Source of the DNA: Bryoerythrophyllum caledonicum
Taxonomy: Eukaryota > Streptophyta > Bryopsida > Pottiales > Pottiaceae
Length of the DNA stretch: 64,000 nt
Direction: 5' to 3'
Assembly (NCBI GenBank): GCA_963971425.1
Contig: OZ020518.1
Span: forward strand, 29,394,770-29,458,769
The notes under the pieces were generated by a model. The model did not search any database. It had not been told where the DNA came from and saw only the letters and a list, made by a program, of their open reading frames with translations. The position numbers and the translations under genes were made by a program. The stretch's first letter is position 1. Every line of letters begins with the position of its first letter. Positions 1 through 64,000 of the stretch are shown here, piece after piece.

Positions 1-656
1 AAATACAAAAATGAACCTGCACATATATTCACCGATTGTATAAATGCACTCTACCTACTAAACACTCAAATAACACACCCAACCCTTCACAACAGTCACC
101 CCGACCAAACCATATTAACATCAATGGTACAAATGTTACAAAAACGTACACAAATCACAACCCTTCACAAAGTCAGAGCCCATGCCAACATTGATGGCAA
201 CGAACAAGCAGACAAACTTGCAAAAGAAGGCCGAGAAAAAACACACAAAAATGCCAAAGACCCTCATGAACATGCTCATGCCACCCCATACTACTTTCAA
301 AAAGAAGATTGGCCTTCCAAAGAAGATACCCCCGACAAAGGCCCAATTAGATTTCTGGGCAAATATCTCAAAAAACAAGACCTCTACAACAACCTGGATA
401 CAATCTCAGAAAATATTCCTAACATAGAAAAATGGACTAACAATAACGACATAGACAATGAACTCTCTACAAACTTTTGGAAAAACCCCATCATCTCAGA
501 CTCACAAATAACGTGCCTCATCAAATTCCGTACGGGTCAGTACATGGGAAATGCTCGCAAACAACTCTTCTTTGGAATAGAAAGATTCCCATCCATAACA
601 TGCCCCATATGCCCCTCAACGGACCCCGACACATGGCTTCATGTGTCAAAGGTTTG
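1..656 (+). mobile_element. LINE fragment, RNase H to zinc-binding C-terminal part of ORF2
   Basis: This plus-strand stretch encodes the end of the RNase H domain (HANIDGNEQADKLAKEG) and the CPICPSTDPDTW zinc-binding segment of a LINE ORF2. It is almost identical to the reverse complement of about 20180-20830 in LINE-B; I found only two differences by eye. It therefore derives from a young copy of the same family, unlike the diverged antisense LINE that follows. It is cut at the left edge of the window. On the right it stops being collinear at about 645, before the normal LINE 3' end. No intact gene product is expected. Confidence 0.85.
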
Positions 657-668
657 TGTCAAAGGTAT
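640..668. other. Rearrangement junction inside LINE sequence
   Basis: The plus-strand LINE copy runs to about 645, then jumps about 240 bp ahead in the LINE (to the segment matching 19935-19950, TGTGTCAAAGGTTT) through a shared TGTG. The 10-bp string GTGTCAAAGG is then repeated, and the sequence switches strand to antisense LINE matching about 21760. This looks like microhomology-driven template switching or end joining, not a clean target-site insertion. Confidence 0.6.
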
Positions 669-3600
669 TTATATCTTTGGTATAGCCAGATTAATTCAGT
701 TTCAAATGATTGGGTTGTTGGTTCAATGTTTGTGGGAGTTTGTAGTTTCATATTATATTGATTCCATAACCATTGGAGTCTAGTAGTGGGAATAGTGTGT
801 AAATGTCGGCCATTTTCTTCATATAGATGGGCTTGATTGTTCTCTATTTTAATTGTGTTCGAGAATGTGAGTATGTCGTTTTCGGGGTTACATTCCGTTG
901 TATAAATGTTTAGGAGTGGGATGACTATGGCTCGAGTTACGGATCTTGAGTCTTGGGGTTGTTCTTAGAGGTGGTCGGCTTGAATAATGTCCGTATAGAA
1001 TTTATTTTTAATTTTTTGATAATATTGTTTTAATTTTTCGGTGTTATATGTGGAGGTATTATGGTCATGTCTTGGAAAGAGGTTTCTTTGAGGTAGCCAT
1101 TTGTTGAATGTATTGTTATTGTGTTGCCATTGGCACAGATATTTTGTATAAGTATTGTGTATACTGTTAGTGTCTATGTGTTGTATATGTTTGTGTTGTA
1201 TGATGTTATTAATGGGGTATATGGTGGGGTTTTTGGAGATGTATGTTGAGGGACGGGGATGGTATTGATGTGAGGGGTTAAGAGGGTGGGTTGTCGGAGG
1301 GGTATTTCTGGGGATGATGTTATTGTTGATGGTGATGAATGGATCTTGGAGTATGTAGGAGGGTGAGTGTATGTTCCACACGTTGTTGCATGTGGTGGGG
1401 CATGTTGGGTGACAAAAGAGTTGTTTGGCAACATTTATTGCACTCTTGATTAGTTTTGATGGGGTAAAGTGGAAGGTTTTGAAGTCCTCAATGTTCATGA
1501 TGTGTGTGCCGTTTGGTAGAGTAATTTGTTATAGTTCGAAAATATTTTTTGAGAGGAGTTTTTGTAAAAGTTTTTGGGAGAGTTGGGCGTTGAGTGTGTT
1601 GTGGTTTCGTGTTTCTTGCTGTCATAATACTTCTAATGATGTTGGATTAAAGAGGAATTTTGGAAGTGTACTTTTAAGGTAAACTTTAGCTACGTGTTTT
1701 AATAAGAAAAGTGTACGAGTTATTGGTGATCTTATATAATCCGTTTTTTAATTCTAGGTATGTTTTCGGCACCACCATATTGAGCAAGTACATAATGGGT
1801 TAATCCTCTATATATTTTTTCGAGCCTACCTTTGTCATTTAGGGCGTTTTATAATTGTTCCCCTATACATCAGAGATAGGCATTTTTGAGGGAGAAAGCT
1901 TCAAGTCCAAATAGGTTATGTCGGAGTTGGGTCAACGTATTTGACATATACTTAGGCATACGACAAATGGTTTTTTGTACAGCTATAATCTTTTGGTCTA
2001 GTTTTTTGATAGCTGGCATAGAGTATGGTATAGCGTAGAAGCTGTATGCTACACCTGGGCGGATTACGGTATCGACCATTTTAATTTTTTGTTTCATGGT
2101 GGTCGTTAATTCTTTGCATTGTTTAATGAGTTTTGTGGTCGTAGTGTGAATTTGGATTTTCCATTTTAGGGAGGGAACAAGATTTGTGCCTAGATATACA
2201 TATGGTTTATTTTGGTGTAGTATGGAGATTGGTTGGCCGCGGAAGTTGATGTTAGAAGCTTGCATTAGGGCTTTAAATGTAGTTGGGTTTATTATAGATT
2301 TATTTGGGCATCCAGTAGGAGCACATTTTGGGACGCCTACGTCCATACGAGTCCATTTATTATATCTATCAATTTTGTCAATCTGTACTTGTAGTGATTT
2401 TATTTTGTTACTTATGGTAGCAAGGTCATCGGCATAGGCAGCGGAGTTTATGGTGGTTTGTGATGTACCAAAAGTGTATCCATTGTTGCCTTGCTCTAGC
2501 CATCTAAGTAGTGGTTCTAAAAATATAATGAATAAGTAAGGGCTAAGGGTGTCTCCTTGTATAGTTCCTCTGTGAATGGGGATAGGCTTAGTCTTTCCAA
2601 AGTGTTCACCGATGTAGTAAGTAGATGATTGAGAGTAGATATTTCCAACTAGTGTAGTTGCATCTCTTGGGTATCCAAGATCAATCATTATTGCTAATAG
2701 TCTTGCGTGGTCTATAGAGCCAATGGCATTTTTGAAGTCAACGTATAGAATATATATGTCTTGGTTTGTGAATCGTGCGTCTTCTAGTGCGCCTATTATA
2801 GTTTGTATTCGTCTAGAGGTGCTTCTCTTTGCTGTGAATCCTTCTTGGCTATCATGTAGGATTTTAAACTTTTCACCATATGAGGATAATATTGAGGTAA
2901 GTGTACTAGTGTAGAGTTTATATACTGTGTTGGCTAGTGCAATTGGTCTATGATTTGATAGTAGTGAAGGATCTCCTTTTTTATATAGTAAAATCGTTGC
3001 ACTTGTTTTCTATGAGGCTGGTATTTGTCTTTGTTTGTAGCAGTGAGAGAAGAATAGAAATAGTAATTTATGAAATCTTGGGGGCATGTTCTTGAGTATT
3101 GAGTTCGGTATATGGTCTGGCCCTGGGGCTTTGTTATTTCCGAGGTTGCGGAGACATGTGTTGTATGTGGCTTTGTTGAAGTATGTATGTAATGGAATTT
3201 CATGTTCGCCTCGTTTGTCTAAGGTAAATCCATCTAGATCATGCCATGGATATTGGCGTACTGCACATGTCCATTCAATTGGGTGTTGTGGTTGGTAAGT
3301 GCATGTTGGTACTGTGGGTCTATTATTTTTTATCTGTTGGTTGAATATTTCATTTGCAATGTCTTTGGAACTAGTTAGGATGTTATTGTATTGGTCAATG
3401 ATACAATCTAGTGGTGGGGATTCAATTTTTTTTTAAACTTTTCTATTTATTTTCTTAGGGCTAGTTTCGTACAATTGTCTATATTTTGAGATGGCTTTTT
3501 TAATGTTATCTTTGGCATATTTTGTAATTACTTTCCGGGCTTGTATGTTGGCATTTTTTGCGATTAATGCAATGTTATTTATCCATATATCATGGGGTAG

Positions 3601-3996
3601 GTCCGGGGGAGGTGGGGCCGGGATTTGTGTGTGTTGTGAGGTTAGTAATTCGTTACATATAGGGTGGTTACGCCATTGAGGGTTATTTTATACGATTCTA
3701 ATAGTTTTTCATATTATATGGTATGTAGCTAGGTGTAGTGTTACTTGTATTCATGAAAAAACCGTCTATTAGGCTCCAGTTATTGTAGTTATATCCGCCT
3801 TGTCTAGAGTATTATGTATCAGTGCTTATATAGGTGAAGTTTAGATTTTCTGTAAAATGACGCCATTGATAGTCTATGGTTTGAGGGGGGGATGTTATGG
3901 TTTCCATTTTGTCGACCAATTAATGCTATGTCTCTGTTGAAGTCTCCACATAACATGTAAGTGTGGTTTAGATTGCTATTTATTTGAGATGTAATA
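657..3996 (-). pseudogene. LINE-A, 3' half: decayed ORF2 (endonuclease to pre-RNase H)
   Basis: Antisense LINE ORF2 remnants, clearly diverged from LINE-B. Recognisable pieces on the minus strand are the endonuclease GDFNRD segment (3819-4013), the linker before RT (2934-3203), the RT domain with AAYADDLAT (1870-2688) and the connection to RNase H (965-1498). Frameshifts and stops break the frame throughout. Collinearity with LINE-B runs from about 21760 to about 25500, then breaks exactly at the terminal repeat of the 29.5-kb element at 3997. The missing 5' continuation resumes at 33538 in the same orientation, so the two pieces are one split element. Confidence 0.85.
3993..3996. repeat. Target-site duplication AATA, left
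   Basis: AATA directly outside the left terminal repeat matches AATA at 33534-33537 directly outside the right terminal repeat. Intact LINE-B has a single AATA at the aligned point. Confidence 0.75.
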
Positions 3997-4027
3997 AACA
4001 CGCAATTAAGCAATTATGCACTTGGCC
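3997..4027 (+). repeat. Left terminal inverted repeat of the giant element
   Basis: A 31-bp terminus that is an exact reverse complement of 33503-33533. Further inward, AAGTGCACTTAG resembles the subterminal part of the right end after a 6-bp difference (TTTTAA). Confidence 0.9.
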
Positions 4028-4552
4028 TTTTAAAAGTGCACTTAGTGACAACAACGGCCAATGCGTTGGATCAAATTAAGTTTTGTTTGATTTCCTGTTT
4101 TTTTTATAAAAAAATTTAGGATCTGAGAACAATTTTCAATATATCCAAAAATGTTAATTCAATAAGTTTTTTTTGGCATTTTTGACAAACTTGATATGGA
4201 ACTTGGTTAGAATTTGATAAATATTTGTTTCATACTCAGTAGTATGTTTTTGGAAAGAAGCTTATCAAGTAACTATACAAAATATGCAATTATGTAAACT
4301 AAAACACTGCGCAATGAATGGCAATTGATTTGAATATATTACACATGGAACATGATACATAATAAGAAGAAAATCAACATATTGCATATATTCTTGTATT
4401 TGGTGATGTAATCAAACAACGGGAAAAACCTCTCGGATTTATTGGTCAATTGTTACCAAACCCCTTACATAACCTTTGTCGTAGACTACTCTTGCATATA
4501 CCCTACATGCCAATCACCATACACCATACACTCATTGTAGTATCCTCCTTTA
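4028..4552. other. Subterminal non-coding DNA of the giant element
   Basis: AT-rich sequence between the left terminal repeat and the 3' end of the DUF7869 gene. I see no coding frame or recognisable repeat. Confidence 0.5.
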
Positions 4553-7500
4553 CTACATATCATTCAAGGCTGCTTGCAACCGCTCATTGTCAATTGCTTC
4601 GGTTTGCATTGCAATATATTCTAGTATGTGAGCCTTAGCCGATTGAAAAATCCGAATCTTGCTTTCAACTTGCAATCCGAATATATTTCGCTTTCTCCTC
4701 CGGAAAGCGCCAGCCACTGTTCTCTCAAGTTCGTCTATCCACGAAAAGATGCATGCCTCTTTCTCTACCCAACTATGGCTCTCACACGTGGGCTCCCAGA
4801 ATGCATCCATGCAATTTGCATATCGTTGTGCGGTGGACCCTGTTCTGTCAACATTTTCTCTTTGAATGATGGGCCAATACCAACAAACCTTCATCTTATG
4901 ACTCCTTTGATTTTTCCCATCTTCAATCACCTTTCCTACATAGAATGGTATACCACCTTTAACCTCAGCTCTATCAACACTTAGGGCTACAAATTGTCCA
5001 CAATTAATATCTGATTGTGGATTGAATGGTGGAAACGGGTCGTGATTAACTTCATCCCCTGTCCCTTCTTCGATTCGTTCTTGAATATGGTTGCGTTCCG
5101 TTCGTTGCGCCCTACGCACTACTTGATTTGGAAGTATAGCCACAATTTGGTCCACGATGGTTACTTCACGATTTTCGTCGCCTGGGCTGTTGACTTCATC
5201 TAATGAAACACGTTCCGCAGTTGCGGTATTGGACACATCTGAAGGCCAAAATGGTAAAAAATGATGCTCGTTGCTACGGTCTTTGTGTGGAAATTTGGCT
5301 AAATAGAGTTTCAATTTCTCGGCCTCCACTTTAGCATCACGGTTCCTTTCCACATGTTGCAATCTTTCAATGCACCTCTGTTTATGGGCAATGAAGTCAT
5401 CCAACGCTTTTAGCTCCCGTTCGTCCACTGCAAACACATTTGCAAACGCTGGTCGCTCATCTCTACTTGGCAGCGACCTCAAACTCTTTGTCCCTGTCTC
5501 CGGTCCCCATGTTTGTGTTGCACTCGAACCTCGTGGGTTCCATTTCTATCATCTATATAGAATCGCATGTGGTGTGGAAATGTTATGCCAACCAATGAAT
5601 CTGGACCTGTTAGTAGGTGGGGTGTTATGAACTGTTTCCAATCCTATACATTCTCTAACAGCCGTGTGGTGACAAATGCCTCCGTAGGAGACGTTCCCCG
5701 TTCTATAAGGTTAAGCATTTCTTTTAAGGATTCCACGTCCGATCTCTTCAAAGTACTTGATATACAACTGAAGCGTTGATCAATATCTTCATGTGTATGG
5801 CCCACTATAAGGAAAGAGAGTTCCACCTCTTGAAAAAATCCCAATCCCACCAAGGATGCGCATAGAGAAAACATATAGATGTTTTTATTCTCACGGGTGC
5901 AATTATCTGATTGGATGCGCAATGTTGGTGGCAAAAACCCCTTCCTCCGCAACACGTCTCCAATCACATACAACAATGTGCTCACGACCTGGTTGCTGTC
6001 ATGTTTGTGGTGAGCTCCAAACCATACATCGCAATACAAACCGATTCCATGTACTAGAGCCCCGCATAGATGGGTCTTCACAAACCGGTGTTCAATGTTC
6101 TTTACGGTTTGACGCATTCTTGGTACCATGGTCGTGTTTTGGTCCATGCCATCTACAATGATGCACATGTACAACTCAGGGTGGATATAACATGACCTCT
6201 TGAATATCCAATAATGCCTACATTCCTCCATCTGGATGCGTAGATGGAACATAAACAATTCTTTGATCCTAATCCTTGTATCGGCATTGGTTGTTCCCTT
6301 CATAGCACATTTATATTCCCAACAATGATAACACTTTGAGAACCTTGAGAATGGTGGAACTTGGACATGGGGATATCTCAAACGCCACATCCTATGGAAC
6401 GAGCTAATTGAAATGGTTTCTCCATTGCATATTCTCTTCACCTCTTCATTCACGTAATTGAATACGTCAAATTTTATTGTATTCATTGGAAGGAGAATAA
6501 GAGGCACGACTGTGTTGTCATCCTTACGACAAATAGAACGATGAGGTTGAGGACATCCAACTTCTTCCACAAATGATTTGAAGCAAGCCTCTGCAGCAGA
6601 CATTCTAGTGCTCTCTCTAATCGGATTTGATAGTGTGTTACCGTGGATTGCCGTCACTCTACCGTATATTAAACAATCTTTCTTCAACTCCTTAAAACAC
6701 CGTTGCGAATAACCAACCCCAAGAGCGTAGCAACCATTGCAAACAGGCCTGCCATCTAACTTCGTCTCAAATTTATCCCGATATCCTTCCGTTCGTGTAT
6801 AAAAAGAAACCAACATTTGTCTTATCCATGTACTTCGGATTGAATACTCTAGTGCCCAAGCATTATATCGCATGTCTAAAATATGCCTAGCTGGAATGTT
6901 CCTCAAACAATTTTGCTTGCATCCTCCCTGTGCTATTGCCCTTTCCACGCTTGCCAAAGATACCTTACTTGATGCAGTTCCTGTCACATTTGACTCGTTT
7001 GAAACTATCCTTCTTCTATTCTGCATAGAATAAGGTCGGCGCGTTGTTCTAACGTGAGCAAATCCCTCCACATGGGGCAAATCTCGAATGTTAGAGGGGG
7101 TGCATTGAGAAAATGGTGAACTCTCATCAACGAGGTTTGAAGCTTGGCTACTCCACAAAGATTTTTCATTCAATTCGGGGGTGATAGATCGCCCTTAAAC
7201 ATCAAATCCTAGGGCCATTGTCCGTGTAGGTGAAATATGAGATCTATCTTCACCATGGGCATTTGGAAAATTAGGTGTTGTGGCCAAGTCACGAAGCAAT
7301 GACCAGTTCCAACGAATGATCAAGTCCATACATGAACCAAGCCGTTCACCCACAACTTTTCCTATCCAATGTAGTGCATCGTCAACCCAAATTATACGCA
7401 CTGCCACCTCAGATGGAAACATTCTACATCCATGCAATACCATTCCACTTTCAAAGGCATGCTCCCTTTTTGCCAAACCCACGACAATGCCTATTTTGGA

Positions 7501-7674
7501 GAGCAATTCTACAGTCCTTCCCGCTTCAAAATCACCTATCCCAACCGATCTCTCTTGAATTTGGCGCACCCGTGCTGCTCGTATCAACCAAGCCCCCACT
7601 GAACTACTATGAAGGATATTTGATATGCAAATGTTTGGAGGTTCTAAAGGAATATGGGATGTTCCGCTTTCCAT
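4553..7674 (-). pseudogene. DUF7869-domain protein, candidate transposase of the giant element
   Basis: One decayed gene of roughly 1,000 codons. Frame pieces 7195-7674 and 5644-7173 are in the same frame, separated by a TAA at about 7197. A TAG at about 5644 and a one-base frameshift near 5490 separate the C-terminal piece 4553-5482. The middle has cysteine-rich segments (CNGCYALGVG; CYHCWEYKC) followed by the DUF7869 signature: VDGMDQ, LRIQSDNCTREN and GHTHEDIDQRF. These give acidic residues spaced like an RNase-H-fold DDE core. DUF7869 proteins are widespread, uncharacterised and highly multicopy in plants, algae and animals. Its place next to the left terminal repeat makes it the best transposase candidate. 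The domain call is firm; the catalytic role is inference. The C-terminal piece (RVKV-type patches, NIFGLQ) is unrecognised. Confidence 0.75.
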
Positions 7675-7889
7675 TGATACTATTTGACAAATATAGACAC
7701 GACAGTGGAAAAATTGTCAAAATATATATATATTTTTCCAATTCAAAAGCATCATTCATCCAATAGACTACTCACTGATAGACATATGCTTATACTCTCA
7801 CATATAATGATTGATCATTTATAAGATTCACAAGCAGAGCTAATTGGACAAAATTGCAATTTCAAGTGATCCAATGTCAAGCACGATAC
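7675..7889. other. 5' flank of the DUF7869 gene
   Basis: AT-rich DNA between the DUF7869 frame and the nested 7.85-kb element. Any promoter of the DUF7869 gene was probably interrupted by that insertion, which starts about 215 bp upstream of the frame. No promoter motif is recognised. Confidence 0.35.
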
Positions 7890-7897
7890 AGGGGATT

Positions 7898-7957
7898 GCT
7901 ATTTTGAGTGCCCAAATTTGCGAGCCGCGAGTTGCGAGCCTAGAATTGCGAGCCTAG
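7898..7957 (+). repeat. Left inverted repeat of the 7.85-kb element
   Basis: GCTATTTTGAGTGCCC is followed by repeated GCGAGCC/GCGAG units and pairs with the reverse complement at 15670-15731 with a few mismatches. Confidence 0.7.
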
Positions 7958-8841
7958 AAATAAAAAATTTGTGTATTATTGAGAAAAGTGAAAGTGAAAA
8001 TGAAGTATAAAGTCAGGAAAAATATAATTTAAAAAAAAGGTTAGGAAAAAAATGAAGTTAAAAGTAAAAGTTCAAGAAAAGGGGTCCTATAGCCGTGGAA
8101 ATTGATGAACCGTTGGCGTTTATATTAATGTAGTCCTTTCTTATTGAGGCTTCAGGCTTCGGGCTTCGGCGGTGATCTTGAGTGCTAAAATCGTTTAGGC
8201 ATCCTATAATCGAGGATGTCCGAACCTTGATTCAAAATAAATTGATAAATATTTGGATACACCACAAGTTTATAATCATTATACGAGGCTCCACATAAAC
8301 TATTATTTGAGAGTAATTTAACATTTAGATTTCCTCATACACATATTATAAATAGCCTTTGGTAGATTTTTCCCCACACGTTTGTCATAGATAGACTTGG
8401 GCAATAGGATGGACTCTTAAGTAGAATGGTGGGCATTTTTATTCAAAGCTAGCTTGTATTGAACTTTGTAGAGCAATTCTTGAGAGGCTTGACAGTTCAA
8501 GTTATGTTCTGGTTTACGGTCATTTTGTTGGATCTAAAAATTGTAGCCTTTAAATTGATACAATTGGAAGTAATGAGTTTATAAGGGTGGAGAGAGCAGT
8601 AGGTATTCATGACATTTATTCTGGAAGTTCTTAGAGTTGGGCAAGTAGTTCACCGAGTCTTAGAAGTTTTGTTTAATTGATATGGGTATGCTTGAGTGAT
8701 AGAATCATTTTGATTTGCTAGAAATCAAGTAGAGGTAACAAAGATGGAGTAGAAAATGTTGGAATGTAGACATCACAAAGCTCATTTGCTTGGAAATGGT
8801 GAAAACTCAAAGCTACCTTTTTTACTACACTATGACTTTGA
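7958..8841. other. Non-coding interior of the nested element
   Basis: AT-rich DNA with short stop-filled frames. Nothing recognisable was seen apart from a GGCTTCGGGCTTCGG stretch near 8150. Confidence 0.4.
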
Positions 8842-9252
8842 ATGCAACTAGAAGTGGGTGATAACATTGACATCACCTTCAATGCGGTTGATAATTTGGT
8901 GACAATATACAACTGTGTCATTTTGATGTACTCTCAAGTATTTGAAACAATATTCAAGAATAATACGAGGGAAGCAATCTCTTCAGAGGTTGATGTGATG
9001 AACATTACAATTAAAGAATTGAAGTTGTTCATGGTGATCTTGTATATTCTTGGAGGGATTTACTTTGATGGACCCGTTGAGTTGTTGATTACGCCGCCAA
9101 ATTTTTGGGAAGCCGTTGACATGCTATTTTATGAGCTATTTGTTGGATGCATAAAGTATATAGCACGGGCATTGGAGGCCACAATCATTGCCGGAATGAA
9201 TGACCATTTGACGCATGCAACTGCAATGTGTATTGATGCCAAAGTACAATGA
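8842..9252 (+). pseudogene. BTB/POZ-like domain fragment
   Basis: A 136-codon frame starting at ATG. The order of segments resembles a BTB/POZ domain: MYSQVFETIFKNNTRE, then SSEVDVMNITIKELKLF, then ILYILGGIYF, then a helical AVDML...CIKYIARALEATI segment. BTB domains mediate dimerisation and, in plants, often recruit CUL3 ubiquitin ligases. The usual residues before the VFETIF segment are weak and there is no partner domain. It lies alone inside a transposon, so a captured and decayed host-gene fragment is the likeliest reading. Confidence 0.5.
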
Positions 9253-10429
9253 TGACCCTCAACTTGAATGGAATGCGGATTTTCAAGATCTACATGAAGC
9301 ATTACGTTCAACACCACTTGTGAAGGTCGACAAAGGGAATGGATACTGGTAGTGGTTTTACACCCACGTTTTTAAATAAAGTCCAAGAGGATCTGGGTTT
9401 TGTTTAAAAACACGAGCAATTGATATTATATGCAATTGCAACATTCCACGGTGCCATGGCAAAGTCTCAATCAGGAGAGATATGATTCCTCATTAGCCCA
9501 ATGAAGTCATCCAAATATTTGTCAAATAAAGAAACAAAGAATGATGTTTGAGGAAGTAATAAGAACTCCAACTAACTTACTCAATCTAGTTTTCTTCGTA
9601 ATTTTGCGGATTGTTTGATTATAAAGAAGATTCGAGGTAGACCATAAATGTAAAAGAATCAACAAAATACATAAATCTGACAAAATACATAAATCTGACA
9701 AAATACATAAATATTAAAGAATCAACAAGTGGAGTGATTGTTCAATCTTAAAGAAGACGTCAAATCTAAATGAAACAAAGCCTCTTAAGGGCGTTCATCA
9801 AACAAAGCAAATGCAGAAAATCAATAATTATTAATGATCGACTCAAAAAGCACCTCAATAGAGCCGGTGATAGGGGTGTTCCAATTGATGAGATTTGTGA
9901 ATTGCAAATGTTAGGTTGATCTACTGGAAATTGAGAAATAAACACTAAAATGAATTGCAAACTGTTGTCCAATTTTTATAGAGTTGGAGGGCTTTAATAA
10001 AAATAAAAAAAGTTGAGGGAGACTAGATCATACGGTTAGTGTGAGGTTTCTTAGTCCCTTCCAATAGATCTTTGTCTTTTTGAATTTTATAGTCGTAAGA
10101 TTGGTTGTGGATCAATGCCAGAGATGAGAGTGTTGAGGAGGCTGTGAGAGTTGTGGTTTCAATATCTAATAGCCACTGTAATTTTTGGCACTTGAGATTT
10201 GAATATAGTTATATAATAGAATTGAAGATGAAAGAGACATGATAGAAAACTTTGCGCTAAATTTGGACATCTCAGAGAAAATAAGCATGGTGAGGAAGAA
10301 TATTTGAAAGCTTTTATTTTGGTGAAATTACAAGGTCCTCATGTGATTGGAGGTTGGAGATAATATAGGTGTATCATTTCATACAATTGTAGAATCAGTG
10401 AAGGCACAAAAGTAAGTTCTCTTAATGTA
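9253..10429. other. Non-coding DNA between the BTB fragments
   Basis: No convincing coding frame. The stretch contains an 18-bp unit, ACAAAATACATAAATCTG, repeated nearly three times at about 9661-9714. Confidence 0.4.
9661..9714 (+). repeat. 18-bp tandem repeat, about 3 copies
   Basis: ACAAAATACATAAATCTG occurs twice in direct succession with a third copy ending in a variant. Confidence 0.8.
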
Positions 10430-10720
10430 TTTGCTGGTATATAGAGAATGGTGAAGCACAAGATGGAGGAAAGAATTGCTTCCATGGACGGTCTAAAACT
10501 GTTCATTGTGTTGTTGTATGTTCTTGATGGAATATACTTTGATTGGACTAGACGAGTTGTAGAAAATGCCAATAGAGTTTTCAGGAAGATATTGATGACT
10601 ATTTTGATGAACTCTTTGATGTTTACATTAAGTATGGAGTGAGGTTGCTGAAGCCCACGATAATCTCCGTCATTAACGATCATTTGAAATTAGAGAATTG
10701 CCATGTGAATTGGCGTTGAT
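10430..10720 (+). pseudogene. Second, more decayed BTB/POZ-like fragment
   Basis: Segments such as GLKLFIVLLYVLDGIYFDW and, in a shifted frame, LLKPTIISVINDHL parallel the first fragment (LKLFMVILYILGGIYFDG and ATIIAGMNDHL). It is a diverged duplicate broken by frameshifts. No functional product is expected. Confidence 0.5.
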
Positions 10721-11162
10721 CAATGACCATGATTTTCAATATTAGTGGAAAAGATGACTACAAGCAATACTTTGTCAATCACAAGCACGTGCACCTTTGA
10801 TTTTAGACTAAGGAAATAGACACAAACAAAGCATTTACGAGCGCATATTTGAATCAAATTTGAGTTCATAAGGATTTGGATTTAAATATATTGCGTAATT
10901 GATTGATAAGATTTCATAAGATTCAATACAATATCATGCAATATTCTCCATCATCATCATATCTGTAAAAAGAGTACCGACATCGGCACTACTAAGGACG
11001 CTCTTCATTTATTGTCTGAGAGAATCTCTAAGGGAGGGACACATTGACACTCATCTAAATGGTCTTTCCTATCTGTAAAAAAGAAATCTCTAGCGGGAGT
11101 GCCAATATTGGCAATCCACATGAGGGCCTTTTTAATGTTTAAAAAGGGATCTACTAAAGGGG

Positions 11163-11420
11163 ATGCCAACATCAGCAACCCCCTAGATTTCATATTCACA
11201 GTTTAGAAAATTTTCAAGGAATTCCAAAATGGTATCACACATCATCATCCAACACTCTAAGAATAAGTTATCTATGGATGAAGTAACGGATTCTAAGACT
11301 TCATCCAAAGATAACTTATTCTTGGAGCGTAAGTTGACAAAGTGTGATATCATTTTGGAGTTCTCTTAAAAATTTCTAGAGCGTGAATGTAAATTCTAGG
11401 GGGCACTAACATCGGCACTT
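11163..11420. repeat. Foldback hairpin 1 within the satellite
   Basis: An imperfect inverted repeat of about 258 bp. CCAAAATGGTATCACAC on the left pairs with GTGTGATATCATTTTGG on the right, around a loop near GGATTCTAAGACTTC. The outer arms also pair through the satellite spacers. Confidence 0.75.
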
Positions 11421-11464
11421 TACAAATAAGCCTATCCAATCTTTTCAAATGGAACTACTAAATA

Positions 11465-11723
11465 GGAGTGCCGATATCGGCACCCTCTAAAATTTACATT
11501 CATGCTTTACGATTTTTTGAGAGAAGTCCAAAATGGTATCATACTGTATTATCCAACAATCTACGAAAAAGTTATCAACGGATGAAGTAGTGAATTCCAA
11601 GACTTCATCCGTTGATAACTTACTCTTAGAATGTTGGATGATGAAGTGTGATGCCATTTTGGAATTCTCTCAAAATTTTCTAGAATGTGGATGTAAATAT
11701 TTGAGGGTGCCGATGTCGGCACT
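11465..11723. repeat. Foldback hairpin 2 within the satellite
   Basis: A second imperfect inverted repeat of about 259 bp with the same arms as hairpin 1 (CCAAAATGG...CCATTTTGG; AACGGATGAAG pairing with CTTCATCCGTT), bounded on both sides by the satellite palindrome. Confidence 0.75.
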
Positions 11724-12560
11724 TCTTTTTAGAAGTTCCATTTTTAAAGATTATATAGGCCTTCTTGTAGAGTGCCGATGTCGGCACTCCCTTTAGAGGT
11801 TTTCATTGTAAACAAAGGAAGAGTGTCTAGTGGAGTGCCGATGTCGGCACCACCTTTAGACGTTCTCTTTTCAACAATAGAAAAGGTCGTTATAAGGGAT
11901 GATAATGTCAAAATTCTTTTTGGAGGTATTTTTGTTAAAAATGTAAGGGCGTCCTAGGGGTGCCGACGTCGGCACCTCCCTTAGAGGTCTCAAATTTCAT
12001 TTTCAAAGATATAAAGGGCCCTCTAGAGGAATGTCGTTGTCAACACTCCTCTAAAGATTGATTTCTTAAAATGAAAAGGCTCCTTTAGACGAGTGCCGAT
12101 GTCGGCATTACCTTCGGGGGTCTTTTTTCAAAATATAGGAGGGGCTATTTAAAAGAATGTCAATAATGAGGTTGACTTTGGAGGTTCCATTTTTAAACTT
12201 AAAAAGGATCCTTAAAAGGAGTGCCGATGTCGGCAACCCCATTGGAGGTTGTTTTTTTTTAAAATAGGAAGGGCCTTCTAGTGGACTGCCAATGTTCGTA
12301 CCTTCTCTAAAGGTTATTTTTTTAAAACATAGGAAAGGTGTTTCAGAGGGTGCTGATGGCAACATTCCATATTACGATGTATTTTTCTAGAGATACAAAC
12401 AACCTTCTAGTTTGATGCCGATGTCGGCATCCTCTTCAAAAGGTTTTATATATATATAAAATGGATTATCTTGTAGAGAGCAGATGTCCGCAACCCCTTG
12501 GGAGGTTTCTTTCTAAATATAGGAGAGATTAAGTAAAAGGGTGCCAATGTCGGCACCTCC

Positions 12561-14632
12561 ATAGTTGTTGGAGTGTGCAAGGATTACCTCGGAAATTATT
12601 GTTATGACCAAAAAGTATTCCTCACAAGACCCTTGCATATGAGGATCTTGTCTTTGTCTTGGTCAAGTTCAAGCAAATGTTTTACCCTAGTATTTAAAAT
12701 GAGATAACCGCTTTTAGATATATGCGTTGTTTAAAAGTAATGGGTAGCATTACTAAACTAACAAGCTTTAATAATTGGGCCTTTTTTTAGAAGAAATGTT
12801 TCCCATGACAAGCCATAGAAGTCGACTTGGAGATGAGTTAGAGGATGCGCGGATGATGTTTAACCATGTCAAAAGTGTTTAGTCTTAGACCACTATGGTT
12901 GCCTATGTGTACAACTCTATTTACTGCCTCGTAATGACAATTGTGACTTTTGATATGTACTCTAAAATGTGGTATTTCAGCAAGTGTTTTGAAGATAATG
13001 CAATGAACTCTAAATTAGGCATGACAATTCAAATCCAAATCTCAAAGAATTAATGCTCAACATTTAAATTAAGCAATAAGATGCAAAAATCAATATTACT
13101 TTAGAATAGAGCGGGTTCGGACATCCAACCGTTAGTACAATATTATTCATTGCTAGAGGTCACTGTCGAAAGAGTGCCGACATCAGCACTTTCTTTTGGC
13201 GGTTGTCATACTTATGTACTATACTACCTTATGCTGCTACTAGTGATATTTTGTATGCTAAGTTCTTCTATCACTTTGCCATGCCAAATGTTGTAGTAAC
13301 CATAATTAGTCATCGAATAATCTATCAGAAGTTGTTCAAACATGTTAAGATGTCGTCATATATTTTGACGGAATTGGTGGACAACAAGTCGTTTCAGTAC
13401 TTAAACAAAAAATTATGATATGCATGTTGCGGTTGTGGATGATATGGTCTAGGTATGCTTTCGGATTGTTGTCTATTACCAATATCTAAAAGGCAAAAAA
13501 ACTAGGTAACGATCATGGGAAAGATTAACTCACTTTTTGTATTGCCTATCGCATCATTCAATGCTTTGGAAAACATGCCACACTCGCCAACATGCCCGGT
13601 GCAGATAAGTTTTGTACTCGCAATCTTAACCTACAAGGTGAGGAAGTTTTTGTATCTCTAAAAAAAACCTGTTTCTTCTCCAAGATTAGAATTAGACTAG
13701 CATCACCTCAACAAAATAAGGGCCTCACGATTAAAGATAAAGGCTTTTTGTATTGATTCAATGATTGCTAACCTTACAATTGTGGAGAGGCCACGACACT
13801 GCATTGCACTTGCTCTCCTGAAGCAACTGAAGTACTTCCATCGATATCAACTACGGCTTATTTCGGGAATAAGCACCTCAAAGTTGTTCATGAGACTATT
13901 TGTGATGAGATGCAATAGCATAGTGGAAGCCTTCCAAAGACAACCAATAAAGCATGTTTTGCTCTATAGGTCGGTACAAGGAAGTAGTATGTGGACATGA
14001 TTCTGCAGCATGGAAGTACATCTGCCTCAACATACACGGGGCTAATGGACAATTTCAAGAAATTGAGAATGGAAATAATGCAATTCTTCTTTTGCAACAA
14101 CGACATTCATAGTTGTATTATAGGCACATTGCAAAGGTAATTTCGATCTAAACTACATATCCCAGACTTATAGCCAGTTAAGATGAGATTCGAGAACAAA
14201 GTAGAGCAGGATGGAGATATTCGCTCCCAAAAACTTCGAGTTCCGTCAGATTGAGTGTGAGCGTTGTCCCCTCATAGGTTTTTTAGAGAAGGCATACTCG
14301 TAAATATCAACGATTATCTTGCCCTTTCCAACCCTATAGAGCACCCAACAAAGAGATTCGGATTCACATGTTTGATAATGATCAACAAGTTTCTAAACTT
14401 CAACTGCCCAACGTTTACAAAGATGTTTAAGAAATCACTCGGCAAAAGGAGTGCATAGACTTACTATTACTACCTGTGTTACATCTTCAAAATTGTCTGA
14501 GGTTTAGGTCTTGAGGTATATGTGTTCATTTACACATCTAGTTTTTGCGGAAAATGATTAAGCAAAATTTATAGATTTTTCTATTTAAACACTATAGTGC
14601 ATAACTACCATTTATAGTACTTTGACCTTGTA
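12561..14632. other. Unrecognised AT-rich interior of the nested element
   Basis: Several open frames of 60-80 codons (13203-13418, 13761-14000, 14264-14458, plus strand) hint at decayed coding DNA, but none matches a family I recognise. An orphan satellite palindrome lies at 13174. Confidence 0.35.
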
Positions 14633-15669
14633 TTGTGTCACTCTAAATTCTATGTAGAAGGCGGTGAGACTAAAAGGGCCACTTCCACCGTTTGTACTAG
14701 TTCTTGTCTATCACTCGCGAGTCTATACTTCGTAACTATAACGAGACAGAGGGAGACTGAGATTGGAGATTTTCACTTCTCTCGCAAGTATATAGAAGTT
14801 GAATTTAATATCTCACTCTTCCAATGTCCCCCTCCAAGACTCTTTCTAATTTTACCGGTTCCAAAAATTACATTGTCGGGTTGTCAATTGTCCACAAACT
14901 ATCCTTCATATCTCCCCACTTTTCTCCGTTATCTTTGGTTCTAAACACTTACTATTTCTCCTTTAACAATAGTTCCATACTCTAAATCATTTGCTCTTTG
15001 TCCCACTAGCTTTATCGCCCATACACATTTAAATCTCCCAGATTTACCATGTTTTGAGTCATCATCCACCAAGTTGAATCGTCTATCTTCAAATCCTGCC
15101 TCTTGCTATTAGACTCTCCCTAGCCCTCTAGGCCGCTATTCCTAACTCTAAATCTTTTGTTCTACTGTATCCTAAATTCAACCAATATTTTTCAATGTGT
15201 CACTCTCACTGTCTCCAACGCTCCCTCTCTAAAACCTTAAAACCTTATAAACTGTACTTGACATCTCTTTAAATTGCACTAATCCCACTTCTTTCGATCT
15301 CTGGATTCCTAAAACCACTACCACTCTCCAAATTCTAAAACCTTCCTCTCCACCAATTCCTCCTCTTTGACTCCTCTCTCCCCCTCTTACTGTCCATTTT
15401 TATATCCTAAATCATGCTCTAAAGCTTTATAACCTTAAAAATCCTATCTTCCCTTCAATATAGAACCCTAGACTCCACGGTCATAAGCCCTTTTTTTCAA
15501 AAGAAAATCAACAATATTGTCATTTTTAGATCCTTCCTGCATAAAATTTCTCCACCCTCCTCCACGGTAATAGGTCCATTAATTTTATGCGTTTAACCAA
15601 TGTCATTCTAAAAAAACTTAATACTTTTACTTTTTAATGCATTTTCCAAATTGAGTTCCTAATTTCCAA
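14633..15669. other. Pyrimidine-rich non-coding stretch
   Basis: Strongly C/T-rich on the plus strand, with loosely repeating CTCTAAATC, AAAACCTT and CTCTCCCCC-like motifs. The stretch is asymmetric between strands. I see no gene. Confidence 0.4.
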
Positions 15670-15731
15670 ACTAGGCTCACGACCCTAGGCTCGTAGCTCG
15701 TGGCTCGCAAAATTAGGCACGCAAAATAGCT
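15670..15731 (-). repeat. Right inverted repeat of the 7.85-kb element
   Basis: The reverse complement reads GCTATTTTGCGTGCC followed by GCGAGCC-rich sequence, matching 7898-7957. The 8-bp duplication CACGATAC follows at 15739-15746. Confidence 0.7.
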
Positions 15732-15746
15732 TGGTCCGCACGATAC

Positions 15747-17520
15747 ATATGATACATCCAAAAAGCCATCATATCGGTATAAGGTATTCTTGACGTGGAT
15801 TTTAATTGTGAGTATCAGAGGGCGTGGTACCGAAGTTCAACGCCGCTCTATATGACGATATCACCAATCAGTCTTCGTTGCCAAAACTTATGCTCTTCTT
15901 TTCGTTCCAAAATCTTTACGACCTGACTATAACAAACACATTAGTGTCATTATATAACACATGATGAAAACAACCTAAAATCTTCGTATATCAACTCCTA
16001 AAATTCATTTACGATTTTACATTAAATATAGGTACTAATTGTTGATCCTACTCCAAAGTGTAAATTAGAAGTCAACAACATTTATTTGATGTCCTAATTA
16101 TTACATCTCAACAATGATCCATTGATTAATATAATTATCAAAAGGACATAATTGTTGGCCGTACAGCTTAAAAGATTATAAGGTTTGAAGTTGAGGAAAA
16201 GATTCATTCTCATCCCTACTTTAAAGGTATAGGATCAAATTTGACTTCACTTTGTATTTCATTTTTGCACTAAAGAAAGTATAAATATTCTATTGTTTTG
16301 TTAATAGTTTTTGTTAGTTCCTTAGAACCAAGTTTAAGAGGTAGAAAATAAAAGCGTATTACAAGAATAATGTGCAATGAATACAGATTCATTATTTGCT
16401 ACATCGTGATATATTACTTTGAAAATGTTAATATGTTCTACAATGACAATTGTAACGGTTAAGAAGAAATTTCTCACTAGTAGCTATCAAAAACAGTAGA
16501 AGGGAATGCTTTGAAGATTTATATGCTTTTTTTACTATAGAAGGTATGGTTTTTTCCAATCATTTTCCTGAAAACATTTGACTCACATTTAGATCTATAT
16601 ACAATTAGAAATTCACACAAAATATAATAATTATTTTCTAGTCCATTCTAAAAGTCTTATTTTTCCTTTATGGGTATGGAAAATCTTAATGGCAATAGAG
16701 AGTAATAGCAAAATTTGTAAGTTCCAATATTAGGTATGAACTAACTTTCAAACCATCAACCCAAATACAAGAATTTAAATACCTCCAAAAAGTTGTTATG
16801 AAGGACATTTTATATTAAAATTTCAATGAACGTAAGTATCCTCAAGGAACAAACCCCTAAATTTCCAAGCCTTTTTCCATCAAGAAACACCCCAAAACTA
16901 CCACAACTAAAAAGTGGCAAAGCATCTAATTTTGACGTCTAATTGAAAAGAAATGAAAAATTACCAATTCACGTTTTACCTTTTTTTTAACACAAATATG
17001 GAATACTTTGATAATCCAAACGGTTGATACTAAGGTTTTCACCACATATTGTGGTAAAAAAAAATAATGGCAAAGACTTTGAAGATCACTAGTTTTTATG
17101 TAGAAAACAAGTTTTTTTCCCCCTTCCTCAAAATGTCTAAAAATGTTCGACTTGGGTTAAAATGTACTTTTTACACTAAACAAATATTTTTTTTGGTAAG
17201 AAAAAAGACGGTAATATTTATATGCATAAAAGTAGAGTGTTTGACCATAAAATAATATTCTTTATATATATAATAGTAGAGTGTTTGACCACAAGGTAAT
17301 ATTCTTAAAATAAGGTAATATTTGGTATATGTATAACCACAATAGTAGAGTAGTTAACCACAAAGTTTAGAAATCAATATAAGGCAGCCATTTCATAATA
17401 GTGAGTCTCTTTTTTACGATCATCCAAAGGTGAGCTCCACATATCATGTTTTTAGATGGTCAAGATTTCTACTTCATTCTATCATGTTGTTCACTGGTTT
17501 TTATGTGATTGCAGGTTCAA
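15747..17520. other. AT-rich interior of the giant element
   Basis: No gene seen. A segment near 17018-17180 (GTTTTCACCACATATTGTGG onward) is recognisably related to 39745-39900, so an old dispersed repeat is present in both places. Confidence 0.4.
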
Positions 17521-17639
17521 AGCGGAGAGTAGCACGTCCTTTCTAAACTAATCAGGTGCACAACCATTCTAAACTACTTATAATTTAATTTTGTTTGCGT
17601 TATATCCTGTGAACTTCAGTTTAGGGGTTAAGGTTGGGT

Positions 17640-17830
17640 CATTACTTAATTGGAAAACATGAGACACTACATCTGAAAACCCTAATTATCTAATCTTTGT
17701 CGGCGATCTGGAAACCCTAATTTTTGGAACCCTAATTTCGGCGGCGCCACCATTTTCATGGCTGGACTTCTCACCTCAGGGGGTGCGTACGCGGGGGTGT
17801 CTTTAGCTTTCGACTAGTGTGTCTTAGGTT
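17640..17830 (+). promoter_or_regulatory. Telo-box leader and start of a captured host gene
   Basis: Three AACCCTAATT-type telo boxes (near 17672, 17713 and 17730) precede GGCGGCGCCACC and an ATG at about 17759, which opens a frame of about 22 codons beginning MAGLLTSGGAYAG. Telo boxes just upstream of the start codon are typical of plant genes for translation and growth. The frame ends quickly, so this looks like the 5' end of a host gene carried inside the transposon. Confidence 0.35.
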
Positions 17831-17990
17831 TTCACCTAGGGTGTCTTAGGGTTTCTCCTAGGGTGTATTAGGATTTCACCCAGAGAACAAGGTGCAAGTG
17901 TACAACCTGTGAGTGAGTGAGTAACCCTCCAAGCTGCGTGAACAACCTGTGAGTGAGTAACGCTCCAAGCCGCGTGAACAACCTGCGAGT
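17820..17990 (+). repeat. Short tandem repeats
   Basis: GTGTCTTAGG followed by GTTTCTCCTAGG-like units recur three to four times (17818-17880). They are followed by about three copies of a 35-38-bp unit built on AACAACCTGTGAGTGAGTAA and CTCCAAGC (17905-17990). Confidence 0.7.
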
Positions 17991-19319
17991 AGATGAGTGA
18001 ACAACGTACCCTAAACCTACAAGCTACATCACCAACTCGCAAGCAATTTCACCAACTTGCAAACGTCCTAACTAATCTACTGGTCCTCTCTCCTCACTTC
18101 ACCTTCATCTCTCTCCTTCTCTCTCCTCCATGTGTTGTGCGTGTCGAAGTCAGTAGTATGAAAGGGTCAGAGCGGCGTGGTGGAATTCGAAGTGGCGTTG
18201 GCAGCGTGGGTGGGCTAGGATTCGGCGTCGGCAATGATGAGCGGCTCAACTCTCTTACAGCATCTGCGTACGCAGGGGGGCTCTTGATCGTGCTGTTGCT
18301 CTTGGTTGATACCCCTTCCAGAGTTCATTGATACCCATTATTTAGTCATGTATCCAGTCATACCCTGATCCAGTCGTATACCCGGTCAAACCTTGAATCG
18401 CTGTAAGGGGAAAAAAAAAAGAAAAAAAAAAAGAAGTTTTTTTTCCATAGATTTTGACGAAACTGAAATGCCTATAAGTAATTTTCAACAATTCAAAACA
18501 AAATGAAATTTTTTTCCCTTGTAGATTGAATCTGGAGGTATCATCCCAATTTTTTTCGGATTTTTTTTATTTTTTCTCTTTTTTCTAAAAATCCTCAAAG
18601 GTCGCTGAAATCACCATAGTGAAGATTTGCAGAATTACTTCCGATTTCGTAGATTCTAGCTCCAGCTCTAAATCTGAATTTGAGTCATTAACATGATATT
18701 TTGTGATTTTGAGTCCAAATAATGAAATGAAGTTTATGAAGCCTACTTTCCATTCCAATTTGAAAATATGAAAAATTTGAAAAAAAATCAAAAAAATTTG
18801 TAAAAATTTTATAAAAAAATTTGGGCATACTTTTGTGGTTTATTTGTTGAAATTAGCCAAGTCCGTAATTCTTTAATTGCATATTAATTTCAGATTTAGA
18901 GCGGAAGCCACTTTTTGGCATTTCATCCGCAAGTTTTTATCCACTGTTTTCATCCTTTTATTGGCATTTCATTCGTTGATTTTTTTGCGTTTTCATCCGC
19001 TGTGTTTTTGCCTCCTCATCCGTTGTTTTTACAAATTTCATCCGTTGTGATTTTCCATCAGCTGTGAATTGTCATCCTATGTTTTTATCTGTGCTACGAT
19101 TTTCATCTTTTATGGATGAAACTGTAATTTGGCAGATTCACTTAACAGTGAGTTAATAACTTCCAAAATAATAATTTTTTTGGAATTTCGACTTTCGGAT
19201 TTGAACTTTTTAAATGTGTTTTCATCTAGAAGGAAAGAAAAATAATCGGACTAAGGATTTTAAAAATTGACATTTTGTAGAGTCTTAAAAATTAGGGGTT
19301 TACCTTTAAAGAAGAAGAA
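17991..19319. other. Non-coding DNA before LINE-B, with degenerate repeats
   Basis: A frame at 17993-18331 is open for 112 codons but resembles no known protein. An A-rich tract with G interruptions lies at 18410-18435. At 18905-19100 the motif TTTCATCCGTTGT recurs about seven times at 25-30-bp spacing. Confidence 0.4.
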
Positions 19320-19801
19320 CGCCGGTTTCCGAAGGGAGCCGGCGTGAATAAAGTGTCTGTTCGTTCCATTGCTAAGACCATGCCCACCGGACAAGGAATT
19401 AGCGAATTGGAACTACTTCCCCCTTTCAAGGGTAGACACTATGTAACGAGTAGCCAGAAACCAACCAACAACGACCAACCACGACCAAACTAACTAAACA
19501 ACAAAGAACAAAACCAAACAGGCAGCCAATCAGGAAGAGACAGAGTGGCGAAGTTCCTAAGGGGGGTCTTGCCTATCAGGGAGGACTTGGTTGCTTTCGA
19601 TTTTGCGTTTATGCAGTAAAATAGACATGGCATGTTGAATAGCGATGGTGTTGATATTTTTAAAGGTAGTTTTAATTGTATCAATGGGTATCTTGAAGGT
19701 ATCTTCGAGAGTTTTCATAGATGGGATAAAGGTGGTGGCACGAGCGCCGGATGTGATAACAATAAGGGGTTCCACATTCCAGCCGAGGGCAATGATGTCG
19801 T

Positions 19802-22800
19802 CTATGAGGGGTTGGTATTTATCTTTTTTTTTTGTAATGTTTCCGGGGAGAATCTATCGTTGCAATATGTAAATTCGATGAATTGAATGGTGTAGTCTTG
19901 GTTGATGTTCTCGGGTGGTGGGTCATTGTATGGTAAACCTTTGACACACAGAATGTCCGGTTTGAGCCTAGCGTTGCAATGACATCTTTGGGTCATACAT
20001 GAGCATGGAAGTAGCCATGAGGGGACCGTGTTTTCTTGTGGATTGCTATTAAAAGTGCCGGCGTTCATAAGTATGAAACATCTCGATTTATTGTAGGAGG
20101 TGATTAGTTTTCGGACTTCCCATACCGCTTTGTTATGTCTTTTAACAATTAGGGAGTGTATGTGGTGGTTTTGGCATTTGAGTAGCACATGAAGCCATGT
20201 GTCGGGGTCCGTTGAGGGGCATATGGGGCATGTTATGGATGGGAATCTTTCTATTCCAAAGAAGAGTTGTTTGCGAGCATTTCCCATGTACTGACCCGTA
20301 CGGAATTTGATGAGGCACGTTATTTGTGAGTCTGAGATGATGGGGTTTTTCCAAAAGTTTGTAGAGAGTTCATTGTCTATGTCGTTATTGTTAGTCCATT
20401 TTTCTATGTTAGGAATATTTTCTGAGATTGTATCCAGGTTGTTGTAGAGGTCTTGTTTTTTGAGATATTTGCCCAGAAATCTAATTGGGCCTTTGTCGGG
20501 GGTATCTTCTTTGGAAGGCCAATCTTCTTTTTGAAAGTAGTATGGGGTGGCATGAGCATGTTCGTGAGGGTCTTTGGCGTTTTTGTGTGTTTTTTCTCGG
20601 CCTTCTTTTGCAAGTTTGTCTGCTTGTTCGTTGCCATCAATGTTGGCATGGGCTCTGACTTTGTGAAGGGTTGTGATTTGTGTACGTTTTTGTAACATTT
20701 GTACCATTGATATTAGTATGGTTTGGTCGGGGTGACTGTTGTGAAGGGTTGGGTGTGTTATTTGAGTGTTTAGTAGGTAGAGTGCATTTATACAATCGGT
20801 GAATATATGTGCAGGTTCATTTTTGTATTTTGTTGTGATGATTTGTAGTGTTTTATGAATGGCCATGAGTTCTGCTCTGAGGATATTTTGTAGTCCATGG
20901 AGTCTTTTGGCTAGTTTAATTTCTTTGGTAGAATTATATATGCCATAGCCAGCTTTTTCTCTGCGCCAAGAGCCCGGGCTAATTTGTTCCGGTGGTTTAA
21001 AGGAGCCGTCGGTGTAATAACTGTATGCGGGGTTAAATTTTGGTGTGGTATGAGTTGGGTAGTCTGGGAGAGGGGGAGGTATGACGGAGTAGTTTAATGT
21101 GTTGTTGTCATAGTTTAATTTTGACCATTTTTTACTTTTGTTTACGGGGGTTTGTATGGGTGTTGGTGGGGCCGGTTTTGTGTATGGTCGTTGTATGTCT
21201 AGATTGTCTGTTATGGAGGTAAGTTCCGCAAGCTGTTCTAGGGAGCCCAGGTTTTGATTTTGATGATGGACGCATAGTATTTGTAATGTAGATGGCTCTA
21301 TTCGGGGTTTTTTTAGCTTGGGTCGGATATTAGGTTCTTCGTATGGTATTGTGTCTGCTTCGAATAATGCAATGATGTGGGAATCTGGGAATGGGTTTGA
21401 ATGTTGGTTGTTGTTTTGGTACCAATTGTTGTTCGGTGTGACGATGATTGTTTTTGTGTTATTTGGATCGTGTTTGGCGGCAAGTCTAGCCCAATGTATG
21501 GCTTGTTCTATGTCTTTCTCGTTGTGGGGGTGAGCTATTCCATTTCCGATCCATTTGTGTTCAAAGGCCTTGCCTAGGGATCCAAATATTTTGTCTCTTT
21601 TGTACGGTGAGTAGAATTTATTTAGTTTGGTAGGACATGTGATCGGGGAGGAAAAATATGAGTGTTCGATGTTAAAGGATGATATTAGTGAGTCTAAAAT
21701 GGGGGTGGGTATTGTGTATTGCGCATTTTTGAGGGGATCAATTTTTGGTATTCGATATTTATATCTTTGGTAAAGCCATATTAGTTCGGTTTCAAAGGGT
21801 TGGGTTGTTGGTTCAATGTTTGTGGGGGATTGTAATTTTGTATGATATTGGTTCCATAACCATTGGAGCCGGGTAATGGGTATGGTGTGTAAATGTCGGC
21901 CGTTTTCTTCGTATAGATGTGCTTGATTGTTATCTATTTGAATTGTGTTTGAGGATGTAAGGATATCATTTTTGGGGTTGCATTCTGTTGTGTAGATGTT
22001 TAAAAGTGGGATAATTATGGGTGGCGTTACGGACCTTGAGTTTGAGGATTGTTCTTGTGGATGGTGGGCAAGGATGATATCTGAGTATATTTTGTTTTGG
22101 ATCTTTTGGTAGTATTGTTTTAATTTTTCAGTGTTATGTGTGGAGGTATTGGTGTCATGCCGTGGAAAAAGGTCTCTTTGGGGGAGCCATTTATTGTATG
22201 TATTATCATTGTGTTGCCATTGGCATAGGTATTTTGTGTAGGTATTTTGTATGTTATTTGTGTCTGTGTGTTGGATATGTTTATGGTTTATGATATTATT
22301 AATGGGGTATGTGGTAGGGTTTTTGGGGATGTATGTTGGGGGGCGGGGGTGGTATGTATGTGGAGGGTTAGAGGGATTGGTTGGTGTGGGAATATTTCTT
22401 GGGATGATGTTATTGTTGAGGGTGATGAATGGATCTTTAAGTGTATGAGAGTATGGATGTATGTTGCAAGTAGTATGACATGTAGTGGGGCATGTTATGT
22501 GGCAAAATAGTTGTTTAGCAACACTTAGGGCACTCTTTATTAGTTTAGATGGGGTGAAGTGGTAGGTTTTGAAGTCCTCATTGTTCATGATGTGTGTACC
22601 GTTAGGTAAGGTAATTTGGTTTAGTTCAAAAATATTTTTTGAGAGGAGTTTTTGTAGAAGCTTTTGGGAGAGTTGGGCATTGAGTGTGTTGTGATTTAAT
22701 GTTTCTTGGCGCCATAGTATTTCTAGTGTTGTAGGATTAGTGAGGAAGTTCGGGAGCGTACTTTTAAGGTGGGCTTTAGCTATATGTTTTAATAAGAAGA

Positions 22801-25800
22801 ATGTTCGTGTTATTGGTGATCTTATGCAATCACTTTTTTTAATTCTCGGTATGTTTTCAGCGCCACCATATTGGGCAAGGACATAGTGAGTTAATCCATT
22901 ATATATTTTCCCAAGTCTTCCTTTATCGTTTAAAGCATTTTGCAGTTGTTCGCCTATACATCGGAGGTATGCGTTTTTTAGGGAGAAAGCTTCAAGTCCA
23001 ATTAGGTTATGTGGGAGTTGGGTTATTGCATTTGACATACATTTTGGTAATCCACATATGGTTTTTTGTATGGCTATTATTTTTTTATCAAGTTTTTTGA
23101 TAGCTGGCATAGAGTATGGTACACCGTAGAAGCTATATGCCACACCTGGGCGTAGTACGGTATCAACCATTTTTATTTTTTGTTTCATGGTGGCTGGGCA
23201 TGTTGTTAGTTCTTTGCATTGTTTGATGAGCTTTGTGGTTGTAGTGTGGATTTGGATTTTCCATTTTAGTGAGGGAACAAGATTTGTACCTAGGTATATG
23301 TATGGTTCGTTTTGGTGTAGTATAGGGATTGGTTGGTTGCGGTAGTTGATGTTGGAGGTTTGCATTAGGGCTTTGAAAGTGGTAGGGTTCAATTTAGATT
23401 TGTTTGGGCATCCGGTAGCGGCACATTTTGGAACTCCCTCATCCATGCCAGCCCATTTACAATATCTATCAATTTTATGGAGTTGTATTTGGATTGATTT
23501 GATTTTGTTAGTTATGGTGGCTAGGTCATCTGCGTATGCGGCGGAGTTTATTGTGACTTGTGATTTGCCGAAAGTATATTCATTATTGCCTCTTTCTAGC
23601 CATCTAAGTAGTGGTTCTAAAAATATAATAAATAGGTATGGGCTAAGGGTGTCCCCTTGTATAGTTCCTCTTTGGATGGGTATAGGTTTTGTTTTCCGGA
23701 AGTGTTCGCCGATATAGCAAGTAGATGATTGGGAATAGATGTTTCCAACAAGTGTAGTTGCCTCTTTTGGGTAGCCAAGGTCTGACATTATTGCTAGAAG
23801 TCTGGCATGATCAATTGAGCCAAAGGCATTTTTGAAGTCCACGTATAGTATGTATATATCTTGGTTAGTAAATTTTGCGTCTTCTAATGCGGCTATTATA
23901 GTTTGTATTTGCCTTGCGGTACTTCTCTCCGCTCTAAATCCTTCTTGACTATCATGTAGGATTTTGAATTTTTCGCCGTATGAGGATAGTATGTGGGTGA
24001 GTGTACTGGTAAAAAGCTTATATATTGTGTTAGCTAGTGCAATTGGTCTATGATTGGGTAGCATGGATGGATCGCCTTTTTTGTATAGTAGAATTGTTGC
24101 ACTTGTTTTCCATGAATTTGGTATTTGTTTTTGTTTATAGCAGTGAGAAAAGAATAGGAATAGTAGTTTATGAAATTTTGGAGGCATGTTTTTGAGTATT
24201 GAGTTTGGTATGCGGTCTGGGCCTGGGGCTTTATTATTTCCAAGATTTTGGAGGCATGTGTCGTATGTGGCTCTGTTGAGGTATTTATGTAGTGGAATTT
24301 CTGGTTCGCCCCGTTTGTCAAGGGTATATCCGTCCAGGTCGTGCCAAGGGTATTGGCGTATTGCACATGTGCATTCTATTGTATGTTGTGGCTGGTAATT
24401 ACATGTTGGTACTGTTGGTCTATTGGTTTTTGTTTGTTGGTTGAATATTTCATTCGCAATGTCTTCGGGGCTAGTTAGAATATTATTATATTGATCTTTG
24501 ATACAATCCATTGGTGGGGATTCAAGGTTTTTAAAGACTTTTTTGTTAATTTTTTTGGGGCTGATTTCGTATAGTTGTCTGTATTTTGAGATGGTTTTTT
24601 TAATGTTTTCTTTTGTGTATTTTGTGATTATTTTCCAGGCTTGTATATTGGCATTTTTTGCAATTATCGCGATATCTTTTATCCATGTATCGTGGGGAAG
24701 GTCCGGAGGCGGCGGGGTAGGGATTTGGATGTGTTGTATAGTTTGTAGTTCGTTGTGTATGGGGTGGTTACGCCATTGGGGGTTGTTTTTTACAATTTTA
24801 ATGGTTTTACGTATGGTATGGTATGTGGTTAAGTGTTGTTTCCAAGTTTTAGAAAGTTTGCGGGGTAGATACCCGCCTTGTTGAGAGGTTCTATTTGTCA
24901 TTTGGGGTATTGGGTGTGCTCTACAAGTTTGTTCTAGTGTATCAGAGATTTTATTGATGAGTTTGTCTAGAGAGTGGCATGCTTCTTGCCATTGTGCTTG
25001 TGTTAATTGACTATTGATTTCAAGAGTGTTTATGAGGGAGTCTATTTGTACGGTGTTTTCTTCAAAGAATTTTGTGTTGAATTTTTCTATGTTGGTTTTT
25101 GGGATGGGGTTGAGTATGCGTATAGTGTCTTTGTTTGGGATTGTAGGAATTCTACTAATTAGTGTGTTATTTGGGATGTGCAGTTGTACAGGTGAGTGGT
25201 CCGAATTGAGAATAATATCTTTGTTTGTTGTGGAGGTGTATTGTGTGTTGTTGGTTGTATTTATATAGAAACCATCTATTAGACTCCAATCACTATAATT
25301 GTAGCCACCTTGTCTAGAGAATTGTGTATCGGTATTGATGTAAGTGAAGTTTAAGTTTTCTGTGAAGCGGCGCCATTGGTAATCAATGTTTTGAGGGGGG
25401 GTGTGATGGTTCCCATTTTGGCAGCCAATTAGTGCTATGTCTCTATTGAAGTCTCCACATAGTAGATATGTATGATTGGGATGATTATTAATATGGTTTC
25501 TAATAGTGTTTTGTATATCTAAGAGAAATCTAGTATCTTCGGGATGGGATGGCATATACATGTGAAAGATTAACCACGATTGTAGTGGGTCATTAGTGAT
25601 TTTAATTATTTGAATGTATGGTGATATGTGCATTGGGGTAGGGATTTTGTTGATGTTGCCGGGGAATGTATATTTTCTGTGTATTAATGTAAGGAGGCCA
25701 CCGCGGCCCGGTGTGTATGGTCTCCTTTGTTGCATGCATCTTGTAAGTGCATGTGTATTGTTAAAGATGAGTTTATAGTCTTGAAATATATTTTGTATAT

Positions 25801-26908
25801 ATTTTGTAGATTTTGTGGCGGTTAGTTTTGTTTCTTGTATAACTATAAGAGCCGGTGGTGTGTCTGTGTTTGCGACTAGAGTTTGTAAGCTAGGAAGGGC
25901 AGTGTTTAGTGAGGAAGCATTCCATGTGATTATGTATGTATTTTCTTGGTTTGGTCTAATGTTTTGATTTTGGTTTTGAGGAGGGATGTAGGGAAGAGGT
26001 GGGGGTGGGTGGGTGTATTCTGGTATAGGGTCTAGACATTTTAGTGATTCACTTATGAGGTTGTTAGGGAGGTAAGGGAATTTTAGTTTTATTATATCAT
26101 TTGAGGGTGGTATGTCTTGACTATGTAAGAAGTCGTATAGTCTTTTATGTATTGAGTTCTCATGGTTTATAATATTTTGGTTGTCTACTAGGAATTCAGT
26201 ATAGGGGTGTGGAGTGTAAATGTGTCGTTCTGGTGGGTTTTGTAAGGTTAGTAAGGTTTGTAGGAGTGTATTAGTCCATGTAATTGTGTTCCAATTTTGT
26301 GGATTTAGAAGTTGGTTACATTCATCTATGTTTGGATGAGTAGTGATTATTAGTGCATATAAGATGTGGGGTGGTGGATGCGTATTTTTTTGTTGTATGT
26401 ATTGGGCAATGTTTGGGTGGGAAGTGTTTTGTATGTGGTGTAATGTATGTGTGTTTTTTAGAAATGGTGCGAAGGGTTTTGCAATGTGTTCATATTCTGG
26501 TTGGAGTTTTATGGTATTAGGTATAAAGTAGATTTTGGCATTTTTTTTATGTGATGTAGGATGTCTTTTTAGTATATTGGGCATGGGTCCCGGGTTGGTT
26601 TCGATGTCTCTTCCTAGAAGTAGTAGAAGTTTGTGGTATATATGTTTAGTGGTGTATTTTAAAGGCTTTGTTGTGTTATTAATGACTTGTTGGTTTGGTG
26701 GATGCGTATTTTTTTGTTGGACATATTGGGCAATGTTTGGATGTGTAGTGTTATATGTGTGGTGAGATATGTGTGTATTTTTTAAGAGGGGTGCAAAGGA
26801 TTTTGCAATGTGTCCATATTCCGGTTGTAATTTTATGGTATTAGGTATGAAGTATATTTTGGCATTTTTCTTATGTGATGAGGGGTGTCTTTTTAGTATG
26901 TTAGGCAT
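19802..26908 (-). CDS. LINE ORF2 polyprotein: 2A, endonuclease, reverse transcriptase, RNase H, zinc-binding tail
   Basis: A 2,368-codon frame. Order: N-terminal segment (1-100); 2A motif DIETNPGP (101-108); a near copy of the N-terminal segment from 109; APE-type endonuclease (about 326-560: WNASSL, QETK, GDFNRD, SDHSP); reverse transcriptase (about 870-1150, AYADDLAT at about 1123); RNase H (about 1960-2090, YYTDGSF to ANIDGNEQADKL); and a Cys/His segment (about 2236, CPICP...WLH). It nicks target DNA and copies the LINE RNA into the genome. A slip in an A-tract near 19826 ends the frame early: the C-terminal 85-90 residues (ALGWNVEPL; GARATTFIPSMK) continue in another frame to 19557. RNase H and the APE endonuclease place it among APE-type LINEs; the clade is unresolved. 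Otherwise the frame is clean, so the copy is young. Confidence 0.9.
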   Translation of the reverse strand: MPNILKRHPSSHKKNAKIYFIPNTIKLQPEYGHIAKSFAPLLKNTHISHHTYNTTHPNIAQYVQQKNTHPPNQQVINNTTKPLKYTTKHIYHKLLLLLGRDIETNPGPMPNILKRHPTSHKKNAKIYFIPNTIKLQPEYEHIAKPFAPFLKNTHTLHHIQNTSHPNIAQYIQQKNTHPPPHILYALIITTHPNIDECNQLLNPQNWNTITWTNTLLQTLLTLQNPPERHIYTPHPYTEFLVDNQNIINHENSIHKRLYDFLHSQDIPPSNDIIKLKFPYLPNNLISESLKCLDPIPEYTHPPPPLPYIPPQNQNQNIRPNQENTYIITWNASSLNTALPSLQTLVANTDTPPALIVIQETKLTATKSTKYIQNIFQDYKLIFNNTHALTRCMQQRRPYTPGRGGLLTLIHRKYTFPGNINKIPTPMHISPYIQIIKITNDPLQSWLIFHMYMPSHPEDTRFLLDIQNTIRNHINNHPNHTYLLCGDFNRDIALIGCQNGNHHTPPQNIDYQWRRFTENLNFTYINTDTQFSRQGGYNYSDWSLIDGFYINTTNNTQYTSTTNKDIILNSDHSPVQLHIPNNTLISRIPTIPNKDTIRILNPIPKTNIEKFNTKFFEENTVQIDSLINTLEINSQLTQAQWQEACHSLDKLINKISDTLEQTCRAHPIPQMTNRTSQQGGYLPRKLSKTWKQHLTTYHTIRKTIKIVKNNPQWRNHPIHNELQTIQHIQIPTPPPPDLPHDTWIKDIAIIAKNANIQAWKIITKYTKENIKKTISKYRQLYEISPKKINKKVFKNLESPPMDCIKDQYNNILTSPEDIANEIFNQQTKTNRPTVPTCNYQPQHTIECTCAIRQYPWHDLDGYTLDKRGEPEIPLHKYLNRATYDTCLQNLGNNKAPGPDRIPNSILKNMPPKFHKLLFLFFSHCYKQKQIPNSWKTSATILLYKKGDPSMLPNHRPIALANTIYKLFTSTLTHILSSYGEKFKILHDSQEGFRAERSTARQIQTIIAALEDAKFTNQDIYILYVDFKNAFGSIDHARLLAIMSDLGYPKEATTLVGNIYSQSSTCYIGEHFRKTKPIPIQRGTIQGDTLSPYLFIIFLEPLLRWLERGNNEYTFGKSQVTINSAAYADDLATITNKIKSIQIQLHKIDRYCKWAGMDEGVPKCAATGCPNKSKLNPTTFKALMQTSNINYRNQPIPILHQNEPYIYLGTNLVPSLKWKIQIHTTTTKLIKQCKELTTCPATMKQKIKMVDTVLRPGVAYSFYGVPYSMPAIKKLDKKIIAIQKTICGLPKCMSNAITQLPHNLIGLEAFSLKNAYLRCIGEQLQNALNDKGRLGKIYNGLTHYVLAQYGGAENIPRIKKSDCIRSPITRTFFLLKHIAKAHLKSTLPNFLTNPTTLEILWRQETLNHNTLNAQLSQKLLQKLLSKNIFELNQITLPNGTHIMNNEDFKTYHFTPSKLIKSALSVAKQLFCHITCPTTCHTTCNIHPYSHTLKDPFITLNNNIIPRNIPTPTNPSNPPHTYHPRPPTYIPKNPTTYPINNIINHKHIQHTDTNNIQNTYTKYLCQWQHNDNTYNKWLPQRDLFPRHDTNTSTHNTEKLKQYYQKIQNKIYSDIILAHHPQEQSSNSRSVTPPIIIPLLNIYTTECNPKNDILTSSNTIQIDNNQAHLYEENGRHLHTIPITRLQWLWNQYHTKLQSPTNIEPTTQPFETELIWLYQRYKYRIPKIDPLKNAQYTIPTPILDSLISSFNIEHSYFSSPITCPTKLNKFYSPYKRDKIFGSLGKAFEHKWIGNGIAHPHNEKDIEQAIHWARLAAKHDPNNTKTIIVTPNNNWYQNNNQHSNPFPDSHIIALFEADTIPYEEPNIRPKLKKPRIEPSTLQILCVHHQNQNLGSLEQLAELTSITDNLDIQRPYTKPAPPTPIQTPVNKSKKWSKLNYDNNTLNYSVIPPPLPDYPTHTTPKFNPAYSYYTDGSFKPPEQISPGSWRREKAGYGIYNSTKEIKLAKRLHGLQNILRAELMAIHKTLQIITTKYKNEPAHIFTDCINALYLLNTQITHPTLHNSHPDQTILISMVQMLQKRTQITTLHKVRAHANIDGNEQADKLAKEGREKTHKNAKDPHEHAHATPYYFQKEDWPSKEDTPDKGPIRFLGKYLKKQDLYNNLDTISENIPNIEKWTNNNDIDNELSTNFWKNPIISDSQITCLIKFRTGQYMGNARKQLFFGIERFPSITCPICPSTDPDTWLHVLLKCQNHHIHSLIVKRHNKAVWEVRKLITSYNKSRCFILMNAGTFNSNPQENTVPSWLLPCSCMTQRCHCNARLKPDILCVKGLPYNDPPPENINQDYTIQFIEFTYCNDRFSPETLQKKKINTNPS
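26585..26608 (-). other. 2A-like ribosome-skipping motif, copy 2 (DIETNPGP) within ORF2
   Basis: Residues 101-108 of ORF2, preceded by KLLLLLGR and followed by MPNILKRHP, the same start as the frame itself. The unit of 108 codons (324 bp) including a 2A is tandemly duplicated. Skipping here would release a peptide of about 108 residues and restart translation at the proline that precedes MPNIL. Confidence 0.85.
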
Positions 26909-26938
26909 CGGGCCTGGGTTAGTCTCAATGTCTCCTCC
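26909..26938 (-). other. 2A-like ribosome-skipping motif, copy 1 (GGDIETNPGP)
   Basis: The codons just before the ORF2 ATG spell ILGGDIETNPGP in frame with ORF2, preceded by hydrophobic residues as in known 2A sequences (consensus DxExNPGP). The open stretch upstream reaches a TAA after about 30 codons, so in this copy the motif is cut off from the upstream frame by a frameshift. Confidence 0.8.
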
Positions 26939-26981
26939 TAGAATTAGTAGGATTTTTTTGTGTTTTGTTTGGTGTTCTGTT

Positions 26982-27746
26982 TTAGAGTTTTTGTTTTTCG
27001 TGTATCTTTATGGAGTGGTTTTTTGTTGTTTTTTTTTTATTGTAGTTGTGTTTGGTCTGTGGTAAGAGGGGGTTTTTGTTTGGGTGTGTTGTTGTTTTTT
27101 CTTTTGTTGTACTGCTGGTGGTTTTTTCACATATGGTTGCTAGTTGTTTTGTGTTTAGGATGGGTTTGCGTGTATTAGTTTGTGTATGTCTAGTTCTATG
27201 TTTTTGTTTAGTTCTAGTTTGGGGACCGGCGCTCTTCTTTTTCTTTGTGTGTGTATTGGTGTTTATGTGTGAGTGTTTGTGTGATTTATTTTGTATTTTA
27301 TTGTATGTTTGTTTGTTGTTTGTTTTCTTATTTGTTTGTGTACGTTTGTGTATGTTTTCTGGTGTATTTGAATGTATTTTGTTAATGTGTACATGTGTAT
27401 ATGTATGTGTGTGTGTATGGATTTTAGTGTTTGGTATTTGGTTTTTGGTATAATAGTTAGAGTAGTATTTGGTATAGTATTTGTATTTTATATAGAGGAA
27501 GCGTCTTTTAATACATGTTTCGTATTTGGTATAATGGTTGGGTACTTTGTGAATGTATTTATGTTGTAAGGTATATTTGGTATAGGCCGTATTATGTGTG
27601 TTTGTAAGGTGTGTGAGGTCTAATTTTTGTATAATATTAGTGAGAGGGAAGTATTTATTTACGGTCTTTTTGTAGTGTAGTGTTTTAGTTTGTTGTTTTC
27701 TTTGATTTTTTGGTTTATATATATTTTTTGGATGAATTGTTTTCAT
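26982..27746 (-). CDS. Low-complexity frame upstream of 2A/ORF2
   Basis: A 254-codon frame very rich in Lys, Thr, Asn and His (HTHTHTYTHVH; KKKKSAGPQ), encoded by G/T-rich plus-strand DNA. In LINE-A the homologous region (34983 downward) is in frame with the 2A and ORF2, so this is probably the N-terminal leader of ORF2, displaced by a frameshift near 26990. Its composition suggests RNA binding, but no domain is recognised. Confidence 0.5.
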   Translation of the reverse strand: MKTIHPKNIYKPKNQRKQQTKTLHYKKTVNKYFPLTNIIQKLDLTHLTNTHNTAYTKYTLQHKYIHKVPNHYTKYETCIKRRFLYIKYKYYTKYYSNYYTKNQIPNTKIHTHTHTYTHVHINKIHSNTPENIHKRTQTNKKTNNKQTYNKIQNKSHKHSHINTNTHTKKKKSAGPQTRTKQKHRTRHTQTNTRKPILNTKQLATICEKTTSSTTKEKTTTHPNKNPLLPQTKHNYNKKKTTKNHSIKIHEKQKL

Positions 27747-28378
27747 GTTTTTGTTGTTTTTTATTATTATTGTGTTTTTCTTTATGGTTGTATGTGTTTT
27801 GTTGTTTATGGTATTTGTGATTTTTTTGTTTGTGTTTGTGATTTTTTTGTTTGTGTTTGTGATGTGTGTAATGGTAGTTGAAGTGATTTTGTTTGTTTGA
27901 TTGTTTTGTTCTGGTTTATTGTTTTGTATGTTGCTTTTGTTACTTGGTTTGGTATTTGTTTGTGTATCTTGGTTTGTGTTAGTCTTAATGTGTAGATATT
28001 GGTTTATGTTTTTGCATCTTTTTATGTATTTGGTGGATGTTATGTTTATATTTATGTGTGTATGTGTATTGTAGGTAGTATTTTCATTTGTGTACGTATA
28101 TGTTTTTGTATGTATGTTTTTTGTATTTGTATGTTTTTTGGTATTTGTATTAGTATATGTATTTAAGTATGTATATATGTATTCTCCTTTGTATAGTATG
28201 ATGTATTTGTATTGAGTATGAAGTCTAATACAGTATTTATACGCCCCATATACGGGTGTATGAATGTAAACTAATACATATAATGTATGAGTATAGTATC
28301 CGTAGTCTATACTAGACTTTAATGTATGTATTTGGTATAGCGTGTAGTCAATGATAGTTACCTTGTATTCTTTGAAGT
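27747..28378 (-). other. LINE-B spacer between ORF1 and the ORF2 leader
   Basis: G/T-rich, low-complexity DNA with TGTATTTGTATG-like runs and two copies of a 21-bp unit (GTGATTTTTTTGTTTGTG...) at 27815-27865. No gene seen. Confidence 0.5.
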
Positions 28379-28903
28379 CTACAAGTTTGGCGGCTTGTCT
28401 TCAATCATGGGTGTAGCCATACTTCCCGTGATGGCTTGCATCGATGCAAGCGCGGTGCTCATTGCTTGTTGGATGCTCAACATTTGAGCCTTCAATTCTT
28501 CATGTTTTTGGTCGGCATACTCTCGTGTCTCCTTCCTCATCTTCTTGTTGCTTTCTTCCATCACCGACTCCACGATCTCCAACACATCTTGCTTGGAGAT
28601 ATTGGGTGAGGGTTCTTGTATTTTGAAGGTCTCCACCGTGTTAACCATGGCGGCGTTGACATCATCAAACCCGAAGGTCTTCACTTGTGCTTCGGAGGGG
28701 GGTTCCGTTCCTTCTAGACTCCTTCGGTGTGGTGCAAACTCTACAAGGTATCCTCCCATGGTGAAGGTTTTGTTTACAAATTGTTTGTAAACTATTGGGT
28801 TAGTACAATGTACAAAGTCAAGGAAGCCACATTTGAGTTGTAACATGATGCTTTTGTGTATTTTTCTTAGAAGGTGTAAGCATTGATGTATATGAACATA
28901 CAC
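28379..28903 (-). pseudogene. LINE-B ORF1, C-terminal part
   Basis: Encodes about 170 residues: PIVYKQFVNKTFTMGGYLVEF, then PHRRSLEGTEPPSE, then a predicted coiled coil (LEIVESVMEESNKKMRKE). The same segments recur in LINE-A at 36214-35754 (FLHKTFTIG; PHRRSLE), in the same position relative to ORF2, which identifies this as LINE ORF1 and not a host gene. The listed start is a GTG, not a true start: the N-terminal two thirds are missing. LINE ORF1 proteins typically bind RNA as multimers; the coiled coil fits that. Confidence 0.7.
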
Positions 28904-28960
28904 CGTATTGACGATTGTATATTGTTTGTGATTATGATCGGGTTTCTTGTATGTGACAAA

Positions 28961-31900
28961 ATGGCACCACCACTTCCAATCAAAAGGCGCTGGGAGGAGT
29001 ATGGTTGGTGGATTGTAGTAGACACGGCGTCAAAGCCAGTATGGTGGCTCACGGAACATCCATTTCAAATAGGGATGCGCACATCAGCATTGGGGAAGCC
29101 CTTCGCTGAACTTCGAGCAATTAATCTTTGACCAGACGATATGGTCTATGCAGTTTGCGAACCGGGGGTTGGCCAAACGGCATCAAAGACTTCTCTTTCA
29201 AAGAAGTTGCTTCTAGCACCTGCTCCTACAGATCTCCTTCAAAATTCAAGGCGGGTGAATAACATAACCTCCTTACAGACGTTTTGGCTCAGCACGGATC
29301 TTGCGGTGCGCACTGCTAGGCATGAGCATGTGTTGGCATGTTTGGCGTTATCTGAAGAGGATGAGGCACGCACTAGAAGATTTATGAGTGCTCATACCAT
29401 GTATGAGGCATTACGGTGGACAGAGCCAGAGCGTGCAAGTCTACCAGCGGATCCAGAGGAGACCGAGCCCATTTATCGCGCGTTAGCAAAGCCGACACAG
29501 TTGGATTGGCGGCCGTCCACTGAACTGCCACCATCACGTGTTCGTGCACCAACAAGTGGTCGTCCATCTAAGCGGCCATGACGTGAAGAGGGCAACATAG
29601 CTCCAGATTTTGATGGACGGCCCTCGCGTGGCCGTTCACAGACATCACGTGGCCGCTCAGAGACATCACATGGTAGGGCCTCGACATTGCGTGCCAGGGC
29701 ATCGACGTCGCGGGGCATGACATCGCCATCGCGTGGCAGGGGCCGTGAATCGATAGCTGGACAAGCCGAACTCATCGTAGATCCTCAACATCTACAACAG
29801 GTGTCTCTGTGAGTTTGTCGGCCATGGATGACGACTTGCACAACTTTTCTGATCAGTCATTGGGAGATTCGGAGGAGGAGGCAGAGATTCCAGCAACCGT
29901 TCCAACTTCTAGGCATTTGAAAGCGCCAGTACCTACAAAGGAGAAAGTTGCGAGAGGTTCCATATGGGGCGACATTGTGTTCAAGGCACATATTGACCGC
30001 ATTGTCGAAGTGGTGAATCCGAAGACAAACCATCGGATACTGTCACAGAAGAGGAAATCAGAAGTGTATCACTTCTTACGAGATCCCCAGAACAAGACCG
30101 GAGTGAGTAAATTGGTACTTCGTCCAATCCGGTACCTCGTGGATATCACTACCGACACTGGCATGGTTGAGCGTGAGGGAGTCGATTTCCCGGTTACTGG
30201 AGCAGCACGAGAGTTTGAACGGATGTTCTTAAGCCATGCGGGTGCTTCTATACACGGTACTGCGGGCTCTCAACTATCTTGGCTTCAAGAGCGTATCATT
30301 TGGGAGCCTGTGGACGGGCAACACGTTGTGGCTGCTTGCAAGTATGCGAAGGAGTAGTGCATGAGCGGCAACATCCCTCTGTCTGAGTATCAGAAGACGT
30401 TTGAGGAGCGCGAGGCTACCTTTGTTGTGTACGATGATCGACGACTTTACATTAACAAGTCAGTACAGGTCAATAATGCGGAGTGGCAAAGAAAACAACT
30501 TTCCACCATGAATGAGGATTTGGTGAAGCTCCGACAGATATGGGATCTGTATGGTAGGCCTGATAGCTCGGTCCGGGCGGACGATGAACGCAGGGCTATC
30601 GCACTGGTGAGCGCAGCAAGTGCCGTGCGGAAACTGCCTCACAGAGATGACAACAAGATTACAATGTCCACACTGGCAAAGATCATGGAGGACCTAATCA
30701 ATCATGCTTGGAATCCCAGCAATGAGTGCTTTGAAGCTGCCTTTCAAGTCAACAACGACTACAAAAACGGCGTCCTGTTTTACAACAAGGATGAAGAGAA
30801 GAGGTAGAAGGCTTTGGCATTGAAGAAGAACTTGGATCCGAATGCGGATGTTCGACCGAGGCGGAAGCGGATGACCGGGCATTGGTTGAGGCCGCTTGGG
30901 AGACTTCCAGATTCATACTATCTGGAGGTTGCAAAGGCTTGTACAGCTTAGCCAGTAGGCGAGGATGGACGTAGACCTCGTCAAGCACTTTACTTCAACG
31001 GCGTTAAAGACCAAAATCCAAGGACTCGTACCCTTGCCGGTGTATGTGAGCGCATTATGAGACGAGAAGCGGTGATAAATACCATTCGTTGGTTGATGGT
31101 AGAGAACAAGGAATCTTCACCGAATTCCATGGAAGAGTTCTTTTGTATATCTATACGGAAGTATTTGCCAGGAGGCAAGGAACAACTTGACAAATTTGCT
31201 GAGCTGTTGGATAGCAAAACAAGAACCAAATGGGGTGCTCCACAGCGAGAGAAGGTGTCGAAGCTCAAAGACATAAGCGACCTCGTCCCTCCTTTCATCA
31301 AGGTACATTATCAGGTTGTTGCAGCAAAGGGGCAAGGCCAGAATGCACCATCCGTATATGAGGGAGTTGCAAACACTACCAATTGGGAGTGGCAGTTGCA
31401 TGTTCAGAGGCCAGGCGAGAATGACACACAGGATCCGCTTCTGATTCGGTGTAGAAGAGGACTATTTCGTTCAGAGTATGCGGAGTTGACACGGCCATAC
31501 CTGTGGATTATTGATTGTCGCCGTGGTGGTGGAAGGCATGGCAATGGTCATTGGGAAGATGAACAATTCACTAGAATCTTTGCACAACTGGCGTTATGGA
31601 TGACGACCACTGAACGATGGAACGTCATTTTCCTATTACCATCGGCCGTGTTTGCCACCGAAGAGTTGATTACGAAGTTGAAGCTCCCGGAGGGTTGCTC
31701 TCATCGGCGTGATGTTGGGCGTTTGGTGAGACCTCGGTTGATCATCCTCTGAACTTTATAGAGGGAGGGCGCTTACAACAAGCAGTTGAACCAGTAGGCG
31801 ATATCATTATTTGTCTCCAACATCCAGCTGGATTGTCTGTTGAGGCGAACTTTATTACTGGCCGCTGTCCACTTCCTCTTTTATTTGATGATAACCGTGG

Positions 31901-32941
31901 TGAAGCATGAGAGCCTTCTGCTGTTGATGCTCTTGAGAGATCTCCATCTGAGTTATCAAGACTGGTGGGTTCGTACTTGCCTCGGGGTTGGGGTTTGGTG
32001 GTATGTAACATGTCAATAGCGATTCCGACTATACTACACTCGGATTTCCAGGGATCTGAGATCATTGTCATTGACGAGTACAGCGAGAGGATTTCGTTCT
32101 TGTACGGTGAGTTGTCCAATAACCTCCAAGGGCATTTGTTGATGTCTAACAACATCGATGGAACGGACAATGCTCCCACTAGTGTGGATGCTACCGAAGA
32201 TGCGATTCCTTTACGAACGGAAGGTGACGATGATGTGGATTTCTACACCCATTTGAACGAAAGATTGCCACGTGAATATGGGACGGACGAATCCACGCCT
32301 GACAGTCGCTCGCCCGACTTGCAGCGAAGTAGTGAAGCAGAAGAAGGGGAAGACGAGGAGGACGATGAAGAGGAAGACGAAGGTGAAGATGAGGGAGCAC
32401 CTAGGAGAGACGTGGTTCTAACAACGCCGCCGCCGCATGTGGGAGTTTGTGTACATGAGACACCTGTTGGAATGGGGGATGATACCAGGGTATTGGATGT
32501 TCCTTCAGAGGCACCAACAGATGGGATGAACATATCCATTTCTCAGCTGTCAGAATCAGAGCAGTGTGCCACTGATTCTCTCATATTTTTTTCGGAGTTG
32601 AGTAGGGGTAGACAGTCTTTGGGGCCTGCTCCATCAGAGCTTGGATCTGCGACACATGGGAGCGCTGAAGGTATTGGAGGTGGCACTGGACCAATATTGC
32701 CATCTATTTCAAGACAGAGTAACATCTATTTCGGGAGACCTTCATTGCACCAATGACATTTAGGGATGGCTTCTATTATGATGCAGATGGCGTAAGGCAC
32801 ACGCGGCACGGCGACCCTGGCAGCTACAGATATGAACAGTCTACATCAGTCGGTCTTGGAGATAGTCCGGTGCAAGAAGAGGAGTTGGCTGAAATGGTAA
32901 ATACTGCCATGGAACACGCTACGGGAGTAATATCGCCATAG
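28961..32941 (+). pseudogene. ParB/sulfiredoxin-like (DGQH motif) protein gene of the giant element, inactivated
   Basis: An ATG at 28961 opens a frame running to about 32941 with in-frame TGA (29129, 29579), TAG (30355, 30805, 30948) and TGA (about 31910), plus frame changes near 29800 and 31735. N-terminal part: WWIVVDTASKPVWWL and a TSRGRS-type repeat (29620-29730). Middle: WEPVDGQHVVAACKYAKE (about 30300-30354), like the DGQHR box of ParB/sulfiredoxin-fold proteins. Then YLWIIDCRRGGGRHGNGHWE (about 31498) in an unrecognised domain, and an acidic tail (DEEDDEEEDEGEDEG, about 32355). The frame stays coherent across each stop, so it was one long protein of about 1,300 residues. Its place inside the right terminal repeat suggests a role in the life cycle of the element. 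Fold call tentative; function unknown. Confidence 0.55.
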
Positions 32942-33502
32942 GATGATGAAGACTCTGAGGTCATACCGTAGCTAAGCATACATGATGTTTAGGTGACTAG
33001 TACAGTGTGATTGGAATATTTGCTTTAGAGACGGTTTGTTTGATTGTAGTATATGATCTTTGTAGTATTCAATAGTTATATCATGTATGGTTTTATATAT
33101 ATGAAAAATATAGAGTTCTAAACCTCACACTTCATCATTGTATTGCGTGCTTTATCATTACATCTTCTACAAATTGTATTTGTAACACGACACTAATTTT
33201 TTTAAAAAATTCATATAAAATTTATTTCATGCAACAAATTGTATATGAATAGTTTCTTGTAAGTACATGGTCAATGTAATATTGTCAATGGAATAAAAAT
33301 GAAATACCATAATTATATATTATGCATAATCTTACCGAAATGGTGAAAATGATTTACTTGTGTACACATTGAGAAACCAATATTCAATGAAATTGTCACA
33401 AAAATATAGCAAAGAAAAAATAGGGATTGTCGGATTTTTTTTCCTTCCAAAAGACATTTCCGCTCAAAATCTTGTTGTTATTGAGTGCCAATTAGCGCAC
33501 TT
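32942..33502. other. Right subterminal non-coding DNA of the giant element
   Basis: AT-rich DNA after the ParB-like gene. The last 25 bp before the terminal repeat (TTGAGTGCCAATTAGCGCAC) match the equivalent place of the third copy at 39621. No gene seen. Confidence 0.5.
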
Positions 33503-33533
33503 GGCCAAGTGCATAATTGCTTAATTGCGTGTT
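33503..33533 (-). repeat. Right terminal inverted repeat of the giant element
   Basis: The exact reverse complement of 3997-4027. It is followed by the AATA duplication (33534-33537) and then by resumed LINE-A sequence. Confidence 0.9.
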
Positions 33534-33537
33534 AATA

Positions 33538-35300
33538 TTGTTTGTATGTCTATAATATATCTAGTATCTTAGGGATGGGAGGGCATGTACATGTGAAAGA
33601 TTAACCATGGTTGTAGTGGTTGATTAGCAATTTATTTGGAGGTAGGGAGATATGTGCATGGGGGTAGGAATTTTTTGATGTTGCCCGGGAGAGCATATTT
33701 TTTTGTCTATTAGTGTGAGGAGGCCACCACGGCCCGGTGTGCATGGTCTACGTTGTTGGATGCATCTTGTTAGTGCATAATTTAAAAATAAGTTTGTAGT
33801 CTTAAAATATGTTTTGTATGTAATTTGTGGATTTTGTGGCCGATATTTTTGTTTCTTGTATAACAGTTAACTATGATGGCCGGCGGTGTGTTTGTATGTG
33901 TGACCAAAGTTTGTAAGCTAGGGAGAGCGGTGTTTATAAATGAAGCATTCCATGTAATTATGTTTGTGTTTTCACTATTTGGACTAATATTCTGGTTTTG
34001 TGGGGGCAGGCAAGAAGGTGGAGGGGGCGGTTGGGTATATTCTGGTATGGGGTCAAAACATTTTAGTACCTCATTTATTAGTTTATTGGGAAGGTAAGGA
34101 AATTCTTGTTTTATTATCTTGGTTGAAGGCGGTATGGTTTGGCTATGAAAAAAATCGTATAATTCTCTATGTATTGAGTTTGTGTGGTTTATGATTTGTA
34201 GGTTTTCTTCAAGGAATTTGTATAAGGGTGTGGAGTATGAATATGTCTTTTGGATGGATTTTGTAAGTTTAATAGGGTTTGTAGTAGTGTGTTAGTCCAT
34301 GTAATTATATTTGGGTTTTGTGGATTTAAAAGATGGTTACATTTGTCTATGTTTGGGTGGGTGGTAATCACAAGGGCATATAAGATATGTGTTGATGGGT
34401 GCATATTCTTTTGTTGTATGTATTGGGAAATATTTGGGTGTGTTATATTGTGTAGTTGATATAGTATATGTGTGGTTTTAGAAAGAGGTGCAAATGTCTG
34501 AGCAATGTGTTTGTATTCTGGTTGTAGTTTTATGGTATTTGGTATAAAGTATATTTTGGCATTTTTCTTATGCGTTATGGGATGTATTTTTAGTACATTA
34601 GGCATGGGTCCCGGGTTGGTTTCTATATCTCCACTTTGTAGTACTATTATTTTATAGTGTGGAGGTTTGATTTGTTTTTGATTGATTGATTTATGAATAT
34701 GTTTTAGGTATTTTCTAGTTTTTATGCTTTCGGTTTTAGTGTTTTTGTTTATCCGGGTGTGTGTGGGTGTTATGATGATTTTGGGTGTAACGGGAGGAAG
34801 GGTGGATTGATTCATTGTAATTGTATGTGGCTTTATGGTGTGGTTTGTATTTCTGATCTTGTTTATGGCTAAGTGTGGCTTTATAGTTGTTTGGAAGTAT
34901 TTGTTTTTATTTGTGACGGATTTTAGTAATTTTGTATGCGTGATTGTTTTAGTTTTTTGAGTGTATTGCCATCTATGTATCACATATGTAATTCTTGGTA
35001 TTGGTATGAGTGGATTGGGAGTTGTAGTGAGGCTATATTTTTTGGTTAAGGGGGGGTTTGTGGTGTATGTATTTCTGATAGTGTTTTTGTGATCTGTGTG
35101 CGAAAGATGTGTATATAGGTGGGGTGGCCATTGTTTTTGGTAAATGTCGTTGTTTGTGGATGTATGGCTATTTTGTAGTGTATGGGTGTGTAGGGTGTAT
35201 TGTTGTTATTCTTACATGTTGGTTGTGTGAGTATTGGTTGTGTGTATTTCATATGTGGTTTCCCAAGAGATATTCATACCGTAATGGTGTATGTAGTGAC
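33538..35300 (-). pseudogene. LINE-A, 5' half: N-terminal ORF2 with 2A and start of endonuclease
   Basis: Antisense LINE sequence continuing exactly where 3996 stops. The clean part, 34189-34983 (264 codons), holds a basic leader, a 2A motif, then MPNVLKIHP and YFIPNTIKLQPEY as in LINE-B. Only one copy of the N-terminal unit is present, so the tandem duplication in LINE-B is derived. From 34188 down to 33538 the frame is broken. An upstream fragment (35046-35252) is similarly low in complexity. Confidence 0.8.
34606..34629 (-). other. 2A-like motif in LINE-A (SGDIETNPGP)
   Basis: KIIVLQSGDIETNPGP followed directly by MPNVL, with an open in-frame leader of about 118 codons upstream. This is the arrangement expected of a functional 2A between leader and ORF2. 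Confidence 0.85.
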
Positions 35301-35753
35301 AACATGTATATGTATGGAGGATTAAGCCCCATCACCAATACAACCTTCCACCATGTGGTCTCCAAGTCTCGTATCTAGATGTAGTTGTTTTATAGTAGAG
35401 GTCTAGAGTATGTGTGTGGTAGGAGGTATTTAGGGAGGTGAATATAGAAACTGTAGTGAGGCTAGGGTGAACTACTACAAAGAGAGGGAAGGAGTGGAAT
35501 ATCACTAGTGAGAACAAACCAGAGGGAGAGTAGTGTGCAACTATTTGGAGGGGTGTGGAGAGTGCTACTGTAGCAGGTGGGAGAGCACATCCTAGCAATT
35601 TATAGTGAAGGAGGGAGAACACATTAGAGGAGATCACAATTACAAAGTATAGAGAAGTTCGTAGCACTAGTGGAGAGAGGTGGGGGAGAGGAGTGAGAAC
35701 CTTATTCACTCTTGTGTCTTCATATTGGTCATATCTTCGGTCGTGGTCCTTGG
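35301..35753. other. LINE-A spacer between ORF1 and the ORF2 leader
   Basis: Corresponds in position to the 27.7-28.4-kb spacer of LINE-B. No convincing gene. Confidence 0.4.
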
Positions 35754-37396
35754 TCAATCCACGTTTGAGTGGTCCTCTAGGGCTGGGATAGTTGGTCGTC
35801 TTGTTCCTGTGATATGTTGCATAGCCATTTGTGCAGAGGCCATTAACTGCTCAACATTTGAGAGTTTCGCCTGTAACTCACTGGTGAGGTTGTCCGTGTA
35901 AGCCTTTGTGTCCTTAATGATGTCCTCTCGTAGGGTAGAGAGCTCTTGGCGCAACCTCTTATTACCTGCATCTATGATAGAGGTCATTTTGGACCTGGTA
36001 ATGCCTGAAGGAGTGGGGTAACTTGTAGGGACGCCACCGTGTTTACAAGTGCTTTGTTGATGTCGTTGAAACCCCATTTCTCCAACAGGTCGGTGGAAGG
36101 TGGGTCATCACTTTCAAGGCTGCGACGGTGGGGAGAGATCTCCACTTGATGTCGCCCTATAGTGAAGGTCTTGTGTAGGAATTGACGGTAGATGATGGGG
36201 TTAGGGAATTGCACATTGGCACTGCCATTGTGTTTTCCTCTCTGTTGCCTGTGGAACCATAGTGAGATTACGTTTTTGGCTTCTAAGGTTTGGTGAATGG
36301 CTTACGTGGTTTCAATCACGCTCATAAGGATGGGAAGCTCGGATAGGGTAACCTTGAGTGCATCCTTCTTGGCTCTATCAATAGGTGATAGGGTTCTAGA
36401 GCTGCTAGCACGAGCTGGTATGATCTCGTGGTCTGTGGTAATCTGGTGAAGCTCAAATTTCTTGGCCTGTTGTAGGATTGGAGCGACTATAAACGCATGT
36501 GACTCCTCTTGTACCTTCTGCACATCTGTAACTTCAAATTCCAAGTTTCTTGAGAAACTATTTGCCACTACATGTTGAAAAAGGGTGTGAGCAGCAACAC
36601 CTTGGAGAGTTTTACTCTTGATTCGCACTGATATATTCTTTCGTGCCACCGCATGGAAGGTTTTGCATACTTTCCCTAAGGAGGCCTGTCTTGTAATGTC
36701 CAGATGTAGGATGAAGTAGCGGGTGTCTCTAAGGAGGGCAATGGCATCTACCTCTGGTCTTAGGAGGTGTAGTTTAATGATGCCTGACTAGACACCCTTT
36801 TGCACCTCTTTTTTGACCCCTTTGCATAGAACAGCAATAGGATCCATTAGGTTGGTACCTAATGGTATTTTCATGTGCTCTAGCCTAGTCATGGCTAGTC
36901 TCTTCACATCATCATGGTACATAGGGTGTGGTGGCAATTCGAAGTGAATTGCCACATGGAAGTCATAGGAGAGTCCAGTGATAGGATGTGTGGGAGTATC
37001 AAAGGGTACCTGTGTGAGGTTATAGTGTTGGCCCTCGATGTTGTCGTTGCTCATCAAAGAGTATAAAAGTTGTGGTATCCTCAAGTAGGCCACATCGGCG
37101 CCAAAGGCTTCCTCTGCTTCATCTTTGGGTACTCCTCGTGTGATCATGTCTCTAATACTCTCCCCACTGAACAGGGGCTCTAGTCCAACGTCTTTGGCAA
37201 TCTTTTCCATGGTGGAAAAGTCCAACCAGAATCGAAATGAAGAGAGGTCAGGGATGGTGACTTGGATAGGGGTGGGATAATTACCTTTTGCTTTTTTGGA
37301 TGGGGTTGGGCCTTCTCCTGCCATTATGGCTAATCCTACATTTTCTATGTTCTTCATAACTCCTAGGTGTGGGTTATTAGTGTCCATGGCATCCAT
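35754..37396 (-). pseudogene. LINE-A ORF1 (about 540 codons), decayed
   Basis: Pieces 36788-37396, 36302-36649 and 35984-36214 share one frame, interrupted by TAG at about 36786 and TAA at about 36302; a frameshift near 36050 leads to the C-terminal coiled-coil piece 35754-36077. The N-terminal half (MDAMDTNN..., RFWLDFSTMEKIAKDVG, FDTPTHPITGLSYDFHV) is unrecognised. The middle (YFILHLD...KNISVRIKSKTLQGVAAHTLF) could be an RNA-binding fold but shows no clear RRM signature. The C-terminal part matches LINE-B ORF1. This defines ORF1 of the family more fully than LINE-B does. Confidence 0.65.
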
Positions 37397-39620
37397 TTTT
37401 TGTTGTAGATGGGGTTGCTGGACTTGGAGGTCGTCGAACTAAGGATTGGCTAATGGAGGGTGTTAGCCTGGGGAGTTGTTGGACTAGGAGATCGTTAAGG
37501 TCGAGGGGGTCGTTAGGTTGGAGGGTTGCACGACCAAGGGAGGTCATAGGACCAAGAGAGGTTACAGGATCGAAGGAGGTCGTAGGGTCGAGGGAGGTCG
37601 TGGGACTGAGAGGGTCACTCGTTTGAGGGAGGTCGTGGTATCGTGGGGGGTCTCTAGGCTAGGGGAGGGTCGCTATCGTGCGTAAAGACTTTTTTCCTCG
37701 AGGTCGCTGGGCAAGCTTTGTGTAATGCAGGGGTCGCTGATTGGTGTAAGTCCTGCTGCTAGAACTGCACTCTCTGAGCTGGTGCTTGGTATGGTGAGCG
37801 CTTACGGCGGCACTCAATGCTTGCTCTGGGTGGAAGGTTGCGTGAACTCTATGTACGCCCAAGGTCTGCATTCTAGACACGTCCGAGGTTGAGGGTCGAT
37901 GCACTCTGTGTCTGTCTGAGGTCAATGGTCGCTGCACTCTGTGTATGACCAAAGTCGATGGTTGCTGGTCCCTCTTGTGCTTCAGCACGCTTGAATTGGG
38001 TCTAGATATGTGTCTTGATCTCCTTGTTTTGTTGGTGAGTCTTGGGTCTCCTTGCTTGTGTTTGTTTGAGAGTCGCTCTGCTAGCTTGTTGTAGCTTGGG
38101 TCACCTTGGTTTGGATCTGGGACTCCTAGTTTCGACGTTGAGTTTTGGGTTTCCTTGGTCTTGGTTAGGGTTTGGGTCTTCTTGCACTTGGTCTGGATTG
38201 GTGAAGGTTTCGTGAGGGTTCTTGGGACGAGGTGTTTCTGTGAATTGGTTGAGTGTGTCGGTGGTCCCGATCTCCTTTGATTTCTGTAGGTTGCTATAGG
38301 GTGTTGAAGTTGTTGTGGTCTTGTTTCGATACTAATGGTTATGGTTGTCTGTAAGTTACTTGTGTATGTGGGGGTGCGGGCTACTTGTTGCTCATCACTC
38401 TTTGCAGTCTCTCGCCCACTCTCAAGTTTGGCACTTACGTGGCTTTTGTTGTTGCTGTGGCGGCTGCAGTTGTTGTGACGAAGCTCGTCTTGTGTCGCTC
38501 CTTCACGCCTGCCGTACTTCTGCTCCTCCACGTCTGGAGACTTCGCGATCCTTTGCGCTTGTAGTTCTAGGAGCCGTTTGGTGAGGTCACGGAGTTGCAG
38601 GTCCTGAAGCGGGATGTCCAACAATTCTGGTGGTGGATGCTCCGGCTCGGGGGTGGTTTGTGTAGGGTTAGTTTGGAGGGGTTGCCGGGCTGGGGTTTCT
38701 GTTACAGTACTTGTGTCTAGTAATAGAGGTGAGGTTCTGTGTAGGAGGTAGGTTCAGCTCCCGGGTGTTGTGTCTGTGTCGGTTAGTCCTGCAAAAAAAA
38801 TTCGAGCGCTTCCGCACACAAAGTGAGTTTTTGAAAAACTTGAATCTAATGCTACTTTGTGGATGACTAGTGTGTATGTTGTGTAGAATAGATGGCGTGA
38901 TGTGTGTGCGAGGTGTTGTGAGCAGAGAGTAAGCAAAAAACGTGAATGCAAGAATTTGATAAACAAGAGAGAGGTTAGAAGTGGCCTGGATCGGTGTGTA
39001 GGTGCTGCTAGGCAGCAAGTCTGTTTCGTTGTGCTCTGAAATCTTGGTTGGTGTAGTTGTGGGTCAAGGAGTTGCAGTGACTTCTTGTGGGGTAGTAGAT
39101 CCTATCAATACACTTCAGATCTGGGCAACAGATTATTGAAAAACCTTGTGCAGTTTCGGATCTAACTCCCAACACAAGTGTCCCACGCCTCAGAACATAC
39201 ACGAGTTGATCTAGCACAAAAAGCCTTTCAATTACTACCAAGCCTCAGATCGCAGCTAGGCCCTTTCCAACACTCTTCTACCTTCTACTCAACCCACGGA
39301 ACAGTCAGAGATCTAAGTTCGCAGGGGCTTCACGGTGAGTCCAGCTACTCTCACCGACTACAAACTCAGTTTCTGCGGCTAAGCCACTGCGCTCCTCTCA
39401 CCGACTACAAACTCAGTTTCTGTGGCTAAGTCACTGCGCTCCTCTCACCAGGAAAGTCGGAGCGTCTTAGCAGCTCATTCTCGCCATTTACGCCCGTACA
39501 CATATTTAACACAACATGTAACGCAACATGTAACACAACAAACAAATTTTTTAATACAAAACAGTTAGTAAGATTTTAGCATTAAAAAAAAAACAAATTC
39601 GGAAAAAACCAGAAGATTTT
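37397..39620. other. Probable LINE-A 5' region and remnant of an outer element
   Basis: Contains a degenerate roughly 20-bp repeat (GGTCGTAGG/GAGGGAGGTCG, 37430-37640), an open but low-complexity 321-codon frame (37659-38624, minus, rich in Ser, Thr, Arg, Gln) and a 53-bp tandem duplication (39341-39449). Where LINE-A ends is not visible. The 321-codon frame might be a leader ORF, but nothing about its product is recognisable. Confidence 0.35.
39341..39449 (+). repeat. 53-bp tandem duplication
   Basis: CTCTCACCGACTACAAACTC and the following 33 bp appear twice in direct succession, with small differences (CTGCGGCTAAGCC against CTGTGGCTAAGTC). Confidence 0.8.
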
Positions 39621-39672
39621 TGAGTGCCGATTAGTGCACTTGGCCAAGTGCATAATTGCTTAATTGCGTGTT
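39621..39672 (-). repeat. Third copy of the giant-element terminus (right end of a second element)
   Basis: TGAGTGCCGATTAGTGCACT followed by the complete 31-bp terminal repeat, in the same orientation as 33503-33533. No partner end lies between 33.5 and 39.6 kb. The simplest reading is the right end of an older element that LINE-A entered, with its left end beyond the window. A solo end left by deletion is possible. Confidence 0.75.
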
Positions 39673-41605
39673 TATTGTCAATTTGCGTTATATTTTTTGT
39701 GAACTTAGTATGTTTTAGAATGAGAATCCAAATGGTCAACAAGAAGGTTTACACCATGTAGTGCTGCGGAAAAAATGAAAAATGAAGAATATGATGATCT
39801 TGAAGTTTTATGTAAATAAGAAGTTTTTTTGGTACCTTGCCCGACAATGTGCGATAATGTGTGAAAATGTTTGACTTGGATTTATATGCTTTTTTTTCAC
39901 TAAAGACAAGAGATTCTCTTTTAAAAATATGAAAGGAAATAATATTATTAGCTAGAATTGAGAATGTTACATTCAGTAGAGTGTCATAGTAAAAGTTTTT
40001 GGAGTTGCCCGACGTGCCCGCTCTCCCCATTTGAACTTCAAAACCCTATAACTTTTTCATATAATGTTGGATTCAGGAAAAAATTGAACTCACATAAAGC
40101 TTTTAGTAATGTCCATCTACTCTAAAAATTTCACAAAATAATGTCATAAATTAACGTAGGAGGTACCAACCCAAACCTTCTAGAGTCCTCGAGGGGTTCC
40201 TTGGAAATTTAGGAGTAAAACAAAACTTTGACACCAAGTGAAGTCAAAGTCTATTGATCCACTCCACACAGGGATGAAATTGAACCAAATTGTTTTCTAC
40301 TTCAAACACTATAATCTTTGAATACGTGCCGTCAACGTTGATGAAATTTTGTGATTATGATATTTATTAAGTGTTAAATGAGATCCTACGGTGAAAACTA
40401 GAACTACAATGTGTTTTTCCTTCCTTTCTCATTGCACTATATTCAACCGTTTGGAAGTGTTTTGGGTGTGAAATTGTCAAGGAAGTTTAGGGGTTCAGAT
40501 ATTTAGCAGTAGAGCTACATTTCAGGAATTTCGCAATATTGCAAACAGTACTCAAGTGATAAACTTCATTTATTTGTCAAATATCGAACTTCACTTCACT
40601 CGAAAAAAACTTCACACTGCGTTCATGCAATACTGTAGCAGAATACTGTCAATAGTACACTGTGTGCACTTTGAATTTCTCACAAATCGATGTTGAAAGG
40701 AGTAACCGGTCGCTGCAGCAACTGGTGGGCGCACTGTTCATGTGCTGAAGGATTCATTCTTCTCTCATAATGAATGGGGTGGTGGATAAGGGTTTCGGTG
40801 GTATTTCTAGAGTTTATCGGTTGGGGTTGGGGTTGCTGCAGCTACCAAAAAACAGTGCGTCATGGACTGTTTTCACTCCAAGCAGCTGAACTTCATACAG
40901 GGTTACGAGGATCCCCATGGTCTCGCCGACGTGACGTTTTGTGAGTAGCTTCACACCATCTGTTTGATTTCAGGGTATGAGATCTGTGGTGTAGGAATTC
41001 TTGTGGTGTGGCAGTTAGTGCTATTAGTGAAGTAGAAGCTTTGTATGACCTATCTAAGAAAATCAGCAGCTCGGTTATCGACGATGGTCTCATCCGCAAG
41101 GTGCTCTCACCTACCTGTAATAGACACCATTCTTCCTCACGTATGTAGAGTAGCAACATGTTCAATCGAGCAACTCGGTTCATCACTGTCACTTTTAGTA
41201 TGAAGTAAGTATTAGGCCCCCCAGTTTCGACTGATCGGTAGAGCACCCAGGCTCCAGTACTCTAGCTTGTGGCTGCCATCATTCCGGTGTCCTTGTCAAG
41301 ATTGAGGGTTGGAAGAAGAGTGACAACTTAAGTAGGGTTCCGACAAGTAGTACTGTTCACCGGAAGATTTTCAACTTAGAGTTCCGAGTAGAGCTTTAAC
41401 TACACCGCCAAGGTCTCCAACAGAGGTCCTCCTGGGCATGCGCATGAATAACAGGAGCGTGGCTCCCGATCAGTTGTTGAGATGTTGCCTGGAGTCTACT
41501 CCGAACGGCATAATGCCCTCTTAGCTTCTGCCTTTTGCGGTGACGGCGAGCGTTACGGACCGTCTTAGGACGGTGCTGGCCTGGACAGACCCTTCCTCGA
41601 TACCG
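39673..41605. other. Intergenic DNA
   Basis: AT-rich, with a repeat relative of 17018-17180 near 39745-39900. No gene recognised; frames near 40893-41246 look spurious. Confidence 0.4.
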
Positions 41606-41896
41606 TCATGGAGCTTCTGATATTGCCGTCTCTGCGGCAGTACGCGCGACTTCGATGACTTCAAAGCTGAAGAAAGCTTTCTCGAGGTATGCGGCTGGCA
41701 CCAAGCTAAGTATTGGCTGCTTCTCGAATGTGTCTGTCTCTCGGGTTAGCCATGGCAGTACACCATGGTCCTTCATATATTTCCTGATATTTCTTACACA
41801 CACCTCATTGACGTATACTTGAAAGGAATTTATTCTCGACTGTGCAGATGCTCTGGAGTGCATGAATCGAATCTTCGGTTTGGAGACACTCGGCAT
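41606..41896 (-). CDS. Short unrecognised frame upstream of the kinase gene
   Basis: A 96-codon minus-strand frame with protein-like composition (VNEVCVRNIRKYMKDHGVLP; AAYLEKAFFSFEVIEVARTA). I do not recognise it. It could be an exon of a decayed gene or mobile element, or chance. It lies head to head with the kinase gene, about 100 bp from its start. Confidence 0.2.
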   Translation of the reverse strand: MPSVSKPKIRFMHSRASAQSRINSFQVYVNEVCVRNIRKYMKDHGVLPWLTRETDTFEKQPILSLVPAAYLEKAFFSFEVIEVARTAAETAISEAP

Positions 41897-41999
41897 CTAA
41901 AGATGGATCCACTCATAGTATGTTGGCACCGCTTGGACGGGTCATCAGAGTGGAAGAACGGGTGTACTTCTACCTCGTGTTTAGTCTGAAACAACAGCA

Positions 42000-47693
<5,694 letters not shown>

Positions 47694-48490
47694 GATAATA
47701 GGAATTTATTGAATGAGAATGTGAACCTTTGCTTGGTATGTGGTTTTAACACTTTGATGCTTCTATGATGTCTGTCAACTATGCATAGATTATGATATAA
47801 AATACAAAAATTGTGGCATTTAATTAATTAATTTTTCAAAAATATGTTTAGGAACAAATGGATCTTTTTGTGATCTCAAGAATGGATACTGTAAAATATG
47901 TTTGATTAAACAGATGATGGTAATGGTTTTGATTACATAATTGTGTCATACTTAGTCATACATGCCTTTGTGTGATATACATTGACGTTGGACTTTGTAT
48001 CTTTCGCAGGTTTATGCATCGTTGTCTCTATTACAGTTAGTAGAGCATGTTTTGACATTTGCCTTAGTAATCCATGGAGCAAATGGTTCCTGAAATCATG
48101 CATCCTCATTCACTGTATTGGCCACAATCTTCTCGAATTTCAAGTTGTATTGGATAGAGTGTATTACAATACATCCCCTTCTCCCTTCATTTGTTTTGTT
48201 GTCTTCTCCATTGGATATTGGAGCCTCCATTAGAATTCTTGCAATAATTTGGAAATTGGAATACACTATAAAAACATGGAAAAGGGCCAGATAGAACTTG
48301 TTTTGGAAGAGCTTTGTGGAGATACCAAAGGCCATTCCCAGACCTCCATTCTCCCCCCTAAAGTGACTATGAAGTCTGCCATAGGGGCTCTCGTATAAAC
48401 GTCAACCATGCCACTTACCCAGTCGTATTTCGTCATTTTCCCCTCCCTTCATTGCGACTCTAATGAAACTCAGATTGCAGGCCTCCCTTG
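47694..48490. other. 3' flank of the kinase gene
   Basis: AT-rich DNA; no gene recognised. It probably contains the 3' untranslated region. Confidence 0.4.
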
Positions 48491-49306
48491 TTAACCCCTA
48501 AAAGACCGATGTCCCCTCGGGGGACGTTTTGAGTTTGGGTAAGGTACCACGTTCTCAATTCTAGGCATTATTTTGTGAGATTTTTTATTGAATGGCCAAC
48601 TTTTTATTAGCTTTGCGTAGACACAAATTTCGTAGAATTCCAACTTACGGTTCAAAAGTTACAATTTATTTTCACTTACATATACAAATAGTGCAGCAGT
48701 TTAGTGTGACAAATCACAAATACTGTCACCAAACTTTAATAACTTCTAAATTCAATAGAAATTCGAGTTTTTGTCCATTTAAAAGACTTAAAATGTCCTC
48801 TTGGAAAGGAAATTGAGGTCTTTGCATCTACCGTACAGATTTGTGAATTTCAAATATTTGAGAAGGATATGATATATGCAAAATATAAAGTGTATTGTTG
48901 ATTCTCAGCACAGAGGTGCATTGCAGGATTGTTTAGGACATCTTCTACACCTCTTCTACTTCAAAAATTTGGTGCACATGTGCCTAACATGATCCTTTTC
49001 AAGTTAAGACAATAAAATCACGGCCCGTAGTGCAAAAAGTTGCCGTAGAAGGTGGTCGAAGTTTGTTGAAGGTGTATAGTATGACCTGAAAAAGAGATTA
49101 TGTCGCACTTCAAAGGCAGGTATCTTTCAATCCGTGCGGTCAAACTTACCAAAAATTTCACCACACACTCTCATACAAGTCTAGTACAAGATCCTACGGT
49201 TAAATTTTCAAAAAACTGATTTTGTATCATTTTGTGTTGAATGCACTGAAAATGGCAGTTTTGGAGTGTTTTTGAGGAAAAATTCCCTTGGTCCTTTAGG
49301 GGTTAA
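48491..49306. mobile_element. TTAA-flanked MITE (piggyBac-like), 808 bp
   Basis: TTAA at 48491-48494 and 49303-49306 encloses an element with termini CCCCTAAAAGACC and, on the other strand, CCCCTAAAGGACC. TTAA duplications and CCC-starting ends are characteristic of piggyBac-type elements. No transposase inside, so non-autonomous. Confidence 0.8.
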
Positions 49307-50751
49307 TAAAAGCTAGCAATTGCTCCAATATAAGATTGACAAAATGTACTTCCACTTCCGTAGTGTTTTATTATTTTGATGTGAGGAGGTACCACACGCA
49401 TTTTTTTTATCTGCGCTACTTCGAAATGCTTCAACATTGCCTTTCACATCCCAATGCTCTACTCTTACAGGTTTCCACATGTGATCATGGTTTGAGGTGC
49501 TTGGATAATTGATCATTCGTATGCGGTCATTTATCCAAGCACCCCATAGTAAGTGGTCAATATTACCAAGACCACCTCGATTCGCCAAAGAGAAACGGCT
49601 ACAAGCACGTATCTTACTTTGTAGAATTATCTGAACCATATCATGTTCAAATATAACACTACAGATGTAGATTATTGTGATAACCAATGGGCTATTTTGA
49701 TGTTTAATAGTTGATGTGCATTCCACTTCTTCACAGCAATGTCTGCTACTAGGTTTCTTCAACACCTATGGCCTTTGAAATCAAGAATGAACATTAAGAT
49801 TAGATGATTATATGTTTGGCCTATTAGAGACTCTCAAATGTTTTCTAATTGGTGAATTCTCTCATCAAGTACAAAACTTGTATTCTAATTTGTTTAAGTT
49901 TTGAAACATCTCTGCATATAATCAATTAGATAAAAGTTGAGAATTCATTAGAAATTATGCATGTATGATTAATCCACATAGTACATATTGATGTGAAGCT
50001 ATTAACATGGTGCATGTCTAATCCAATTCTACACGAGTATGAATTTTCTTGCAACAATCTATTGATTATAAAGTAGTACACCCTCCAAATCCTACACTTT
50101 TACTAACTATGTTGACATTAAACACAATAATCTATTTCATTACCCATGAAGTCCAGATCATGGGATTAAATTACAATTTTTGTAAGGTTTTACATTCAAA
50201 TTAGACATCCTATTTCCATCCGAAGCAACTCAAGAAAAAAAACTGCTCAAATCCTGAAATTGTGGGAGAAGTCCTTGAGCACAAAGGGAATGAAGGCATC
50301 GACTTCTCTCCCAACAAACTATTTGTTCACGCTTTTGAAAAAGCTAGCGTTACTCTGCTTCCCTGCCCCAGCTGACTGTTAAACACCAATTTAGCGAAGC
50401 ATTAACTGTGCATGATGGATGGCTGCCTGATGCTCATTACAAACAAAAATCCACATCGTGTACTTCCATTCATGCAGCCACACGTTGGAGTCAACACAGC
50501 TTCAAACGAATGAACGCGGTGATGGAATGAAACCACGAAGAGAAAAAGCAGTAATTTCAAAGAGCAAATGTCAAAGAGCAACATCTCAACCCGTCCAAGT
50601 CCACAACCAGCCAATACATGAAAAAGGGAAACCTACACTTCTACGGTAGTAGCAAACGACGCCTACCATCTGCAAACCTTGGCGATAATCATGCATGTCC
50701 AGCATCATATCCAAAATCTGGGATTTCCACAAAAGATACAAAAGGAGATGA
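49307..50751. other. Intergenic DNA and 3' flank of the SR gene
   Basis: Includes a 150-codon minus-strand frame (49313-49765; WINDRIRMINYPSTSNHDHMW) with protein-like character but no recognised family. At 49970-50160 there is a diverged relative of the repeat seen at 58530-58700. Confidence 0.4.
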
Positions 50752-53673
50752 TCACTCTTCTTCCGGAGTCGGGCTCCTACCTGCTGCAGGAGCCGCTGGG
50801 GGTGAGGCGTCTTTGTCGATGGGGCTGTCCTTCTCCATGTCCTTGTCCGGGCTTGGGCTCACGCTTCGCTTCTTCTCTTGAGGTGCAGGGCTCTGCTCCC
50901 CGCGGTGAGCCTCTGGACTCGCGCTGCGACCCGCAGGGCTTCTGCTCATGCTTCTCCCGTTGGGCACGGGGCTGGGTGAAAGGCTGCGCTTGTCGTCCTT
51001 CGGCAGAGGAGTGCGGCTCCTGCTGCGGCTCCTGCTCCTGCTCCGGCTCCGGCTCCTGCTGCGGCGTTCCTTCCTGCCGCGCTCGCTCTTCACAGGGCTG
51101 CGATCATCCTTCATGGGGCTGCGGTCGCCCTTCACTGGGCTGCGGTCACCACCCTTTGCAGGACTGCGGCCTCTCCTCGGAGGTGACCGGCTGACAAAAC
51201 AAGGTGACAGGCCCAATCAACTCAGAAACTCGACATAACAGATCACGGACAGTGCAGGGGATCTGAAAGTGTTTGCAGCTGTCATCTTCAGATGAGGGGT
51301 GTATACTGACCTGTAGCTGCGGCTTCGGCTGCGAGAGACGCTCTTGCGAGATCTCCCGTGTCCTCGAGGCGAGCGAGACCGGGAACGAGAAGGACTGCAC
51401 CACGACCACTGGGTTAGCTGAGAGGACCCAAACGTCGTACAAACATTGACTATGAGGAACATAGAAGTCTCAAGAGCTGTTTATCTTGCAAAGCTGTTCA
51501 GAGCTATCAGAGGAAACAAACTCGCCTGCTATTTGGCCTGGGGCTGTTGCGGCAGTTGCGCTCGATATGGCCACGCTGCCCGCATCTGTAGCACTTGTCC
51601 CTCCAGTCACCCGCTTTGCAATCTCGTGCCCAATGTCCATCGTTCCCACAGTTGTAACAACGCCCAGTGCCGGGAGGAGGACCTCTTCCAAGGTACTCTC
51701 GGCCTCCACCTCCTGGGGCACCACCACCACCACCTCCACCACCACCGCCGCCGCCACCACCACCACCACGGGGTCCCTGATCCATCATCCGCTACAATAA
51801 GGATAAGTGCCAGGCTCAGCATTGCACCTGTCCGGAATAGTGAAGACACTGACACGTCGAGATTCGCACAGTGACGAAGTAATAGCTCTGCGGACATAGT
51901 CAGGAACCAATCCAATTTACTACGAACTAGTTGACCGAACTAGCATACTACCGCTTCACGCAGAGAATAGCACAACCCACGCTGAACAGACCGTCCTACA
52001 AGAACCGCCATTGTACTCACCCTCCTAGCAAACTCAACGATCAGCCTGTTGCCATCGAAATCTTTTCCATTGCAGTAATGCCTTGCATCATCCGCATCTC
52101 GGGCATCAGCAAATTCCTGCAAAGCGGGGACACTGAAAATTGAGCAGCCAATTGACTACAAAGAAGCATGATAGTATAAGAGAACGTTAAGAATAAAGAA
52201 ACGTTAGGCAGTTGGTTGATTGCTGCGTAGGGAAAACCCAAACGTGCAGTCAATGACCAGATTGCCGAAGCTCGTAAAATAGACAGAAAGAGTACCTCTG
52301 TGCTGCATAAGTAACAATTCATATATTCACAGAGGGAAGGTTCGAACAAGCACTGAGCGAATTGAAACGACAAAGTGAGGAGGAAGCGATACTCACAACA
52401 AAGGCAAAGTCGTGCTTCACATCCACGTCTCGAACTCTGTGGAAAGGGCCGCCAAAAAAAGAGCAGCGCACCAAGTCAACAGCATTCCACCAGACACCAC
52501 ACGAATCACACACCACTTTACTTGCACCCCTCCGAAATTCCATGCATGTGCGTGTACATACGGCGAACTCATACATACAAGGAACCACGCCTTTCTTTCT
52601 ACGAGTGCGCCTCTTTCTGCCTCCCACTGCCATCTACCTTCGCGAGCTTAAGCCACCAGTGCCACCATCCACAGACCCCTCACCATATTGACCTCCAGGC
52701 CGTGAGAGAGCCCACCAAACCTTCATCAACATCATGCAAGTAATTATGGCTTAGCCCTACCCATTCAGTTCCGGTGCGTGATTGTCGAGGCTGACTTTCT
52801 CTCGCAGTGACCAGAAAAAGGTGACATGCCACGAGCAATTTGCAAACCTCAACTGCCTACTCCTACCAGTAGCCAAACCTAGTGTTCAGGTATCTTTACA
52901 TGTGAAGTAGCACGCTACTTTATTTCCTTCTTCATGGACATGTTCCTAGCCACCTCGTCCAAAGCATCAATTCAATAGCGAGAACACATTCAATTACTGA
53001 CACATTTAAGAATACTTAAAGGTATTTGAATGATTAATGATCACGTTCATTTTTTAATCAGAATGACAATGAAAACCTTAACAGGACGATGAACATAGAT
53101 ATTATCGAACTAGTTTACTCGACAGAAAAAAGACATCTATGAACACCTTGCCACGGTTGTTGCCGCACCACAGAACTTGGATTCAAATAGACCCAGAACA
53201 AGAGAGAAAACTCAAACCCTTGGAATAAAACTTTGAATGACTTCATTGACTTGTGAGGAATCCGAATCCGCAACCAAGTTCAGCGTAGCTCCCACCGATG
53301 CGAGTAAAAGACGAAAGAACACAGGATATCGCGTCACCGAGGGAAGATTGAATGCACATATTACAGTCGGAGCCAAACCCCGCCTCGAAGTGCAACTAGG
53401 ATCACAACTATCATCAGGCTCCTACTAACGAAGATGAAGACGAAGAGTTCCATACCTGCCATACTTGGCGAAGAGTTCTTCCAAATCCCTGCTTCGGGTA
53501 CGGGTAGAAAGACGGCCCACATAGAGCCGAGTGGCTCCAGCGTCCAGCCCTCCGTCGCCTCCCCTGCCACCACCACCGCCCCCAGAGCCTCGGTAGCCCC
53601 CGCCTCCGCCTCCACCTCCGCCTCTATCATCGCGCCTATCACTTCCTCTGTAACGATCATCATACCGAGACAT
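50752..53673 (-). CDS. RS2Z-type SR splicing factor (RRM, two zinc knuckles, RS domain)
   Basis: Six minus-strand exons: 53673-53456, 52436-52397, 52116-52021, 51791-51526, 51394-51311, 51190-50752; phases agree and give 380 residues. A Gly-rich N-terminus precedes an RRM ([22 protein letters not shown] motif [18 protein letters not shown]). Then a Gly-rich linker and two CCHC knuckles, [14 protein letters not shown] and [14 protein letters not shown], followed by an RS domain with SRSRSRS runs and SP-rich repeats ([17 protein letters not shown]). One RRM plus two knuckles defines the plant RS2Z class. It binds pre-mRNA in nuclear speckles and promotes splice-site choice. The 1,019-nt intron inside the RRM matches the long intron that RS2Z genes use for alternative splicing and autoregulation. 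Intron 4 uses GC-AG (AG|GCGAGT). Confidence 0.92.
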
Positions 53674-54725
53674 CTTGCAACGACGGTAACAATGTCACTC
53701 CAATCTGCATAAACCAAAACACAGAACACTGCATGAATCACCCCATTCAACCCCTCATGCCACAACCACTTCTAGCTCTACAATCCAAGCGCCTGACAAC
53801 CAAAACCCGTGACTTCAAGAGCTCAACACTAACGTTTCCTCAAAACTTTACCCTCCCTCATCCAATCCATCCAATTCTCTTGTTTCTACCAAGGTTCGAC
53901 AACCAGCACTATCAACCATTCGCGTCCCAGCATCACCAGAACTAGGAAGACAGGCTCCTACGTGTGAAACCTCCCATCAAACCCTTAACCTGACTTCGCG
54001 GTTTCAAGGAGACGAAGACGTTGCAACGTACCACAGGAGAAGTCGTCCGCAGGAGCCACGAGCACCGCGATAATGGACCCGGTGCGAGACCGGAACGGAA
54101 AGAGAGAACGATGGCGACGAGGCCGCTATTAACATGGAAAACTGGAAAACTGATATCTTGGAAACGGACGATTCGCATCCGGACCGTCCGCTGGGGTCCA
54201 TCGACGGGTGAGATTATCCGTCGTTTCGCCGGTTTCATCCGGAATTGTCATCGTCTCCGGATCCCCTCGAATTAGGGTTTCCTCCGCCATAGCCATCCCT
54301 CCATCGAGCTCTGACCTTGCTGCAGCTGATGTCACGGCTTTGGTTGCTGCTGCTGCTTCATCGGTGTCCAGGTGTTTGGCTTCTTTGAGATTACTGAATT
54401 GGAATGGTTTTCAATTATGGCTGTTGAAGTGCGCTATGGGTTTGTGTTAAGTGAGTTTGTATGTCATCAGATAGAGACGACATTGGAGTTTTATAGTGAA
54501 TTTATGTGCCCGGGCATTGGCAATGGGCTGTGTGGAGCTTCGAGGTTTACCAAGTGTATTGGTTGTGTTCCAGGTTTTGAATCTTTTGTGCGCTATTCAG
54601 GGGGAATTTAGGGTTGTGGGTTGATTTACAAGCTTTGTGACTCTTTTCTTTGTGAATTGTGGGCTGCAGGGGGTTGCCGGAGACGAGGACATCGTAGTTT
54701 CTGTAAATCGTCTGATTAGGGTTCG
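53674..54725. promoter_or_regulatory. Divergent promoter region between the SR gene and the mitochondrial-type gene
   Basis: About 1 kb separates the two start codons. Reverse telo boxes (ATTAGGGTTT at about 54270; TTAGGGTTCG just before the ATG at 54726) are typical of plant housekeeping genes. No TATA box identified. Both genes probably have leader sequence or introns here. Confidence 0.45.
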
Positions 54726-55202
54726 ATGGCGCGGACCAGGTTGCTTTGTTCGATAGCATGGGTTCAGGGTTTTGGAAGAGCTGGACAAATTTCTGTTTCG
54801 GCAGGGTTACGAAAGTGCCACGAGTATTATTCTACTCGTGCTGCGGAGGTTTCATCGTTGTATTCGCTGCAGTCGTCAATGATTGCCCGGCACTTCCCGC
54901 AACAGTCGCGGAGCTTCGCAGCTACTCCCATGAAGCAGGATGAGATCAATGAGATAATTGAGGATATCAACTCCAAGTTTGCCGATGCTCGGGAAGAGAT
55001 TGAGCTTGCGGCCGAGTCCAAGGAGACGGTATACTTCAATGAGGAAGCCGAGACAGCGAAGAAAGCCGTGGCGGAGGTGCTGGATTTGTTTAATGGCCTT
55101 CTGGCTCGGTTGCCCGAAGCGGAACGCGGCGCGATTCAGCGCTCCATGGGCATGAAAATGGAGCAGCTCAAGGCTGAGGTTGCACAGCTCGATGAGCATT
55201 AG
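54726..55202 (+). CDS. Small mitochondrion-targeted coiled-coil protein, conserved-hypothetical type
   Basis: 158 residues in one exon; the ATG follows a telo-box-like leader (GATTAGGGTTCG). Residues 1-65 are Arg/Ser/Ala-rich with almost no acidic residues (RTRLLCSIAW; QQSRSFAATP), as in a mitochondrial presequence with cleavage near SFAATP. The mature part is acidic and helical (EINEIIEDINSKFADAREEI; KKAVAEVLDLFNGLLARLPE), a probable coiled coil. I recall no firm family name. The clean frame and regulatory context support a real, expressed gene. A plastid destination is an alternative. Confidence 0.75.
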   Translation: MARTRLLCSIAWVQGFGRAGQISVSAGLRKCHEYYSTRAAEVSSLYSLQSSMIARHFPQQSRSFAATPMKQDEINEIIEDINSKFADAREEIELAAESKETVYFNEEAETAKKAVAEVLDLFNGLLARLPEAERGAIQRSMGMKMEQLKAEVAQLDEH

Positions 55203-56288
55203 AAGGTACAACATCAGAGTTTTCATAAACAGCCCATTTACAGGCCCAGGTTCGATGCTGACTCTGGTGAAATTAGGCGAATTTTAGCATTCCAGGTCAC
55301 AGGCCAAGTTTGCTGTAGTTCTGAATAGTACTAATTTTTGGATCAGATTTCTCCTCGCAATCTCTTTCTACTCAATGATTGATGTTCCATTATTATTTGC
55401 ATCACAGCAGCGTTTGTCGTAGTTAACCGTCCAACCAATTTTGTCGATCCATTTCAGTTGTAGAGGTACAAGCTTGCATACAATGCAAACACACTACGGT
55501 AGCTTGTACTTTCACAGTTGGAAAGTCCACCTTTCTGAGATAGGTATTTACAAATCTAAACTTAGAGTACAAAGATATTATACGTTGTCCTACATGTCCT
55601 GACATGTGAGAGGTCATGTTGGACTTTAAACGTTGGTACAGTACGACATCTGTGCACAGAGCAATAGGATGCGCACATGTGCATATATCTGAACCTACAC
55701 TATACGCAGAAGATTATTAGTATTTGAGAAGGCATAAAAACTTACTGTAGCTCAGGACACATGTTCGTCGTCGATGTTGTGCACATCAACAGATAAGAAT
55801 CCCTAGGGTGACAGGCAATCGAAGATATTTGGCAAACGCTGCTGTCTGTATCCTCAATTGAAGATCTCGCCGTCCGGACTCCGCTGTAGTCAATCTGCGA
55901 ACCAACGCGTGATCGGTAATTCCCTGCCATTGGTGTACCATCAATTATCAGTAGCTGAATATACCTCCGATCCTCTTTTCTGATGGATATAATCAAATTG
56001 TTCCCATGGAGGTCAAGAATATGGGCCAGTCATGATTGAAGAGAAGAGGTTGACGAACAGTTAGTTTTCGTTGAGTTGGATATTGTACTTTGGTCTTGTT
56101 CTATCTCTTAGAGTATTCGGTGAAAGGGTGATCTTTGACAGCCTTGTCTATGTAGCTAGTCTGGGAATTAGCCAGTGCATAACCCTGTTAGGAGGTCTAA
56201 ACAGTGTGTATGTGGCAGGAATTACTAGACTAGAGTTGTTGGTGAGGGCGGTGCGAAAACATGGAGCCTGCCGATCCAAAACTGGGGC
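55203..56288. other. Intergenic DNA with a possible orphan exon
   Basis: A minus-strand frame (55996-55742; SIRKEDRRYIQLLIIDGTP; GNYRSRVGSQIDYSGVRTAR) ends at CTACA|GTAAGTT, a good donor, and could be an exon of an otherwise missing gene. The rest shows nothing. Confidence 0.3.
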
Positions 56289-56800
56289 GATAGTTCATGA
56301 ACCATTGGACAGACTGGTTGTTTATCATTGTCCTCATAAGCCTTGAGGTCGTTCCTCAAGTGGTCACGCCGTTCCAACGTTATGTGTCAGCTACGAATTT
56401 CGTGACTCAGTCGATCAAGCACCCTTACAAACACAGCACTGTATCATTCCAAGCAGTGCTGGTGTGCACCATGCTCCCATTTCATTGTGATTTCTTTGCA
56501 AATGTCGAAGAGGTCCCAACCTGACGTTGAACTCATTTGAACACAGGTTATCGCTGTCGTGGTTCCACTCGTTTTCACCACGAGCCATTTCTGTTACAAA
56601 AGAATTGTCCGCGACTTGCAATTTTGGGTACATAGACTGTAATTGATCCAGTTGATGTCAATCAAGGTGATGCGGTGCCAACCTCTAAGCTATGTACCGT
56701 ATGTGTACGTTGACAGGTTTGCTGACGACCGTTCTGTTGACAGCACTCATCACTGACGCAATCAAGATTGGAATTGGACGACCTCGCCCTCACTTCATAC
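56289..56800 (+). pseudogene. Lipid phosphate phosphatase (PAP2) fragment, truncated by a repeat
   Basis: Successive pieces match plant lipid phosphate phosphatases: HWTDWLFIIVLISLEVVPQV and KHPYKHSTVSFQAVL (56297-56459), VIAVVVPLVFTT...RDLQFW after an acceptor at 56546 (56547-56627), and LLTTVLLTALITDAIKIGIG then RPRPHF (56717-56797). KxxxxxxRP is the first phosphatase motif of PAP2 enzymes, which dephosphorylate phosphatidic acid. After RPRPHF the coding homology stops where the 1.9-kb repeat begins. The SGH and second His motifs are absent, and one exon junction does not keep frame. Residual pseudogene, or a gene whose 3' part moved. Confidence 0.65.
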
Positions 56801-58745
56801 CCTACCTAAACCCTTGAGTGAGGTTTCAAAATCCTTATATTTAGTTCATCTCAAGACTCAGAACATGTTTAACACAACAACCATTTCAAAAGAACCTTCA
56901 GTTCAAATAAACCTCTAACCCTAATCCTTCAGTAAACATAGGCCTCCTACCTGAATCCTTTGTTGATTATAAACCTCAAAGCCCTAATCCTTCAGTGAAA
57001 ATAAACCTCATACCCTAATCTTTTTGTGAACATAAACCCTAAACCCTAAACCTTTAGTGAACATTAACCTCAAACCTGAATCCTTCAATGAAGCTCCATG
57101 ATTGGTTTCCTTCTTTAGAATCCTTCGAAATTGCAACCATCAGGATGTTTCTTACATCAACAATGCTCATCATTAACAAGGACCTTCACCTCAAACCCTC
57201 ATTTCTTCAAAATTTCAAGTTATCATTCAATTCCAGATCGCATCGCAGATCCTCGTCTCCAAAATATGTCGATCAAGGAAACACAAAACCTAGGTCACCT
57301 TATCTCTTTTAAACCCCTTTCTTAACCCCTAACCCTATAAGGCCTAATGTCCATTTTTGGGTTGTTTCAACACGATAATCTCAATAACAAATGCTACACA
57401 CCACCTCCATGAAAAAATCTACTGCGATATAGAGGTGGACTAGAGATCTATTGAGACCATTGCCACAAAAAATCGGTTGAAGCATTCGGAAGCTAGACTA
57501 ATTTTTGTGAACTGGGGTCGCAATGAAATGTACCACTTGTGTAAATGTTGATCTGCATAATCTATTACGCTTGTAGATACTTGCTAGCGAGAAAAGCTCA
57601 TCGACCTTAAAAGGTTAACCCTTAAATGCCAAAAGGTGCCACTGGTAGCCACAATATTCTACATGTATGGTGTTGTATTTGAATATGATAAGGTTCACAT
57701 CATGATATGACCTCCAAATGAAAGATGTTAGTTGTAGAATCTTTAATTTGAAAGTATAAGACTTGCTAAACTTCAATACATTTTTGTAGCCTATAGAGTT
57801 AAATACGTGCATGTATAGACAGTTCGGGCTTGACGTTTCACCCTTAAACGTAAAAAGGTGCTGCTGGTGGCCACACTATTCTACACATATTATGTTGTAT
57901 TTGAGCATGATAAGGTTGAGATATTGAAATGACCTCCAAATGAATGATGTTAGTTAAAGGATTTTCAATCCAAAGATATAAGTCTTGCTTAGACTTTAGT
58001 ATTTTTTTTATGTTCTACAAAGCAAAATACGTCTAGTATATACAGTTCCCAACTAACGTTTAACCCTTTACCACCCCAAAAGCGTAAACTGTGACTCCGG
58101 AGGTGCTAAAACTCAATTTCCATGGAATCCATGAGGAATTGAGCTTTGAGATACAAGGTTTAGATTTCCGCACACTACATGAACACTCTCCAACAATCAA
58201 ATCATGATTTGGATTTATAGAACTCTTGGAAAAGCTAGGAATACAACACAAAATACATCAAATACACAAAATTACAATGAATACAGTAAATACCATGCCA
58301 CATACTATGTTGTATTTCACACACATGCACATTGATTTTGGTCTTAAATTTTGATTAAACTTCATCTATAAGACATTTTTCATTGTTTTGTGATTGTTGA
58401 TCTCTCTCGTCACATATGAAACTTTTGCATTGATTTGTGTAAGGTTGAAACATTTTTGTATACAATCAAGTAGAAAAAACAAAAAAATCAGCAATAATTG
58501 TGTATAAATATTTTCTTCACATATGATATGTCAATGCAAAGTTATCAACCTAGTGCACATGTGAATTGCTCTTATTCAAAGTAAAAAAGTTTTTGCAAGA
58601 ATCTATTGATGGTTAAAGTTGTACACCCACTCAAAATCCACAGTTTTCACTACCAATATACGGTAACTTTAAACACTATCAACTATTCCATCAAGAATTA
58701 GCAGAATTCTGGGTTTTCTAAAAACAGGTCCTAGGCGGTAAAGGG
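56801..58745. repeat. Composite repeat, copy 1 (direct duplicate of 61370-63794)
   Basis: The opening (TTTAGTT...CTCAAGACT, ACATGTTTAACACA) and all later landmarks recur in the same order at 61.4-63.8 kb with moderate divergence. It contains a degenerate roughly 30-bp AACCCTAATCCTTCAGTGAA-type repeat (56900-57090), then three TTAA-bounded units: 57326-57614, 57619-58059 and 58064-58745. Confidence 0.8.
57619..58059 (+). repeat. TTAA-bounded unit with an internal 215-bp tandem duplication
   Basis: AAAAGGTGCCACTGGTAGCC at about 57630 and AAAAAGGTGCTGCTGGTGGC at about 57850 begin two diverged copies that both continue through GACCTCCAAATGAA. The same arrangement recurs at 62256-62697. Confidence 0.75.
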
Positions 58746-58749
58746 TTGA
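58060..58749. mobile_element. TTAA-type MITE, 682 bp
   Basis: TTAA (58060-58063) and TTGA (58746-58749, probably a mutated TTAA) enclose termini CCCTTTACCACC and, on the other strand, CCCTTTACCGCC. No coding content. Confidence 0.7.
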
Positions 58750-59240
58750 GGGTTAAGGGTTGAACCCTTTCCTTCAGAATGATTATCCTTTACGACTACT
58801 ATACTCAAGATTGACTGACATGAACACAAAGCTAACACGGTCGCAGGTCGAGGACCACGCAAACACGGTCACAGGCCAACGACCTCCAAAACACGGTCAA
58901 AGGTCGACCCACCACCAATCGAAGCTTCGTGACCGCGATGCTTGGTGCCCACGCTAAACGCCTAACGCTCACCGACTGACGCTACATGTATCCATTGTAC
59001 ATTGACCACTGATCCAGATCTTTTCCTCTTCTTGGGCTGGATCTAGGTTTCTTCGTCAAGAGCATGTTTTTGTAGTCACTCTGTTTCATTCATCCTTGTG
59101 TATGAAAACAGGGTTCATCAGAATATTATTGCTGTTCCAGTGTTCAGACACACGCACTCAGACCTCTCATTACTGTTCATAGTCGGTGAATCTCAGTTTG
59201 CGTGTCACACCATTTCGTTTACAAAGAGTGCTCTCGCATC
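58750..59240. other. Intergenic DNA
   Basis: About three copies of a roughly 30-bp unit AACACGGTC(A/G)CAGG lie at 58835-58905. Otherwise nothing recognised. Confidence 0.4.
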
Positions 59241-59645
59241 ATGGCCTCCAAGTTGGATTCCGATCTCGCCATTGTATGTCTGTGTGCCGGAATTCCGAGG
59301 AAACCACGGTCTGCACCGTGCTTTCCTTGCAGACAGTGGTTTCCCTACAGGATATTCCACAAGGCGACTTTCAAGTTTCAAGCTTCCAAGGGAGGCCGGA
59401 AGACAATTGCAGGTGGAAACAAACTGGTTTCCTTGGAGAGCAAGGCAAGTTTCAAGTGCGGTTCCTGTCATCGGAATCTCGCTAGCAAACGAGGGCTGCA
59501 AGGCCACCAAAAGAAGTGCGAGATGGCACACAAGGAGGTGAATCAGTGCAAGAGCAGCATAGTTTGGCATTTGCAGGTCATGAAGCCGAACTGCATGAAA
59601 TTCAACTGGCACCTTACAGACTGCAGCAAAGTCATAGCTGCATAG
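59241..59645 (+). CDS. Small protein with a single C2HC zinc finger
   Basis: The frame from the ATG at 59241 (MASKLDSDLAIV) gives 134 residues. The centre reads FKCGSCHRNLASKRGLQGHQ then KKC: Cys-x2-Cys-x12-His-x4-Cys, a C2H2-like finger with Cys as last ligand, with the RGLQGHQ core typical of plant C2H2 fingers. The rest is basic (RKPRSAP; KGGRKTIAGG). Fingers like this bind DNA or proteins. GT and AG signals within the frame (for example GCCATT|GTATG) mean it might be spliced differently, and nothing upstream or downstream confirms it. Confidence 0.4.
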   Translation: MASKLDSDLAIVCLCAGIPRKPRSAPCFPCRQWFPYRIFHKATFKFQASKGGRKTIAGGNKLVSLESKASFKCGSCHRNLASKRGLQGHQKKCEMAHKEVNQCKSSIVWHLQVMKPNCMKFNWHLTDCSKVIAA

Positions 59646-61369
59646 ATCTAGTAGGTAGGGTACTTCATGAAGAATCCGGAAAGAGATAGGACCGTCATCC
59701 TTTACTAGTTCAGGTTCTGCTGATAATCACCTTAGAGCAGATGTTGAATTCTAGTTTGTTTGTACAGACCTCCAGCTTGGACTGATGAAGAGAACATGTA
59801 AAATTGTGCATCATTCTAAACCTGTATGGTACAATCTCTCCAATCTTGGACTTGTCTGTGATTCAGTTCTCTTTCCCAACGAAATGGAAGTAAATGTAAT
59901 TGAGCAAAGCAACTAAGGAAACAGTTGATACACTATTCTGGTCGCTTGCTACCGTTCTCTTCTCGATACCGTGTTTGTTTCGATACTTGCACGTTCCTGA
60001 TACTTTTTTTTGTTTTTTTTTTAAAATCTTGTTCACATGAAGTTGTTTCCTGAGCGTTGCAATCATAGGTTTTGTTGAAACGCTACAGATAACTTGGTAG
60101 ACTTATACCTGGACTCATCAGCTCAGACTAGACTTGGTGAAAGGAAAAGCTCATGTTCCGTGATCTTGGTTCTTACAAATTAGGAATGAGTGTTGAATTC
60201 ACTGAAAGATGCACTCAATACATTCTTCTTGCATCTTTCAGTGAATACTTGTGTAAAAAAAACAACACAAGTGTGACATGTACCCTACGTGGAGGTCTAC
60301 TTCGTACATAATTAATTGAAAATGGCTGGTGTCCGAATTTCTTGGAAAAAATATACATTTTGTCTGAGGTGATATCCATGTGATGCCAAGGACATACTCA
60401 TATAATATCTATGTGATACTTGTGTAATATCTATGTGATACTTGTGTAATATCTAGGTGATACCCATTAAGTCCGAACCACTGTGCGAGGAAAAAATAAT
60501 CAATTCGACATAAGGTTGTTGAACTAGACCTCGGGGTATGGTAGTAAATAAGCAAGTTCCAGATCCCCACTTGCAAGGAACAAAAGGTGCACTTGACACC
60601 TTGCTGAAGTTGCCTCAACTCTTTCCCAAAATAAACACACTCGGACTTCCTCTGAATTGCTTTAGGAATTTGAGGGATGAAAGATGGAATTCTTTCTAAA
60701 GTCATCCTTAGTTTGAACAAGGCACCTCTTCTTCTCATTCTAAACAACAAAACAAGTGTAGAACCCCGTCGTCTCGGAGGGGGCAAGGGTAGGGCAAGGG
60801 CAGTCCCCAGGGATGTCAAACTTGTTTCTTGGTGTGATCTTTGTCCCAACGCAATACCATGTCCCGAGGCGATACCCATCCCAAGATGTAACCGGCTAGA
60901 ACTGGAGGCCTTGAGTTTCAATAGTGTCAATGAAATCCAAGAAACGTTGGTGTCATATTTTGCAATAATTTGGGTTACATGTGCTTTGGGGATCGTTTGG
61001 ATTTGTTGATTGTGGGCTGACTAGTTCAGTTATGCTTCATTTTGTAGTGTTGTGTAGAGATTTTTGGTATAGAATGAGGGAAATGGAGGAGTGTAATGAG
61101 TAGGGTTTCATGCGCCCTAAGGGAGACGTTTCATTTGTTGGCTACGTGTGGATTAGCTTTTGTAGTATTGTCCAAAGATTTATGGTTTGGAATGTGGAAG
61201 TTGGAGTTTTTGCAATAATTGAAATTTGATGCAATTCGTTGCTCATCTAGATTTGACGTTATCCCAAGGCTCAGAACATTGACTTCCAGCATTCTATCTT
61301 CCAACAATGTATAACTAAATGAAATGACATGAGCATTTCATTAGCTTTTAGCCCACATAAACCGCAAAC
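59646..61369. other. Intergenic DNA
   Basis: Contains about three copies of a 23-bp unit (TGATACTTGTGTAATATCTA-type) at 60401-60465. Frames of 100-170 codons near 60409-61009 look like chance. No gene recognised. Confidence 0.4.
60401..60465 (+). repeat. 23-bp tandem repeat, about 3 copies
   Basis: TAATATCTATGTGATACTTG is repeated with few changes. Confidence 0.75.
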
Positions 61370-63794
61370 CTTAACATTTGAAAGAGCTTTCAAAACCTTT
61401 ATATTTAGTTAAACTCAAGACTTTGAACATGTTTAACACATCAACCATTTCAAAAGATCCTTTAGCTCATTAAACCTCTAACCCTAATTCTTCATTGAAC
61501 ATAAACCTCAAACCCAAAATTTTCAGTGAACATAAACGTCAAATCCTAATGCTTCAATGATGATAAACCTTAAACCCTAATCCTTCAGTATACATAGGCC
61601 TCAAATCCGAATCATTTGGTGATTATAAACCTCAAAACCCTAATCCTGTAGTAAAAATAAACCTCATATCCCAATCCTTTTGTAAATATAAACCTTAAAC
61701 TTTAATCCTTTTGTGAACATAAATCTCAATTTACCTCAATCCTTCAATGAGGCTCCATGATTGGTTTCCTTCTTTATAATCCTTCAAAATTGCAACCAAT
61801 AGGATGTTTCTTATATGAATAATGCTCATCATTAGCAAAGACCTTCACCTCAAACCCTCATTTCTTTTCAATTCCACATCGCATCGCAGATCCTTGTCTC
61901 CAAGATCGATCGATCAAAGAAACGCAAAATCTTATCTCTTTTAAACTCCTCTCTTATCCCCTAACCCTTTAAGGCCTAATGTCCATTTTGGGGTTGTTTC
62001 AGTACGATAATCTCAATATCAAATGCTACATGCCATCTCCATGAAAAAATCTACTACAATGTAGAGGTGGATTAGAGATATGAGCATCTATTGAGACCAT
62101 TGCCACGAAATCGGTTGAAGCATTCATGAGCTTCACTGATTTTCGTGAAGTGGGGTCGCAATGAAATGTACCACTTCTGCAAATGTTGATCTGCATAATC
62201 TATTACTCTTGTAGATTTGTACTAGCAAGAAAAGCTCATCGACCTTAAATGGTTAACCCTTAATTGCCAAAAGGTGCCACTGGTAGCCATAATATTCTAC
62301 ATGTATGGTGTCGTATTTGAATATGATAAGGTTTACATCATGATATGACCTCCAAATGAAAGATGTTAGTTGTAGAATCTATAATATGAAGGTGTAAGTC
62401 TTGCTAAACTTCAATATATTTTTGTAGCCTACAGAGTTAAATACATGCTTGTATAGACGGTTCCCGCCTGACGTTTATTCCTTAAACATCAAAAGGTGCC
62501 CTTGGTGGCCACAGTATTCTACACATATAATGTTGTATTTGAGCATGATAAGGTTGAGATATTGAAATGACCTCCAAATGAATGATGTTAGTAGAAGAAT
62601 TTTCAATCCAAATGTATAAGTCTTGCTTAGACTTTAGTATTTTTTTTATGTTCTACAAAGCAAAATATGTCCCGTATATACGGTTCTCAACTAACATTTA
62701 ACCCTTTACCACCCCAAAAGCGTGAACTGTGACTCCGGAGGTGCTAAAACTCAATTTGCATGGAATCCATGAGGAATTAGGCTTAGAGATACAAGGTTCA
62801 GATTTGCGCACACACTACATGAACACTCTCCAACAATCAAATCATGATTTCGATTTATAGAACTCTTGGAAAAGCAAGGAATACAACACAAAATACATCA
62901 AATACACTAAAATTGCAATGAATATAGTGAATACTATGCCACATACTATGATGTATTTCACACACATGCACATTGATTTTGGTCTTAAATTTTGATTAAA
63001 CTCCGTCTTTAAGACATTTTTCATTGTTCTGTGATTGTTGATCTCTCTCCCCACATACAAAACTTCCGCTTTGATTCGTATAAGGTTGAAACAATTTTTG
63101 TATACAATCAAGTAGAAAAAAACAAAAAAATGAGCAATATTTGTGTATAAATATTTTCTTCACATATGATATGTCAATGCAAAGTTATCAACCTAGTGCA
63201 CATGTGAACTACTCTTATTCAAAGTAAAAAAATTCTTGCAAGAATCTATTGATGGTTAAAGTAGTAAACCCACCCGAAATCCACAGTTTTGACAACCAAT
63301 AATATACGGTAACTTTAGTTAGTTCCATCAACCTTGGGATGTTGTGCAAAGTGTTCTCAAAGTTTAGGTCATGGTGTAAGTTCAATTTTGTAAGGTTAAA
63401 TATAATATATTAGTATTAGGCATTGTAATTCCATTAGATCCAGTTAAAAGAATTTTTTTTGGGTAGGAATCTTGGTATTTTTAAAAACATAGCTAGGTAG
63501 TAAAGACCAAGGAGAATTGACCCCCTCGCTCGTCCTTATCCGAGGTGGGCCCCGTCTTATTTGAATGGGGTCATTTTTTTGGCCCTCTTAATTTAGAGGG
63601 TCTAGAGGCTTTTTTGGATTTTTTTTTGACAAATTTAGGGGCTACGCTCATTGTTTATCCTAGAAAACCTTCCTTGCTATAAATAGGTCCCCATCCAAAA
63701 ACAAAATAGGGGCTAGGTTTGGCCCCACCACCTCGTGGCCTCCTCGGGTAAGGACGAGCAAGGGGGTCAATTCTCCCTGGCCGGTGGTAAAGGG
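61370..63794. repeat. Composite repeat, copy 2
   Basis: Direct, diverged duplicate of 56801-58745 with the same order of landmarks: AACCCTAAT-type 30-bp repeats at 61470-61750, the TTA(T/A)CCCCTAACCC boundary near 61957, the unit from TTAACCCTTAATTGCC near 62255, and the MITE from TTAA at 62698. Its last unit is longer than in copy 1 because of extra sequence at 63320-63780. Confidence 0.8.
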
Positions 63795-63798
63795 TTAA
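62698..63798. mobile_element. TTAA-type MITE, longer copy with a nested MITE
   Basis: TTAA at 62698-62701 and 63795-63798 enclose termini CCCTTTACCACC on both strands. Homologous to 58064-58745, but it retains an internal segment lost from copy 1 and carries a 270-bp insertion. Confidence 0.75.
63511..63775. mobile_element. Short MITE with 30-bp or longer inverted repeats
   Basis: GGAGAATTGACCCCCTCGCT at the left matches the reverse complement of the right end (GGAGAATTGACCCCCTTGCT), continuing through CGTCCTTA and CCGAGG with single mismatches. No target duplication could be fixed. Confidence 0.8.
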
Positions 63799-64000
63799 CC
63801 CTTAACCTTTTACCACTCATGACGTGTTTCCGGAAAACCAAGAGTTCTGCTAATTTTTTTCTTTGAACCAGATTTGATTGAAATGCAATGCCTAATATTT
63901 TTATCTAGCCTTATAAAATTGAACTTAACCCATGACCTAAACTTTGGCAAAATTTTCCACGACATCCAACGATTAATGGAATAGTTGATAGTGTTTAAAG
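63799..64000 (-). repeat. Start of an inverted copy of the TTAA MITE, cut by the window edge
   Basis: From CCTTTTACCAC at 63806 to the edge, the reverse complement matches the distal part of the neighbouring MITE (63310-63507), including AAAGTTTAGGTCATGG. Two copies therefore stand tail to tail. Confidence 0.75.

Follow-up and report, generated by a model that had tools for sequence, protein, structure and literature searches.

The window, the whole stretch of 64,000 nucleotides analysed here, holds a DNA transposon (3997-33533) that is inserted in a LINE and is itself interrupted by two nested insertions. Its features are the following, with the strand given where there is one.

3993-3996: left AATA target-site duplication (4 bp)
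3997-33533: entire insert, comprising the DNA transposon and both nested insertions, as shown by terminal inverted repeats (TIRs), an AATA duplication and an empty site in a paralogous LINE
3997-4027, plus strand: left 31-bp TIR, exact match, recurring genome-wide
4553-7716, minus strand: decayed DUF7869 gene, predicted transposase, with homologs P0001 and P0002
5686-6087, minus strand: part matching Pfam DUF7869 (PF25273) in hmmscan, residues 370-503 of the minus-strand ORF 5647-7194
7891-15737: nested insertion 1, with inverted ends and the 10-bp duplication GCACGATACA, missing from 8/8 full-length copies
15738-19308: central region of the transposon, in which no conserved ORF was found
18855-18885, minus strand: internal copy of the terminal motif (24/31 bases) in right-end orientation, found in 8/8 full-length copies
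19309-28814, minus strand: nested insertion 2, LINE-B, missing from 8/8 full-length copies
28961-32941, plus strand: decayed gene 2, coding for a ParB-like protein
29971-30489, plus strand: ParB/sulfiredoxin-fold domain of gene 2 (model residues 75-247)
33503-33533, minus strand: right 31-bp TIR, exact match, recurring genome-wide
33534-33537: right AATA target-site duplication (4 bp)
39642-39672, minus strand: third exact 31-bp terminus, outside the element, of right-end type and unpaired within the window

The perfect inverted repeats and the AATA duplication reported in a preliminary description of this DNA are found as exact matches at both ends. The host LINE, said to break near position 25500 of LINE-B, is indeed interrupted, and alignment shows its two halves resuming at LINE-B 25461/25501. 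The related LINE-B provides the empty site that had been thought inferable, a paralogous one, the alignment being contiguous when a single AATA is retained. The terminus at 39642-39672 had been overlooked; it is a case of what the preliminary description named as evidence against its reading, a terminus unpaired around a DUF7869 gene, and appears to be what is left of another copy.

Both nested insertions previously proposed lie within the element. The GCACGATACA duplication flanks nested insertion 1 at 7881-7890 and 15738-15747 and suggests, by its length only, a Mutator-like insertion. Mutator-like elements generate target-site duplications of 8-10 bp; a Mutator-like identity of the whole element was rejected on its 4-bp duplication. 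Nested insertion 2 (LINE-B) has matches to reverse transcriptase, endonuclease and RNase H. Subtraction of the two from 3997-33533 gives a native size of ~12.2 kb, in agreement with the earlier estimate of about 12 kb; the full-length copies read measure 11.6-12.4 kb. A third gene was sought in the central region, starting from the eight ORFs of at least 60 aa in copy C2b, of which none stays open in 8/8 copies and the best does so in four.

The element ends recur many times in the same 437-Mb genome. Among 23 copies with both ends read (the window copy, 18 further pairs, two internally deleted copies, and subfamilies C and B), the 4-bp duplication is perfect in 18, matches at 3/4 bases in four and is absent in one. 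All eight full-length copies read carry the DUF7869 gene together with the ParB-like gene. Of 20 further left ends read inwards, 17 showed a DUF7869 match stopping at a distance of 548-561 bp, one showed it stopping at 611 bp, and two had no such match. Paired ends with 4-bp duplications and a DUF7869 gene at a fixed distance, the two checks proposed in the preliminary description, are thus observed in this genome. Eight of 35 gene-2 places have no DUF7869 partner among the matches listed.

A DUF7869 gene at one end of the element and a ParB-like gene at the other had been correctly recognised. The former lies near the left end (PF25273, E 4.6e-45, hmmscan), with open stretches at 4556-5545, 5647-7194 and 7198-7716, and the latter, of predicted ParB fold, near the right end. 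Instead of pointing inward as claimed, they diverge: the minus-strand DUF7869 gene faces the left end and the plus-strand gene 2 the right end. Stops and frameshifts break both genes of the window copy, which is decayed, a point missed before. Average dN/dS is below 1 for both genes, with transposase pairs reaching 1.11.

Structural comparison of the DUF7869 model predicts an RNase H/DDE transposase fold, in which conservation points to a putative triad of aspartates. Five of the 32 top-ranking fold rows give a poor superposition (9.7-22.4 Å), and the mariner-type enzymes Mos1 and SETMAR are the only eukaryotic transposases among the best 50. Foldseek alone gave no match in the PDB at E <= 0.001 for either the DUF7869 or the gene-2 model, so that both fold assignments depend on the results of the second aligner. 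None of 52 DUF7869 proteins matched a named Pfam transposase family at E <= 0.01. Other members of the family, from named database matches, belong to molluscs, sea urchins and lancelets. A protein family that has until now been catalogued just as a domain of unknown function is probably the cutting enzyme of this element; this gives the Pfam domain a testable function, that of a transposase, and the ends, duplications and open gene pairs now located provide material for testing it.

Eight of nine gene-2 homologs are 1205-1488 aa long and the ninth has 584 aa. The top 22 fold rows for gene 2 are all ParB, Noc, KorB, PadC or Srx, with 9-19% identity (PDB), in a model of mean pLDDT 46.9 in which 454/667 residues score below 50. 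ParB/Noc/KorB and sulfiredoxin share this N-terminal ParB/Srx fold, whereas in gene 2 it is part of a large protein of a eukaryotic transposon. Gene 2 has no Pfam family above cut-off; three pieces of it searched against NCBIfam and the gene searched against PHROGs gave nothing above cut-off either (best E 0.039 and 0.067, respectively). A deeper profile search returned eight proteins, all known from the earlier searches. Viral contigs yielded no relative for a single protein, the gene-2 alignment, the DUF7869 alignment or the exact terminus. Among prokaryote contigs, a 3.2-kb MAG contig held one weak relative (26% identity), perhaps a contamination. Gene 2 is preceded by an array of TTTCATCCG, with 7-9 copies in 8/8 full copies (about 0.1 expected) and six units in the window copy. 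Its interpretation as a general ParB-binding array was rejected, the sequence read upstream in subfamilies B and C holding one unit and none, respectively.

These are two other DUF7869 subfamilies, with one copy each read, both having inverted ends, a 4-bp duplication and a ParB partner; the subfamily B element is 15.8 kb long. The termini of subfamily B and of a 1087-aa subfamily have diverged together with the DUF7869 gene. The right end of the 1087-aa subfamily was not found, the stretch read containing instead another copy's left end, nor was that of a 1077-aa subfamily when looked for. For one divergent DUF7869 gene (C14:4752773), no terminus could be recognised in the 1.3 kb past its stop.

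The element shows paired TIRs, a duplication of fixed length, a paralogous empty site and a predicted RNase H-fold transposase with a putative acidic triad, all traits of a TIR (cut-and-paste type) DNA transposon. Its nearest published counterpart among those found is Sola1-1 of the brown alga Ectocarpus (Sola1-1_Ec32), described as a giant element in which a Sola-1 transposase gene is accompanied by a ParB-methyltransferase gene on the opposite strand (PMC12477816). It measures 21.5 kb, against 12.2 kb here and 15.8 kb in subfamily B, and its 1104-aa partner has a predicted N4/N6 methyltransferase domain that Pfam did not detect in gene 2, whose model is of too low confidence in that region. 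The same paper reports nested insertions for most giant families, and a table in it gives 1989 Sola-1 copies, two of them intact. Our element is likely a member of the Sola (Sola-1) superfamily, a likeness drawn from duplication length and partner gene, not from transposase sequence. The published statement on 4-bp duplications concerns Sola2 (PMC3627910), and the opposite-strand ParB-type partner is a trait in common with Sola1-1_Ec32, not one that defines Sola. Sola2 of amoebozoa also combines a transposase (of 888 aa in one family) with an accessory gene, but its TIRs are of 12-13 or 21 bp, its duplications are AT-rich and its accessory protein is Fanzor1, not ParB-like (PMC3627910). KDZ and other fungal transposons with TET/JBP genes likewise pair the transposase with an accessory gene whose product is directed at DNA, but they use other transposases and a dioxygenase instead of a ParB fold; KDZ/Zisupton was discarded as an identity, an 8-bp duplication being given for Zisupton against 4 bp here (PMC12730594). 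A literature search combining ParB domain, eukaryotes, transposon, terminal inverted repeats and transposase found nothing. The preliminary description was right to see a large DUF7869 transposon group, but "little-described" needs qualification, Sola-1 with a ParB-type gene being published for the brown alga; the idea of a bacterial-type ParB-fold protein in large eukaryotic transposons, put forward for algae (PMC12477816), is here extended to another genome.

We hold it very probable that the locus is a decayed copy of an abundant two-gene cut-and-paste transposon of ~12.2 kb, most likely of Sola (Sola-1) type, with DUF7869 as transposase and a ParB-fold accessory partner. DUF7869, as a predicted RNase H-fold transposase with a putative aspartate triad, would bind the 31-bp ends, excise the element, rather than copy it out, and insert it with a 4-bp stagger. 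The divergently transcribed ParB-fold protein would most likely be a clamp that binds DNA, loading on that of the element itself, and may aid transposition or shield the element from silencing.

Gene 2 could alternatively code for a ParB-methyltransferase, possibly a degenerate one, whose role would be to modify or mask element DNA and not to act as a transposition clamp. This is possible, if doubtful: the algal relative fuses a ParB-like domain to an N4/N6 methyltransferase (PMC12477816), and the length of most gene-2 homologs leaves room for a second domain, yet 0/10 gene-2 members matched a methyltransferase family in Pfam with E up to 10 requested, in a search whose filters discard most matches above about 0.1, a null of little weight because the region is poorly modelled. 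That DUF7869 defines a new superfamily unrelated to Sola appears rather unlikely. Its duplications are not limited to the AWWT type of Sola2 (PMC3627910), open PMC literature does not mention DUF7869 and the named Pfam transposase families do not match it, but 4-bp duplications and, above all, the opposite-strand ParB-type partner are common to elements filed as Sola (PMC3627910, PMC12477816). Unlikely, too, is a combined reading in which DUF7869 forms its own superfamily with metazoan members and transposition needs two proteins, the ParB-fold clamp loading on the element, for instance on its central region, without methyltransferase.

Mobilisation in trans by another transposase, DUF7869 being a mere passenger, would fit the finding that one or both genes are broken or deleted in 8/9 copies read through, as well as in the window copy, and that internally deleted copies of 4.8 and 5.1 kb carry perfect duplications. 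We consider it very improbable, since DUF7869 is the sole element gene with a predicted transposase fold, is kept in every full-length copy read, with average dN/dS below 1, lacks internal stops in 46 of the 56 best-scoring genes of the genome, and has termini that diverge with it in subfamilies B and 1087-aa. There is, finally, an odd LINE-LINE junction at the left window edge (645/666). It would suit an assembly artefact joining a LINE to unrelated repeats, whose probability is practically nil, as these ends, flanked by matching duplications, recur at many sites elsewhere, mostly in contigs of 20-65 Mb.

The 31-bp terminal repeat AACACGCAATTAAGCAATTATGCACTTGGCC lies at 3997-4027 of the window, with an identical inverted copy at 33503-33533, and AATA adjoins both ends of the 3997-33533 insertion. 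The left-hand LINE (666-3952) aligns in two pieces to LINE-B, another LINE of the window, at 21756-24839 and 25243-25461; the alignment of the right-hand LINE (from 33533) starts at 25501. Joining the flanks with a single AATA gives an unbroken alignment to LINE-B, where AATA is also present. This stretch of LINE-B is a paralogous empty site for the window copy, which bears out the collinear LINE halves and inferable empty site of the preliminary description. Compared with eight full-length copies read whole (11.6-12.4 kb), the window copy has two additional pieces:

7891-15737: nested insertion 1, whose ends are inverted and flanked by a 10-bp duplication
19309-28814: nested insertion 2, LINE-B

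When both, together with one copy of the 10-bp duplication, are taken off the 29,537 bp, the calculated native length is 12,174 bp, in line with the 12 kb or so estimated earlier by the same reasoning. By the length of its duplication, insertion 1 may be Mutator-like. Within it are a BTB-like fragment at 8842-9249 (E 1.1e-4), a piece with 69% similarity at 10500-10687 and, at about 11.0-12.6 kb, a long region of palindromic repeats. The long minus-strand frame of LINE-B (19805-27007) encodes reverse transcriptase, endonuclease and RNase H, with a PCIF1_WW match above the Pfam cut-off (E 2.2e-9) between reverse transcriptase and RNase H. An inverted LINE-B piece (99% identical) occupies window 1-645 and adjoins the 83% identical LINE-A at 666, either by rearrangement or by an assembly join.

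The 437-Mb assembly (894 contigs, window included) yielded 1048 candidate left ends and 845 candidate right ends, 40 of each being scored. Pairing these by eye on contig and strand gave the window copy and 18 others, spanning 4.6-38.3 kb. As anticipated in the preliminary description, the ends recur paired around 4-bp duplications, perfect in 13 of these 18 further pairs (TATA, TTGA, ATAA, GTAA, TTAT, AGAG, CAAA, TGTA, TCAA, AACA, AATA, ATAA, TTCC), agreeing at three of four positions in four, and without match in one (the 4.6-kb copy). Two of the four imperfect pairs, both on contig C14, have flanks in common and probably arose by duplication of a single insertion. Of the 21 left ends without a partner, all but one on C9 were followed 5.3 kb into the element; two of these 20 are short copies, 4,793 and 5,105 bp long, whose duplications are perfect. 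A DUF7869 gene stands behind 18 of the 20, two of these 18 having only residues 623-776 of the query protein P0002, and is absent within 5.3 kb of the other two. Its expected fixed distance from the terminus holds for 17 of the 18, where the match reaches the last P0002 residue 548-561 bp from the left end; in the remaining one it ends at residue 759, 611 bp away.

In all eight full-length copies the minus strand carries the DUF7869 gene (about 550-3850, counted from the left end) and the plus strand carries gene 2, the ParB-like partner (about 7640-11770). The two genes thus diverge and are directed outward, not inward as initially described. Both frames are open in copy C2b (1074 aa for DUF7869, 1377 aa for gene 2) and the DUF7869 frame in C9b; the other copies are damaged, gene 2 of C14b carrying deletions. 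All eight have near 7.1 kb a degenerate version of the right-end motif that keeps 23-25 of its 31 bases. None of the eight C2b ORFs of at least 60 aa checked in the central 3.6 kb is open in every copy. Upstream of gene 2 lies an array of TTTCATCCG motifs, six in the window (18921-19121) and seven to nine in each of the eight copies, from +66 to +365 relative to the internal terminal motif (expected about 0.1). A genome search with gene 2 gave 2857 candidates and 35 scored places, 12 without internal stop. Of the 35, seventeen lie 4.1-7.6 kb from a scored, divergently oriented DUF7869 gene and ten others have a scored left end upstream at a distance of 7.7-33.7 kb; the remaining eight have neither among the matches listed.

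A search of the open PMC library found no paper that names DUF7869. A land-plant review lists a Physcomitrella Sola1 (PMC9033089). Architecture and duplication length, rather than sequence, make it likely that the window element belongs to the Sola superfamily, and we infer that DUF7869 is the Sola-1 transposase. The transposase encoded at the left would bind and cut the 31-bp ends and insert the element with a 4-bp stagger; the predicted fold and 4-bp duplications point to cut-and-paste transposition. The ParB-like partner is likely to bind the DNA of the element and could aid transposition, regulate the divergent promoters or counter silencing.

Searching with P0008, a more distant DUF7869 protein, gave 3612 candidates and 56 scored places, 46 of them without internal stop, a share biased upward since these are the best-scoring places. 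Subfamilies were named by frame length in this match table and one copy of each was read. In subfamily C (1066 aa, C3:2676197) the left end equals that of the window copy and the right end differs by one mismatch; the duplication is TGTT, the coordinates give a length of 12,217 bp, and a ParB-like gene lies at the right end. In subfamily B (1075 aa, C7:17676202) the ends have diverged, the duplication is TTAT, the length is 15,754 bp, and a ParB-like gene is also present. The stretches read of B and C hold one and no TTTCATCCG motif, respectively. The left end is exact in the 1077-aa subfamily, for which the sequence read at a distance of 10.8-13.8 kb showed no right end, and recognisable with seven mismatches in the 1087-aa subfamily. 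The right-side stretch read for the latter lacked its right end and held another terminus, with two mismatches to that of the window, inner sequence of left-end type and another DUF7869 gene behind. For the gene that diverges most (1072 aa, C14:4752773), no terminus was found within 1.3 kb beyond its stop. A bacterial MAG contig of 3.2 kb, L076, contains at 459-1130 a weak relative of DUF7869 (26% identity) that may stem from eukaryotic contamination.

A third identical 31-bp terminus lies at 39642-39672, and no partner end was found for it within the window. It looks like a remnant of another copy, because the surrounding 46-65 bp match right ends elsewhere at 88-96%. Its flank (39674-39756) matches at 83-86% stretches in the fetched sequences L074, L075 and L063, those in L074 and L075 sitting inside subfamily B and C elements.
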